Source: Porphyra umbilicalis (lineage: Eukaryota > Rhodophyta > Bangiophyceae > Bangiales > Bangiaceae). From it: 64,000 nt of DNA. Shown piece after piece: positions 1-64,000 of the stretch (its first letter is position 1; every line of letters begins with the position of its first letter). The stretch is taken from positions 219,596-283,595 of the forward strand of contig KV918830.1 of NCBI GenBank assembly GCA_002049455.2, written 5' to 3'. The translations under genes and the position numbers were made by a program. A model generated the notes under the pieces. The model saw only the letters and a program-made list of their open reading frames with translations. It was not told the DNA's origin and did no database searches.

Positions 1-1440
1 GCGACCTCAAGGCCAATATTGATGAAAGCACCAATGCTTTGCTTTTCCGGTACAAAAACCTCACTGTTTCGAGCTTCCTGAAGAGCGTGAACGACGCCAG
101 TGTGACCTTCGTTCGAAAGGTGAGCGCTGCTGGCCACGAGAAGGCGATAATGGGTCCTGGGAAGCCTCACACAGCTGATGTGTACTATGCGTTGGACTTG
201 TCCCCTGAAAATGAGGGCGGGTGCAGCAGGAGTCTGGAAGATCCCGCGGGCAAGGCCAGACTGGGCATGTCCTTCCCCACCGCCAAACTGCAGAACCCGC
301 GAACCCTGAACCATCATAGTATGCTCGCGGCGGGGTCAACATGTGAAGGCGTCAACACCAACTTTCTGTACATGGGAACCATGGGATACTTCTTCAGCTG
401 GCACGTAAAGGACAGCCTGCTCTTGTCCGTAGCGTACTTGCAGACCGGGGCGAGGAAATACTGGTTCTTTGTGCCCAGATCCGAGCGCCCCCTGATGGTG
501 CGCGTTCTGAAAGAAGACATGGACCCAGACGTGCTGAAGGCTGCTGGAAGAGATGCGTGGGCGGTTCTAGCGAAGAAGGCCGTGTTGTGACCAACTACTT
601 TCTTCCTTTCTCACAGAATAAGAGCTGGGTTCGACGCAATGGAGGTCGGGGACTATGTCGTGACTGGCTACAGGGTGCCCCACAGTGGATTTAACTCAGG
701 TAAAAACGTGGCGTCGGCTGTGAATCTGGCGTGTACTGGCTGGCTTTCCTATGCAATCGAGCACGCGGCGCAGTCGCGAGGAAAGTTGGCGATCCTCATC
801 TCATTTGGGAAGCCGTTGGTCTTGGCCGCTATGAAGCTCGTTGATGGAGAATGGTGGGTCGGCGATGCGAAGACCTACGAAGCTTGCGACCCAGCCGAGT
901 TCCGACCGGGACCTCCGCGTGATGGTGGCCTACCTCACGCAGTACCTCAACCGCGTCCTGGCGTACATGAAAATCGATGCGCACCGTACTTGCGTTAGCA
1001 AGACGCCAACAGTCATGACACTCGATCGCGCTCCACAGCTTGTGCAGAACCTCGTTGCTGACAAAGCTGTCGGCACGAATGGGGACCCCCTGGAGATTAC
1101 AAGTGGGGATGCTGCAATGGTGACTGACTACTCAGTAGACAGCGCGTCATGCCCCCACTGCGGAAGAGTGGCTTGGCTCTCCGTGGTTGTCTGCTAGAAG
1201 TGCAATGAGGAGCTGAGAGATGAAGCAGCTAAGTTTGCGCCTTTTTTCTGCTTGGAGTGCGCGCCAGATGTATACGATGGCGAGCACGACCGACTCCGCA
1301 AGACTCCGCTACCAGGGACCCAATTCGTGGATGCTCATGTCCCTCTTGTGGTACAGCGACTTGCCAATGGCCGCGTGTCCTTGATGGTGGAGCACCTGAA
1401 GAACATTGTGGCGGTTGATGGGGAAGAAGGGAGGTCGTAA
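1..1440 (+). pseudogene. JmjC-domain protein pseudogene (copy A, 5' end off the window)
   Basis: The reading frame aligns along its length with the intact JmjC gene at 15648-17783. The iron-binding region is altered: intact WHAED reads WHVKD here (about position 400), so the Glu of the HxE pair is replaced by Lys. The frame is broken by TGA at 588-590 (TGG in the intact copy), a frameshift near 905-910, and TAG at 1195-1197 (CAG in the intact copy). The zinc-binding CPHC...CxxC region is still readable around 1150-1210. The gene ends at 1440, followed after the inserted element by the convergent transposase remnant. It cannot make a full protein and has probably lost JmjC chemistry. Homology to copy B is certain; the product class rests on the JmjC motif. 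Confidence 0.85.
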
Positions 1441-1662
1441 TGTGGCCGAAGAGTTTTTTTCGGCTGGTGTTTATTGTCTTTTTTTGAGACCTTGAATCTT
1501 CTTTGCAGTGGGCGGAGGGCCGATAATATGCCCTCTTGTGCGCAACATGCTGTCTGCATTCCCTTCTCATGGCAATCTCAGGCACTTTCTTCGTTTCCGA
1601 CAGATCGCACAAGCGACGAACGAAAAAGAATCAAAGCAGTGGAAGGCTATGCCACTGACTAG

Positions 1663-2721
1663 TGTCTATTCTACCATGAGTGCGACTCAATTGAGCCATC
1701 CCTTTGACTCATTTGAGTCTCAACAGAAATCGTCGATCCCAGCGTTCCTACATATGAGAATGGCCGATTTGGTGCCTACGAACTGACGTCGATGCGCTTC
1801 CAGAGAAAACTAGGGGGTGCCAAACCACCGGCTCCAGCTCCACGGAAGGGCAACCCCCTCAGCCCGATGTCTACAGAAAGAAACAGTCTTGAACGCACCA
1901 GGAAATCCTATTTTGATGGGTCCGACGTCGACCCTCCGCTCCCCCCCCCCACCAGATGGCGAGAAAACGGCGATTTCATCTTGCAAATGCCAGTGCACCG
2001 AGCCCTGTCGACCTCGCCGGTGACCCTTTGCTCTCGCTCCCTGCAGTGGATAATGGCCACCGCGGGCTTGGACGGCTGTTGGTACACCCTGCTGATACTC
2101 TGAACACTACAGGAACTGGCAGCACCTCGACCATTGGTGGATTGAGTGGCCCTAAAACAGAGGGTGGTGGACGCCACAGGCCAGCCTTCGTCCCGCTCCG
2201 CCCCTCTCCCCTCACCGTAAATTACCTCCCCATGTGTTCACAATCTCTTGTCTCTGGGGCTCTCAGACCGCCCTCATGGTGTTGCTCGCCTTTTAGGACC
2301 ACCTGTCCCCCCCCTGCCTGCATTCGTGCTCGCTGCCCCTGGAAGGGAAACCACCACGTAGGAGGTTGAGAAGATGTGGGAAACAGGCTCATCTGTAGAT
2401 GCTGCGTGGTCCGTGAGTCTGCCTGGAGTGTTTCCGAGCTTCAGGGACGGGGGCACAGCAGAAAGCGACGAACTGGAGACAGCCTGCTGCCCTCAAGGCG
2501 GACGCCCTGGACGCGGAAAAAGTTGGCGCTTCCATGCGTCCTGAGGAAACTTGACTGTGAGTTCAAGCTCGGGTCGTTCGCCCAAGACTGAATAGCCACC
2601 GCTAAGACCATTTCCGTCGTCAGAATCGGCGTCTGACGAACTGTTCGTGCACGAGAGACCTCTCAAAATGCGACTCAATTGAGTCTTTGCGATTCAATTG
2701 AGCTATCTGGTAGAATAGACA
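1663..2721. mobile_element. 1,059-bp non-autonomous DNA element with perfect 14-bp terminal inverted repeats
   Basis: The ends are TGTCTATTCTACCA at 1663 and its exact reverse complement ending at 2721. The flanks are CTAG at 1659-1662 and CTAG at 2722-2725, whereas copy B has one CTAG at this site (18002-18005), so this is an insertion with an empty-site comparison inside the window. A palindromic motif CTCAATTGAG recurs just inside both ends. Because CTAG is itself a palindrome, the duplication could be CTAG with 14-bp repeats or TA with slightly longer repeats. No convincing transposase frame is present, so it is a MITE-like element of unassigned superfamily. Confidence 0.85.
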
Positions 2722-4974
2722 CTAGCCAGTCTTAAGATGAGATCCTGACCTCTTTGAGAACAGTACCTCGTGCTGACCACAGGGCAGCACGAATGCTACC
2801 TGCGGCACATGATGAGCTCGGGTCATCGCGACGCCAGCTTCTACGTCGATTGATACCAGCACGGGCTGTCCTAGGATAGAGAGCGCCATCGGTGGTAATT
2901 TCCACTTCTCTACGGCGACGTGTAGCGCTCCGTCAATCGCTCCAATGAAATGCACACGAACTAATAGCTGGCATCAGAATCCGTCGCTTCGGATCTTGAT
3001 TATTTTGAGCAGCCCTCTTTCTCCTCAGAAACGGATCAATAATGATATGTGTAAGTGCGTGGCCTTCCCGTAGAACGCTAGGACAGCATTAGGGGCCTGG
3101 CGTCCCCACAACTCCTCAGTAGAAGATCGTACAGTGTGCAGGGCTTTCTTCGGACGCCAGGTCACGTCGAAAGCAGACGAGAGTCACCCGTGTGGAGCTA
3201 GTCTGTGGAACTGAACAGTCTTCAGGGGCTTGCCACTCCAGCAGCCACGACGCAGGAACCTCATATTCGTCTGGCATTAAAAGCGGTCTCTAGAAGTGCT
3301 CGGTGTCCCTCCATCTCTGCATGGAGTACTCAGCGGGGTTCCGGCTGTTGCTCTGGCTTACCTCCTGCTTTGCCAGTTGGTGAAACTTTTCGAAGATCAG
3401 CTCTCACACTGCTGGACCGAGCTGCACAAGAGGTAGCGTGCGGTACAGAAGCTTCAGTAATTTGTGAACTGCCGGGCCATTGGATGCACAATATCGCATC
3501 TTGTGCAGTGCTGAGTATTTCTAGGGCCAACGGAGTTTGAGCACGTGGCAGCTATGGGGAAGTCGAACACACCGAGGCACAAGTTCACCCTTACAACCGT
3601 ATTCTCGCGCTTGAACGCGTCATACGCGGCGACACCGTCGCTGTTCATTCGCAGAGCATCATCCACGACACGCCTGATCAGAGCATCGGAGTTCGCTCCT
3701 GATGGCAGGTAGAAGAATGGTCGAACGGAGAATGCACAATCTTCCAATGATAAAGATGTATAGCCCCCATAGTACCCTTCCAAGCTCCCTCGACGTCTCT
3801 TGAACACGTTGATTTCATCTCCGTACAGAGATACATATAGAGTGTACGGATCCTTCTCTGGGAGCACATCGTTCGTTTGTTCAGCCACCTGGGACAGCTC
3901 TAGAGGCTGCAACTCTGTCAAAGCCGACCAGGAATCCTTCTCACGCTCGTCTGAACCCCGCACATCAATGACAAAAACTCCTCCGGACCGGTTGAACCTT
4001 AGCGTTAGCCTCCGATCGGCCATGAAGCACGCAGCCCAGTGCTCAGGGGGCTCGACGCCAGGAAAGACTTCGAAAAGCGCTGTCATGTATCCAACTCTGA
4101 GCGTACTCTGACGAGCGTACGTTGATTCTTGGATGGGAACATCCCCATCGGGGGCAATGGCAGTGCTCTCCAAGCGGGCTTGAAGCGACGTAGTGCTGTA
4201 GAAGAAGATTTTGACAACACAGTCAATGTCATACCTGTTCCCAGCACGGAAGAAGGCAATCTGGAAGCTAAACCGAGCAGGATCTCTGGCGGCTACGGTT
4301 TGAAAGAACTCTGCGGGACGCTCAACGGTCCCTGCCCCTGAGCCCCCTTTGTTGTGGAACAGCGCTGCCGTGACAGAATCTCCAAAGTCACACTTGATGT
4401 GATCAGAGAACGGAATATATGACACCGTCACGTCGGGGAGTGTTCTTAATGCTTTCCCTTTGCCAACGGGTAGCTTTCGGGTCGTCACATCCCTTCGAAT
4501 AGGCACAGATAGCTTCAGCAGCAGCTTTCGCAGTCTTTGCAGTCGCCACCTCGATGGCCACTTCTCCTTCGGGTTAAAAGAGTTCTTGGCCTCCCGCATG
4601 ACGTCGTAATGCCTGAAGGTGACACGAGCTCTGCCAAAGAGGTACCCGAAGCATAGAAACTCTCCGTGAGAAGTGAACTCGCCAGCAGAACTGTCCTCGT
4701 CACTCGAAATCTCTGTGTCCTCAGAGGGGCATCCTTGCCGCTCAGAGTCCGTCGACAAGGCAACCTCTGCATAGCCATCCGTTGCAGCCGCGGAGGGCAT
4801 GTTTGTTTCGCTAAGAGGCTCAACACGCCCTGTGACGCTGCTGCTGGGTTCCTACACGCCGGTCGTGTCTACTTCAACAGGAGCGGTAGCACTCTGGGCT
4901 TCCATATGCATTAAGTTACCATTGAAAAAATGGAAAAAGGCCGCCCCTCGCGGGCCGCGCCTGCGAAACTTCAT
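2722..4974 (-). pseudogene. Tnp2-like (CACTA/Plavaka) transposase pseudogene, copy A
   Basis: It aligns with the intact minus-strand transposase at 18002-20908. The N-terminal half is readable from the start codon at 4972-4974, with a TAG near 4851 where copy B has GAG. The C-terminal half is joined at about 3480 across a deletion: copy B 18784-19419 is absent, so the frame runs out just after the DIVHP motif. The 3' end meets the inserted element at 2721, and the CTA of the stop codon lies in the flanking CTAG. Key pieces remain, including the SLYGDE segment, the DFP motif and the HCTRCD cysteine pair. A deletion of the core plus stops means it cannot encode an active transposase. Confidence 0.85.
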
Positions 4975-5874
4975 TTATTCGAGCCCCCAGCGAGAGCTGG
5001 CTGCGAGGCGACAGTAGGTGATAGAAGAGTGTCGACGAAAGCAGGTATCGTAGGCAAGCACGGTACTAGGGGCCGAAAAAGGGCACAAGTGGAATCGAAT
5101 CGAGCTCTTGCGGTACGAGTGACAGAGCTCGGCGGTAACAAGAAGTGTGCAACCGGGCGACGAGGCCATCGGGATTGCAACAGGACAGGAAGAGACAAGG
5201 GGATCACGCACAACGAAGCCAAGTCAATCGGTCGAAGGGTAGTAAGAGAGCAACATGCGCGCTTGACAAAATGCAGGACGTCTATGCACGCAAGATCAGT
5301 TTCGCACGTGCCCGCAGTCCAGGTTCGGATACGGGCCGCTGCACTGGCCTCATCTGAGATCTCCCTTAGTCTGGTGACTACCCTCATGTCTATCCATGCG
5401 ACAGGTTCAGAGCATTCGTTAAAGACCATCTTGCTTTCGCGAGGCTGATCGGATGGCAAAGAAGAAGTCAGATCATCCGCCAGATGATCCGACGGTCAGT
5501 TTGGTGCTCGGTCTTTTAATTTTTCCCGCGAACTAACCACCGAGCGGTCCAGGTCCGATCCTAATGTGACCCGCGGAACACTTCTGGAAAACACGGGGAC
5601 TGAAGCGCAAAAATAGTTCCCAGGTCATTCTGACAAAAGGTTCTCTGTCTCATTCTATTCTAGTTGAAGGACCATATCAAGATAGATCCACGAAAGAACA
5701 GGAAGACTATCCTGCTTCGTTCCTGAAATCAGTTCTGGATGATATCAGAAATCAGTTATCGCGACCACTAGGATCGATCTGGCTGCAGTCGAAAAACGAT
5801 CCTTAGAATTTTCCTCAGGAAAGTTCGCGTTTGACACCAGGATTAAATAAGGAAGAGCAAGCAACGCGCTGTGT
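4975..5874. other. Upstream flank of transposase copy A, shared with copy B
   Basis: This 900-bp block has no credible gene. It is nearly collinear with 20909-21815, so it probably holds the transposase promoter and part of the element end. Short GC-rich inverted segments lie just upstream of the start codon. Homology ends at 5874. Confidence 0.5.
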
Positions 5875-6963
5875 CCGTAATCAATCACTCGGAAAGAAGC
5901 AACCACACTTTGCATGGGGTGTGCCTGCGGTCTGCCCGTCACGATAATGCGTTGCGCAAAGAAGGGGCGACCCTTCATGGCGTGGTAGATACGCAAAAAC
6001 ACTGACCGGGGCACATGGAACCGTCTCTCGAAGTCCGTCTCGTCGTATTCGAGAAGACAGCCGTCCAATCCAAAATAGTCCCTGCAAATATCTGACAAAC
6101 CTGATCGACAATCACGGTGCTTGTCCGGCCGGCGGCCTGGCATCGGCCCAATGCACCGCCGCCGGCCGAGCCGCGACCGGTCGATGCGACGACGATAGCA
6201 CCACAGCGCATGCATGTGGGCCGCCACCGCGATGGCAACTTCGCCGTCGATGGGGACCGCCAGCATCGCATCTGCAAAGAGGTCGAGTGGATCGTCCATT
6301 GTGGAAAGAAGACGGTGTCGTCGACGGTGCCGTCGTCCCTGGACACCGGCGCCGAGACGCGCCTGTCGCCGTCACACAATCACGCCGCGGGGCACCAAAA
6401 GGACCTCGTCCCACTGCCCCCTCCGACAGACCCACAATTTTGTCCCATCTCCCGGCCCGCAACGTCCCCAACCCCCCGCCGCGAGCATGAACAGAAGCAG
6501 TCTCGCGAGGCTGCGGAAACCAGTGCCTGGGGATACCGCCACCGGGCCTGAATTCACGCTGTGCGCGCCACAGAGAGCGGCCGCGGAGCGACCCACCACA
6601 CCCCCAATGTGCGTCGAATGGGGGGTCCTGAAATGGTCACACTCGTGCAGGCTTTTCTGGGTCTGGACAGTGATGGCCGAAATGGTAGACGGCCCCGGAA
6701 AGCGCTAGTACCAGGCCGTAAGATTTGAAATCTGATCATGCCACGTGAGCTCGTTTTTCGAAATAAGCTGAATCTGCAACAGCCAATGGCTCGCCAGGAA
6801 AATTTGGGGAGGACCGGGTCCCCCAAAATCGGTGAGAAAATGGGGGACGGGGGCGCCTCCCCCAATTTCTGACGAATGTATGTCTGTGGACTTACCCGAT
6901 TCAGATTAACTGTATTCAAGTTCTATCTGAGCGTTTTGGAGTGCCTGACGCTGCTGTGGGACC
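5875..6963 (-). mobile_element. PIF/Harbinger fragment carrying the N-terminal third of a transposase
   Basis: On the minus strand, 6299-5875 encodes the N-terminal region of a Harbinger-type transposase (MDDPLDLFADAML..., RVPRSVFLRIYH-like helix-turn-helix segment, ...GRPQAHPMQ). It matches 31601-31180 of the larger Harbinger copy. The DDE catalytic part is missing. The upstream part to 6963 also matches, ending at GTGGGACCC as does the larger copy at 32268-32270; this shared end is the probable terminus. At 5874/5875 the sequence switches to the end of copy A, so any frame across it is chimeric. Confidence 0.8.
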
Positions 6964-7346
6964 CGCGTCAAAATCGGAGGGGGGGGGTGGGATTGGGGTG
7001 GGATTCGACCGATCCTGCGTGTGTCCCCCCCCTCTCATGGATGACCTGGCCAGTGTTTGGGTCGGGCCCGTGATTGCGACGCTTCCAGCCAGGCTGCTGC
7101 TACCTGTCCTTGTCCGTCCTAAAGGTACACATAGGCTCTTGACTATGTAAATACTTCTTCTCATTGGACTGGTCGGATAGCAGTGATTGAACTAGTGTCT
7201 GAGCGTCTGCAAAGGGGCATATGAGTATAGCAGTCGCACCGGCATACTCGACTGTGGCGGTCACTGTGGCGCGCATCTTGCTTGTGTCTTGACACCTGCA
7301 GCGGCCGACGTGTGCTGTACCCACCGGTAGCCACCGGGCCTCGGGC
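6964..7346. other. No gene seen
   Basis: A short GC-rich interval with a G tract near 6977-6985 separates the Harbinger fragment from the helicase frame. No feature could be supported. Confidence 0.4.
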
Positions 7347-8602
7347 ATGGCCGTCGTCATCGCGTGCCGGTGGCCCGGCGCAGATGAGGCCACGCTCGTC
7401 TTTTCTGCTCAGGGACCCGACCGCGGATGTCCACGAGATCTCACCAAGCATGTGTGGCTTCAAGGAGACCTGGAGCTGCAGGTGTTTGACAACAAACATG
7501 ACGCCGCGGCGTGGACGAACGCGGGGCTGCAGATGATGCCGCGGGGCGTGCAGGTTCCCTTACCGTCTTCATGTTCGGACCGTGCCGTTCGATTAATGCT
7601 GGGAAGTCGCTGCAGGTTCTTTAACCTGAGCACTGATCGTGGCTTGGAGCGCTTCTTTTCCGCGCTTCGCGACAGTGAAGGTGTTGGGCTGATGCGTACC
7701 AAGTGCTTTTCGTCATTGGCTGCGGCCCTGTCTTCAGTGAAGGTCGCAGCCCCCTCAACATCTACCTCACCCAGTCCATCTATGGTGGGCCTTCAAGTTC
7801 GAATCGCATCCAGTGCGCCGCACCGATCGGTGGGCATCGTACAAGCACCCGCTTCGCTTGGTCGTGGTGAGGGCCGGCCATGGGCCAGGCCTCCGCCTCC
7901 CCCGGCCTCCTACTGGTCCCCGACGGCAACAACCGGGGTCGGTGTCAAGAGGTCCCGCGCGGAGGGATCTTCCGGCCGTGGCGGCTGGAGGGTATCAGGT
8001 CATCGTCGACCTATCGATCCACACGCATCTCTCATCGTCTCCATGCTGGAGAGGGGTGAAAGTGTGTTTGTGACCGGCATCGCCGGGTCGGGCAAGACGA
8101 CGATACTCAAGAAGGTTCTGCCCTTCCTAGAGGTGCTCGACCCCAGGATGGGAGTCTGCGCGACGACTGGAGTGGCGGCCAGTCTCTTGGGTGGAGTTAC
8201 GCTCCACTCCTGGCTCGGGCTAGTGCCGGAGGTTGTTCTCGCTGTGGCCTCTGAGTTGGACGTGGAGGACATTGTAGCGCGATTGCCGCTCCCTGCCCGG
8301 CTTCGGATATGCAGCGCGCGCTTCCTGATCGTGGACGAGATCTCCATGCTGGATGCTGCGCTGCTGGATGTGGTAGACCGTCTCTGCCGCCACCTACGGA
8401 GAGCTCCTTCAACGCCGCTAGGGGGTATTGTCGTCCTTTTTTGCGGCGATTTTTTGCAGCTGGCACCTGTGCAAGGTCAAGGGGCCCTCTCTGGGCAGTT
8501 TTCTTTTCAAGCCGATGTGTGGCCGATGCTCTTCGGCCCGAGGGCTGTCGTTCTTTCGACAGCCGGCCGCCATGGTGCCGATGCTGAGTTCCGCTCCTTA
8601 CT
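7347..8602 (+). pseudogene. PIF1-like superfamily 1B DNA helicase, C-terminally truncated
   Basis: PIF1 helicases are ATP-driven 5'-3' DNA helicases; PIF1-like genes also occur inside transposons such as Helitrons. From the ATG at 7347 the first 230 residues or so are unrecognised and partly Pro/Ser-rich with a basic KRSRAE stretch. The helicase core then starts: Walker A GIAGSGKTT at about residues 244-252, ATTGVAASLLGG, a Walker B-like FLIVDEISML near 328 and VLFCGDFLQLAPV near 365. The protein breaks off after ...GADAEFRSL, before motifs III to VI, exactly at the ambiguous base 8603. Sequence beyond does not continue the helicase. It may be a true truncation or an assembly join. Confidence 0.8.
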
Positions 8603-8603
8603 N
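8603..8603. other. Ambiguous base (N)
   Basis: This is the only non-ACGT character seen in the window. It falls where the PIF1 homology stops, so it may mark a contig join or a collapsed gap. Confidence 0.95.
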
Positions 8604-9748
8604 CCCAGATAATGTAGAGTCGTTACCAGAAACTTCGAGTAACAGACATATCACGGTCGACAAGGGTGACAGGCGCTGTCGAGAGCTCTCCCAGTCAACC
8701 GAGAGTCGTCACAAGCAGCCGAGATCAACAGAGTTATCACGGGCAACCAGGGCGACGGGCGCGGGCAACGGCTGGTCCAGTCAAGAGAAACTCGTCACAA
8801 GCAACCTTCATCAAGAGGCCTCTGACGGGGGCCAGGGCCACGGGACGCGCGGTGCGGAGTCAAAGAGAGATGACGAGGGGTGCGGGACGCACGATGCCGA
8901 GGCAACGAGAGGACAGTGGGACGAGGCCCTGCGGGCACTGGCTCTTCTGAGAGCAATGGCCCCAGTCCGGTGGACGTCCGCGACGGGTCAGTTCTCGTCA
9001 TGAGCTCGCCCCTGAGATACCGCCACGCAGGCGCCAGACCCCGTCCAGTAAATGCATTTGTAGGTCAGGGGGCTCTGCCTTGTCGGGGCGCTGTCGCACT
9101 TGCCGCTGAAGCGCTCGCAAGAGTCCCAGGAGAAGAATTACTATGGCATCCAGTGGCAAGCGCGGACGGCGAGGGGACGCAAGAATCGTGTGGTCCAGAC
9201 TAGCTGCACTCTCTCGCTGGGGGCCCCGGCGTGGATTGATCTCTGTGCAACTACAGACAATTGATGTTCCAATACGTATTTCGCCGCATCCGTCTGGGAA
9301 ATTGCAAACGATCCGCTCCGATCGGTCCGGTCGACGAGATCTCGATTTGACCGGCGGCACCCTCCACCGTGGATCTGCCGCCACACAAACGCGCGTGGCG
9401 CCCGCAGATCCAACGGCCACGGAGGCCACGAGGGGACACCTCGATCGGGCACCGCAAGTGTCCGTCAGACCGTCATATCCCCGCGAACCGTCGAGGCAGC
9501 GCCCCCTCCTCCCCCCGAGCACATGCCACTGTTTGCTAACGCCAGCCGCACCGTCGTCCTACCGCGCACTGCCCCGCATCTCTTTGCCACCCGATCCGCT
9601 GTGGCAACGGCGTGCTCCCTTCACCCCCCGCGTGCGCGCTGTGGGCGTTCTCTTTTCATCATCGTAAGTGTAACCCGCTTGTTCCCCCCCCCCCCCTCGC
9701 CTTCTTCCCCCCCCCCCCCCTCGCCCGCCGCACGCTGTGTCTGGCACC
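8604..9748. other. No gene recognised; poly-C tracts at the right edge
   Basis: Open frames here have no recognisable motifs and shift between frames. Two long C tracts lie at about 9682-9721, just before the 84-bp repeat array. I see no promoter or RNA gene. Confidence 0.4.
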
Positions 9749-10285
9749 ATCGATCACCCCCGAAAGGGTCGACATCGCACGGCACGTGGAAAGGGACGCC
9801 CCCCTTCCACGAGCTCCCCTGAAAAGGGTCGACGCTGCACGGCTCCCCGAAAGGGTCGAGACCGCACGGCACCTGGAAAGGCACGCCCCCCTTCCACGGC
9901 TCCCCTGAAAAGGGTCGAGCTGCACGGCTCCCCGAAAGGGTCGAGACCGCACGGCACCTGGAAAGGCACGCCCCTTCCACGGCTCCCCTGAAAAGGGTCG
10001 ACGCTGCACGGCTCCCCGAAAGGGTCGAGACCGCACGGCACCTGGAAAGGCACGCCCCTACCACGGCTCCCCTGAAACGGGTCGACGCTGCACGGCTCCC
10101 CGAAAGGGTCGAGACCGCACGGCACCTGGAAGGGACGCCCCCTTCCACGGCTCCCCTGGAAAGGGTCGACGCTGCACGGCTCCCCGAAAGGGTCGACACC
10201 GCACGGCACCTGGAAAGGCACGCCCCCCTTCCAGAGCTCCCCTGAAAAGGGTCGACGCTGCACGGCTCCCCGGAAGGGTCGACGA
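9749..10285. repeat. 84-bp tandem repeat array, about six units
   Basis: The phrase CCGAAAGGGTCGA followed by CCGCACGGCACC recurs at about 9849, 9934, 10018, 10102, 10186 and 10272, a period of 84-86 bp. Each unit holds two GAAAGGGTCGA-type sites. All frames stay open because the period is a multiple of three, so the long frames here on both strands are probably artefacts. Tandem motif clusters like this are typical of sub-terminal regions of CACTA-like transposons, which would suit its place left of the copy B gene set, but that link is inference. Confidence 0.9.
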
Positions 10286-10720
10286 ATTGTCATGCCTTCG
10301 TCGCTGTACAACGACCGTCGTTGTGATCCCCCGAAAGGGCGGACCGTACACTGCACCCCGAAAGGGACGGCCAGTTGTGTCATCGGCGTTGTTTGGTCTT
10401 CGTGCACGTCTATCTATCGGCCCTTCGGTCCCCTGAAAAGGCGTACCACACACGGTATCCTGAAAGGGAAGACCTGTAGTCTCATCGGTGTTTGACAGCT
10501 GCTGGCCCGGATCACCATCGTTGAGTCGGTCCCCCCGTGAGGGCGGACTGCGCACAGCACCCCGAAAGGGACGGCCAACTAACCCGAAAGGGACGGCCAA
10601 CTGTGTGATCTATGGTGCAAGGAGCTCGCCACACCGCTACCTGCGTGCTCTGTGGCCTCCCGAAAGGGTTGGTTGTGATTCGCGTCCCGAAAGGGACCAC
10701 GCACTCCCGAAAGGGATTGA
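10286..10720. repeat. Irregular array of CCCGAAAGGG-type motifs
   Basis: After the regular array ends, the same core continues at irregular spacing, for example CCCCGAAAGGGCGGACC near 10330, CCCCGAAAGGGACGGCC near 10360 and 10560, and three copies between 10660 and 10720. It looks like a decayed extension of the array or clustered protein-binding sites. Confidence 0.7.
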
Positions 10721-10783
10721 CGAATCGCGGAGCTACCCGCTAGTACGGGCAACAATCTATCGCTGGCAAGCCACACGCCGGAT

Positions 10784-11377
10784 ATGGATGGGGATCGGGA
10801 CGCGAGCTGGTGCCGTGGCAGCGGTGGCGACCGGAGCGCGTCTGAAGACGCTCCGACTGAGAACGGGCCCAACAAGCGGCAGCGCAACGAGTCCCGGGGC
10901 GCGCAACCTGCGATGTCGCAGGCGCAGGTGCTCCAGGCCGAAGCTGCGCGGGCGCAGCGTGTCGCTGCCCAGATGCGTGTGGCGGCCCGTGCCGCCCAGC
11001 GCGCCGAGGACCTCGCGCGGCGGTCTGCTGTGGGCCCCTCGCAATGTGATGCGGGCCAATCGAGCGGCGACGGTGGTGACGTCGGCCGCGGCCGTGCTCG
11101 CGGCCGCGGAAGATCCAAGAGGCAAAGTCGCGGGGCCGGCTCTCACATGGGCGGCGACGGACCCTCAGAAACTGTGGCAAGCCAAGGTCGCGGCAGACCA
11201 GCACCCGACCGTGATCTGGGAGCGTCATCACGGACCGGATCGGCGCCGGAGCACGGGGCGCGATATCTGCGACCGCCCCGAACCGCGCGATGCGGCGCCT
11301 GCATCTGCAGGGAGGTGGGGTCCCAGATGCTCCTGGCAACGCGGGCGCCAATCGCTGGCGTAACCGGCCTGCAGTAG
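10784..11377 (+). CDS. Hypothetical protein, possible first exon of the large gene to the right
   Basis: The frame starts MDGDRDASW and has an acidic start, a basic NKRQRNE cluster that could be a nuclear localisation signal, an Ala/Gln/Arg-rich helical stretch (AQRVAAQMRVAARAAQ) and a Gly/Arg-rich region. No domain is recognised. The frame is +2 relative to a multiple of three, while plausible coding sequence continues to 11580 in a second frame and beyond 11592 in a third. Introns or frameshifts could join them. Either this is the N terminus of a multi-exon gene ending at 15632 or a decayed relic. Confidence 0.35.
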   Translation: MDGDRDASWCRGSGGDRSASEDAPTENGPNKRQRNESRGAQPAMSQAQVLQAEAARAQRVAAQMRVAARAAQRAEDLARRSAVGPSQCDAGQSSGDGGDVGRGRARGRGRSKRQSRGAGSHMGGDGPSETVASQGRGRPAPDRDLGASSRTGSAPEHGARYLRPPRTARCGACICREVGSQMLLATRAPIAGVTGLQ

Positions 11378-11591
11378 TGTCCGATCGCGCCTCGGTGCAC
11401 GCCGCCAACGCATCTGGCGACGGCGAGCCACGGCCGTCGGCTGCCGCACTAGTGGGAGTGCTGCATGACGCGCGGCGGCCGCTGATTGGGCAATCCACAG
11501 GGGGACTGTCAATGGCCCAGTTGCGGATGGTTCTGAGCGCACTTGAGATTGCCGGTCGACAATTGTTCCCAGCGCAGATCAATCGCGGACC

Positions 11592-14500
11592 ATGCGCAAC
11601 TGCTCCGGTGGTTGCGGCGACGCCGCCGCCCTGGATTCGCTACTGGCGGCGGCTGTCAGGGGGTTCGAAGATGACGTCAGCCGCTCCGCACCCAATGCGG
11701 CCGACACTGCCTCTGTATTTGTGCAGCGTGCCTTGCAGTGGCACGCGTGCAGCGGCGGCTGTTCCAGTGGGCTGCGAGCGACAACGATGCACGAGCCACG
11801 GCCTCGCCCGCTCGAAGCGACTGCCGAGGCCCCAGCCGCACGGGGCGAGCTGCTGCATGCCGTCAGTCCACTGCCGGACCGCGCCGTTGCTGTGCCAGCC
11901 GCCCACGACGCTCCACCGCAATCCAATGTACGCCAGGCTCCCTTGCGAGGCTCCCTGGGACTCACCGCGGGCCTCTCCGCGCCTAGTCCTCGGCCGCACG
12001 ATGTGCCACGACATGCTCACTCGATTGCCCGAGGGAATGCTCGGCCTTTAGCTGCTGGGGAGGCCGTCAGAGGGGATCGCTCACGCCTTTCAACGCAGCA
12101 GCGCTGTAGCGAAGACCTCGTTTACGACGATGACATGACCATTGCCACGGCGAGCCCGGCACGACAGCGAGGTCGACGTCCCTGGCATGCTACCGCCACC
12201 GAGGTGGGCGCATGTCTGCAGCGCCCCCCCCCGCCACGGTTTCCCCGTGAGCCACCTTTTTTGTTTCCTTCCAACGCCTCTCGGAGTGTGGAGCTCTTCC
12301 GAGTTGATCGGATCTCTCTGGCGGAGGGCAATGCGCTCTCGCGGCGCGTGGTGGATGGGCTATTCCTCTGGTTCCTGATGAAGTTTGGCCACGACGGGGG
12401 CTATGGCGGTCTCCGAGTGTTGACCTCCTTGGACGCTGATGACATGGCAGCATCCGTGTGCCGAGATGATCGCCTGGTTGGGCGGGTTCGTGACGCAATC
12501 GTGGACCGGCTGGTGTTCAGCGCAGGCACGACGGTAGTTCCCGTGTGTACGGCTGGTACCTGGTGGGCAATCGTTGTGACGGGTCTGCGGGAGACCGTCG
12601 TACGGGTGGTCGCCTCTGTGCGCTCAGGCGCGGCGCTCTCGGATGAGGCCGTGCCAGGGGCGGCGATGGCTGTGATTGACACCTCGTCGGTCGGCAAGGG
12701 TGAGGGGGGGTGGGACGAGCATGTGGTGACAGGCCTCTTCCGTGCGTTAACGGTGGCCATCTGCACTACCTACCTGCGCACTTGCGACGATTCGCGGAAA
12801 ACTAGGCTCGTCGAGGATGGCCTGCGCGACCTTCTTCCCATCAAGGTGCTCAAGACTCGGGCAGGGGGGCGAGACACGACGGCGGACAACCTGATTGCGT
12901 TCATGGCGATGCTTCTGTCGGCTGAGCCGGGACAAGCAACCCGCCTTCTTCGCGGTCACGACTCGAGCCAATGGCAGAAGGCCCACGCCCCTCGGCGCTT
13001 TCGTAGCCTTGTCCGCCGCATTATCGACGCCCATCGACCAGGTGGTCTTAGGGACGATGAGGAGGAGCCAGCAGAGGAGCTGCTCAATGGTCGTGATATG
13101 TCTGACGAAGAGGAGACGGACGCCGATGACGCAATGCGAGACGTGGACGATGACTACGATGCCGGGGGGTCGGGTGACCGGGCAGGCTACATGAGCGACT
13201 ACCGTGATGGCGGCCGAGATGGCGGCCTCGATGCGAATCCCGGCAGTCGGGTCGAGTCGATGAGTCGACGTGGATCGCATGGGGCCCTCGATGGTGCTCG
13301 TGGTGGTGATGTACGGCGGCGTCGCGTTTCCCTTGGGCGCGTCGTCGGCGACACAGTCGTCGGCCTAGGTGCCACCCATGGTAGGCTCAGCGGCGGCGGA
13401 CGAGGTTCCCACCGCCAATCTGTCGGACATGCGCAAGGTGAACCTGACACCCGAGTTGCTGATGGCATGCATGTGGGTGGTGCTGGCCTTCACTCTGACG
13501 CAGATGCTGCCCGCGCCCAACCCATTGCATGTGCAAAAGGGGCACATGGTCGCCGAGGTCCCGATGCCGCCCGAGAAGATGCTGGTGACTGTTACGCTGG
13601 CAGAGGAGGCCGACGACGGGGACTCGTGCATGGACAAGGTGCAGACGACGACGGCTCTCAACGAGCAGATGCATTGGATGTTCGACAAGCACGCCGTCCG
13701 TCTCCTGAACGTGCGCATGTTCGCGACGATGCTGGTCGTGCCGGTGCTATCGGAAGACATTATGGCAACAGAGGTGGTGACGGCCGCGAAGGAGGTGAAA
13801 GTGCAGGTTGCGACGGCTGGCATGGTGGTGACCAAGAAGATGGACACGGGGTTGGCGGTTGCGACGATGAGCTTGATCAAAGTGGAGGAGATGAAGGCAC
13901 CCATCATGGCAATGGCGCTGACGACCGGCGCCACCAAGCTCCTTGTGCCGTCGCCAGCGCGGGGGGCGGACGCATGGCGCATGTCCAATCAGTCGCATGT
14001 GTGGCGCGAGAGCGTGAAGCCCGAGCTGTACATGGCAACACTGGGGGCGGCGATGTCGGAGGTGCTGTTGACGCCCATCTTCCATATCGCGCTGATCACG
14101 GGCGAGCGCGTGGTGCTCGTGATGACCCACGACCCGGTTCCGATCAAGGTCATCTTGCTGCAGGCGTGCACGATGCCGGCAGCCGAAGCGTTGGACGCGC
14201 GCAACGAGCGCCTGACGCCCGAGTTCTTAGTGCTGTTCGAGGGGGTGGTGAAGGCCGAGGAGGTGGTGACCAACAACATGTCGACGGCGGTGCAATTGGC
14301 AACAATGGAGGTGGCGACGGCGGAGGAGCGGTGGACGCCCATCGTCTCGATGGCGATGAGGACCGGCGAGCCCGTGGTGCTCGTGCTGACCCAGGAGCCG
14401 GTGTCGATCACGGTCATGTGGATGGAGGAGGACATGGTGCCCGCCACCGAAGTGTGGGACGTGCGCAACAAGCGCCTGACGCCCGAGATGCTCATGATGC

Positions 14501-15632
14501 TCGACGAGGTGATGATCAGCGACGTGACGACGGCGTCGCTGGTGGCGACACTGGCGGCGGCGACGGCGGAGGCGCTGTTGACGCACATCGTCCCAATCGC
14601 GCTGATCACGGGCGAGCGCGTGGTGCTTGTGATGACCCACGATTCGGTTCCGATCAATGTCATCTTGCTGCAGGCGTGCACCATGCCAGCAGCCGAAGCG
14701 TTGGACGTGCGCAACGAGCGCCTGACGCCCGAGTTCTTAGTGCTGTTCGAGGGGGTGGTGAAGGCCGAGGAGGTGGTGACCAACAACATGTCGACGGCGG
14801 TGCAATTGGCAACAATGGAGGTGGCGACGGCGGAGGAGCGGTGGACGCCCATCGTCTCGATGGCGATGAGGACCGGCGAGCCCGTGGTGCTCGTGCTGAC
14901 CCAGGAGCCGGTGTCGATCACGATCATGTGGATGGTGGAGGACACGGTGCCCGCCACCGAGGTGTGGGACGTGCGCAACAAGCGCCTGACGCCCGAGATG
15001 CTCATGATGCTCGACGAGGTGATGATCAGCGACGTGACGACGGCGTCGCTGGTGGCGACACTGGCGGCGGCGACGGCGGAGGTGCTGTTGACGCACATAG
15101 TCCCAATCGCGCTGGTCACGGGCGAGCGCGTGGTGCTCGTGATGACCCACGACCCGGTTCCGATCAATGTCATCTTGCTGCAGGCGTGCACGATGCCGGC
15201 AGCCGAAGCGTTGGACGTGCGCAACGAGTGCCTGACGCTCGAGTTGCTGATGCTGCGCGAGGAGGTGGTGCTGGTCGTCGTACCGACGCCGATGGGGGAC
15301 GCGCTGAGGGCGTTTCCGACTCGCGACGGGGTGTACATGGAGGCGTGCACGGCCAGGGAGGTGGGGAGAACCAGGTCGTCCACGGCCAGAGTGGTCGTGT
15401 TGCAGGAGGCGGTGGCGTTCGTGGAGACGGCGGCCAACTAGGTGACAATGGCGAACGTGATGATGACCAGCGACGTGGCGACGGCTCGGGGCCTGTGCGT
15501 GCCACCACGGCTGCGGCGGAGCCTGATGCTGCCAGCTCCTCAACGGAGGGCGCCGGTTCCGTGGCCCAGACGGAAGAGCGGTTGGATGTCGCTGGCCTAG
15601 GGTTTGAACTCCTCGGTTTGGGTCCCGCTTAG
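11592..15632 (+). CDS. Large hypothetical protein with a possible Ulp1-like region and a long repetitive tail
   Basis: The frame is open for 1,346 codons. Residues from about 235 to 500 look like a globular domain. Within it the order LSRRVVDGLFLWFLMKFG, then VPVCTAGTWWAIVVTG, then AMAVIDTSS recalls Ulp1/C48 SUMO-protease folds (LNDxxINFYL, HWxLxVI, DS), but the catalytic HW would be WW here, so this is weak and the domain may be inactive. The C-terminal 800 residues are rich in Gly, Asp, Arg, His and built on a 510-bp DNA repeat. CACTA/Plavaka-type elements often carry Ulp1-like genes, which would fit the neighbouring transposase. It ends at TAG 15630-15632, in the same frame as the JmjC gene starting at 15648. 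Confidence 0.5.
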   Translation: MRNCSGGCGDAAALDSLLAAAVRGFEDDVSRSAPNAADTASVFVQRALQWHACSGGCSSGLRATTMHEPRPRPLEATAEAPAARGELLHAVSPLPDRAVAVPAAHDAPPQSNVRQAPLRGSLGLTAGLSAPSPRPHDVPRHAHSIARGNARPLAAGEAVRGDRSRLSTQQRCSEDLVYDDDMTIATASPARQRGRRPWHATATEVGACLQRPPPPRFPREPPFLFPSNASRSVELFRVDRISLAEGNALSRRVVDGLFLWFLMKFGHDGGYGGLRVLTSLDADDMAASVCRDDRLVGRVRDAIVDRLVFSAGTTVVPVCTAGTWWAIVVTGLRETVVRVVASVRSGAALSDEAVPGAAMAVIDTSSVGKGEGGWDEHVVTGLFRALTVAICTTYLRTCDDSRKTRLVEDGLRDLLPIKVLKTRAGGRDTTADNLIAFMAMLLSAEPGQATRLLRGHDSSQWQKAHAPRRFRSLVRRIIDAHRPGGLRDDEEEPAEELLNGRDMSDEEETDADDAMRDVDDDYDAGGSGDRAGYMSDYRDGGRDGGLDANPGSRVESMSRRGSHGALDGARGGDVRRRRVSLGRVVGDTVVGLGATHGRLSGGGRGSHRQSVGHAQGEPDTRVADGMHVGGAGLHSDADAARAQPIACAKGAHGRRGPDAAREDAGDCYAGRGGRRRGLVHGQGADDDGSQRADALDVRQARRPSPERAHVRDDAGRAGAIGRHYGNRGGDGREGGESAGCDGWHGGDQEDGHGVGGCDDELDQSGGDEGTHHGNGADDRRHQAPCAVASAGGGRMAHVQSVACVAREREARAVHGNTGGGDVGGAVDAHLPYRADHGRARGARDDPRPGSDQGHLAAGVHDAGSRSVGRAQRAPDARVLSAVRGGGEGRGGGDQQHVDGGAIGNNGGGDGGGAVDAHRLDGDEDRRARGARADPGAGVDHGHVDGGGHGARHRSVGRAQQAPDARDAHDARRGDDQRRDDGVAGGDTGGGDGGGAVDAHRPNRADHGRARGACDDPRFGSDQCHLAAGVHHASSRSVGRAQRAPDARVLSAVRGGGEGRGGGDQQHVDGGAIGNNGGGDGGGAVDAHRLDGDEDRRARGARADPGAGVDHDHVDGGGHGARHRGVGRAQQAPDARDAHDARRGDDQRRDDGVAGGDTGGGDGGGAVDAHSPNRAGHGRARGARDDPRPGSDQCHLAAGVHDAGSRSVGRAQRVPDARVADAARGGGAGRRTDADGGRAEGVSDSRRGVHGGVHGQGGGENQVVHGQSGRVAGGGGVRGDGGQLGDNGERDDDQRRGDGSGPVRATTAAAEPDAASSSTEGAGSVAQTEERLDVAGLGFELLGLGPA
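13420..15290. repeat. 510-bp tandem repeat with about 255-bp half-units, inside the large frame
   Basis: The phrase starting CAGGCGTGCACGATGCC recurs at 14161, 14671 and 15181, a period of exactly 510 bp. Within each unit a related sequence (CGCAACGAGCGCCTGACGCC versus CGCAACAAGCGCCTGACGCC) marks two diverged halves; weaker half-units appear near 13430 and 14000. Two forward frames and one reverse frame stay open through the repeat. The alternative forward frame (13369-15441) has much more G/C at third codon positions than the frame of the flanking domain. Confidence 0.85.
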
Positions 15633-15647
15633 CGTCTTGGTGATGCG

Positions 15648-17783
15648 TTGAATAGCTTGGACTCTGCAGACCTCAACATCCTCGCCGGTTTTGCTCCTGT
15701 GACACCATGTCCTCGACACATAGCTGCAGAAGCTGACGGTGGTGGCTCAGCAGAGGCGCGCACGAACGGTCCTAGCCCTGGAACTGTGGTTGATGGCGAC
15801 GCAGAACCGGGCGCCGCTGGCGTCGCAGCCATTCGTGCAGAGCCACGCCCGGGGGCCACTGCAGGCCACCCTGCTGGCGACGATAGCGCTGAGAGGAGGG
15901 AAACAACGCTACGTAGAGCACCTGCCCGCGCCGACAGAGATGCCTGTGGCTCACTTGAGGCATCGCGTCTACGCGAAGTACGGCCAAATGTCGAGACGGG
16001 CACTTTACAGCGGCGTCCGATGGACTTTCACAGAATTCCCATTACTTGTATAAGTACCGTTCCGGAGCTTGGACTGCATGGTCTGATTCGATCCAAGTTG
16101 GCATCGATGCGGACTTCCGGTGCGCACGTGTTCCGAGTGGTTGCACCCGCGGTGCGCCCGGTTCCTAGCAGGGCTCCAAAGCGACTTGTCGGGGACAACG
16201 TCAGGGTTCGCATTCAAAGCTTCCCACAGTTCCCGACAATTGTCAGCGACACGTTCCGTGGTCGCCGTTCTATGGACCACAGCGTGAAGGGCAGAGAGCT
16301 ACAGAACCAGCTGCCAGCTGAAGGCCAGAAGTGGATGTCAGCAAGCCGGCTGAGTGCCAGGATCGAGGAGAGTTCCAACGCCATGATATCCCGGTACAAG
16401 GACCTCACTGTTTCTAGCTTCCTCAGGAACCTGAACGACGCCAATGTGACCTGGGTCCGAGAGGTGACCGCTGCTGGCCACGAGAAAGCGGTGTTGGGTC
16501 CTGGGAAGCCTCACCCAATTGATGTGTACTATGTGTCGGACTTTTCGCCTGAAAATGAGGACGGGTGCAGCAGGAGTCTGGGAGATCCCGCGTGCAAGGC
16601 CGCAGTGGACCAGTCCTTCCCCACCGACCGACTGCAGAACCCGCGTACCCTGAACCATCACAGTATGCTCGGAGCGGGGTCAACATGTGAAGGTGTCAAT
16701 ACCAACTTGCTCTACATGGGAACCATGGGATCGTTCTTCAGCTGGCACGCGGAGGACAGCCTGCTCCTGTCCGTCTCGTACTTGCAGACCGGGGCGAGTA
16801 AATACTGGTTCTTTGTGCCCAGATCCGAGCTCCCCCTGATGGTGCGCGTCCTGGAAGAACACATGGACCCAGACGTACTACAAGCTGCTGGGGGTGATGT
16901 GTGGACGGTTCTAGCGAAGAAGGCCGTTTTGTGGCCAGCTACGTTCTTCCTTGCTCACGGAATCAGAGTTGGTTTCCACGCAGTGGAGGTCGGGGACTAT
17001 GTCGTGACTGGGTACGGGGTTCCCCACAGTGGCTTTAACGGAGGTAAGAACGTGGCGTCGGCCGTGAACCTTGCATGCACCGGCTGGCTTTCATATGCAG
17101 TAAAGCACGCGGCGCAGTGGCACGGAAAGCTCGCAATCCTGATCCCATTTGAGAAGCTGTTGGTGCTGGCCGCTATGAAGCTTGTTGATGGAGAATGGTG
17201 GGTCGGCAATGCAAAAACATATGAAGCTTGCGACCCAGCCGAGTTCCGACGGGACCTCCTCGTGATGGTGGCCTATCTCGACAAGTATCTCGACCGCGTC
17301 CTGGCTTACATGAAAATGGATGCGCACCGTACTTGCGTCGGCAAGACGCCGACAGTCGTGGGACTCGACCGCGCCCCTCAGCTTGTGCAGCAGTTCGTTG
17401 CTGACAATGCTGTCGACACGAAACGGGACCCCCTCGTGATTCCACATGAGGATGCTGCAAAGGTGACAGACTACTCGGTGGACGGCGCGTCATGTCCCCA
17501 CTGCGGAAAAGTGGCTTGGCTCTCCGTGGTTGTCTGCCAGACGTGCATTGAGGAGCTCGGAGAAGAAGCGGCTAAGTTTGCGCTTTTTCGCTGCTTGGAG
17601 TGCGCGCCAGATGTATTCGATGGCGAGCACGATCGACTCCGCAAGACTCCTCTACCAGGGACCCAGCCCGTGGATGCTCATGTCCCTCTTGTGGTACAGC
17701 GACTGGCCAATGGCCGCGTGTCCTTGATGGTGGAGCACCTGAAGAACATGGTAGCGGTTGATGGAGAAGAAGGGAGGTCGTGA
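15648..17783 (+). CDS. JmjC-domain (Fe(II)/2-oxoglutarate dioxygenase-fold) protein with C-terminal zinc-binding region
   Basis: JmjC proteins are mostly histone lysine demethylases or protein hydroxylases. The 711-residue product has an unrecognised, Ala/Arg-rich N-terminal 200 residues. The JmjC core runs from about 345 to 485: LLYMGTMGSFFSWHAEDSLL gives the iron ligands H367 and E369, K385 in GASKYWFFVP is a candidate 2-oxoglutarate contact, and H460 in PHSGFNGG is the third iron ligand. The layout resembles KDM4/KDM5-type JmjC domains. A zinc-binding CPHC (616-619)...CQTC (630-633) follows, with another CxxC near 652. The start ATG at 15648 is the first after the TAG at 15630 in the same frame, so a longer fused protein is possible. 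Activity is inferred from motifs only. Its fixed partner is the transposase. Confidence 0.88.
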   Translation: MNSLDSADLNILAGFAPVTPCPRHIAAEADGGGSAEARTNGPSPGTVVDGDAEPGAAGVAAIRAEPRPGATAGHPAGDDSAERRETTLRRAPARADRDACGSLEASRLREVRPNVETGTLQRRPMDFHRIPITCISTVPELGLHGLIRSKLASMRTSGAHVFRVVAPAVRPVPSRAPKRLVGDNVRVRIQSFPQFPTIVSDTFRGRRSMDHSVKGRELQNQLPAEGQKWMSASRLSARIEESSNAMISRYKDLTVSSFLRNLNDANVTWVREVTAAGHEKAVLGPGKPHPIDVYYVSDFSPENEDGCSRSLGDPACKAAVDQSFPTDRLQNPRTLNHHSMLGAGSTCEGVNTNLLYMGTMGSFFSWHAEDSLLLSVSYLQTGASKYWFFVPRSELPLMVRVLEEHMDPDVLQAAGGDVWTVLAKKAVLWPATFFLAHGIRVGFHAVEVGDYVVTGYGVPHSGFNGGKNVASAVNLACTGWLSYAVKHAAQWHGKLAILIPFEKLLVLAAMKLVDGEWWVGNAKTYEACDPAEFRRDLLVMVAYLDKYLDRVLAYMKMDAHRTCVGKTPTVVGLDRAPQLVQQFVADNAVDTKRDPLVIPHEDAAKVTDYSVDGASCPHCGKVAWLSVVVCQTCIEELGEEAAKFALFRCLECAPDVFDGEHDRLRKTPLPGTQPVDAHVPLVVQRLANGRVSLMVEHLKNMVAVDGEEGRS

Positions 17784-18001
17784 TGTGGCCGAAGTATTTT
17801 TTTCTGCTGTTGTTTATTGTCATTTTTTGGGACCTTGAATCTTCTTTGCAGTGGGCGGCGGGCCATTCATATGCCCTCTAGAGCGCAACATGTTGTCTGC
17901 ATTCCTTTCTCATGGCAATTTAAGACACTTTCTTCGTTTCCGACAGATCGCACAAGCGACGAACGAAACAGAAACAAAGCAGTGGAAGGCTATGCCCCTG
18001 A

Positions 18002-20908
18002 CTAGCCACTCTTGAAATGAAATCCCGACCTCTTGGAGAACAGGACGTCGTGCTGACCACAAGGCAGCACGAAGGCTATCTGCCGCACATGGTGAGCTCG
18101 GGTAATCGTGACGCCAGCTGCTACGTCGATTGCTACCAGCACGGGCTGTCCGAGGATAGAGAGCGCCATCGGTGGTAATTTCCACTTCTCCACGGCGACG
18201 TGTAGCTCTCCGTCAATCGTTCCAATGGAATGCACACGAACGAAGAGCTGCGCATCAGAATCCGTCGCTTCGGAGCTAGGTTCTTCTGAGGAGCCCTCCC
18301 TCTCCTCAGAAACAGAGAGTGTCGACCCTTCTCGGATCACGAATGATCTGTGTGGGTGCGTTGCCTTCCCGTAGAACGCGAGGACAGCATTAGGGGCCTG
18401 GCGTCTCCACAACTCCTCGGTAGAAGATCGGACAGTGTGCAGGGCTTTCTTCGGGCGCCAGTTCACGTCGACAGCAGACGAGGGTCGCCCGTGCGGAGCT
18501 AGTCTGTGGAACTGGACCGCCTTCAGGGGCTGGCCACTCCTCCCAAGCAGCCACGACGCAGGAATTCCATACTCGTCTGGCATTGACAGCAGTCTCGAGA
18601 AGTGCTCGGTGTCCCTCCATCTCTGCATGGAGTACTCAGCGGGGTTCCGGCTGTTGCTCTGGCTTACCTCCTGCTTTGCCAGTTGGTGAAACGTTTCGAA
18701 GATCAGCTCGCACACTGCTGGTCCGAGCTGCACAAGGGGGAGCGTGCGGTACAGAAGCTCCAGTAATCTGTGAGCTGCCGGGCGCTCCCAACTTCCTTCA
18801 AAAGGTACCAGTCGACGTAGCTTCATCATCAACTGCTCACCCAGAACCTGGAGCGCGGCTACAGTCGGGCGTCCTCTCATTGCTTGTTCTCCATCAGAGG
18901 CAAGGGTTGGTAGATAGAAAAAAGATATGGAAAACATGCGCAGAGCTTTGAGAGCACTAAGCGCCGCAAGGGCGTGTGGTGTCGTGGCATCGGTGTGTAC
19001 AAGGTACTGTAGCACCGTGGGGCCCACCGTCAGCAGGACTGCATAGTCAGACATTGACAGAGTTGTGCCACCCATCTTCTCTGGCTCAAGAGACAACAGG
19101 ACGGTGTGAGTTGGGATATGCTTAGCGCTGCGACGCATTTCCCGCATGAACCTGTCGCGCTGTTCAACGGACAGTGCCTCATACGCTTCCATCAAGAGAT
19201 TAGCGCCGATGTTATAGTACAGCAGGTGCGAGGGAGCGACAATAACATGGGAATGTATATCAAAGCTCCCTTCACCACGGGCCTGCTCCAGGCGCATCAG
19301 CAACGTACCACTCTTGTCTGTGATGCCGTTCACCACTCGACAGTAACGAGCGTCCTGGACGTCGACAGACACTGTGCTGCTCATCGCGCGCTCCCTCCTC
19401 TCTGATGTCGTCTTTGGATGCACAATGTCGCAGCATGTGCAGTGCTCAGTACCTCTAGGGCCAACGGAGTTTGAGAACGTGGCAGCCATGGGGAAGTCGA
19501 ACACACCGAGGCACAAGTACACTCTTACAACAGCATTCTTGCGCTTGAACGCGTCATAAACGGCGACACCCTCGCTGCTCATTTGCAGAGCATCATCCAC
19601 GACACGCCTGATCAGAGTATCGGAGTTTGCCCCTGGTGGCAGGTAGAAGAGTGGTCGAACGGAGAATGCACGATCTTCCAATGATAAAGATGTATAGCCC
19701 CCATAGTACCCCTCCAAGCTCCCTCGACGCCTCTTGTACACATTGAATTCATCCCCGTACAGAGATACACATAGAGTGTATGGATCCTTCTCTGGGAGCG
19801 CATCGTTCGTTTGTTCAGCCACCTGGGACAGCTCTAGAGGCTGCGGCGCTGTCAAAGCCGACCAGGAGTCCTTCTCACGCTCGTCTGAGCCCCACACATT
19901 AATGACGAACACTCCTCCGGACCGGTTGAACCTCAGCGTTAGCCTGCGATCGGTTGTGAAGCACGAAGCCCAGCGCTTAGGGGGCTCGACGCCTGGAAGA
20001 ACTTCAAATAGCGCTATCATGTCTCCACTTCTTAGCGTACTCTGACGAGCGTACGTTGATGCTGAGATTGTAACATCTCCATCGGGGGCAATGGCGGTGC
20101 TCTCCAAGCGGGCCTGAAGCGACGTAGTGCTGTCAAAGGAGATTTGGACAACACAGCCGATGTCATACCTGTACCCAGCACGGAAGACGGCATTCTGGAA
20201 GCTAAACCGAGCAGGATCTCTGGCGGCTACGGTTTGAAAGAACTCTGCGGGCCGCTCAACGGTCCCTGCCCCGGAGCCCCCTTTGTTGTGGAACAGCGCT
20301 GCCGTGACAGGATCTCCAAAGTCACGCTTGATGTGTTCAGAGAACGGAATATATGAAACCGTCACATCGGGGAGTTTGCGCAATGCTTTCCCTTTGCCAA
20401 CGGGTAGCTGTCGGGTCGCCACCTCCCGTCGAAGAGGCACAGCTAGCTTCAGCAGCAGCTTGCGCAGCCTTTGCAGGCGCCACCTCGATGGCCACTTCTC
20501 CTTCAGGTTAAAAGAGTTCTCGGCCTCTTGCATGACGTCGTACTGCCTGAAGGTGACACGAGCTCGGCCAAAGAGGTATCCGAAGCATAGGAACTCTCTG
20601 CGAGAAGTGAACTCGCCAGCAGAACTGTCCTCGTCACTTGAAAACTCTGTGTCTTCAGAGGGGCATTCTTGCCGCTCAGAGTCCGTCGACAATGCAACCT
20701 CTGCATAGCCATCCGTTGAAGCCGCGGAGGGCATGTTTGTTTCGCCAAGAGTCTCAACACGCCCCGTGATGTTGCTTCTGGGTTCCTCCACGCCGGTCGT
20801 GTCAACGTCAACAGGGGCGGTAGCACTCAGGGCTTCCATATGCATCAAGTTACTATCGAAAAAATTGAAGAAGGCCGCCCCTCGCGGGCCGCGCCTGCGA
20901 CGCTTCAT
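18002..20908 (-). CDS. Tnp2-like (CACTA/EnSpm or Plavaka-type) transposase
   Basis: The 968-residue frame starts MKRRRRGPRG, a basic nuclear-targeting-like start, followed by an acidic Ser/Glu-rich region (about 60-110). The central part fits the Transposase_21/Tnp2 pattern: LCVSLYGDEFNVYKRRRGS near 380 (first acidic residue), EGVAVYDAFKRKNAVVR near 445, then LGVFDFPMAATFSNSVG near 470 with its Asp, and HCTCCD near 492 (the CxxC). The C-terminal half is helical and ends in an Asp/Glu/Ser-rich then beta-rich segment. It should cut and paste its element in the nucleus. It overlaps nothing and converges with the JmjC gene. The family call rests on motif order, not a database match; Plavaka and CACTA cannot be separated by eye. 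Confidence 0.75.
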   Translation of the reverse strand: MKRRRRGPRGAAFFNFFDSNLMHMEALSATAPVDVDTTGVEEPRSNITGRVETLGETNMPSAASTDGYAEVALSTDSERQECPSEDTEFSSDEDSSAGEFTSRREFLCFGYLFGRARVTFRQYDVMQEAENSFNLKEKWPSRWRLQRLRKLLLKLAVPLRREVATRQLPVGKGKALRKLPDVTVSYIPFSEHIKRDFGDPVTAALFHNKGGSGAGTVERPAEFFQTVAARDPARFSFQNAVFRAGYRYDIGCVVQISFDSTTSLQARLESTAIAPDGDVTISASTYARQSTLRSGDMIALFEVLPGVEPPKRWASCFTTDRRLTLRFNRSGGVFVINVWGSDEREKDSWSALTAPQPLELSQVAEQTNDALPEKDPYTLCVSLYGDEFNVYKRRRGSLEGYYGGYTSLSLEDRAFSVRPLFYLPPGANSDTLIRRVVDDALQMSSEGVAVYDAFKRKNAVVRVYLCLGVFDFPMAATFSNSVGPRGTEHCTCCDIVHPKTTSERRERAMSSTVSVDVQDARYCRVVNGITDKSGTLLMRLEQARGEGSFDIHSHVIVAPSHLLYYNIGANLLMEAYEALSVEQRDRFMREMRRSAKHIPTHTVLLSLEPEKMGGTTLSMSDYAVLLTVGPTVLQYLVHTDATTPHALAALSALKALRMFSISFFYLPTLASDGEQAMRGRPTVAALQVLGEQLMMKLRRLVPFEGSWERPAAHRLLELLYRTLPLVQLGPAVCELIFETFHQLAKQEVSQSNSRNPAEYSMQRWRDTEHFSRLLSMPDEYGIPASWLLGRSGQPLKAVQFHRLAPHGRPSSAVDVNWRPKKALHTVRSSTEELWRRQAPNAVLAFYGKATHPHRSFVIREGSTLSVSEEREGSSEEPSSEATDSDAQLFVRVHSIGTIDGELHVAVEKWKLPPMALSILGQPVLVAIDVAAGVTITRAHHVRQIAFVLPCGQHDVLFSKRSGFHFKSG

Positions 20909-21815
20909 TTATTCGAGCCCCCAGCGAGAGCCGGCTGCGAGGCGATATGAAGTGATAGAAGAGTGTCGACGAAAGCAGGTATCGTGGGCAAGGACGATAC
21001 GAGGGGCCGCAAAAGGGCACAAGTGGAATCGAATCGAGCTCTTGCGGTACGAGTGACACAGCTCGGCGGTAACAAGAAGTGGGCAGCCGGGCGACGAGGC
21101 CGTCAGGATTGCAACAGGACAGGACGAGTCAAGGGGACCACGCACGACGAAGCCAAGTCTATCGGTCGAAAGGTAGTAAGAGAGCAACATGCGCGCTTGA
21201 CAAAATGCAGGACGTCGATGCACGCAAGATCAGTTTCGCTCGTGCCCGCAGTCCGAGTCCGGATACGGGCCGCTGCACTGGCCTCATCGGAGATCTCCCT
21301 TAGTCTGGTGACTATTCTCATGTCTATCCATGCGACAGGTTCAGAGCTTTTGTCAAAGACCATCTTCCTTCCGCGAGGCTGATCGGATGGCAAAAAAGAA
21401 GTCAGATCATCCGCGAGTTGATCCGACGGTCAGTTTGGTGCTCGGTCTTTCGTTTGTTCTCGCGAACTATTCACCGAGCGGTCCAGGTCCGATCCTGATA
21501 TGATGCGCGGAACAGTTCTGAAGAACACGGGTACTGGAGCGCAAAAATAGTTCCCAGGTCATTCTGACTGAAAGGTTCTTTGTCTCATCCCATTCTAGTT
21601 AAAGGACCATATCAAGATAGATCCACGAAAGAACCGGAGGACTATTCTGCTTCGGTCCTGAGATCGTTACTGGATGATCTCAGAAATCGGTTATCGCGAC
21701 CACTACGATCGATGTGGCTGCAGTCGAAAAACGATCCCCAGAATTTTCCTCAGGAAACTTCGCGTTTGACACGAGGATTAAATAAGGAAGAGCGAGCAAC
21801 GCGCTGTGCTGCTGC
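20909..21815. other. Upstream flank of transposase copy B
   Basis: It matches 4975-5874 of copy A almost throughout, except for single-base changes and short indels. No gene is visible. It probably includes the transposase promoter and element end. Confidence 0.5.
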
Positions 21816-23670
21816 GGGGGGTTTCCAAGCGACTTTCGAATTGCAGAAAACTTCAAGCCGGCATATCTCGGAACGACCATGCTCAAGTGCAATGAGGATT
21901 CTATCGTAAACCGCCACATATGCTTCAGAGCAGAGAATAATGTGTGTGTTTATTCAACTATCAATGCCACGTAGATCCTTCCCGAAAGTTCTGGTCAAAA
22001 TGCCAGTTGTGATGCAAGTCGGAACCAGCACTGCACAGACCGGCTGGATCTCCGAAGGTTCCATTCATGACGCGGTCAGCCGCGGCTGTTCCACAAAAAT
22101 CCCACGTGCAGGAGGTCGTACAGTATTGGCTGACATCCGCCATCTGTGCGGATGGTCCCCTCTTCCACACAGACTACAGCTCAGAGGGTTGGGCCCGTGC
22201 GTGCGTGCACACCTTAGAGCACACCCAACAACGTCTCCCCCAAGTTCTGAAACCCCAAACGGAATATGCCACGTTTGCTTACGTGGAGGGCGGTGAGCGG
22301 CCCCCCATTTTTCTCATCCAAGAGGGCCCTCTGCCCTCCTGGAGTTACCGGAAACGAGGGCTACATGATCACCAGATGGGGAAAGTAAGATGGGGGATGC
22401 GCGCCCAGCAACGTTCGTCCCCAAGTGGTCCAAATTCGTGCATATCGTGAAGCAGTCTCGATGGCAAGACACACCGGACGAAAAGGCTGCCGTGCGGCAG
22501 AGATCGTCAGACAAAGTGTCTATGATCCTAGTGGAACCTTCCAAATCGCGGCAATAAAATACACTTTTGGCACACACGTCTGAAATAGAGAGACACGAAC
22601 CGTGAACATCGGACGAAGTGGTCGCACCACGCGTCCAGAGTCAGCATGGCGGGAGAAACTTGGCACACTTGTCTCAAACCCGAGTCTCACGGGACACAAC
22701 GGAGGTATTGGCATTGGTCGATGTTCCCTCAACGGGTGCGTGATGCGATGCGCTGTCGCGAGAAGCCCGAGTGGTGGACCGCGCGGTCCGTCCCGAAGCT
22801 CCATTCGGGTGCTTCCAGAAGCAACGGTGGCCGACGCCGTTCGTTGGACCAGGCGTTGGCAGTCCCTGGAGGTGGGCTGGTGCAAAAATCCATTGGGGCA
22901 GTATCGCTGGTCCGACGCCAGAAAACTGGTCCGATCCCGCAACCAGTCTCACGATTTGTTTGCTTGACATGGGGAAATATTGAAAAGGTTGTAGTCGTAT
23001 GGAGCCTTGTCATTGGCTCGCGGAATTGTTTAGAAAAACTCAGATGGGAGGCGGATTCGATGCGGCGAGGGGTCAGCCGGCCCGTGATCAGATTGTGTTG
23101 TTTCCTGTGTCCTGTGTGCCCCCCTTCCGCCCAACCGGTCATTTGGGGCCACCCCGTGACCACTGCGGATTGGGCGGGGGTGCGTGGAGGGCGCGCGGGT
23201 CACCGCGCATTGCGGCTGGGGAGGCGTCACCCGGGGTTCGTGTCCACCTCGGGCGCTCCGAAGACACCTCGTGTGTTTCGGGCCCGCTGAGGGCCTGCGC
23301 CCCGCCCCGCCCCCTCGTCCAGCGCGCACGAGGGGTCCCGGGGGCACGGTCGAGCACTGGTGCAGCTTACGGGGGCGCGCCGCCCTCCCGCCCTCGGGCC
23401 CAACGACCGCCTGCGCGACACCGATCACGTGCTTGCCGCCGGCGTGCCTGAGCCGAAGACGCCAACGGCTCCTGCCCCTCCTCCCCCTGCCCCACTCGTG
23501 CTGATTCTCTCCTTTTTGCCTCCCGCGCGCGCCTGTTGCAACCGACACGCCGCCGGTGTACCGCGAGCTCCGGCGGCGCGCCCATGTGCTCTGGTCACCG
23601 CTCCCCCCTTGTCCCCGTCTCCACCTCCGGCCTTCAAAAGCCGGCCTTTTTCCCCCCCCCCCTTTCCGAT
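21816..23670. other. No gene supported
   Basis: Sequence unique in the window. AATAAA-like strings occur near 22553 (+) and, reversed, near 21949, but open frames on both strands are short and without motifs. GC content and C/G tracts rise from about 23100 to the Gly/Pro-rich frame. Confidence 0.4.
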
Positions 23671-26293
23671 CATGACCCGTAAGCCGGACCGGAAGCGCGA
23701 CACGGAGCGTCGCCGTGACCAGCGTCGTCGCCATCAAGAGCGGCTCGCGGTGCTCGCGCGGTGCACGTGCTCCTGCCACGTCGCGGGCTGCCCACCTTGC
23801 TCAACGTCGGCCCCAGCACGCGGGGGGCCCGCGCTTCCTGTCTCTGGTAGCTGTGCGCCGCCGGCTGGCCAAGGACCGCCGGTAGCTGGCGGCGCGTGGG
23901 TGCCGCCGCCCAACGCTACACCGAACCAGGGCGGCGGCAATTGGGCCGGGGGGGCGGGACGGTCGTCACTGCCGGCGCGCGGCAGCTGGGGACCGGGACC
24001 AAAGTTTGATCCCAACCAAGGTGGCGGACATTTGGGAGGGGGAGCGGGACGGGCGTCGCTGCCGCCGCGTGACGAGTGGGTGCCGCCGGCTCCTTGGAAG
24101 GGCGATCAAGCCGGCGGCCGTTGGGAGCAACCGCCCGACGGCAACGGCGGACACGTCGGTCGGGGGTGGCATATGGGCGGCCGTCGAGTGTCTCCTCGCC
24201 GCTGTGGCTGGGCGTCGCCGGCTGGTCGGTCTTCTCAAGCCGGCGGCCACTGGGAGCCGTCGTTCTAACCGGACCACGACTACGGCGGCCGGGGACGGGA
24301 CTCGCGGGACAGGGACGGATCTCCCCGCCGCGACGTGTGGGCGCCGCCGGGCTCTCAAGGTCAAGGAGATCAACAGCCCGGTGGCCACGGCGGCGGTGGC
24401 TTCCATCCCAATCGCCAGCATTCGCCAAGGCGGAACTGGGTGCCGCCGGGCGGGCAGCGTCCCCATCAGCCCGGCGGCTTTGGGCCACTGAGCGAGGATT
24501 GGTGGCCGCCGGGTGGCCAAGAAAGTCGTCAAGCCGGCGGCCGCACTGCACGCCACGACAACTGGGGGCCGCCGGGTGTTCAAGCAAGACGTCAATCCGG
24601 CGGCCACGCGACGCGCCAAGACAACTGGGGGCCGCCGGGATGTCACGCAAGTCGTCAAGCCGCCGGCCACGCGGGACCCTACAACAACTGGAGGCCGCCC
24701 GGTGGAGGACCCCCCGAGACCGGCGCCTTTGAGCCGATCCGCGACAATTGGCAGCCGCCGGTCGGTGGCAGACTTCCGGACGCCGGCGGCTACGGTGCGC
24801 GTCGGGGGCACTTCGGCGACGGTCCAGCGCCGCCGGCTGCTGCCCAATCGCCGCTAGCCGGCTGCGGCGCGTCACCGGCCGCCGGTACCGGCGGCGACGC
24901 GCGCCGCACAGACGGACAAGTGCCGCCGGCAGCTGCTCCATTCCCGCTCGCCGGCGGGGGCGGATCGCTTCGCGCCGGCAGCGGCTCGTCACCGGCCGCC
25001 GGTACCGGCGACGACGCGAGCCGCACAGACGGACAAGTGCCGCCGGCTGTTGCCTCGTCCCCGCTCGCCGGCGGCGGCGGATCGCCTCGAGCCGGCAGCG
25101 GCGCGTCACCGGCCGCCGGTACGGGGGGCGACGCGCCCCGCGTGAACGGACAAGTGCCGCCGGCTGTTGCCCAACCACCGCTTGCCGGCGGCGGCGCGTT
25201 ACCGGCCGCCGGTACCGGCGGCGACGCGCCCCGCACCGACGGACAAGTGCCGCCGGCTGTTGCTCCGTCCCCGCTCGCCGGCGGCGGCGGATCGCCTCGA
25301 TCCGGCGGCGGCGCATCACCGGCCGCCGGTACGGGGGGCGACGCGCCCCGTGTAAACGGAGAATTGCCGCCGGCTGTTGCCCAACCACCGCTTGCCGGCG
25401 GCGGCTCGTCACCGGCCGCCGGTACTGGTGGCAGCGCATCACCTGCCGGCGGCACGGGCGGCGACGCGGCCCGCGCGAACGGACAAGTGCCGCCGGCTGC
25501 TGCCCAATCGCCGCGAGCCGGCCGTGGCGCATCACCGGCCACCTGTACCGGCGGCGTCGCGCCCCGCCCCGACGGGCAAGTGCCGCCGGCCCGTGCCCCA
25601 TCCCCACTCGCCGGCGGCGGCGGATCGCTTCGAGCCGGCGGCGGCGCATCGCCGGCCGCCTGTACCGGCGGCGACGGGCGCCGCACCGACGGACAGGTGC
25701 CGCCGGCTGCTGCCCCGTCCCCGCTTGCCGGCGGCGGCTCATCAGCGGTCGCCGGTACCGGCGGCGACGCGCCCCGCACCGACGGACAAGTGCCGCCGGC
25801 TCGTGCTCCATTCCCACTTGCCGGCGGCGGCGGAGCGCCTCGCGCCGGCGGCGGCGCATCACCGGCCGCCGGTGCGGGGGGCGACGCGCCCCGCGTGAAC
25901 GGACAAGTGCCGCCGGCTGTTGCCCAACTACCGCTTGCCGGCGGCGGCGCGTCACCGACCGCCGGTACCGGCGGCGGCGCATCACCGGCCGCCGGCACGG
26001 GCGGCGACGCGGCCCGCGCGAACGGACAAGTGCCGCCGGCTTCTTCCCAAGCAACGCTTGCCGGCGGCGGCGCATCAACGGCTGCCGGTACCGGCTGGGA
26101 CGCGCGCCGTACCGACGGACAAGTGCCGCCGGCTGCTGCTTCGTCCCCGCCCGCCGGCGGCCGCTCATCACCGGCCGCCGGTACCGGCGGCGACGCGCTT
26201 CGCACGATCGTGCAGGTGCCGCCGGCTGCTGCGCAACCACCGCCAGCCGGTGGCGGCGCATCACCTGCCGGCGGCGGAGGCACGTCCGTCTAG
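23671..26293 (+). pseudogene. Gly/Pro-rich low-complexity protein frame, broken by one TAA
   Basis: A plausible start MTRKPDRKRDTERRRDQ at 23671 opens a basic N terminus with a Cys-rich CTCSCHVAGCPPCS stretch, followed by hundreds of residues of WxPPGG-type and then GTGGDAPRTDGQVPPA-type repeats. TAA at 24266-24268 is the only stop before 26291; coding character (PDHDYGGRGRDSRD...) resumes in the same frame. It directly precedes the SANT-like gene and may be a third gene of the Harbinger element, or a non-coding minisatellite that stays open by composition. No function can be given. Confidence 0.4.
24830..26290. repeat. GCCGGC-rich minisatellite
   Basis: Units built from ACCGGCGGCGACGCGCCCCG, GACGGACAAGTGCCGCCGGC and CGCTTGCCGGCGGCGG recur about a dozen times, at roughly 80-140 bp spacing with internal insertions. 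The palindromic core CCGCCGGC/GCCGGC is shared with the 144-bp array and with the transposase C-terminal repeats to the right. Confidence 0.8.
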
Positions 26294-26316
26294 GCGGTCG
26301 CCGGGGCGGGCGGTTC

Positions 26317-27642
26317 ATGCCCCCTTCCCCACCTGTGGGTGGCGGCGGGGGCGCCGACCTGCTTGCCGCCACCTACGCGCCGGCTGCCATGGGGACTGGG
26401 CCTGGCTGGACGGACGTGGAGCGGGTGGCTCTCAGCCGGGCCTATCTGTCTACATCATTGGACGCTGTGAAGGGGTCGGACCAGACTGGGACAACCTTTT
26501 GGGCGGAGGTGGTCGGGGAGTCGAAGCGCCTATTGGCCGGTCGCCCTGGCGCTCGACGGCGTACCGAGCGCGGTGTCGGGGGGGTGCAGAAGCAGTGGGA
26601 CAAGATCCGGAGAGGGGTGAGCGAGTTTGGCTTGCACTACTTGGCCGTTAAGCGGCTGTCGCTGACAGGCAACCCGAGCGACGAGGATCTGATCAGCGCC
26701 GCTGTGGCGCGCTTCTGCGGGCTCCACATTTACGAGGCGATGCGGAAGGACCGGGCATCTGACAAGGCGAAGGGCAAGACAACGAAGCGGAAGGCGAAGC
26801 AGACGACCTGCCCGTGGGTGTCGTGTTGGCGGGTGTTACGTCACGTCGACAAGGTTAGCGGCGCCGCCGGGGCCGCCGCCGCAGACGGCGGCGCTGGCGG
26901 CGCCGGCTCCTCAAGCGTGTCTGCCGGCGGCCGTGCCTCCCCAAGCGACTCGGACGAGGAGGAGAACGGGCCGCCGGCGGCGGGTGCCTTCCAGTCACGT
27001 CCGCGCGGTTCCCAGGCGGCCAAGCGGGAGATGAGTGAGGACATCCGCGCGTCGCGGACACTCAAGGACAGCTCGGACGCTCTGCTGGCGCTGGCGCGGG
27101 CAACGACGGAGCGGACAACTGTGGCGTTTTTCAACACCGCGGAGATGCGCGACACCCCCGAGGCGATTGACTTCCGCAAGATGCACGCGCGCAAGCTGAT
27201 GGCGGCGGCTGGCATGGACTTGTCCTCGTCCCCGCCGGCGCTGTCGTCGGGCCCGGCGGGGACGGCCGCCGCCTTGGCGACGGACGCGGGATCGTCGACC
27301 GCACTGGCGGCCGTGTCCGAGGTGCATCCGCCGCCGCTGGCCGGCAACAAGCCGGCGGCAGTCGAGTCCGATGTGCAATCGCCGCCGGCGTCTGGGCACA
27401 ACACGCCGGCGGCGCCTGCGACGACAGATCCTGTTCCCAAGTCGACCGGCCGAGGAAGGCCGAGCCGTGGCGCTCGGTCCCAGGTGACGAAGCAGGCGAA
27501 GGCGGCGGCAGCACTTGCTGCCGCGTCGACTACTTTGGATGACGACGATGAGGTGTACTTGGTGCCCATGCACCACGACAAGGCGGCGGACGACGCCGAC
27601 TGTGCTGTTCAAGAGGCCAGTGGGGACGATGACCATTTCTAG
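26317..27642 (+). CDS. Myb/SANT-like (trihelix-type) DNA-binding protein of the PIF/Harbinger element
   Basis: Harbinger transposons encode a Myb/SANT-like partner that helps the transposase enter the nucleus and bind element ends. From the ATG at 26317 the 441-residue product has a Gly-rich lead, then WTDVERVALSRAYLSTSLDA (about 28-47), VKGSDQTGTTFWAEV and QKQWDKIRRGVSEF, the spaced aromatic pattern of this domain. A basic KAKGKTTKRKAKQ stretch near 150 may be a nuclear signal. The middle is acidic Ser/Asp/Glu-rich, followed by RDTPEAIDFRKMHARKLMA, a C-terminal helix common in these proteins, and a tail with a GRGRPSRG AT-hook-like motif. The frame is open farther upstream, but only through repeats. 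It converges with the transposase, with the minisatellite between. Confidence 0.7.
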   Translation: MPPSPPVGGGGGADLLAATYAPAAMGTGPGWTDVERVALSRAYLSTSLDAVKGSDQTGTTFWAEVVGESKRLLAGRPGARRRTERGVGGVQKQWDKIRRGVSEFGLHYLAVKRLSLTGNPSDEDLISAAVARFCGLHIYEAMRKDRASDKAKGKTTKRKAKQTTCPWVSCWRVLRHVDKVSGAAGAAAADGGAGGAGSSSVSAGGRASPSDSDEEENGPPAAGAFQSRPRGSQAAKREMSEDIRASRTLKDSSDALLALARATTERTTVAFFNTAEMRDTPEAIDFRKMHARKLMAAAGMDLSSSPPALSSGPAGTAAALATDAGSSTALAAVSEVHPPPLAGNKPAAVESDVQSPPASGHNTPAAPATTDPVPKSTGRGRPSRGARSQVTKQAKAAAALAAASTTLDDDDEVYLVPMHHDKAADDADCAVQEASGDDDHF

Positions 27643-27689
27643 TCCCTGTAATGTTTGATGTGTATGTGCTTTGTTCTTTAGCGTGCCAA

Positions 27690-29485
27690 AGGTTTTTTTT
27701 CCCCGTTGGGCAGGGGTTTTTTTCCTACTTCTGTGCACCGCGCATCCTACCACGAATGCGCAACACCCCTCGTGGATCCCCTGCATTCCCTGCCACTGAA
27801 GATTACCTCGCACAAACACTGGCGACGGGCGCTACACCCCCCGCACATGTCGGCGCACGGACGCCGGCGGCAACATGCCCGGTCCCTGCCGCACTCCAAA
27901 CACCCGCCGCCGGTCTTGTCAACACCGGCGGCGGAGCAGTCCCACGTAGACGTCTCCCTTCCCCGCCCCCCCCCCCCTAAACGCAGAGCCGCCGCCGGCC
28001 TTACCGACACCAGCGGCGACACACCAGCACCCCTCTCCGCCTGACACGCCCGCCGCCGGTCTTGCCAACGCCGGCGGCGGAGAACTCACACGTGGACACC
28101 CCCCGTGCCCGCCCCCCCCCCAACACGCAGAGCCGCCGCCGGCAATACCGACGCCGGCGACGACACACCAGCACCCCGTCCCGCCTGACACGCCCGCCGC
28201 CAGTCTTGCAAACGCCGTCGGCGGACCAGTCACAAGTGGACGGCCCCCATGCCCACCCCCCCTCAACACGCAGAGCCGCCGCCGGCAATACCGACGCCGG
28301 CGGCGACTCACCAGCACCCCTCCCCGCCTGACACGCCCGCCGCCAGTCTTGCAAACGCCGGCGGCGGACCAGTCACAAGTGGACGGCCCCCATGCCCACC
28401 CCCCCTCAACACGCAGAGCCGCCGCCGGCAATATCGACGCCGGCGGCGACACACCAGCACCCCTCCCTGCCTCACACGCCCGCCGCCAGTCTTGAAAACG
28501 CCGGCGGCGGACCAGTCACAAGTGGACGCCCCCCATGCCCACCCCCCCCTCAACACGCAGAGCCGCCGCCGGCAATACCGACGCCGGCGGCGACACACCA
28601 GCACCCCTATCCGCCTGACACGCCCGCCGCCGGTCTTACCAACGCCGGCGGCGAAGAATTCACACGTGGACGCCCCCCGTGCCCGCCCCCCCCCCAACAC
28701 GCAGAGCCGCCGCCGGCAATACCGACGCCGGCGGCGACACACCAGCACCCCTCCCCGCCTGACACGCCCGCCGCCAGTCTTGCAAACGCCGGCGGCGGAC
28801 CAGTCACAAGTGGACGCCCCCCGTGCCCGCCCCCCCCCCAACACGCAGAGCCGCCGCGGCAATACCGACGCCGGCGGCGACACACCAGCACCCCTCCCCG
28901 CCTGACACGCCCGCCGCCAGTCTTGCAAACGCCGGCGGCGGACCAGTCACAAGTGGACGCCCCCCATGCCCACCCCCCCCTCAACACGCAGAGCCGCCGC
29001 CGGCAATACCGACGTCGGCGGCGACACACCAGCACCCCTCTCCGCCTGACACGCCCGCCGCCGGTCTTGCCAACGCCGGCGGCGGAGAATTCACACGTGA
29101 ACGCCCCCCGTGCCCGCCCCCCCCCCAACACGCAGAGCCGCCGCCGGCAATACCGACGCCGGCGGCGACACACCAGCACCCCTCCCCGCCTGACACGCCC
29201 GCCGCCAGTCTTGCAAACGCCGGCGGCGGACCAGTCACAAGTGGACGCCCCCCGTGCCCGCCCCCCCCCCAACACGCAGAGCCGCGGCCGACAATACCGA
29301 CGCCGGCGGCAATCCGCCCCTTTCCATGCCCGCCGCACACGTGCGCCGCCCGTCTCGCCAACTCCAGCGGCGGGGCAGTCACATGCAGACGTCGACCCTG
29401 TCCGCCGCCTCCCCAAAAGATCCTCTCCTGACGACGTTATCGAAGGAAAAAAAAACCCTGCGCAGCAGGGAAAAAAAAAAAACCT
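27690..29485. repeat. Inverted T-tract signals at the 3' ends of the two convergent Harbinger genes
   Basis: Just after the SANT-like stop, 27690-27725 reads AAAGGTTTTTTTTCCCC...GGGTTTTTTTCC. Near 29445-29485, just after the transposase stop, the reverse complement has the same layout, AAAGGTTTTTTTTTTTTCCC...CAGGGTTTTTTTTTTCC. They may be matched 3' processing or termination signals, or arms of a foldback structure around the 144-bp array. Confidence 0.6.
27880..29335. repeat. 144-bp minisatellite, about ten units
   Basis: The phrase GACACGCCCGCCGCC starts at about 28043, 28187, 28330, 28473, 28617, 28761, 28904, 29048 and 29192, a period of 143-144 bp. Units contain two GCCGGCGGC cores and C tracts. 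Because 144 is a multiple of three, long frames exist on both strands, but these are composition artefacts with no start context or domain. Confidence 0.92.
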
Positions 29486-29486
29486 T

Positions 29487-31601
29487 TCATACCCTCACGT
29501 AGGGCGCAAGAAGCGTGCTTCTCTCCACCCACACGTGTTCAGCAAGGTCATGCCTCAGGCGTTCGTGCTCCTCCTCGTCCCGTGCCTCCGCCCAAGCGTT
29601 CAGCGCGTGGCCAAAACTTCCGGCAGGAAGCGTGCCGGCCGGCGCGATGACAGGGGCGGCCACACCCGCTGGCGGGCCGTCGCTGCTCCCAGGACTGTTC
29701 GCATTGCTCTGTGGACTGCCTCCAGCCGCACCGCCGCCGGCGGCGTGGCTGCCTCCGCCTCCCGTCGGATCCGTCCCACCGCCCCCACCACTAGCGGCCC
29801 CGCCGCCGGCAGCGCCAACACCGGCGCCTTGGCTGCTACCATCAGCTATCATACCCGTCCCACCGCCCCCACCCCCACCAGCCCCGCCGCCGGCAGCGCC
29901 AACACCGGCGGCTTGGCTGCCACCATCAGCTATCATACCCGTCCCACCGTTCCCACCCCCACCAGCCCCGCCGCCGGCTGCGCCAACACCGGCGGCGGGA
30001 GCACCACCATCAGCCATCATACCCGTCCCACCACCGCCACCCCCACCAGCCCCGCCGCCGGCTGCGCCAACACCGGCGGCGGGAGCACCACCATCAGCCA
30101 TCATACCCGTCCCACCACCGCCACCCCTACCAGCCCCGCCGCCGGCTGCGCCAACACCGGCGGCGGGAGCACCACCATCAGGACCCAAACCTGTCTCACC
30201 ACCGTCACCCCCACCAGCCCCGCCGCCGGCTGCGCCAACACCGGCGGCGGGAGCACCACCATCAGGACCCAAACCCGTCCCACCACCGCCACCCCCACCA
30301 ACCCCGTCGCCGGCCGCAGCGCCGGCCGCACTACCGGCCGCGGCCGGGATCTCAGCAGCCCCGTTCCCCACGCCCTCGGCTCCGGCACCGACTGCGCCTC
30401 CGCCGCCGCTACCGCCGGCCGCCGCCTGGGCAGCGGCGGCCATTCGAGAGCGTGACACGTACCCATCGCGTCGCTTCTCCGTCACCATATTGTGTAAGAT
30501 AGCCACCGCCTTCGCGACGGTGACCATTGACTCGACGGTGACATGCCGTGCGGGGTGTAAAGCGATGTGGAAGCGTGCAGTGAGAACGGCATATAGCCGT
30601 GCCACATCTTTCCTCAAAGCTTCTTGGAGCCGGTTGAATGTCGTCTCAACTTCTGTGGTGGGGTCGGGGAACGGAGACACGAAAAATGCAAAGGGAGGGT
30701 AAATTCCATCAACCAGATAACACAAGAGCGTGCGGGTGGTGCCGTTAGCTGTGTATGAAAACGTACGAGGCGGCCACTCGCCTCCCGTCACAGACAAATA
30801 CAGAGGGGAAGCATGCATAACATTGAGGTCATTCTGAGAACCAGGGCAACCAACAAACAATTGCCTTATCCATAGGTCCTCATCGCAAACAGTTTCCATT
30901 ACCACAGAGCGTTTGCCGTGCCGATTCTGCTACATGCCGGCAAACGCCTTGGGGCAGTTCGCCCACTCCCAATGGCTGCAGTCCAGCGATCCCATACACC
31001 CAGGCAAACCCCGTTGCGCATTGCGCTCCAGGATACGCTCCAGCTCGGCCGGAGTGGGGGGACGCAAATAAGCCGGACCCAACTCATCCACAATGAAACG
31101 TAGAAGCTCTCGAATAGACATAGCTATGGTCGATGCGGACAAACGAACGTATTCATCAGTTCGATCGGGCGCCTCTCCGTACGCAATCACTCGGAAAGCA
31201 GCCACCACCTTTTGCAAGGGGTGTGCCTGCGGTCTGCCCGTCGCGTTAATACGTTGCGCAAAGAAGGGGCGACCCTTCACGGCGTGGTAGATACGCAAGA
31301 ACACTGACCTGGGCACACGGAACCGTCTCTCAAAGTCCGCCTCGTCGTATACGGGAGGGGAGCCGTCCAATCCAAAATAGTCCCTCAAAATAGCTCGCAA
31401 ACCTGATCGAAAATCACGGTTCTTGTTCGGCCGGCGACCAGGCACAGACCGAATATACCGCCGCCGGCCGAGCCGCGACCGGCGGATGCGACGACGATAG
31501 CGCCACAGCGCCTGCATGTGGGCCGCCACCGCGGTGGCAACTTCGCCGTCCATGGGGTCCGCCAGCATCGCATCCGCAGAAACGTCGAGTGGATCGTCCA
31601 T
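29487..31601 (-). pseudogene. PIF/Harbinger transposase (DDE) with one in-frame TAG
   Basis: From ATG at 31601 the protein has the N-terminal helix-turn-helix region, then GSLDCSHWEWANCPKAFAGM (first catalytic Asp in the LDCSHW motif), TAG at 30930-30932, and in the same frame VVMETVCDEDLWIRQLFVG, GCPGSQNDLNVM (second Asp), YLVDGIYPP, EALRKDVARLYAVLTARF (Glu/RKD motif) and AILHNMV. This is the DDE_4 layout of plant and protist Harbinger transposases. The C terminus adds about 240 residues of Gly/Ala/Pro repeats and a helical end. The nonsense codon removes two of the three catalytic residues unless read through. The only other copy here (5875-6299) stops earlier, so the ancestral residue is unknown. 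Confidence 0.85.
29780..30345. repeat. About 75-bp repeats encoding the Gly/Ala-rich tail of the transposase
   Basis: Units such as ACACCGGCGGCGGGAGCACC followed by CACCATCA and CCCGTCCCACC recur six or seven times. They encode GGGAPAAGVGAAGGGAG-type repeats on the minus strand and share the GCCGGC core with the arrays to the left. Confidence 0.8.
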
Positions 31602-32563
31602 CGTGGGAAGAAGACGGTGTCGTCGACGGTGACGTCGTCCGTGGACACGGGCGTCGCGACGCGCCTGTCGCCGTCACACAATCACGCCGCGGGGCGCCAA
31701 AAGGACCTCGTCCCACTGCCCCCTCCGACAGGCCCACAAGTTTATCCCATCTCCCAGCCTCCAATGTCCCCAACCCCCCGCCGCGAGCACGGACAGAATA
31801 GATCTCGCGAGGCTGCGGAAACCAGGGCCTGGGGATACCGCCGCCGTGCCCTGATTCACGCTGTGCGCGCCACCGAGAGCGGCAGCTGAGCGACCCACCG
31901 CACCCCCAACGTGCGTCGAATGGGGGGTCCTGAAACGGTCAGACTCGTTCAGGCTTTTCTGGGTCTCGATAGTGATCGCCGAGATCGTAGACGGCCCCGG
32001 AAAGCGCCAGTATCGGGCCGTAAGATTTCAAATCTGATCATGCCACGCGAGCTCGTTTTCCGAAAGGAACTGAATCTGCAACAGCCAATGGCACGCCAGG
32101 AAAAAATGGGGAGGAGCAGCGGGTCCCCCCAAATCGGGGAGAAAATGGGGGACGGGGGCGCCTCCCCCCATTTCTCACGCATGAATGTCCGAGGACTTGT
32201 CCGATTTAGATTAACTGTATTCAAGTTCTATCTGAGCGTTTTGGGGTGCCTGACGTTGCTGTGGGACCCTCCCCATCCCCAAGAGCTGAAATTAAGGCAC
32301 GTGGCACATTTATGAGACACGTTTCTGACACGTCAGCATATTTGAACTTGGGGAAGTCGTTGTTGGGTGTGCTCTTAGCACACACACGCCCACACGACTG
32401 TTGATCGGGGATGCTGCCATACGGACGCCGAGGATGCTCCTGGATCACGGGTGCTTCCAGATCCTTCGTGGCCTCCGCCCCACGGGCAGCCGCAAAGGAG
32501 CGAGCACAGTCGTTTCGCTCTCCTGAAGTCTGGCTCTGGCTCTTGTCCCATCGCCGCCTGAAG

Positions 32564-32575
32564 CGTATAAAGTGA
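32564..32575 (+). promoter_or_regulatory. Candidate TATA box
   Basis: CGTATAAAGTG lies in otherwise GC-rich DNA, some 700 bp before a weak Ala/Gly-rich frame. The match is good but the gene is doubtful. Confidence 0.2.
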
Positions 32576-33271
32576 GTGCCTGGGCGTGGTATCGGACAAC
32601 ACACCTTCCCTCTTGTAACGCACCTTCATCTACTCAGCCGCCGGCGGGCGGCGGCGCCGCCGCCGCCGACGGCGCCGCTGCCGGGGCGTCGCGGGTGCCC
32701 GCTGCCGCCCACCCACCTGCGGTCAGCGGCCGAGCTAGCCGCCGCGGCTGCATCCATTGCCCCTGCCGCCGCCGCGCTGGCGGCGGGCGAGGGCAAAGGG
32801 AAGGGGGGGGGGGGGGGGGGGGGAACCTCCCCGCCGCTCCAACCGGCCGCTCGACTCCTTTTTACCCACACAAGGGGGACGCCAGTGTACGGGACGCTGC
32901 GCTGCTGTTTGCTGGCTTTTCGGGTGCGTCCGTGGGCAAAAGGGGGGGGGAAACGGGAATGGGAGGGCTGAGGGGAGGGCGGGGAGGGGGCCTGTGCAGA
33001 GGTATTTTAGGGCGCGTGTGTGCGGCCTTGCTGGATTGACGGAGCGACGGTGGGGTGGGGGGGTGGCTGGGCGATACCGCCCATTTTGGGGGTACAGACG
33101 CACCCGGTCGGCCGCGGCGCTTGACTTGCGGATGCCCACCGGGTGCTTTTTTTTTGTTTTTTTGTTTATTTTGGCGGTGTTGCGCCCGCCACTGTGGGTG
33201 TCGCCGCCGCAGGGGAAGAGCCCGTTGGCACGCGCTGGTTTGCGCCACCACCCCGCCACCCGCCGGGTGGA

Positions 33272-33349
33272 ATGGGTACTCGACGGTCTCAGCGGGCCAC
33301 GCTTGGGCCGGGCGCTGCCTGGCCGGCGGCGCACCGCCAGCCGTCGCTG

Positions 33350-33394
<45 letters not shown>

Positions 33395-33979
33395 TGCGGC
33401 GGCGGCGGCGGCGGCGCCCTCGCCGCCGCCGTCGCGGCAGACCCCTTCCTGGCCGCCGCGGTGGCCAACCCTCAGGGGGAGACGGTGGCGCCGGCAACGC
33501 GGCGGCGGCCGCCCGAGCAGTTTTGGCGGCCTCGTCGCCGCCGCCGCCGCCGCCGTCCCAGAGCTGGCCTTCGCGAGCCGCCCTTGACGCCCTTTCCTCG
33601 GTGCCCCCTCGAGGCCGGGGGCCGACGACCGAGACGCCCGCGGCCTGCCCCCTTGCCATGCGGCACCGTGTTGGCGTTACGTGGCGCCAGCCCTGTCAAC
33701 AGCAGCGAGAGCAGCAGCCGCTGGTGCTGCCGCCCTTTTTTTTTTTTTCGCCGGCGGCGCCCGCCCCTCCTCGAGCGCCCCCCCAGTGCCATGTCGCGTT
33801 TTGCTGGCGACGGCTCTGCCCGTCCGCGGGCCGAGTGCTTTTGGCCGTTACGCACCGCGTGCACGCGCCCGAGTACACAGTGTTTTGTCCCCGATTCCTT
33901 AAAACTGAGAACTGCGAGATTCGAACACGCCCACCGATGGTTCGCAGAACAGTCGCACATCGATCATGCGATCAAATGA
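33272..33979 (+). CDS. Low-complexity hypothetical protein (weak)
   Basis: A frame starting MGTRRSQRATLGPGAAW contains a run of about 20 glycines, an Ala-rich stretch, an Arg run and ends HAHRWFAEQSHIDHAIK. Overlapping frames on both strands are as long because of a GGC tract. No domain is visible. It may not be a gene. Confidence 0.15.
33345..33416. repeat. GGC trinucleotide microsatellite
   Basis: About 24 GGC units, interrupted once by CTG, run through this interval. It is the longest simple trinucleotide run in the window. Confidence 0.9.
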
Positions 33980-35217
33980 TGCCCACTTTTTGTTGATCTC
34001 GGAGACAGAGACCGCGGTGGAGTTCAGAAGTGCTCGAAGACCATCTGCACGGATATTCAGTGGGAATCATCCTCGCACCAGCACCTGCAGATTTGGCAAT
34101 TGTCCGGCGAAGTTGCTGCCCCATGCTCATGAAGGATCATTCCGATTCGCTGGTTCTGATCGTTCTGCGTATCGTGCTGAGAACTGTCCTGAAGTGGGAG
34201 TAAGATGATCCTGAGGATCGTGCTCAGGACTATCCTGGCGTCGGAGTACAATCATCCTGGGGATCGTCGTCATAGATTGAGTGAATGAGTGCGCAAGATT
34301 GATCTAGATTCCTGCCTCAAGGACTCGATCGTAGATGATAGCCTAGACTACTTCGAGTGACGTCGTGAGGAGGGTCTGCCGAAACCGATCAGAGAGCAAG
34401 ACCTGCCCATGGCGCGTCGCTCCTGGACCACAAAGCGTGTGCAGAGGGAACCTCAATGTTACTTGGTAGTCGTGCGACCGACACGCTGTTTCCCGGCGCA
34501 GAGGGGATGGGAACTGGGTAAACATGCGTCGGCTCGCACATCGAGAATACCGTGAAGTCCCGGACGCACCCAGACCCGATTTATCAATGATTGGGTCTCC
34601 TTCACGCGCAGTAAATTCGTTCTCAGCTCAGTGGCAATCTCGTCCCCTTTCGTCCTAACACAGCACGTCCCGAACTCGCAATCCCCCGGTTCAATACGGT
34701 TCAGGAGCACTCGCACCAGATTCTCAAGCGCATGAGTGATGTGTCAGATTGCAAGTTGGGCATTGCTCTGAACGAAGAGAATGTCCACAGGTTTGTGTTC
34801 ACACTGTTGATGAAATAGGCAGACATTTTGATTGCGGAAGAGGCAGTCAGACTATCAGTTGAAAAGTCCTCACATTTTTTTCGAATGACAGTCCCCGAGA
34901 TGATCTGTGAGTCAGGATGACACTGCTTCTGGAACGATCCCAGAGTCAGTCCCGAAGATGATCCGTTGAACGAGTCCAGAACTGTAGTGATGAACTGCCG
35001 AATCACAGAGGTCACTCGAGAATCAGGCAATCTGAAATGTAGGATTTTCGCTGATGCACGGAACTTTTGTGCACATGATCCTCCGAATCATGCTGAGGCC
35101 AACTCACAGGAGCTTTGCATAGCTATCTCAAAACATTCTTTCGCGTCTACTCGTTATGGATTTACAAGCCGGCAAATTTAGAACTATCCCGGCGATGAAA
35201 TACCGACCCGCAGTGTA
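33980..35217. other. No gene; less GC-rich spacer with a short 50-bp repeat
   Basis: The composition drops towards balanced A/T. Between about 34155 and 34280 a unit of about 50 bp (CTGATCCTGAGGATCGTGCT-like) occurs two and a half times. No coding or RNA feature is supported. Confidence 0.4.
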
Positions 35218-36675
35218 CTAAAGGTGGATTCCATATAGCTAGACGAATACGGAAAAATAGCACAGAAGGGCTCTGCGAAGGCCACTCACGCCCAAACTTG
35301 GACAGTTCAATCTTTGATGCCCTCCGGTCATGTCATAAAAAAAACGGCTCTCAGAACGCCCTTGTAGCACCATTTTGACGGGAGAAAGACTTCATCTCTT
35401 TCCCACTGCGCCCTTCGGGCGTATCTGGCGCCCACACGACAAGACCAGTCCGTATGAATCGGGGATGCACGAGGTCTACTGTTGTGAAATCCAGAATGCG
35501 CAGGAATGCATCGCAAATTCTTTCCAAGCATAATTGTAGACGGCAGAACCTGACACAAACTCTCTCCCCTCGACTGCCGCTGAAGCCACAGGGCGTGTGA
35601 CTGGCCGCGACGGCTGGCCTTTCTCACGGCGCCCGCCACCTCGGAAGCTGGGGGGGGGGGGGGGGGCAGAGGGGGGGGAAGGGGGGTGGGTGGGACGAGG
35701 TTGGGAGGGGGGGAGGGGTGGCGCCTTCGCGAGTGACCGGCACTTCTCGGGTGCGTGGAACTGTTTTTGGCGCGTTGCGGCATCACTTTTAACAGACGGA
35801 GAAAATATAAAGACAGACATCCACGCTATTCATCGCTGTCCATATCCTCGGGACACAGTCGCTGTGCACCCCCCCGTCGCGCGTGCAGTGCGCTGCGCCG
35901 GCCTCGACAGTCCTGTGGACCGGCCGGCGCGCTTCTCACGCTCAAAAACCGCCCGCACGTTCGCAATCATGACAGCGCACTCCTTTTTCAAGCGTGCAAT
36001 CGCCCTCTCTCTCCGCCTCTCCGAAGCCGTGACGCGCCGCGGCGAACCCATCGCTCCTCACCCGCACTGCACGCAAGCAACGGAACGCGCGCGCACCCGC
36101 CGCCCAACTCACTCGGGCACTCGCACAGCGTCCCGTGTATCCCACCGCACGGCTTGCCAGGCGCTCACTGCCCATGCCGATCCCGACGCACCGCTTCTCT
36201 TGGGCTGGTCTGTCGGCGGGGCAGTCAGTCGACAGAAAAGGCGGGCATTCTGCATGGATCACGCATGATCCGGCCCCAGAGCCAATCATCTGACAGAGAA
36301 AAGGCGGGCATTGCTTAATTAACTATGTGAAGGGGTATATGCGCGAGCGCAAGGCCGCCCTGACGCTGGAAAAACGTTACCATACATGCATTGGCACTGT
36401 TTATTACCATGCCACAAGCCAAGACGCCAGTATGTGCATGCGGTGCCATTTTTTGCGGGAGAAATAGCCACGATACGGGACCATGCTCTCGCGACAAAAG
36501 TCCCTCTTCTCTACATATGTACACATCACAGAAATAAAAAGCGCCATAACGTTCTGCATGATGTGGTTTTCAAGACTATCAAAGCGGAGTACGAAAGACG
36601 CTCCTGGTTACGGAGGCAGCCCCGGTCAAAGTAGGCACGTGCTCATTCGTATAGCTATATGGAATCCACCTTTAG
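35218..36675. mobile_element. 1,458-bp element with 31-bp terminal inverted repeats, no transposase
   Basis: The left end CTAAAGGTGGATTCC begins at 35218, and its reverse complement ends at 36675; the repeats match over 31 bases with one mismatch. The interior has a G tract near 35650-35680 and open frames without motifs, so the element would be non-autonomous. No target duplication is evident (TA only on the left), so the superfamily is open. Confidence 0.7.
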
Positions 36676-37681
36676 GGCGCACGGGCCAGCACCGACGACG
36701 ACGGGGTGCTCCTGCAGGAAAAGGGGGGTTGGATGGGGACACGCTCTCAAGAGGTCGAGGGACCCTCGGGTGGTGCAGGGGGGGAGGGGGGGGGGGGGAG
36801 GGGGTGGTGCTCAAGCACCAAGAGATGGGTCCAGTACGTCGTCGAGTCGGCTCTGGAAAGGGGTGGGGACGCCCTCTTGGCACTGGGCGCAACACGCGCG
36901 CGCGCACGCGCGCAAGACGCGGCGGCAAGGTTCCCATTTCCCGGTGGGCGCCGCGTGCCTGTTGGCAGGGGCGTGGTCGCCGCGCGCGGCCGGCCACCCT
37001 GCTCGGTACCCCCCCCACCGTGCGAGGGCCGGCCGGCCGGCCGCCGCTGCTCGGCGCGCCGGCCGGCCGCGGCCGCCGGCCGTGTCTGTCGTGCTGCACG
37101 GGAGCCGCCCGCCCCCCCCCCGGTGCGGCCTCTGCGGGGACGGCATCCGCGGCAGGACCGAGGGGGAACCCGCGGCCCGTCGTCTCCGCTTGAGCGGGGG
37201 CGGGGGGGGGGGGACGGCGGCGGGGGCCGGGATCCCGGCGCGAGCCATTACTCCAGAGGGGAGAAACCACGGCGCTAGAAAAGTGACACAAAATGTCAGT
37301 GTCAGGGCAAGACGAATTGGCTGGTGTATTGGGGGGGGGCCCGCGGTCAGCCGGCTCTCCCCCTTGACTTTTCCGCCTCTGTCTCTGACGGTAGGGTTCC
37401 ATGTACTAGACTACCTAGTGACGTAGATTGCGGCGGGCGGAAGAGCAGCTGTGGCGCTTTGGGTGGCCTCGGGCCGCGTCTGAAATCCCTGGAAACCCAA
37501 TCTCAGACCGGCCGTCGATGACTTTGGGTGGGCCCGGATGCCCCAGCCCTAGCCCGCTTCGCTGGACATTGGATGCACCTGCGATGGGCGGCGTGTCGAT
37601 GGACGTGGCCCACCATTCGATGCTATCAGCAGCAGCCTCGCGTCTCACAGACGACACAAGAGTGCAGCTGGGAAAACGGCG
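36676..37681. other. No gene supported; G tracts
   Basis: G-rich runs near 36780-36805 and 37196-37215 and CG dinucleotide runs near 36896-36915 occur. Overlapping Pro/Arg/Gly-rich frames on both strands have no recognisable domain. Confidence 0.4.
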
Positions 37682-38406
37682 CAGTGGGGCTTAGACCGTG
37701 TACCTTACGGATCTGCTGATTCCGTGTTGCAGGCTGTTGCAGGATCTCCACTGTCTGCCAAATGGCTGCAGGTCGGGCCATTTTGTGCTGGCAGCCTGCT
37801 GGCTCAACAGATATCTGGCAGATCGGCACGCATGTTTTCTGCTCTTTCGCTGCTTGTCTGCAACATCCAAATGCTGAGACGATGCTCAGCTCGTGCTGTT
37901 CTTCTGCTGTACGCTAGTATAACTCCTAGCAGGCGCGGAGTTATCTCGCTTCCACCAATAGGAAGCCGTTATCGTCATTCTACTGCAGACTTGATGCTGA
38001 AGACATGCGCTGCAAGTGCAGCCCAGTTGCAGGTTTCCACAGACCCGGCACAGAAAATGTGCGCTGCAACAGGGGTCCGGCAGCGACCTGCAACATTTTA
38101 CCAGCAGATTTCCTGCAGGTCAAAAACAATAAAGGCTTATCGTGGGCAGAAAAAAACGGGGGATCACGCTGGAACTTTTTGGCACAAGATCCTCGCACCG
38201 TCACGGTGCTTTCCATAAAAGAAAAGCACCGGTCCTCCGTTTTTTTTGCATAAATGCACGACAATGAGCTGCTCCGTAGATCTCTGCTGCAGGAAATCAT
38301 GCTGCTCGTGGCTCACGCGGCCACTTTTCCAGACCTGCAAGCAGTCTGCAACACGCCATTGCAGAGGATTCGCAGATCTGTAAGGTACACGGTCTGAGCC
38401 CCACTG
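37682..38406. mobile_element. 725-bp MITE-like element with hAT-like ends
   Basis: The left end CAGTGGGGCTTAGACCGTGT at 37682 is matched by its near-perfect inverse ending at 38406; the match continues through GTACCTTAC to about 35 bases. CAGTGGGGC-type ends resemble hAT superfamily termini. Flanking 8-bp sequences differ, so no target duplication supports this. TGCAG words are dense inside. No coding capacity. Confidence 0.6.
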
Positions 38407-38602
38407 CGCGGCCAATAGACACGGCTGTAGCATAACGGGCGGTGCGACCCGCCCGAGCCCAGGGATGGGTAGCAACCCACCCCCACGAGACCCCCCGCCG
38501 CCGGCTGGCGACGGGAGCGGGTCCAGCGGTGCGCCCACGCGTGCCTCCTCGAGGGGTGGCACGATGGAGGGGGGCCCCCGCAGCCTGTGGCCCGGGGCGT
38601 GC

Positions 38603-38842
38603 TATGGCGCGTCGCCAAAGAATGATCGGATCTGAGAAACGCTCACAGCAAGTCACAGCAGTTCACAGCTGCTCACAGCACAAAATTTACAATTGCTGTG
38701 ATCGTCCTTGCCTCCCACAGAGCCATCCAGGAGCCCTCAGCATGCAATTTTAATTCAAAGCACAGTCACAGCACGGTCACAGCATGCTGTAACTTGCTGT
38801 GGAACTTGCTCGGATCCGATCATTCTTTGGCGACGCGCCATA
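38603..38842. repeat. Inverted repeat, arms of about 31 bp, with CACAGCA repeats in the loop
   Basis: The left arm starting TATGGCGCGTCGCCAAAGAA at 38603 pairs with 38811-38842 with few mismatches. The 175-bp loop holds repeated TCACAGCA words in both orientations, so it would itself fold. It could be a small foldback element. Confidence 0.65.
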
Positions 38843-39051
38843 CGTGGGCCACGCGCCCACCGCCACTGGAGGTGTGCGGTGGTGGTTCGCGACCCCCCCG
38901 CCCTCCTTGTGCTGGGTTGGGGGACCGGGCCCCCGTGGGCGCCCGGTCAGCGGTCGAGGCGCGCGGTTGCGCGCCTCCCTCTGTCAGGGCCCTCGACCCC
39001 GATCGTCGGATTATGGAGGTATTCACGATCGATCGACTTGAGTATTCCCTG

Positions 39052-39391
39052 TGACGATTGGTGGGTTTGATTACCCACCAATTGTGGCACGCCCTTTCGG
39101 GGGGTACTTCATCTTTTCGTATGCAATTATCGCTTTGGAGGGATTATCACCCTGCCCCTCGATCGGATCTCCCCTTTTTAGGGAGATTCAATCAATCGAG
39201 GGCGGGGGCCCGACGGCGTGGCACTTCAGGCCCACGCCGGCGTGCCCCCTTCTGTCTCCCTGCCTCGGCAGGTCTACAGTTGTCCCTCTTTGTCCCGTTT
39301 ACTTGTCCCTCGCGGGCACTGCGGTTACGGGTGGGTGGCTCAAGCCTCCCCTTGTGTACGGTCCCCCAGGCGGGGTACTCGTCTTGCCACA
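39052..39391 (+). repeat. 5' LTR of retrotransposon G2
   Basis: The sequence starts TGACGATTGG, ends TTGCCACA and is about 80% alike, by eye, to the inverted LTR at 56847-57182. Its first 30 bases form a perfect hairpin (39057-39066 with 39073-39082). A candidate primer-binding site follows at 39393. G2 internal sequence continues to 39543, where G1 is inserted. Confidence 0.85.
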
Positions 39392-39392
39392 G

Positions 39393-39410
39393 TGGTGGAG
39401 CAGCAGGGGA
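39393..39410 (+). promoter_or_regulatory. Candidate primer-binding site of G2
   Basis: TGGTGGAGCAGCAGGGGA starts with TGG, as tRNA-primed sites do, one base after the LTR. The same string follows the G1 5' LTR at 40058, so the two elements would use the same tRNA, which I cannot name. Confidence 0.6.
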
Positions 39411-39543
39411 TACACTGATCGTCACGACCCGTCGTGACGGGTACGTGTGTCTCCGAATTCGGCCAAGACGGTTGACTTTGTGAACGTGGACTCCGATCTG
39501 GTCAGCCGGCACGCGGGCGTAAACGGAACCAGATCAAGGTAGT

Positions 39544-40053
39544 TGTGGTAGTTCCCGGGGCCCCACCCGAGGGAGGGCGCTCGCAGCCCTACGTTGGGGC
39601 CGCGCCCGTTCGCGACTAACCCCGGCCCCCTTTTGCTTTTTCGTCTTTGCGTGACTATTTGGCCTTTTTTCCCATTGGGTCTTTGGCGTGTAGTTATTTG
39701 TGTGTGAGGGATTTGATTCTAGAGGGATAGGGGGAGTCCCGATTAGCGGGATTTCCCGGCCCGGTCCGGCCCAATTTCGGGGCCGGAGGGTACTGAGGGC
39801 CAAGCCCCGGGCATCGCCTTGCGGGCGGCGCCGGGGCGGGGATTTTAGGGGTGGCGCCGGGGTCCCCGGTGCCCCCTCCGAAAAAACCAACAGTGCTTTG
39901 GGTCCTTTTTCCCCCACGGGCTTTTGCCTTTATCCTTTTGCCCCCGGAGTTGGGGCGGGCGTGTGGCACAAGGGGCGCTGGGCTGTTCCTTCCGTGGTTG
40001 TGTCGGTGGGTTATACCGTTTTGGTGGGTCCCGCGGGAGTCCGTTACGCTACA
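39544..40053 (+). repeat. 5' LTR of G1 (510 bp)
   Basis: It starts TGTGGTAGTTCC and ends CGTTACGCTACA. It is the same length as the 3' LTR and differs at two positions by eye (near 39562 and 39809). Confidence 0.95.
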
Positions 40054-40057
40054 TTAA

Positions 40058-40075
40058 TGGTGGAGCAGCAGGGGA
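40058..40075 (+). promoter_or_regulatory. Candidate primer-binding site of G1
   Basis: TGGTGGAGCAGCAGGGGA lies four bases after the 5' LTR and is identical to the G2 site at 39393. Confidence 0.6.
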
Positions 40076-40204
40076 GGGGCATATTTCACTCCCGCATCGG
40101 GAAGCCCCAAGGACCCCTGTTGCCTGTAGCGCGGACCCCCCGGTGCAGGGACCCCAAGACGGCTTGATCTACCTCGCAGGCACGGTCGATCGCCGGAGGC
40201 CAAC

Positions 40205-42100
40205 ATGGCGGACCCCCCTGGGACCAGCGGTGTGCCGACGGACATCCACCAAGTGGCTCCCCCAGCTGGTGGCGGGGGGAGCGAGTCGGAGTCCCAGTCC
40301 GACGGGAACGGGCGACCGAGCCCGGCGGGCCATCACGGTAGGCCGCCCGTGGGACCGGGCGGCTGGGACGATCCGGCGGCCCGAGCAGCGGCTCGGGAGG
40401 CGGCCCGGAATATCCAGGAGGCCGACCGGGAGGCGGCCCGGCGGACTCTAGAGGCGCAGGCCCAAGCCGTAGATCCTGTGCATCGCCAGCGGGCGCCCCG
40501 AGGGGCCATTGACGCCCCTCGGATCCCGCCCGCAGGGGCGATGCCGGCCTCGATGGAAGCCGTTCTCCGGGACTACATGGCGCACAGCGCGGCCCAAGTG
40601 ACGGCTCTTTCCGAGTCGATCCAAGAGGTGCGCCTGCAGTTGCTTAGCCCAGGGGGGTCAGCGGACTCCCACCGGGCTCAAACCCCCGAGGGTAGGGAGG
40701 CCCTACCGCAGGAGCCCCCCGTCCCGGCGCCACGCGCCTGGGAACCCCCTCGACGGGTCGCGGGGGGTGGGCACCGGAGGCGTGGCCGACGCAGGCGCCG
40801 GCGGTACTCCTCCTCCTCCAATTCCACCACGTCCAGCAGCACCGACGTGGACCCGGTGGACGCGGCGGCCGTGGCCGGCGCCGCCAACCCCCCGGAGAAT
40901 CCCGGCCCCCGGGGACTTCCGAAGGTCATCCAGAGCGCGGACGAGCGCTTGGCCGCCGTGTTGGACTTTAGCTCCTACCGGCTGCGGGACAAGCGGGCGC
41001 GCTATGGGACCAAGGAGGCCCGCAGGATCGGCCTTACGGCCAGGGACATGAAGCACTCCTTTGGGACGGGTTCCCACTTCACGGGGAAGACGCCTCTCAA
41101 GGTCTTCACGTGGTTACGCAAGTTGGTGAAGGCGTGCAACGACAACGGGGTCATGGAGGGAATGGCCCTATACCTAATCCCCCACTTCCTCGGGGGGGAC
41201 GCGGAGCTCCAATATGGACGCGCCCTCCCGGACACCGGGAGCAGGCCCGGCGGGACGGCAATCACGACATACCCCGAGGCAATCAACTGGTTCCTCCAGT
41301 CCTACGCGGAGCCCCACAAGCTGGCCCTGGCCCAACACGACTTTGGGCAGGCCGTCAAGGCGAATGGGGAGTCGGTCGAAGACTTCTCCCACCACCTGCG
41401 GGAGCTGTCGGAGCTCTGCGGGAACATCCATCAAGAGGTAACCATGAAGCAACAGCTGATCACGGGGCTCCCCCAGCACCTGCGCACGGACGCCCACGTG
41501 TATAACCGCCAGGACCGCACGTAGCAGCAGCTGACGACCTCCCTGGCGGGCAAGGACACGGCCGCCCAGGAGGTGGTCCAGATGGCACGAGCGTCCCTGC
41601 CGGCGGCGACGAGCCGCCGGCCACCGGCGGTTCAGCGGGCCCTGGTGGCCAGCGTGGTCCACCCGGAGATGGCCGTCACTCCCACCCCCGCTGTTGAGAC
41701 CCCGGGCCCCCGGACGGGGACACCGGCGAGGGCGGCTCCGACGCAGGCCTACCGGGGGCAGACGCCCAACCTCGCCGCCCCAAGGGTGGCCCCGCGGCCG
41801 GCTACGCGGGACCCCTTCCGGTGCTACATCTGTTACGAGGAGGGCCACCGGGCCCACCAGTGTACCACCCTGACGCCAGAGCAACGGGAGGTGGTTCTGA
41901 AGGCCCGCGACGGCTTCCTGGCGCTCACCCGCCCCCCGTCGGGAGGCGGCGACAAGGAGCGGCAGGAGACCCGTCGGTACAACCGGGTCGTCCGAGTGGC
42001 AGTAATGCAGGCCATCAATGGGACGCTGGAGGATTCCGAAGGGGACGCGATGGACGCCGAGGCGGCCGACTCCGCGGCCCCTGCCGCGGGAAACGAGTAG
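40205..42100 (+). pseudogene. gag: G1 Gag, one in-frame TAG
   Basis: Gag forms the virus-like particle that packages element RNA. From MADPPGTSGVP the frame reads through a disordered, Pro/Arg-rich N-terminal half, then the capsid-like region (KVFTWLRKLVKACND, AEPHKLALAQHDFGQAV, MKQQLITGLPQHLRTDAHVY) typical of Ty3 Gag retrotransposon domains. TAG at 41522-41524 interrupts it (DRT*QQLTTSL); the frame continues to a CCHC zinc knuckle, CYICYEEGHRAHQC, at 41822-41863, and ends at 42100. The stop is either a nonsense mutation of CAG or a read-through signal; G1 is otherwise nearly intact. No other G1 copy is present for comparison. Confidence 0.85.
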
Positions 42101-42264
42101 CGGGGGGCGGGATTCCGCCACCCCCCGTGGCTCTTGGTGGCCCAGGGTGTCCCAGAGGGGGCACCCGCCTACAGCCCGAGTTGTTGAGGCGGCCAGTTGG
42201 GGTGCCGCCGATGCGCTACGGGCTCCACAGGAGACGGCCCCATGCTTTTTAGGGGACCATCCTG

Positions 42265-45200
42265 GTGCTACGCAAGCACAACCTGGAGGTCGATGTGGAC
42301 GTCCAACTCGGGGCGGCCCACCCGGTGACCCCCATGCGGGTCGTCCTCGACACGGGTGCTGGCCCGAGCATCGTGCGAGAGGACCGCCTGCCGGCCGACT
42401 GGGAATCCCACGCGACGCGGGCCCCCAAGTCGACCCATGTGTGTGACGCCTCTGGGCAGCTTCTCAAGGCCCGGGGGATAGTCAAGCTGGCCATCATTTT
42501 TGACGGCCAGCCGATGGTTCACGAGTTCCTGGTGGTGAGGGCCTTGGCGGTGCCGCCCATCTTCGGAATGGACTTCCAGGGAACCTACGTGAGGGGTATT
42601 TACCCCATGTCCAGGGCGGTACGGTGGGCCAATGGGCGGCTCATCCAAGCCGTCAACAGCTGGTACGGGACGGACGCGAGGCCCCCGTCGGTGCGGAAGG
42701 GGCGACCCAAGGCGGACCACCAGGCGCTCTGCCTTTCCCGAGGGGTGACCATCCAACTCCGGTGCGTCCAAGCGGTTCAAGGGCGGACCTACATGACGGG
42801 GCGCTGCCTCCTGCAGGAACGGCCCGTCCAGGTCGCCAAGAAGGGCCTGCGGGTCCACAACGCCCTTTTCAAGGTGAAGCCCCGGCAGGACTTCCGGTTC
42901 TACGTGACCAACCTGACCGAGAGGCCGGTGAACCTCCCCAAGGGCTACGCCGTGGGCCTCCTCGAGCCCCATGACGGGCTTGTCAAGGAGGTCCCCCTGG
43001 AAGACGGGCTGGACACTGGAGAGGGGGCCGTCCCGGCCCATCCCCCCAGTCCCGCCCTGGCGACCGCAGGGGTGACGGAGGCGGGCCCTACGACCCAGCC
43101 GACCCCCGCCGAGAACACGGCGGACGAAGATATCCCGCCCACACCCTGGGTGGCCTATGATCTCATCCCCAAGGTCCTGGACGGAGCCGTGCGGGCCCTC
43201 GTGGAGGAGTACAAGGACCTGTGGGGCGGCCAGCTGGGCAAGTTGGACATCACCCCGCACCGGATCCAACTGAAGGAAGGCGCCCGACCCCTGAGGTGCC
43301 AGTCGTACCGCACGGGGCACCACAACCGGGAGCTCATCAAGGAACAAGTGGCCAAGCAGCTTAAGCTGGGGATCATCGAACCCTCCCAGGCCGAGTGGTT
43401 CCTCCCGGTGGTGATTGTCCCCGAGGCGGTCGGCACCCCCCGCTTCTGCGTGGACTACCGGAGGCTCAACAAGATTACCGTCAAGGACACCTACCCGTTG
43501 CCCCGGATGGACGACTGTATTTACTTCCTTGGGGACGCGATGGTGTTCTCCACGATGGACTGCAACGCCGGCTATTGGCAAATCCCTGTGGCCGAGGAGG
43601 ACGAGGACAAGACGACGTTCACTAGCCACGAGGGGACCTTCCGGTACGTTCGCCTGCCGTTTGGGCTGACGAACGCCCCCGCGACCTTCCAGCGGGCGCT
43701 GGACATGCTGCTGGCGGGCCTCAAGTGGAAGACCTGCCTGGTGTACCTCGACGATATCATCGTGTTCTCCAGCTCGGCCCACGAGCACGTGGGGCACCTG
43801 CGTGAGGTACTCTCCCTCCTGGCGCAGTCGGGCATCTCCCTCAAGGCCTCCAAGTGCCACCTCTTTCAAGAGGAGGTCGAATACCTGGGCCACATTGTCG
43901 GGAAGGGGACCCAGCGGGTCAACGAGAAGAACCTCGTCGGGCTCAGGAAGGCCCATCCCCCGCGTACCAAGAAGGAGCTCCGCAGCTTCCTGGGGATGTG
44001 CAACGTGTACCGGAGGTTCGTCAGGGACGACACCAAGGTGGCCCGCCCCCTCCTGGCCATGACGAGCCCTAAGGTGCCGGACAACCTCCTGGCGCTTGAC
44101 GGGACCCAACTGGGGGCCTTCGAGGAGCTGAAGCGGCTGCTCACCAGCACGCCTGTGCTGGCTCTTCCCCGACGGACTGGACGGTACGTCCTGGATACCG
44201 ACGCCAGCAAGGACCAACTGGGGGCGGTCCTCCTGCAGGAGCAAGCCGACAAGGTCCTCAAGCCGGTGGGGTATTGGAGCCGCGGGCTCATCCCGGCGGA
44301 GAAGAACTACAGCACCACGGAGCGGGAGTGCCTCGCGGTGGTCTGGTCGGTATTCCTGCTCCGTCCCTACCTGGAGGGAACCCGGTTTACCGTCAGGACG
44401 GACCACGCCGCCCTCAAGTGGATGCTCCATATGGACTCGGCCCACGGGCGGCTAGCGCGTTGGCCGTCACGCCTGGCCCCATACGACTACGTGGTGGAGA
44501 CACGGGCTGGCGCGGCCCACCATGGACCAGACTGCATGTCGCCTGCGGACAACCCGGCCAAGGACACCGGGAGTATCCCCGAAAAGATCCCCTGCTTGGC
44601 CCTCCCCAACACCGCCCGCGGGTGGATAGCTCCGAGCCCCGGGGTGGACCGGGAGTACCCCCCACTGACGGTCAGCCAACTGGTCTCGGCCCAAGCGGTC
44701 GACCCCCGGTGCCTCGAGCTCCGCCGGGAGATGGACACCAACTCGGCGACGCGCTACACGGAGACCAAGGAGGGCCTGCTGGTTCGAGTGGCCCCCTTGG
44801 ACCAGGCCGTCCAGGTGTACGTCCCTGAGGGTCTCCGACAAGAGGTCCTCACGCTGGAGCACGACCCAGCCCATGCGGGCCACCCTGGGATCACAAAGAT
44901 GTACGCCTTCATGCGGCGGGCCTACTACTGGGAGGCCATGATCGCCGACGTGGGCGCCTTCGTGGGTGGCTGTAGTACCTGCGCCAAGGCCAAGGTCCAA
45001 GGACGGAGGCGGACAGCCTACCTGAAGCTGTTCCCCGCCCAAGAACCTCTGGTGGATATCTGCCTGGAGCTCCTGGGCCCCTTCCCCGAGTCGGTCCGCG
45101 GCAATCGGTTCATCCTGGTCATCGTGGACCGCTTCACCAAGCTGGTCCGCGCGATCCCCATCCCCCGGGAGGACGCCGAGACGGTCGTGTCGGCCTTTTG

Positions 45201-46197
45201 CGACGGGTGGGTCGCGTCCTATGGGCCCCCCGACACCGTGCTCACCGACAACGGCCCTCAGCTCACGTCGGTGTCCTTCCGCGGGGCCTGCCGGATGATG
45301 GGGATCCACAACCTCACCTCCACGACGTACCACCCCCAGACCCAAGGGCAGGTGGAGCGGTATAACAGGACCATCGTGGCGCAGCTGAAGGCCTACGTCA
45401 CGGACCACCAGGAGACATGGGACGAGTTGGTCTCCATCCTGACCCTCGCCTATATCTCGCGGCCCCAGGCGAGCACCGGGGTGGCCGCCCTGGAGTTCGT
45501 GGTGCCCGACCGGGTCAAGAACCTCTCACTGGAGCGGCTCCCCAAGACGGCCCACCCGGACCGGGCGGGCCTCACGCCGAAGGACATCCGCGAGGACTAC
45601 CGGGTGCGCCTCTGGGAGCTCGTCCTGAAGGTGCGTAAGGCCCTGGCGGTGGCGCAGGCCCGCTATAAGCGTAACTACGACAAGTCGGTCCAGTCGGTAA
45701 ACCAAGCGCTCCAAGTTGGGGACTGGGTGTATGTGGAAAACCACAAGAAGGACCGGGGGAAGCTGGACGAGCGAGTTGCGGGGCCCTTCCAGATCCTCCG
45801 CCGGGACGCGCACACCTTTTGCATCCTGGTGGGGGGCTACGCCGACAAGGTCAGTGGGGACCACGTGACGCGAGCGCCGACCCCCCGGGACCAACCCATC
45901 TCCGCAACCCGAACTTTCGGGCCTCAAGGGCGGGTGATACCCCTGGACCGCGAGGACCAAGGACTGGAGTTTGTGTGGGAGGCTTTTGTCGACCACACGC
46001 GGGACGAGGAGGACCTACTGTGGTTGCGGGTGCGCTGGTGGGGCTACTCGGAGGCGGAGGACACCTGGGAGCCGGCTGGCAAGTTCGATGGGCGGAAGGT
46101 GGGGCAGTATTGCCGCCGGGTTGGCACCCGCCCGCCCCCGACGGACCAAGAGGTTTTGGCTACCTGGGGGACGCGGGTGCCGGGGTCTCTGGAGTAG
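42265..46197 (+). CDS. pol: G1 Pol: protease, reverse transcriptase, RNase H, integrase, chromodomain
   Basis: One open frame of 1,310 residues with no ATG at its start (first codon GTG), so it is probably made by frameshift or read-through from Gag, which is in another frame. Order: protease DTGAG at 29-33; reverse transcriptase with FCVDYRRLNKI and YLDD at 494-497; RNase H with DASKDQLG near 646; integrase zinc finger HAGHPG...CSTCAKAK (866-905); integrase core with LTDNGPQ and GQVERYNR; C-terminal chromodomain LRVRWWGYSEAEDTWEP. The usual first catalytic Asp of the integrase core is Glu 935 (LELLGPFP). The chromodomain marks it as a chromovirus, which targets particular chromatin. Confidence 0.95.
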   Translation: MLRKHNLEVDVDVQLGAAHPVTPMRVVLDTGAGPSIVREDRLPADWESHATRAPKSTHVCDASGQLLKARGIVKLAIIFDGQPMVHEFLVVRALAVPPIFGMDFQGTYVRGIYPMSRAVRWANGRLIQAVNSWYGTDARPPSVRKGRPKADHQALCLSRGVTIQLRCVQAVQGRTYMTGRCLLQERPVQVAKKGLRVHNALFKVKPRQDFRFYVTNLTERPVNLPKGYAVGLLEPHDGLVKEVPLEDGLDTGEGAVPAHPPSPALATAGVTEAGPTTQPTPAENTADEDIPPTPWVAYDLIPKVLDGAVRALVEEYKDLWGGQLGKLDITPHRIQLKEGARPLRCQSYRTGHHNRELIKEQVAKQLKLGIIEPSQAEWFLPVVIVPEAVGTPRFCVDYRRLNKITVKDTYPLPRMDDCIYFLGDAMVFSTMDCNAGYWQIPVAEEDEDKTTFTSHEGTFRYVRLPFGLTNAPATFQRALDMLLAGLKWKTCLVYLDDIIVFSSSAHEHVGHLREVLSLLAQSGISLKASKCHLFQEEVEYLGHIVGKGTQRVNEKNLVGLRKAHPPRTKKELRSFLGMCNVYRRFVRDDTKVARPLLAMTSPKVPDNLLALDGTQLGAFEELKRLLTSTPVLALPRRTGRYVLDTDASKDQLGAVLLQEQADKVLKPVGYWSRGLIPAEKNYSTTERECLAVVWSVFLLRPYLEGTRFTVRTDHAALKWMLHMDSAHGRLARWPSRLAPYDYVVETRAGAAHHGPDCMSPADNPAKDTGSIPEKIPCLALPNTARGWIAPSPGVDREYPPLTVSQLVSAQAVDPRCLELRREMDTNSATRYTETKEGLLVRVAPLDQAVQVYVPEGLRQEVLTLEHDPAHAGHPGITKMYAFMRRAYYWEAMIADVGAFVGGCSTCAKAKVQGRRRTAYLKLFPAQEPLVDICLELLGPFPESVRGNRFILVIVDRFTKLVRAIPIPREDAETVVSAFCDGWVASYGPPDTVLTDNGPQLTSVSFRGACRMMGIHNLTSTTYHPQTQGQVERYNRTIVAQLKAYVTDHQETWDELVSILTLAYISRPQASTGVAALEFVVPDRVKNLSLERLPKTAHPDRAGLTPKDIREDYRVRLWELVLKVRKALAVAQARYKRNYDKSVQSVNQALQVGDWVYVENHKKDRGKLDERVAGPFQILRRDAHTFCILVGGYADKVSGDHVTRAPTPRDQPISATRTFGPQGRVIPLDREDQGLEFVWEAFVDHTRDEEDLLWLRVRWWGYSEAEDTWEPAGKFDGRKVGQYCRRVGTRPPPTDQEVLATWGTRVPGSLE

Positions 46198-46314
46198 GGA
46201 CAACCGGGGAGGGACAGAAGGTGCAAGGACATGGGGGGCGGGGGCGCCTAGCGCGATCCCCCCGCCCCGTTTATTTGCTACTACTATTCCCCCCTCCCCA
46301 CACCACGAAGCACA

Positions 46315-47990
46315 CTACTGGGGCCCACGGCTCCAGGACTCCCCGTGGGGGAAGGCCGAGCGGTCCGGGTGGCCCCGCTGGAGGGTGGCCGCGCGGGCAC
46401 GCCACTGCTCCTCCCGGCGCTCGCGGGCGGCCGTCCTCGACTCCACGTGGGCCATCACCTCCCGGCCCACCGACTCCCGCCCGAGCCGACCCAACAGGGT
46501 GTCCATTTCGGGCTGGCCCCCCATGTTGTGCTCCGCGGCCCACTTGGCCACATCCCCCGACATGAAGGCGATGGTCGACAAAAGGGACGACACGAGGATA
46601 CCCGAAGTCACCCCCTCGAGGGAGACCGTGTCCACCATCAGGAGGTGGGCCAGGGCGATCCCGGCGGTGGGCCCCACCGGGGAGGTGCTGGTACCCAGGG
46701 CCTCGCCGGGGACGTCCACGATGGACATCACCGACGGGGAAGGACGCGGGGGACCCACGGGACGGGGAGCCGCGTGAGCACCCCGGCGGACGGGGCGGCC
46801 CACCGAACGGACGACGCCACCAAGGGGGATGCCAACGGGTGAGCCGGCCGGGGCGGCCGGGTCCAGCGGAGGGGCCCCATCGGCGGCGGGCTCGACGCCC
46901 TGTAACTCCCGGCCGTCCAGCACGTCGGTCGAGTACGGGAGGTCCCAGGGGGCCAAGTCCTCATCCACCTGGGCCACCCAGGCATCCTCAAGGCGGTCGA
47001 CACGGACGTAGACCCAGGAGGAGCGGTCACGCCGGACGGGGTCCACCCGCGCCAGGCGCTCGGAGAACCCTTGGTTCCGGGAAAGGGACTCCGACAAGGT
47101 GAGCATGGCCGTCAACTGGCAGGACGCGATGAACTCGTCCCCGTCGGGCCCCTGGCAGATGAAGTCAACACCCACCTCCCGGATCCACTTGAGGAGGCGC
47201 GGCGGGTAGAGCCACATGCGGCGGGAGACCCGAAACTGCTCCACCAGGTAGACGCCAGCCAACACGGCCCACTCCGACTGGAGGACGACTTCCGCCCACG
47301 GGTCCCCGGTGGTTAACAGGTGCTCAAGGCTGGCCTGCGCCGGCGGGAGCGGCACCATCGCCCCGAAGGGCGTCTCCACGTCAAATCACCAAGACGGCAC
47401 CAAGATGTAGTGGGCGTCGCGGATGGACAGGGGACAGGCGGGGTACTCCGCTTGGTGCCAACCGACAAGGTTACCAGTGAGGGGGCCGCCCCTGCCGTGG
47501 CGTTCCGGGTCGCGGAACCCCCGGGCCGACGTGAGGAGGGCGTAGGCCACCTCGAAACCCTGCCGGCCCAGGAAGGGTGGTGTCATGACCACGTTGGTGG
47601 CGGAGACCGCGTGGGGGTACTCCCGATGGCTGTCGGCCTCCCGCACCTCGACGGACTGCCGCCAGTAGCCGGCCTCGCAGGCCTCCCGGATGACCGTCAT
47701 GGAGTCCCCGAGGTCGCCGGGCCCCGGCACCATGGCGTGCGTCATATGGGACATCCTCTTGCGGAAGCAGTTGCCCTCGGCGGGCCCGTCGATGGCGCGG
47801 AAGGTCCCCGTGGTGTGGGTCTCGCGGACCCCGGGGCGGTCCAGCTCGCGGCGGTAGGCAGGGCCCCAGTCGGCCAGGCTGACGGACCGGCGGGGGAGGG
47901 GCCCGACGGCCTGCTCGTAGGGGCGCGCCCCCTGCTCCACCGCGTCCACCCCCGCGCTGTTGTCAATGGCGGCCCGTCCGGGGAAAGGCA
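46315..47990 (-). pseudogene. G1 antisense accessory gene, one in-frame TGA
   Basis: The minus-strand frame starts MPFPGRAAIDNSAG at 47990 and continues past a single TGA at 47386-47388 to 46315, about 558 codons. It resembles the antisense gene of G3: DPWAEVVLQSEWAVLAGVYL here against HPMWTMLTTELTADCAAVWF there, and VETPFGAMVPLPP spans the same place as FVDTGLPTMPLLP. The C terminus is helical (EMDTLLGRLGRESVGREVM). No domain is recognised. It fills the space between pol and the 3' LTR, where it would be transcribed from its own promoter. Its conservation in a second, divergent family argues for function. Confidence 0.7.
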
Positions 47991-48042
47991 TCTCGGGGTG
48001 GTGGCCGCCGACGTGGTGGTGGCCGCCGACGTGGTGGTGGCC

Positions 48043-48130
48043 CCGGTGGGGTGGTGGACCCCGGTGGGGTGGTGGACCCCGGTGGGGTGGTGGACCCCGG
48101 TGGGGTGGTGGACCCCGGTGGGGTGGGGTG
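48043..48130. repeat. 18-bp tandem repeat in the leader of the antisense gene
   Basis: GGACCCCGGTGGGGTGGT repeats about four to five times, preceded by two GTGGTGGCCGCCGAC units. It lies between the TATA box and the ATG of the G1 antisense gene. Confidence 0.85.
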
Positions 48131-48249
48131 GGGTGGATGCTGATGGGGTGGTGGAACCGACGGGGTGGTGGCCGATGCGGGAGGACGGGACCCCGGTAGG
48201 AGGGTGGCACCTGGGCTGCTGGTGGGTCGGAGGGGCTGGCGCCCCCCGG

Positions 48250-48256
48250 TTTTATA
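48250..48256 (-). promoter_or_regulatory. TATA box of the G1 antisense gene
   Basis: On the minus strand the sequence is GGTATAAAAC, a strong TATA match in GC-rich DNA, about 260 bp upstream of the ATG at 47990. It suggests the antisense gene has its own promoter. Confidence 0.5.
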
Positions 48257-48457
48257 CCTGGCGGTGCCCCCTCCTGGCCCCTGCGACGAGCTCGCCGGGA
48301 GCCCTGAGCACGCACAAGGTGGTGTTGCCCGTGGGGTGGGCGCCGCGTGTCACCCGGGAGGGGGCACGCGGGCGCGTGGCGGGCCGCCCTACGGGGGCCC
48401 GTGATCGGGTCGGGGCGGTGCGGCCGGCGGGGACGCTCGGCCTTGGTGAAGGGGCCT

Positions 48458-48967
48458 TGTGGTAGTTCCCGGGGCCACACCCGAGGGAGGGCGCTCGCAG
48501 CCCTACGTTGGGGCCGCGCCCGTTCGCGACTAACCCCGGCCCCCTTTTGCTTTTTCGTCTTTGCGTGACTATTTGGCCTTTTTTCCCATTGGGTCTTTGG
48601 CGTGTAGTTATTTGTGTGTGAGGGATTTGATTCTAGAGGGATAGGGGGAGTCCCGATTAGCGGGATTTCCCGGCCCGGTCCGGCCCAATTTCGGGGCCGG
48701 AGGGTACTGAGGGCCAAGCCCCGGGCACCGCCTTGCGGGCGGCGCCGGGGCGGGGATTTTAGGGGTGGCGCCGGGGTCCCCGGTGCCCCCTCCGAAAAAA
48801 CCAACAGTGCTTTGGGTCCTTTTTCCCCCACGGGCTTTTGCCTTTATCCTTTTGCCCCCGGAGTTGGGGCGGGCGTGTGGCACAAGGGGCGCTGGGCTGT
48901 TCCTTCCGTGGTTGTGTCGGTGGGTTATACCGTTTTGGTGGGTCCCGCGGGAGTCCGTTACGCTACA
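48458..48967 (+). repeat. 3' LTR of G1 (510 bp)
   Basis: Same ends and length as the 5' LTR. A purine-rich GGTGAAGGGG lies just upstream (48445-48454) as a possible polypurine tract. Confidence 0.95.
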
Positions 48968-49074
48968 GTAGTGGTGGGTGGACGCCCACCACATCAAGGG
49001 CTCGGACGCGGATCGGGATCCGCAACCGACTGTACCCTCCTCATCAGAGGCGGACGACTTCAACCAGGAGCCAA

Positions 49075-50921
49075 CATGAGCGGCATGGGCAAGCTTCCAG
49101 CCGGCTAGGTCCCTCCTGGGCGGGCGCGCAGATCGGGCATCCGCACGAGGTCGGCGCTTACCGACCCCGCTACGATCCCTACCCCAACCTCCGATTGCGA
49201 AGAGCTACCCGATCCGTTCGACTTCCACGCGGCAAGGGCGGCGGTGCGAGCACTGTCGCCTACCGACGCGACGGAAGGCGCTGGCCGGACGGCAGCGATC
49301 GAGAAGGTGCTTGACTCGGCCGAGCAAGCCCTGACCAACGAGCAGACTACTGTGACGGAGCTCCACCGCCTGCTTCAGCAGCAGGCCGACAAGATCGCCA
49401 TGCTGCAGGCAGACGCCTCCATCTACGGAATCGGCGAGTGGCTCTAACAGCCAGCCGCGTAAGTCCAAGGTCGCCAAGAAGACGTCCCAGAAGACGCCCA
49501 AGAAGACCCCGACGCCCGCGGTCGCGGTCGACAAGAAGAAGAAGAGCCGGAAGGAGATGATGGCTCATGTCCAAGCACTCCTGGACCTGTACTCGGCCTC
49601 ATCGGAGGAGGAGCCTCCCCGCGCCCGCAAGGCGGGGCGCCGAGGTGGTCCCGATGACCCGGAGTCATTATCTTCGTCCAACTCGTCGCTGTCGTCAACT
49701 GACCCGCGATGGGGTCGACGGCAGCGATCGGGATCCTCGGAACCACCCTCCGGACGATCGTCATCCAGCGGAGCGGCAACCGCTGATGAGGAGTCATCAT
49801 CGGAGATGGACGCGTCGGTAGTCCGCCGACGCCTCCGCAAGGTCCGGAAGACCTTCAAGAGCAAGAAGGCCGGGGGCAAGGAAGAGTTTCAGACCTTCCA
49901 CCCCCATGATGCCATCCGACCCACGAACCGAAGGTATCGCCACCTCCTGTCCTATGAGTCGTACTTCGTGAACAAGACAAGCCTCGCGTACCCGCCTCGA
50001 CTTGTGGACAAGGCCGACAAGATCAACCGAGCGCTCAACGGCCCCTTCCAAGGAACGAAGGCGTTTGACGGACAGGACCCCTTGGGTATCTTCGGGTTCC
50101 TGTCCACGTTCAAGCGAGCATGTGACTCGGCGGGTGCCACGCACGGCCAAGCGTTTCCCCTGTTAAGCTATCGCCTAGCCGGGGACGCCAAAATCGCCTT
50201 CGTCGCCGCGTGTTCTACACGCGACACCCGCCATCGTTTCGAGATCAACACGTACGGGGAAGCGGTCAACTGGCTCCTCCAGAAGTACGCCACCCTTGAC
50301 CTGTTGAAAGAGGCCTACGCCGCCATCATCGCGGCGCGACAGGAACAAGAGGAGGCGCCACGGTCGTTCGCTGACCGTCTGGAACGGATGTGCGGTCGTC
50401 TCGACGGCCTCATCCGCCGCAGCGACATCGTTGACACGTTTGTCAACGGTCTGCACGAGACCATCAAGGGGCATGTGGTCACCTTCCAGATGACCAAGAC
50501 CTCCTTGTCGCTGCCCGAGGCAGTCACCGCGGCCCAAATCTACTGGACTGGGGTCCAGAAGATGAAGGTCGACATCCGTCGACAAGTACGGAACACCACC
50601 ACGCCCACTCGGGCGTCGACGGTAATCGACGGCCCGGGGTGCGTGGCGGCCGCCGTGACGGCCCCGGTACCTCCCCGGTTTGCACGTCCGGAACGGGGCG
50701 CCGTTCCCCACGCGGGGGCCGCCTCCCGCAGCCAGTCAAACTCACCACGGCGCCCGCCGGTACCGACGGACATCTGCTACAACTGCCAAGGCACGGGGCA
50801 CTTCATGAGTGAGTGCCCCGCGCCCCGCGGAGAGCGTCGATGTGAGCGTTCGCCCACGCCCGTCAGCGCCGTAGTAGCCGATGACTTGGCTCAAGAGGCC
50901 CTCCGGGACGAGGGAAACTAA
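49075..50921 (+). pseudogene. gag: G2 Gag, frameshifted
   Basis: A first part (ending ...QADASIYGIGEWL at 49447) carries a coiled-coil-like stretch, EQTTVTELHRLLQQQADK. Coding then continues in another frame from about 49455 with a Lys-rich segment (PRKSKVAKKTSQK), the capsid-like region (GFLSTFKRACDSAG, INTYGEAVNWLLQKYATLDL, FADRLERMCGRLDGLI) and a CCHC knuckle CYNCQGTGHFMSEC at 50775-50816, ending at 50921. A short frame at 49075-49110 (MSGMGKLPAG) with its own TAG may be the original start. The frame change near 49450 is the main defect. Confidence 0.75.
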
Positions 50922-50944
50922 GGGGTCGGTCGCCCAAGCCCGGA

Positions 50945-53900
50945 GTGACCGACCGACCCCCCGACCCCGGCAAGACCTGGCATAGGCTGAAGCCTACGTC
51001 CATCCTGAACAAGAACTATCGTCATTACACAGTGCCCCTGTGCCTCGGCCCGGCCATGTCACAAATGCGAGCCATGCACCCAACTCTGGATACCGGCGCC
51101 GGCATCAGCCTCATCCGGGTGAGCGAGTTGCCCACCAACTGGGAAGACTACGCCATCAAAGACGCACGGACCCCGGATGTCGTCGATGCGAGCGGGAAAC
51201 CACTCCGCATCCTGTCCTCCATCAACTTGATCGTGGACAGCGGGGTCATCCAAATGATTTCCACCTTCCATGTCGTCCGTGACCTTGCGGTCCCGGCGAT
51301 CCTCGGGACCAGGTTCATCAACCAGCACGTCGAGGCCATCTACCCCAAGCTCAACAAGGTATACTGGGCCGCGCCGAGCTACCCCACCTCGGTGTGCATG
51401 CCCATCCTCCGAGCGCGTACCAGCAAGCACACCGTTCCCCAGTCCAAGGTACGACTGGCCAAGCGGACCTCCTTACCCCCGTACTCCGAGGTGGTTGCTT
51501 GGGCGAACTGCGATGTCGAAGGCATGGTGTTGGTGTCTACCAGCACGCGCCTGCCCCAGAAGCACCAAGTCGTACTCGCCAACGGGTTGGCCTCAATCCA
51601 ACCCGGAGTCCCAGTCGAGGTGCGCCTGTGCAACATCGGCCCCACGGAGCGCAAGCTCAAGAAGGGAGCGGTGCTGGGCTACGCGGAGACGTACGAAGGC
51701 CCAGTCGTCGCCACCATCGACGAGAAGCCCAAGCCCCTCGCCGAGAAGCCCCCCCCGACCATCGAGAGCGTCAATCTCTCGGATGCTCCCAAGAATATGC
51801 ATACGAAGATCCGCAAGATGCTCGACAAGCACAAGGCCATGTGGGATGGGACTCTCGGCTCCATTCGTGCCACGGTGCACCGCATTGAGACGGAGGATGG
51901 GACTTCTCCCATCCATCAAGCACCGTACCGGACCGGGCTCCGGAAGCGCGAGATCATCTTGAAATGCGTGAACGCCATGCTGAAGCAGAAGGTCATCCAG
52001 CCCAGCCACAGCGAATGGTCAAGCCCAGTCGTCGTGGTCCCCAAGAAGAACGGCGAGCCCCGCTTCTGTGTCGACAATCGACGACTGAACTTCGTGACCA
52101 AGAAGGACACTTACCCCGTCCCGATGATGGACGACTGCCTTGACTCCCTCGGTGAAGCCCAGTACTTCTCAACACTGCACTGCAGCGCGCGGTACTGGCA
52201 GGTGCCCTTAAATAGGACGACCAGGAGAAGACGGCCTTCACCTGCCACGACGGACTGTTTGAGTGGTTGGCGATGCCGTTCGGCCTCACCAACGCGCCCA
52301 CCACCTTCCAACGAGCGTTGGACGTGATCCTGTCCGGCCTCAAGTGGCAGATGTGCTTGGTGTACCTCGACGACGTCATCGTTTTCTCCAAGACGGCCGA
52401 TGACCACGTCAGGAGCTTGGACATCATCCTCTCTCGCCTTCGGCAAGCAGGGGTTAAGCTCCACCTGGAGAACTGCTCCTTCTTCAAGCGTGAGGTGGAG
52501 TACCTTGGTCACCTTGTCTGCCCCGGCAAACTCAAGGTGCACAACAAGAACACCGAGGCCCTGAAGCAAGCAGTGTTCCCGAAGACCAAGACGCAGATGA
52601 AGAGCTTCCTCGGCGCCTGCAACGTCTATCGACGTTTCGTCAAGGACTTTGCCAAGAGAGCGCGGCCCTTGAACGAGTTGACCCGCAACGAGGTAGACCC
52701 TTATCTACCCCCGCCCACCGACGTCCAGCTCGCCGCGTTCGAAGACCTCAAGGGCGCCTTGGTGTCGCCACCCATCTTGCCCATCCCGCGCCCCAACCGG
52801 CGCTTCGTCGTCGACGTCGACGCCTGCGCCGACCAGTTGGGATGCGCCTCGATGCAGGAGCAAGAGGACGGGGACCTCCGTCCAGTCGGCTACTTCAGCC
52901 GCGCCCTCAAGTCGGCGGAACAGAACTACTGCACCACCGAACGGGAGTGCCTCGGCCTAGTGTGGGGGGTGCTCTCCCTCCGACATTTCCTCGAAGGCAA
53001 CGTCTTCACCGTCCGAACGGACCACCAGGCGCTGCGGTGGATATGCAACACCACAGACTCAAGTGGCCGCTTGATGCGATGGCGACTCCGCCTTGCGGAG
53101 TTCACCTTCGACGTCGTGTACAAGGCAGGTGCGAGTCTTTACACCCCCGACTTCTTGTCACGCGCGGGGACCGACGCCTTGGACGACTCGGACCTTGAAG
53201 ACGAGATGCCGTGTCTGGCCCTAGCCGAGACGGCCAGGGGCTTGCAGAGGGGGCGGTACACCCACGCACCCCGGCTCACACCGATCGCCTTCGACGACCT
53301 CGTGGCCGATCAAGCCGCGGATGCCTTGTGCAAGGTCATCACGAAGCGGATGGCAGAAGACAAGGCGCCCGCCTTCTTCATCAAGGACGGCGCGCTCTAC
53401 CGTGAGGGCACAGAAGGGGCGCAACTGGTGGTGCCGCATAAGCATAGGTCGAGGTTACTCGACCTGGCCCACTTCCCGACCACCGAAGGTCACCCTGGGG
53501 CGAACCGCATGTACTACTCCATGCGCCGCCGCTTCTACTGGCCATCGATGGCCACGGACGTGTACGGAGTCGTAACCCGGTGCGCGGCGTGCGCCCAGAG
53601 CCAATTAGCCCTGCGCAGGCACACAGCACCGATGCGGCTCTTTCCAGCGACAGAGCCGTTGACAGAGGTCAACGTCGACATCCTTGGCCCGCTGCCTACC
53701 TCGAGAGCGCGCAACAGGTACGTCTTGGTCTTCACCGACCGGTTCTCCAAGGTAGTCCGATGCGTCGCCTTGAGGAAGATCACCGCCGTGTCGGTAGCCT
53801 CGGCACTGGTCGAGGTATGGGTGGCCAGTTACGGACCACCCGACGTCATCCTCTCGGACCAGGGCAGCCAGTTCATGTCCAAGTTCTTCCTCTCGGTATG

Positions 53901-55550
53901 CCGAACCCTGGGCATCGAGCCCAGGGCCTCGACACCATACCACCCACAGACGAACGGTCAAGTGGAGCGGTACAACCGGACCATCGTCAAGCAGATCCGG
54001 CATTACGTGCAGGACAACACGAGGATGTTGGATGAGCTGCTGCCCATCCTCACCTACGCGTACAACACGCAGCCCCATCGCTCGACCGGCATCGCACCGT
54101 TCGAGATGGTGATCCCTCGGCGGATCCCCAACCTCACGGTGCACAGCCCACAGCCGGGCGTGGCCATCCAAAGCCATGGAGGTACGAAAGACGGGTCTTC
54201 CTTGTCCATCAAGCGCGCCTTTATGGCTCGCCTCCGGAAGACCATCCCGAAAGTGGCCGCGGCGCTCCGGAAGACCCAGCAGCGGTACAAGTAGAACTAC
54301 GAGAAGAACCTTGCGACCCGGAACAAGGATGTCCGTGTGGGTGACTACGTGTACACCAAGGCCCACCAGCGAAGGGACAAGCTGTCGAGCTTGACCTTGG
54401 GCCCCTTCCTGGTCGTTGACTTGGACGACAAGACGTTCGTGGTGAAGCAAGGTGACGAGGAGACGCGAGTCTCCTTGGACCAGGCCACCCCGGCGCCAAA
54501 AACCGGATGGCGTGGGTGACCAGACGGTCACCCCTCATGCCTTGCTCCGCGACAAGCTCAACCTTTCGGATCGACCGACGGTGGAGGATGACTACCTTGT
54601 GGAGAAGATCGTAGGCCTCCGCTGCGTCGACGGAGAGCACCAGGCCAATGTCCGTTGGTGGGGATACCAACGGGACGCGGACACCTGGGAGCCACTTGGA
54701 AGGCTCCCCCGTCACTTGGTCTTGAGGTACCTGCGCACGTAGAACAAGAAGGTACCAGGTTACGACTGGACGCCGGTGAAGATGATTCTGCGATCGCAGA
54801 GCCAAGGGGCAGCTCAACCCGTGGTCCCAGCGGTAGGGGCGGCGCAGGTACCCGACCGGGTACCCGCCAACAAGAATCAAGGTGGGCCCCCCCCCTTGGT
54901 CACGGTAGCCGCGGCGCTGTGCACACCCGAATGGGTACCCACCACCGTGGCCTTCCACCAAAACCACCAAGGGTATGTGCAAGCGAGGCTGCACTGGAGG
55001 CACGAGCGAGGTCAGGCGGCCGAGGTCATCCCCCTGTACTGCCTACCCAATACCTTCCCCCGGAACTTCCCCCGCAACATACCTGAGCGGCCGGACTGGA
55101 CGGCCCCGCGAGCGGTGGTCGCCAAGTTGGACCGGTTACACGGGCCGCACAGTATCGACCTGTTCGCCACACGGGCGGACAGGAGCTTCCTGGCCTATGG
55201 GTCGCGTGAACTAGATCCGGGAGCGGCATGGTGCAACTCAATGCACCACGATTGGAGCCGGCACAACTCTTGGGCGAATCCGCCACCGTCACTTCTCCCT
55301 GCGATCGCAGACAGGCTGTCAAGTAGCCCCCCCATTGCCCTCACCTTGATTGCCCCCCGCTGGGAAGGGCAACCTTGGTTTGGGACCCTAATCGGGCTAT
55401 GCTTCGAGTATGAGGAATTGCCGGCGGAGCCGTCAACCTTCACCCCGTCAAGTCAAGACCTCTGGCGGACGGAGCATCCCCCTGTCTGGGCGATGATAGA
55501 GGGTTTCGCTTTGAGCGTAACCATGCCTGGGGGGAGGGTAAACCTACCTT
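50945..55550 (+). pseudogene. pol: G2 Pol: PR-RT-RH-IN-chromodomain plus NPP module, with several breaks
   Basis: Order: protease LDTGAG near residue 50, reverse transcriptase (FCVDNRRLNFVTKKDTYPVP; YLDD at 52363-52374), RNase H, integrase zinc finger and core with intact VDILGP Asp, chromodomain NVRWWGYQRDADTWEP (about 54645-54690), then a further module HSIDLFATRADR...NSWANPPPSLLP near 55150-55300. Defects seen by comparison with G3: frameshift near 52215, TAG at 54292-54294 (AGG in G3), an extra A in the run near 54500, TAG at 54740-54742 (CAG in G3), and a frameshift near 55500. There is no ATG start; the first in-frame codon after the upstream stop region is GTG. Confidence 0.88.
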
Positions 55551-55742
55551 TTTACCTACCAGTACATTACCATCCTCGGTGGGAACGTACGTCCCCGCCC
55601 CCCGTCTCTACCGCGGTCCCCTCGGAGCAGCACCCTTCCCCCGCGCGTCGCCCCCCCCCATCCCGCTCGGTCTCACCGGCCGGCCGCGACTCTACCCCCA
55701 GTCACGACTCCCAAACCCCCCCAAGGCAACGCCCCGCCAGAC

Positions 55743-56846
55743 TCAGCGGATGTCGGAAGCGTTGAACCGGTCCCGGGGTGCCGGACGGGCGTCCCGCAGG
55801 AGCTGGTCCAGCACCGTGCGGAAGCGGCGGTTCATCGCCGTCTTCGACACGGCGTCCCCGAGTGCCCGCCCCAACGAGCGGGAAACCACCTCGTGGGGCT
55901 GGCCGTCAACGCGGTCGACCGACCGCGCCAGGTCGCCCTGCAAGCCAATGACGGCCTCGCACTAGGCTTGGGTGAACACGCCCGGGGGGCCGAACACCCC
56001 GCGGAGACGACGCGCGTGGCGCCGGTGGAAGACCCGCCGCAGGACTTGCTCCAACGCGGGGGAGTCCACCAGCCGGCCCCACCCGGGTACCCGAGCTTCC
56101 GCCGACCGGGACCCCGACCGGGACCCCGACCGGGGACGCGACCGAGAGGAGGGGTCGTGCCGCGAGGTCGACGCGGCCGGCGACGCCAACCGGGAGGACG
56201 AGGATGAAGGGGACCGCCGGGACCGGCGGGCCCGCCGGCGCCGACGGGCGCGGCGGCCCCGCCCCCGCGAGCGGGACCTCGACCGCGAACGCCACCGCGT
56301 TCGCGAGCGCGTCCGGGACCGGCTCTCAGATGAGGAGCCGGAGCCCCGCCGCTGCGAAGCCCCGTCCGCGCCTCGGCGGGTCGTCTGGGAGCGCCCCAGC
56401 GAGGATCGCCCCGCACTGGGTGCGTCTTGCGAGCGGCTCCGGCGGCCCCGCGGGGGCGACCGGCTGTCGGCCGGCGAGAGGCGGCGCGATGCCCCACCCC
56501 TGCGCCCCCGCTTCCCCAGGAAGCGGTAGCCGCCGAAAGGTGGGGTAGGCTGCCGCCCACCGGGACCCGGACGTACTCCCGGCGCTGGCGACACAGCCGC
56601 TCCGCCGCCACGCCCCAGGGGGCCGGCCGAGTAACGAGACGCACCGGCGCTGGCGCTCCGCCGCGCGTACCCGGCGGCTTCCTCCTCATGGGCGCGCCGG
56701 GTGGCGTCGGCCTGAGCCCGGGCCCGGGCCACGGCCTCCGCGGCTGCCCGCGCTGACGCTTCCCGACGACGTGCGGCCGCCCGTCGCTCCATCTCCAGGT
56801 CTATGGCCTCCTCGGTACGAATGCGCTCCGCGGCCGCGTCGGACTC
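55743..56846 (-). pseudogene. C-terminal part of the G2 antisense gene, cut by G3
   Basis: On the minus strand it reads ERRAAARRREASARAAAEAV (helical, Arg/Ala/Glu-rich), a long Ser/Arg repeat, then RVPGWGRLVDSPALEQVLRR and VDRVDGQPHEVVSRSLGRAL, ending NASDIR at 55743. It matches the C-terminal half of the G3 antisense gene. TAG at about 55963-55965 replaces the Trp of HAWGE in G3. The N-terminal part is separated by the G3 insertion at 56846/56847 and would be beyond the window. It converges on and slightly overlaps the end of G2 pol. Confidence 0.8.
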
Positions 56847-57182
56847 TGTGGCAAGACGGGCACCCCAGGGGGGGGGCCGTGCTCAGGAGGAGGCTTGAGC
56901 CGCTCGCTCGTAACCGTAGTGCCCAGTAGGGACAAGTAAACGGGACTAAGGGAGACAACTTTAGACCTGCCGAGGCAGGGAGACGGAAGGGGGCCGCCGG
57001 CGTGGCCCTGATGTGCCACGCCGGTGGGTCCCCGCCCTCGATCGATTGGATTCCCAAACAGGGGAGATCCGATCGAAGGTCGAGTAGAAAATCCCTCCAA
57101 AGCGATAAGTACATGCGAAATAATTGAGAACCCCCCGAAAGGGCAGGCCACAATTGGTGGGAGGTGAGCCCACCAATTGTCA
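56847..57182 (-). repeat. 3' LTR of G3
   Basis: On the minus strand it starts TGACAATTGG and ends TTGCCACA, like the G2 5' LTR. A perfect 12-bp stem (57150-57161 with 57169-57180) lies at its start. Confidence 0.85.
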
Positions 57183-57546
57183 CGGGAGATACTCGAGACG
57201 ATTCGATCGCGGATACCTCCGTCATCCGCTGATCGAAGGAGTGGCGGGCGTCCGGGGCGGGAGGCACGTCACGTCGTGCCTCGACCGCTCATTGGACGCC
57301 CAGGGGCGGTCAGCAGGGTCCCGAGCCGCCACCCAATGGTGGAGGCGGATCGGGCCCCGTCCTGACGCCACACAGGCCCAGTGTAGGGGTGCGCGTGGCG
57401 TCCGCTGCGCGCCTCGCGGCACCCCTCGTGCCGGCACTGGGGGGCTAGGGGCCGGGGCCTCCCCCGCGGCCGACCGGCCGCGGGGGGCCTTGGGTGTCGG
57501 GCCTCGCCCCGCGTGCACGGGGGTGCGGTCGCACCCCCTGATATGC

Positions 57547-57553
57547 TACATAA
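57547..57553 (+). promoter_or_regulatory. Possible TATA-like box of the G3 antisense gene
   Basis: TACATAA, about 165 bp upstream of the ATG at 57716, is the only A/T-rich stretch in the region. It is a weak match in a place comparable to the G1 TATA box. Confidence 0.3.
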
Positions 57554-57715
57554 CCCCCTCCCCGCTTCCGCGCCGGTCCCTCGGCGCTTCACCGCTTCCG
57601 TCCGTACGTCCTCCGGGTCCCGGCCAGCTGCGTCCCTCCCCCTATCCCCCCCCCTTCTTCCAAGTTGGGGGTTGAGTGGGGCTTGCCCCCGGTCGCGATT
57701 ATCAAGGTGGCGGCC

Positions 57716-60700
57716 ATGCCGGCGCCGTTGGTGTGGCGCCGGGGGCTCGAGGGGGAGATCACCTTCTGCCCCCTGGAGGAGTGGCGGCGGGGCCTATCGG
57801 ACGCGGTTCCGGCCGTCAACGCGGAGCTGAAGCGGGTGGCGGTCGCCAACCTACGGGCGTGCCTGCGCCGCATCTCGTCGGCGGGGTGGGAGATGCCGCC
57901 GTTGTTCGAGGACGCGTCGCGGGTGCAGCGGGAGTCGTACGACGGCGTGTCCCTGGCGTCGCTGCACGGCCCCCCGGGGCTGGGCCAGCCGGGGGTGCAG
58001 GCGGTAACCTTCTCGTCGTTGGCGTTCGCCAACGAAGTGGTGCGCCAGTCGGGGCGGAAGGAGGGCGTCCAACCCTGGGTCCGCTCCCTGTTTGCCGTGG
58101 CCCGGGCGCATTACAACGCGTGGGAGTCCGCACCGCCGCACACGGCGGCGGTGGCGTTCGACCGGATGCGTCGGGAGTGGCCGGAGGCCATCATCCTGGA
58201 GGAGGAGCTGCTGTACGACGGCTTGGACATCCGGTACGCCCGGTGCCCGAGGGACATCCCGGCGTTGTCGGCGTTGAGCGCCCTGCTCCGCCAGAAGCAG
58301 GATGGCGCGTTTGCGGCAGCAAACCTTGTCGACTTCGAGTTCTCGGTGCGGGGGGGTGGTTATCTTGCCGACCCCCCGCTGCGTGTGGCCAAGCACCGAA
58401 AACGCCGTGCGGAGGCGATGCTTTGCGGGTTGGCGTCGCCCATCCGGGCGTCGTGGATGGCGGCGACGGAGCCGGGGCACGCGGCGGCGATGACGCCGCT
58501 TCCTGGTGTCTTCGTCGACACCGGCTTGCCGACCATGCCGCTGCTCCCGTGGTTGGCGGAGTACGTGTATTCGTACCTGCGGGACGCCAGCCACCCCATG
58601 TGGACGATGTTGACGACGGAGCTGACGGCGGATTGCGCCGCGGTTTGGTTCTACCAGTTGCGCCGGAACGGCGTGCTGGTGAAGGTGACGCCAGAGTTGT
58701 TGGCGGCGTTCGGCCGTCTGCCGGTGAACGAGTTGCAGGAGGGCGTGCCGCCGGGACGCGCGTTGGCATTCGTCAACTGCTTGGTTGGCGCGCTCGTCTT
58801 TCCTTGGGAGCAGGTAAAGACCCGGGTGGAAGCCGGGGGTGTCGGGTTGGATGCCCGGGCTGTGGCGGTGAGCTACCTGCCGTTGTCGGACTACGGGTTC
58901 GCCGCCTACGAGAAGTTGCCGAGCTTTCCGGTGGCTGTCTAGCCACCGGGTGGGTACCCCATGCGGGCCCCCGTGGAGACGGTCGACTTGGAAGGGGGGG
59001 CGGGTACTCCCGGCCTGCCCCCGGACGTGTCGGCGGATGCCCACATCATTGCCCCCGGTGCGGCAATGTGGGGCTTGGGTTCCAAGGCCCCAAAGTACGA
59101 GGCGGCCATGGCCAGGTCCCGGGCGGCGAGGGTACGCGCCGTCGAGGAGGGCCGGCTCCTTGGTGGGGCGCGGCTCGCGGCGGCAGCAGCTGCCGAGAAA
59201 GCGGAGAAGGAGGCCGACCGGCGTCACGCGCGGAGGTCGGTGGAGGCTGACCAGCGGGCCGCGAGGAAGCGGCGCCTTGCGACGGAGGCCCGGGCTCGGG
59301 AGCCGGCTTCGGCGGGGGCGGTCCCCGAGCGGGAGAAGACTAGTCGGTCTGCCCGGCCGCCTTCCCCGGGGGGCGGTCCTTCGACCCGGACCCGCTCGGC
59401 CGGTTCACGGCCCAGCGCGGCTGGATCGTCTCGCCCCGAGTCGTCTACGGATGCGGACGCGCGAGCGCGAGAGGCGGCGGATCGGGCCGGCCGAGAGGCG
59501 GCGGCCGAGAAGGCGAGGGCAGACGCCCTCGTTAAGGCGGCGGCGGCTCGAGCCCGTCAACAGGCCGCGTGGGACGCTGCTCGCGCGGAAGAAGACGTGG
59601 ACGAGGATGACCTTTCCGAAGAGGAAGCCTTGGCCAAGGAAGCTGCCGAACAGGCCCGCGCCGAGCGGGAAGCCGAGGCCCGGAAAGCGGAACGCGCTGA
59701 GCGCGAAGCTCAGGCTCGGGCGGCGCAGCGGGCCGAGCAGGAAGCTCGGGCCTTGGCGGCGCAGCGGGCTGAAGCCGAGGCGGCGGCCGATGCGGTGCGT
59801 CGGGCGAAATCCGACGCCGAGGCGGAACAGATTCGTGCCGAGGAAGCGCTGCAGCTGGAAGTGCAGCGGCGGGCGGCTGCCCGCCGGAGGGCCGCGTCGG
59901 CGAAGGCGGCGGCTGATGCGGTGGCTTGGGCCAAGGCTCAAGCCGCTGCTACTCGCCGGGCGTACGCCCAGGATGCCCAGGAGTTTGCCCGTCGGCAGGC
60001 CAGGGCTGAGGCGGCCGGGTCCGACGGAGGGTGGGGACGTGGTGGCGGTGCCGCCGGGGCTTCCGGGGGTCCCTGGCGCTCGTGGGGGGATGGGCGGCCG
60101 CCCACCCCGCCGCAGGGCGGCCAGCGCTCACCCGGCAAACGGGGCCGAGGGGGCGGGTCGTCCGGACGGTCGTCCGCGGCGGACACCCGGTCTGCGCCAC
60201 GCCGCCGGCGGAGCACGTCGCAGGACGCACCGAGTGCCGGCCGGTCCTCCCGGGGTGGCGCGCAGTCCACCCGCCGTGGCTCCGGCGGCCGGTCCCGCCG
60301 CGGGGGCTCCCGGTCCTCCTCCGGTAGTCGCTCTCGTTCTTGGTCCCGGTCTCGGGGGCGGCGTCGCCGTCCACGGCGACACCGGCGTTCTCGGCGGGGG
60401 CGCCGCCGCCGTCGTTCCCGGTCCCCGTCGATTTCTTTGTCGGCGTCTTCGTCGTCGCGCTCGTGGTCCCGCTCGGGGTCGCGGGCGACTTCCCCGGGGA
60501 GCCGGGGCGCGTCGTCGCGTTCCCGGGCCCGCTCGGGGTCGCGGTCGGTTGACGCCCGGGTCCCCGGGTGGACACGCTTGGTGGACTCACAGGTCACCGA
60601 GCAGGTCCTCCGGCGGGCGTTCCACGAACACCACGCCCGCCGATTGACCCGGGTGTTCGGCCCACTAGGCGTGTTCGGTCACGCCTGGGGAGAGACGGTC

Positions 60701-60913
60701 ATCACACTCCGCGACGACCTGGCGCAGTCGGTCGACCGCGTCGACGGCCAGTCGTACGAGGTGGTGTCGCGCGCATTGGGGCGGGCTGTCGGGGCAGCCG
60801 TCTCCAAGTCGCAGTTGTACCACCGCTTCCGGGGCGTGCTTGACCAGCTTCTCCGGGACGCCCGTCCGGCGTCCCGTGACCGCTTCAATGCCTCCGACGT
60901 GCTTCGGGATTGA
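57716..60913 (+). pseudogene. G3 antisense accessory gene, about 1,065 codons with one in-frame TAG
   Basis: The first part (57716-58942, 408 residues, MPAPLVWRRGLEGE...) looks globular: WRRGLSDAVPAVNAELKRVA, DRMRREWPEAIILEEELLYD, HPMWTMLTTELTADCAAVWF. TAG at 58940-58942 is followed in the same frame by 18 bp and MRAPVETVDLEGG, leading into a 650-residue part: a long Ala/Arg/Glu coiled coil (about 59100-59950), a Ser/Arg-rich region (about 60230-60550) and a conserved end, PGWTRLVDSQVTEQVLRRAF and VDRVDGQSYEVVSRALGRAV. In G1 the equivalent gene has no stop at this place, so I treat it as one gene; two genes 18 bp apart are possible. Role unknown; Ser/Arg and coiled-coil regions suggest RNA or Gag contacts, a guess. 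Confidence 0.7.
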
Positions 60914-61130
60914 GCGGGGCGTTCGTCTCGGGTGGGGGTTGTAGCTGGGAGAGACGACGCGACCGGGCGGCGCGGCCGCCCGGGGGGATGGGGGGAGGTG
61001 TAGTGGGAACCGGGGGGAGGGCAACGTGGGATTGGTGCGGAACGCTTGTAGGTGGTTGTGGGGTCGTGGGGATAGGGCGTACGTCCTGGCCAGGGTGGTG
61101 TTGACCTTGCCGGTAAAACAGCCCTTATGG

Positions 61131-64000
61131 CTAGCCCCACGCGTGGCCGCGCTCGAACCGGAATACCATCATAGTCCACACTGGTGGATGGTCCGTCAGC
61201 CAAAGATCCGGGCTTAGCGGGGTGAAGGTTGACGGCTCCGCCGGCAATTCCGCGTATTCGAAGCATAGCCCCAATAATGTTCCAAACCATGATTGCCCTT
61301 CCCAGCGAGGGGTAATTAAGGTGAGGGCCGTGGGGGGGCTACTTGCCAGCCTGTCCGCGATCGCTGGAAGAAGTGATGGGGGTGGGTTCGCCCAAGAGTT
61401 GTGCCCGCTCCAATCGTGGTGCATTGAATTGCACCATGTCGCCCCCGGTTCCGGTTCAACAGAGCCGTAGGCCGGGAACCGCTTGTTCGCCTGCGTGGCG
61501 AACAGATCGATGGAGTGGGGGCCGTGTAACCGGTCCAGCTTATCGACGACCGTCGATGGCGCGGTCCAGTGTGGGCGCTCGGGTATGTTACGGGGGAAGT
61601 TCTTGGGGAACGTGCTGCGTAGGCAGTACAGTGGGATGACTTCGCCCGCTTGCACTTCCTTGTGCTTCCAGTGTAGCTTGGCTTGGATGTACCCTTGGTG
61701 GTTATGGTGGAAGGCTACGATCGTGGGTACCCAGCCGGGTACGGTCTGGGTCGACGAGGCGGCAGGTAGAGGGTGAGAGACCTCGTGGATCTTGCCAGCG
61801 GGTGCCCGTTCTGGTACCTGCTCTGTCACCGCTGCTGCGACCAGGGGGTGAGGCGCCCCTTGGCTCTGCGATCGCAGAGTCATCTTGACCGGCGTCCAGT
61901 CGTAGCCTTGCACCTTCTTGTTCTGCGTGCGCAGGTACCTCAAGACCAAGTGACGGGGTAGTCGATCAAGTGGCTCCCAGGTGTCCGCGTCCCGTTGAAA
62001 TCCCCACCAACGGACCTTGGCCTGGTGTTCCTCTTCCATGAGCCGGAAACCGACTATCTTCTCCACAAGGTAGTCGTCTTCCACCGTAGGTCGAGCCGAA
62101 AAGTTGACCTTGTCGCGGAGCAAGGCATGAGGGGTGACCGTCTGGTCACCCACGCTGTCCGGTCTTGGCGCCGGGGTGGCCTGGTCCCAGGAGACTCTTG
62201 TCTCCTCGTCACCTTGCTTCACCACGAACGTCTTGTCGTCCAAGTCAAGTACAAGAAAGGGACCCAAGGTCAGGCTCGAAAGCTTGTCCTTTCGCTGGTG
62301 CGCCTTGGTGTATACGTAGTCGCCTACGCGTACGTCCTTGTTCCGGGTCGCGAGGTTCTTGTCGTAGTTCCTCTTGTAGCGCTGCTGCGTCTTCCGGAGG
62401 GCCTCGGCCACCTTCGGGATAGTCTTCCGAAGGCGGGCCATGAAGGCGCGCTTGACGGATAGGGGTGACCCGTCCTTCGAGCCTCCGTGGCTCTGAATGG
62501 CCACGCCCGGCGGTGGGCTGTGCACCGTGAGGTTGGGGATCCGCCGAGGGATCACCATCTCGAACGGTGCGACGCCGGTCGAGCGATAAGGCTGCGTGTT
62601 GTACGCGTAGGTGAGGATGGGCAGCAGCTCATCTCACATTCTCGAGTTGTCCTGCACGTAGTGCCGGATCTGCTTGACGATGGTGTGGTTGTACCGTTCC
62701 ACTTGCCCGTTCGTCTGTGGGTGGTACGGCGTGGACGCCCTGGGCTCGATGCCCAGGGTTCGGCACACGGAGAGGAAGAACTTGGACATGAACTGGCTGC
62801 CCTGGTCCGAGAGGATGACGTCGGGTGGTCCGTAGCTGGCCACCCACACCTCGACAAGTGCCGAGGCTACCGACACGGCGGTGATCTTCATCAAGGCTAC
62901 GCATCGGACCACCTTCGAGAACCGGTCGGTGAAGACAAGGACGTACCGGTTGCGTGCCCTTGACGTGGGTAGCGGACCAAGGATTTCGACGTTGACTTCC
63001 GTTAACGGCTCGGTCGCTGGGAAGAGCCGCATCGGTGAGGTGTGCCGACGCAAGGCCAGTCGGCTCTATGCGCATGCCGCGCACCGAGTCACGACTCCGT
63101 ACGCGTCCGTGGCCATCGATGGCCAGTAGAAGCGGCGGCGCATGGAGTAGTACATGCGGTTAGCCCCGGGGTGGCCCTCGGTGGTCGGGAAGTGGGCCAG
63201 GTCGAGTAACCTCGACCTGTGCTTGTGCGGCACCACCAGTTGCGCTTTTTCCGTGCCCTTGCGGTAGAGCGCGCCGTCCTTGATGAAGAAGGCGGGCGCC
63301 TTGTCTTCTGCCATGCGCTCTCGGATGACCTTGCACAAGGCGTCCGTCCCTTGATCGGCCACGAGGTCGTCGAAGGCGATCGGTGTGAGCCGGGGAGCGT
63401 GGGTGTACCGCCCCCTCTGCAAGCCCCTGGCCGTCTCGGCCAGGACAAGACACGGGATCTCGTCTTCGAGGTCCGAGTCGTCTAAGGCGTCCGTCCTAGC
63501 TCGTGACAGGAAGTCCGGGGTGTGATGACTCGCACCTTCCTTGTACACGACGTCGAAGGTGAACTCGGCGAGGCGGAGTCGCCATCGCGTCAAGCGGCTG
63601 CTTGGATCGGTGGTGATGTATATCCACCGGAGTGCTTGGTGGTCTGTCCGGACCGTGAAGACGTTGCCTTCAAGGAAGTGTCGGAGAGAGAGTACCCCCC
63701 ACACTAGGCCGAGGCATTCTCGATCGGTGGTGCAGTAGTTCTTCTCCGGTGACGTGAGTGCTCGGCTGAAGTAGCCGACTGGACGGAGTTCTTCGTCCTC
63801 TTGTTCCTGCATCAGGGCGCATCCCAACTGGTCGGCGCAAGCGACGACGTCGACGACGAAGCGCCGGTTGGGGTGGGGGATGGTCAGGATGGGTGGAGAT
63901 ACCAGGGCTCTCTTGAGGTCCTCGAACGCGGCGAGTTGGACTTCCGTGTGCGGGGGTAGATTGGCGTCTACCTCATTGCGTGTCAGCTCGTTGAGCGGTC
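61131..64000 (-). pseudogene. pol: G3 Pol, C-terminal two thirds (5' end off the window)
   Basis: From the right edge, RNase H (PHPNRRFVVDVVACADQLG-like start; FTVRTDHQALRW), integrase zinc finger (EGHPGANRMYYSMRRRFYWP...CAACA), integrase core (VEILGPLP, ILSDQGSQF, NGQVERYNH), chromodomain (KVRWWGFQRDADTWEP) and the NPP module (HSIDLFATQANKR, SWANPPPSLLPAIADRL) end at 61131. Two stops break it: TAG at 63066-63068 (CAG in G2) and TGA at 62634-62636 (TTG in G2). The first core catalytic residue is Glu (GAA at 62985-62987) where G2 has Asp. It converges with the antisense gene, 217 bp apart. Confidence 0.88.

Follow-up and report, generated by a model that had tools for sequence, protein, structure and literature searches.

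The window analysed here, a stretch of 64,000 nucleotides of the Porphyra umbilicalis genome (C70:219596-283595 of an 83.8-Mb assembly, the one genome behind all genome counts given below), raises the question of why a gene for a JmjC-domain protein should lie beside a gene for a Tnp2-type transposase. The question has two parts: (i) whether both genes belong to a single mobile element; and (ii) what a demethylase-type protein would do for that element. The reading we favor, and hold to be somewhat better than an even bet, is that of an autonomous CACTA/EnSpm transposon with three genes, of which ORF1 would be the element's own histone-demethylating chromatin factor, likely easing silencing.

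An earlier note on this DNA described the same tail-to-tail gene pair twice, and JmjC and Tnp2 genes are indeed found tail to tail in two copies, A and B (Table 1). The mapped termini put the right ends at 5873 (copy A) and 21808 (copy B), and not at 21815 as the note had it. Judged from their reading frames, both copies look decayed. Copy A, the second and damaged gene set, spans 1-5873; its ORF1 begins outside the window, and its JmjC domain holds one in-frame stop. Copy B is without approximately 2.3 kb of its left part, its ORF1 is split into pieces, and its transposase is missing 27 codons kept by the other seven aligned transposases (985-995 aa). The left edge of copy B is probably an assembly join, because homology to complete copies begins just past a single N.

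Table 1. Element features in the window, in window coordinates.
Feature	Position	Strand	Remarks
Copy A, ORF1 C-terminal part, broken	1..1206	+	JmjC domain 363-725
Copy A, transposase remains	about 2721..4973	-	Tnp2 (PF02992) domain 3469-3699; limit 4973 inferred via offset to copy B
Copy A, right terminus GCAACGCGCTGTG	5849..5873	+	
Single N	8603	.	probably an assembly join; homology to complete copies begins directly after
Copy B of the element, left-truncated	8604..21808	+	mostly 97-98% identity to the C4 and C64 copies
Copy B, ORF1 N-terminal piece (MDGDRDASWC..)	10784..11377	+	
Copy B, ORF1 middle piece	11592..15632	+	1346 aa
SENP/Ulp1-fold domain of ORF1	12231..13094	+	without protease triad
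ORF1 in-frame repeats	14033..15352	+	alternating 264 and 246 nt, jointly 510 nt
Copy B, ORF1 C-terminal piece	15648..17783	+	711 aa; JmjN-JmjC-zinc type module; JmjC domain 16710-17069
Six-cysteine tail	17493..17603	+	three CxxC pairs; zinc-binding type by pattern
Copy B, transposase	18002..20908	-	968 aa; Tnp2 domain 19424-19636
Copy B, right terminus AAGGAAGAGCGAGCAACGCGCTGTG	21784..21808	+	

Other sequences of the window can be noted briefly. A PIF1-like helicase frame (7347-8612, +; PF05970, 90.3 bits) crosses the N and is probably a piece of a Helitron or something similar. Repeated segments at 5874-6173/31176-31475 (88% identity) and 6808-6964/32113-32269 (90%) lie about 25.3 kb apart and begin exactly at the right end of copy A. 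By eye, a frame at 5745-6299 (-) resembles the N-terminal region of a transposase of the Harbinger type (Pfam gave a single weak, unrelated match), and one at 29487-30905 (-) has the look of a DDE nuclease, again of Harbinger type, with long Gly/Ala repeats behind it. The frames at 42265-46197 and 50945-54294 (+) look by eye like Ty3/Gypsy-like polyproteins, the first of which seems to end in a chromodomain. Finally, there is an inverted repeat of 1828 nt (52672-54499 / 62165-63992; 89% complementary).

The region is full of nested repeats, so that two adjacent elements, one element inserted into another, or a tandem duplication could have united the two genes by chance. Profile searches of the genome gave 136 Tnp2 matches and 105 JmjC matches, the latter with 112 of 112 candidates scored; copy numbers are lower bounds, because only 150 of 176 candidates were scored for Tnp2, 63 of 164 in the search that gave the 65 JmjC genomic matches used below, and 47 of 306 in a search with the transposase protein. 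When the Tnp2 matches are divided by the start of the profile match (>=66 versus <=35, a split drawn after the table was seen and without a tree), 60 of 69 in the class to which the window's transposase belongs have a JmjC match within 10 kb, as against 0 of 67 in the second class. The fixed partnership that had been proposed thus stands within the window's class; over every Tnp2 match the paired share is only 60/136, because the second class has no pairs, and the opposing statement that most transposase copies lack JmjC is true genome-wide and false in this class. All 60 pairs have the same layout, with the transposase downstream on the opposite strand at a spacing of 2.5-5.7 kb, and chance neighborhood is rejected, since with 105 JmjC matches in 83.8 Mb a random site would have one within 10 kb in approximately 2.5% of cases. 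The transposase protein search gave a similar picture, with 44 of the 47 scored copies paired and one more having JmjC pieces at the expected spot.

For eight of the nine unpaired Tnp2 matches, a place of 2 kb was read for JmjC. JmjC pieces occur at the expected place in three (C582, C24 and C358), C51 has a marginal match of 29 residues, and the 2 kb read in each of C76:119768, C95, C109 and C173 contain no JmjC. At C26, a JmjC match lies 11.2 kb away on the other strand. There are also 45 partnerless JmjC matches, eight of which were read for classing, and neither the JmjC nor the transposase alignment found relatives in viral contigs.

The ends of the element were defined by alignment of copies, which gave the termini CACTGCGTGCAGG..GCAACGCGCTGTG; these were searched genome-wide with up to three mismatches, and a reversed control pattern gave no match. 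In family 1, 9 left and 13 right ends make up 8 copies with both, and seven of the eight hold both domain matches; six of these measure 14.5-16.6 kb, and the seventh, 30 kb long (C415), probably contains an insertion. A 4.9-kb copy (G000:C7:520134-525003) has both termini with neither a JmjC nor a transposase match, and is possibly a non-autonomous derivative. Family 2 has related termini and a JmjC domain of about 59% identity; its 23 left and 9 right ends give 8 copies with both, with a JmjC match in 8/8 and a Tnp2 match in 7/8. JmjC is therefore inside the ends in 15 of the 16 complete copies of the two families (sizes mostly 14.5-16.6 kb), whereas the earlier note had allowed that the terminal repeats might exclude it. 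The CAC..GTG terminal inverted repeats are short and imperfect, being CACTGCGTG / CACAGCGCG in family 1 and CACTGCGTG / CAC(G/A)GCGAG in family 2. Exact 2-bp target duplications flank 11 of the 16 copies, that is, five of eight (chance 4.5e-5) and six of eight (chance 1.5e-6) if equal base likelihood is assumed, with C16 and C391 not fully independent because they have the right flank in common; the other 5/16 are without an exact 2-bp duplication, and 3-bp duplications occur in 0/16.

Given copies with both termini around both domain matches and with 2-bp duplications, one set of ends encloses JmjC and transposase. For complete copies, the shared termini and target duplications refute a chance union of two elements, and together with the uniform orientation and spacing of the pairs they leave that explanation with a probability close to nil. 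A host gene that merely sits beside a transposon is likewise ruled out, by the termini, the duplications and the co-divergence described below.

The identity of the JmjC domain itself is clear. The copy B frame matches the Pfam JmjC profile at 58.1 bits (cut-off 24), and the three iron ligands claimed earlier are present across the genome, H367 and E369 in 30/30 and H460 in 28/30 of the best 30 of the 65 genomic matches. In a wider alignment, the position that we take to be the 2-oxoglutarate-binding lysine of KDM4 is K in 11 of 13 sequences. The zinc-binding tail of the earlier note is also seen, in the form of the cysteine tail. That profiles might reject JmjC had been raised as well; the opposite was found, with both profile and structure searches accepting it. 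A TET/JBP oxygenase was considered and rejected, since the module fits the JmjC profile as well as the structures of JmjC demethylases, and the Pfam matches include no TET/JBP profile. One earlier statement has to be withdrawn, namely that JmjC is a gene of its own: elsewhere in the genome it is the C-terminal part of a far longer ORF1 frame of approximately 2,180-2,570 codons, which contains a SENP/Ulp1-fold domain, repeats and a JmjN-JmjC-zinc module.

Two structure models of ORF1 parts were of moderate confidence (mean pLDDT 62 and 66, the latter for the JmjN-JmjC-zinc module), and the predicted module matches the structures of JMJ14, JMJ13 and KDM5. Residues 26-606 align to JMJ14 and 25-607 to JMJ13 (VIA). 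By structure only, an N-terminal JmjN appears to be packed on JmjC, followed by a zinc finger; Pfam JmjN and zf-C5HC2 gave no match in the copy B module. VIA has H3K4 enzymes in its leading rows (rows within 1 Z unit being tied), namely JMJ14 (structure with an H3K4me3 peptide), JMJ703 from rice and KDM5A, and KDM5 entries are numerous in Foldseek. H3K4 demethylation would tend to repress. These rankings would suit a different function, in which JmjC removes the active H3K4 mark and the element restrains itself, or silences competitors or nearby host genes. However, JMJ13, an H3K27me3 enzyme, is the best match both by sequence and by Foldseek, and KDM4 is within 2 Z units of the top VIA rows, so the substrate is not readable from structure ranks. 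On the predicted models, H3K4 demethylases appear as close as H3K27 or H3K9 ones, and the fold does not fix the histone substrate. We consider removal of the active mark unlikely, though it is the most serious competitor to the relief of silencing that we favor.

Selection on the module was estimated from pairwise comparisons, which are not independent and from which 7 of 435 JmjC pairs with dS <0.005 are omitted: the median JmjC dN/dS is 0.52 at dS <0.05, 0.37 at dS 0.05-0.15, and 0.14-0.22 above dS 0.15, i.e., between families. Values for the transposase are lower than those for JmjC, 0.08-0.165 between lineages, with a single recent pair at 0.82, and the Ulp1-fold domain is looser than JmjC (0.20-0.44 between families). 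High recent and low between-lineage ratios form the pattern of genes that selection maintains while a lineage is active and that decay once a copy has inserted, and these comparisons show purifying selection on JmjC and transposase between families. For eight copies, JmjC and transposase distances are correlated (r 0.90, a value reached in 3 of 20,000 permutations) and the two trees agree in topology; among the JmjC sequences used, two were partial or contained stops. If JmjC had been captured once and carried along as a functionless hitchhiker, a ratio as high as 0.52 among recent copies would fit, as expected of many dead copies, but the low medians between families, the agreeing trees and the retention of JmjC in families with near-saturated dS speak against a hitchhiker, which we hold to be very improbable. 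At the level of sequence, then, the comparisons establish a transposon anatomy of which JmjC is a selected part.

As to the source of the module, host-like JmjC genes were chosen by score and the lack of a partner (C263, C30, C344 and C31:313400; three were read). The best scoring of these against the element profile, L074 (C344:4811-5173), aligns over both JmjC and the cysteine tail, which points to capture of such a host gene; a host demethylase of the C344 type is the probable origin of the element module. More distant JmjC genes in the genome have 29-39% identity, and fragments of one distant type adjoin a transposase of the window's class on C24. A divergent JmjC group with 29-33% identity (L067, L068, L069 and L070, on C173, C212, C164 and C90) has no Tnp2 match within 10 kb, and perhaps belongs to another transposon lineage.

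The earlier inventory of two genes was correct for JmjC and transposase and overlooked the Ulp1-fold domain and a third gene, which encodes a conserved protein of approximately 270-280 aa close to the left end of the element. The ORF1 domain has the fold of C48 (Ulp1/SENP) proteases, and its His-Asp-Cys triad is missing: in four families, the H site is T/G/V/L, the D site D/N/D/N and the C site N/H/N/R, the sites having been assigned by eye from the SENP motifs. Thus, fold without triad seems to be retained in 4/4 families. A profile of the domain retrieved one row only from PDB sequences, at chance level, and Pfam recognized neither the third gene nor the middle piece of ORF1.

CACTA elements are known to need a second protein, and ORF1 might be mainly a DNA-binding or structural accessory of transposition, like TnpA, with the dioxygenase chemistry secondary or directed at a non-histone protein, and the apparent retention of a Ulp1 fold without its triad makes a dead-enzyme adaptor plausible. 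The iron ligands, near-invariant in 30 copies, and the conserved 2-oxoglutarate lysine argue against this, and we judge a mainly accessory role improbable.

The transposase is of the Tnp2 type, as the earlier note claimed: copy B matches Pfam Transposase_21 (PF02992) at 33.3 bits (cut-off 28.6), and of two further copies L058 is above the cut-off and L061 below it (24.3). D386, D471, C490, C493, E765 and H628 are present in 8/8 aligned transposases and H624 in 7/8 (numbering of the 995-aa copy L058; pattern C490xxC493, H624x3H628), with the motif defined as in PMC12730594. Which D, H and E residues are catalytic or bind zinc was assigned by eye. A profile of the transposase matched no PDB sequence, and NCBIfam gave no match for the transposase or the JmjC frame.

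A working model of the favored reading can be outlined. The element would encode a Tnp2 transposase of 985-995 aa, the small left-end protein and ORF1, the last presumably a chromatin factor of its own element. The Ulp1 fold may serve for docking, on a SUMO-like protein or some other partner, and JmjC would strip histone methyl groups near element copies. Such demethylation would most likely ease silencing or access, with the transposase then expressed and active. Relief of silencing is our first guess in view of the TET/JBP, VANC/KIU or SET genes of related transposons (PMC12730594 and PMC13317346); that ORF1 lifts repressive marks is thus a guess by analogy. More tentatively, and at slightly less than even chances, a CACTA lineage may have made a host demethylase a fixed part of itself, fused to a dead SUMO-protease-fold adaptor, as a histone-based form of anti-silencing.

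We place the element with CACTA/EnSpm on the strength of its transposase, its termini and the shortness of its target duplications; those of the wider clade are 2-5 bp. In excerpts of Kojima 2025 (PMC12730594), EnSpm families have CAC..GTG ends and Plavaka TGT..ACA or CATCA..TGATG, fungal EnSpm families have 3-bp target duplications and Plavaka can have 2 bp, and the two transposases resemble each other. The earlier label 'Plavaka-like' does not suit the CAC..GTG termini, which that description sets apart from Plavaka's, though the 2-bp duplications fit. Transposons with DNA-demethylating or SET enzymes are already known; in the open-access literature, searched by title or abstract start, no CACTA/EnSpm element with a JmjC gene was found among the matches listed.

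The closest parallels are fungal EnSpm, Plavaka, ESTA and KDZ elements that carry TET/JBP genes, in so far as they are described in excerpts of PMC12730594. They belong to the same broad transposase clade, and they too bear a dioxygenase of the 2-oxoglutarate/iron kind, to which a role against silencing is ascribed; the fungal EnSpm ends are CAC..GTG as well. The fungal enzymes, however, oxidize 5-methylcytosine in DNA, whereas the Porphyra protein combines a JmjN-JmjC module of histone-demethylase type with a Ulp1 fold, and the target duplications are 3 bp there versus 2 bp here. The same excerpts describe Phytophthora HarbingerS and MuDR elements with SET genes, likewise transposon-borne histone-modifying enzymes, but methyltransferases, and in other transposase superfamilies. 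In the endogenized giant viruses of Amoebidium (Sci Adv 2024), a mobile insert also took up and multiplied KDM4-like JmjC genes; according to an excerpt of PMC11244446, these consist of the catalytic domain only and lie within giant-virus insertions, a class separate from the Plavaka-flanked giant repeats of that genome. Compared with JMJ14, JMJ13 and KDM5, the Porphyra module has the JmjN-JmjC-zinc architecture in common over nearly its whole length at approximately 17-20% identity in the VIA alignments, but it shares its frame, which is that of a transposon, with long repeats and the Ulp1 fold.

If our reading is true, a selected and co-diverging demethylase-type module would extend the silencing arms race to histone demethylation. 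Chromatin editing becomes a testable idea through the families, the complete copies and the intact frames, with the JmjC-less Tnp2 class of the same genome as an internal control. The KIU/VANC genes of plant Vandal MULEs (PMC13317346) provide a last comparison: they too are transposon-borne with a Ulp1-type domain and a link to anti-silencing, but in MULE elements and, in the excerpt of that source, with no mention of JmjC. A dead Ulp1 fold here and an anti-silencing Ulp1 domain in plants hint at a common, SUMO-linked mode of targeting.
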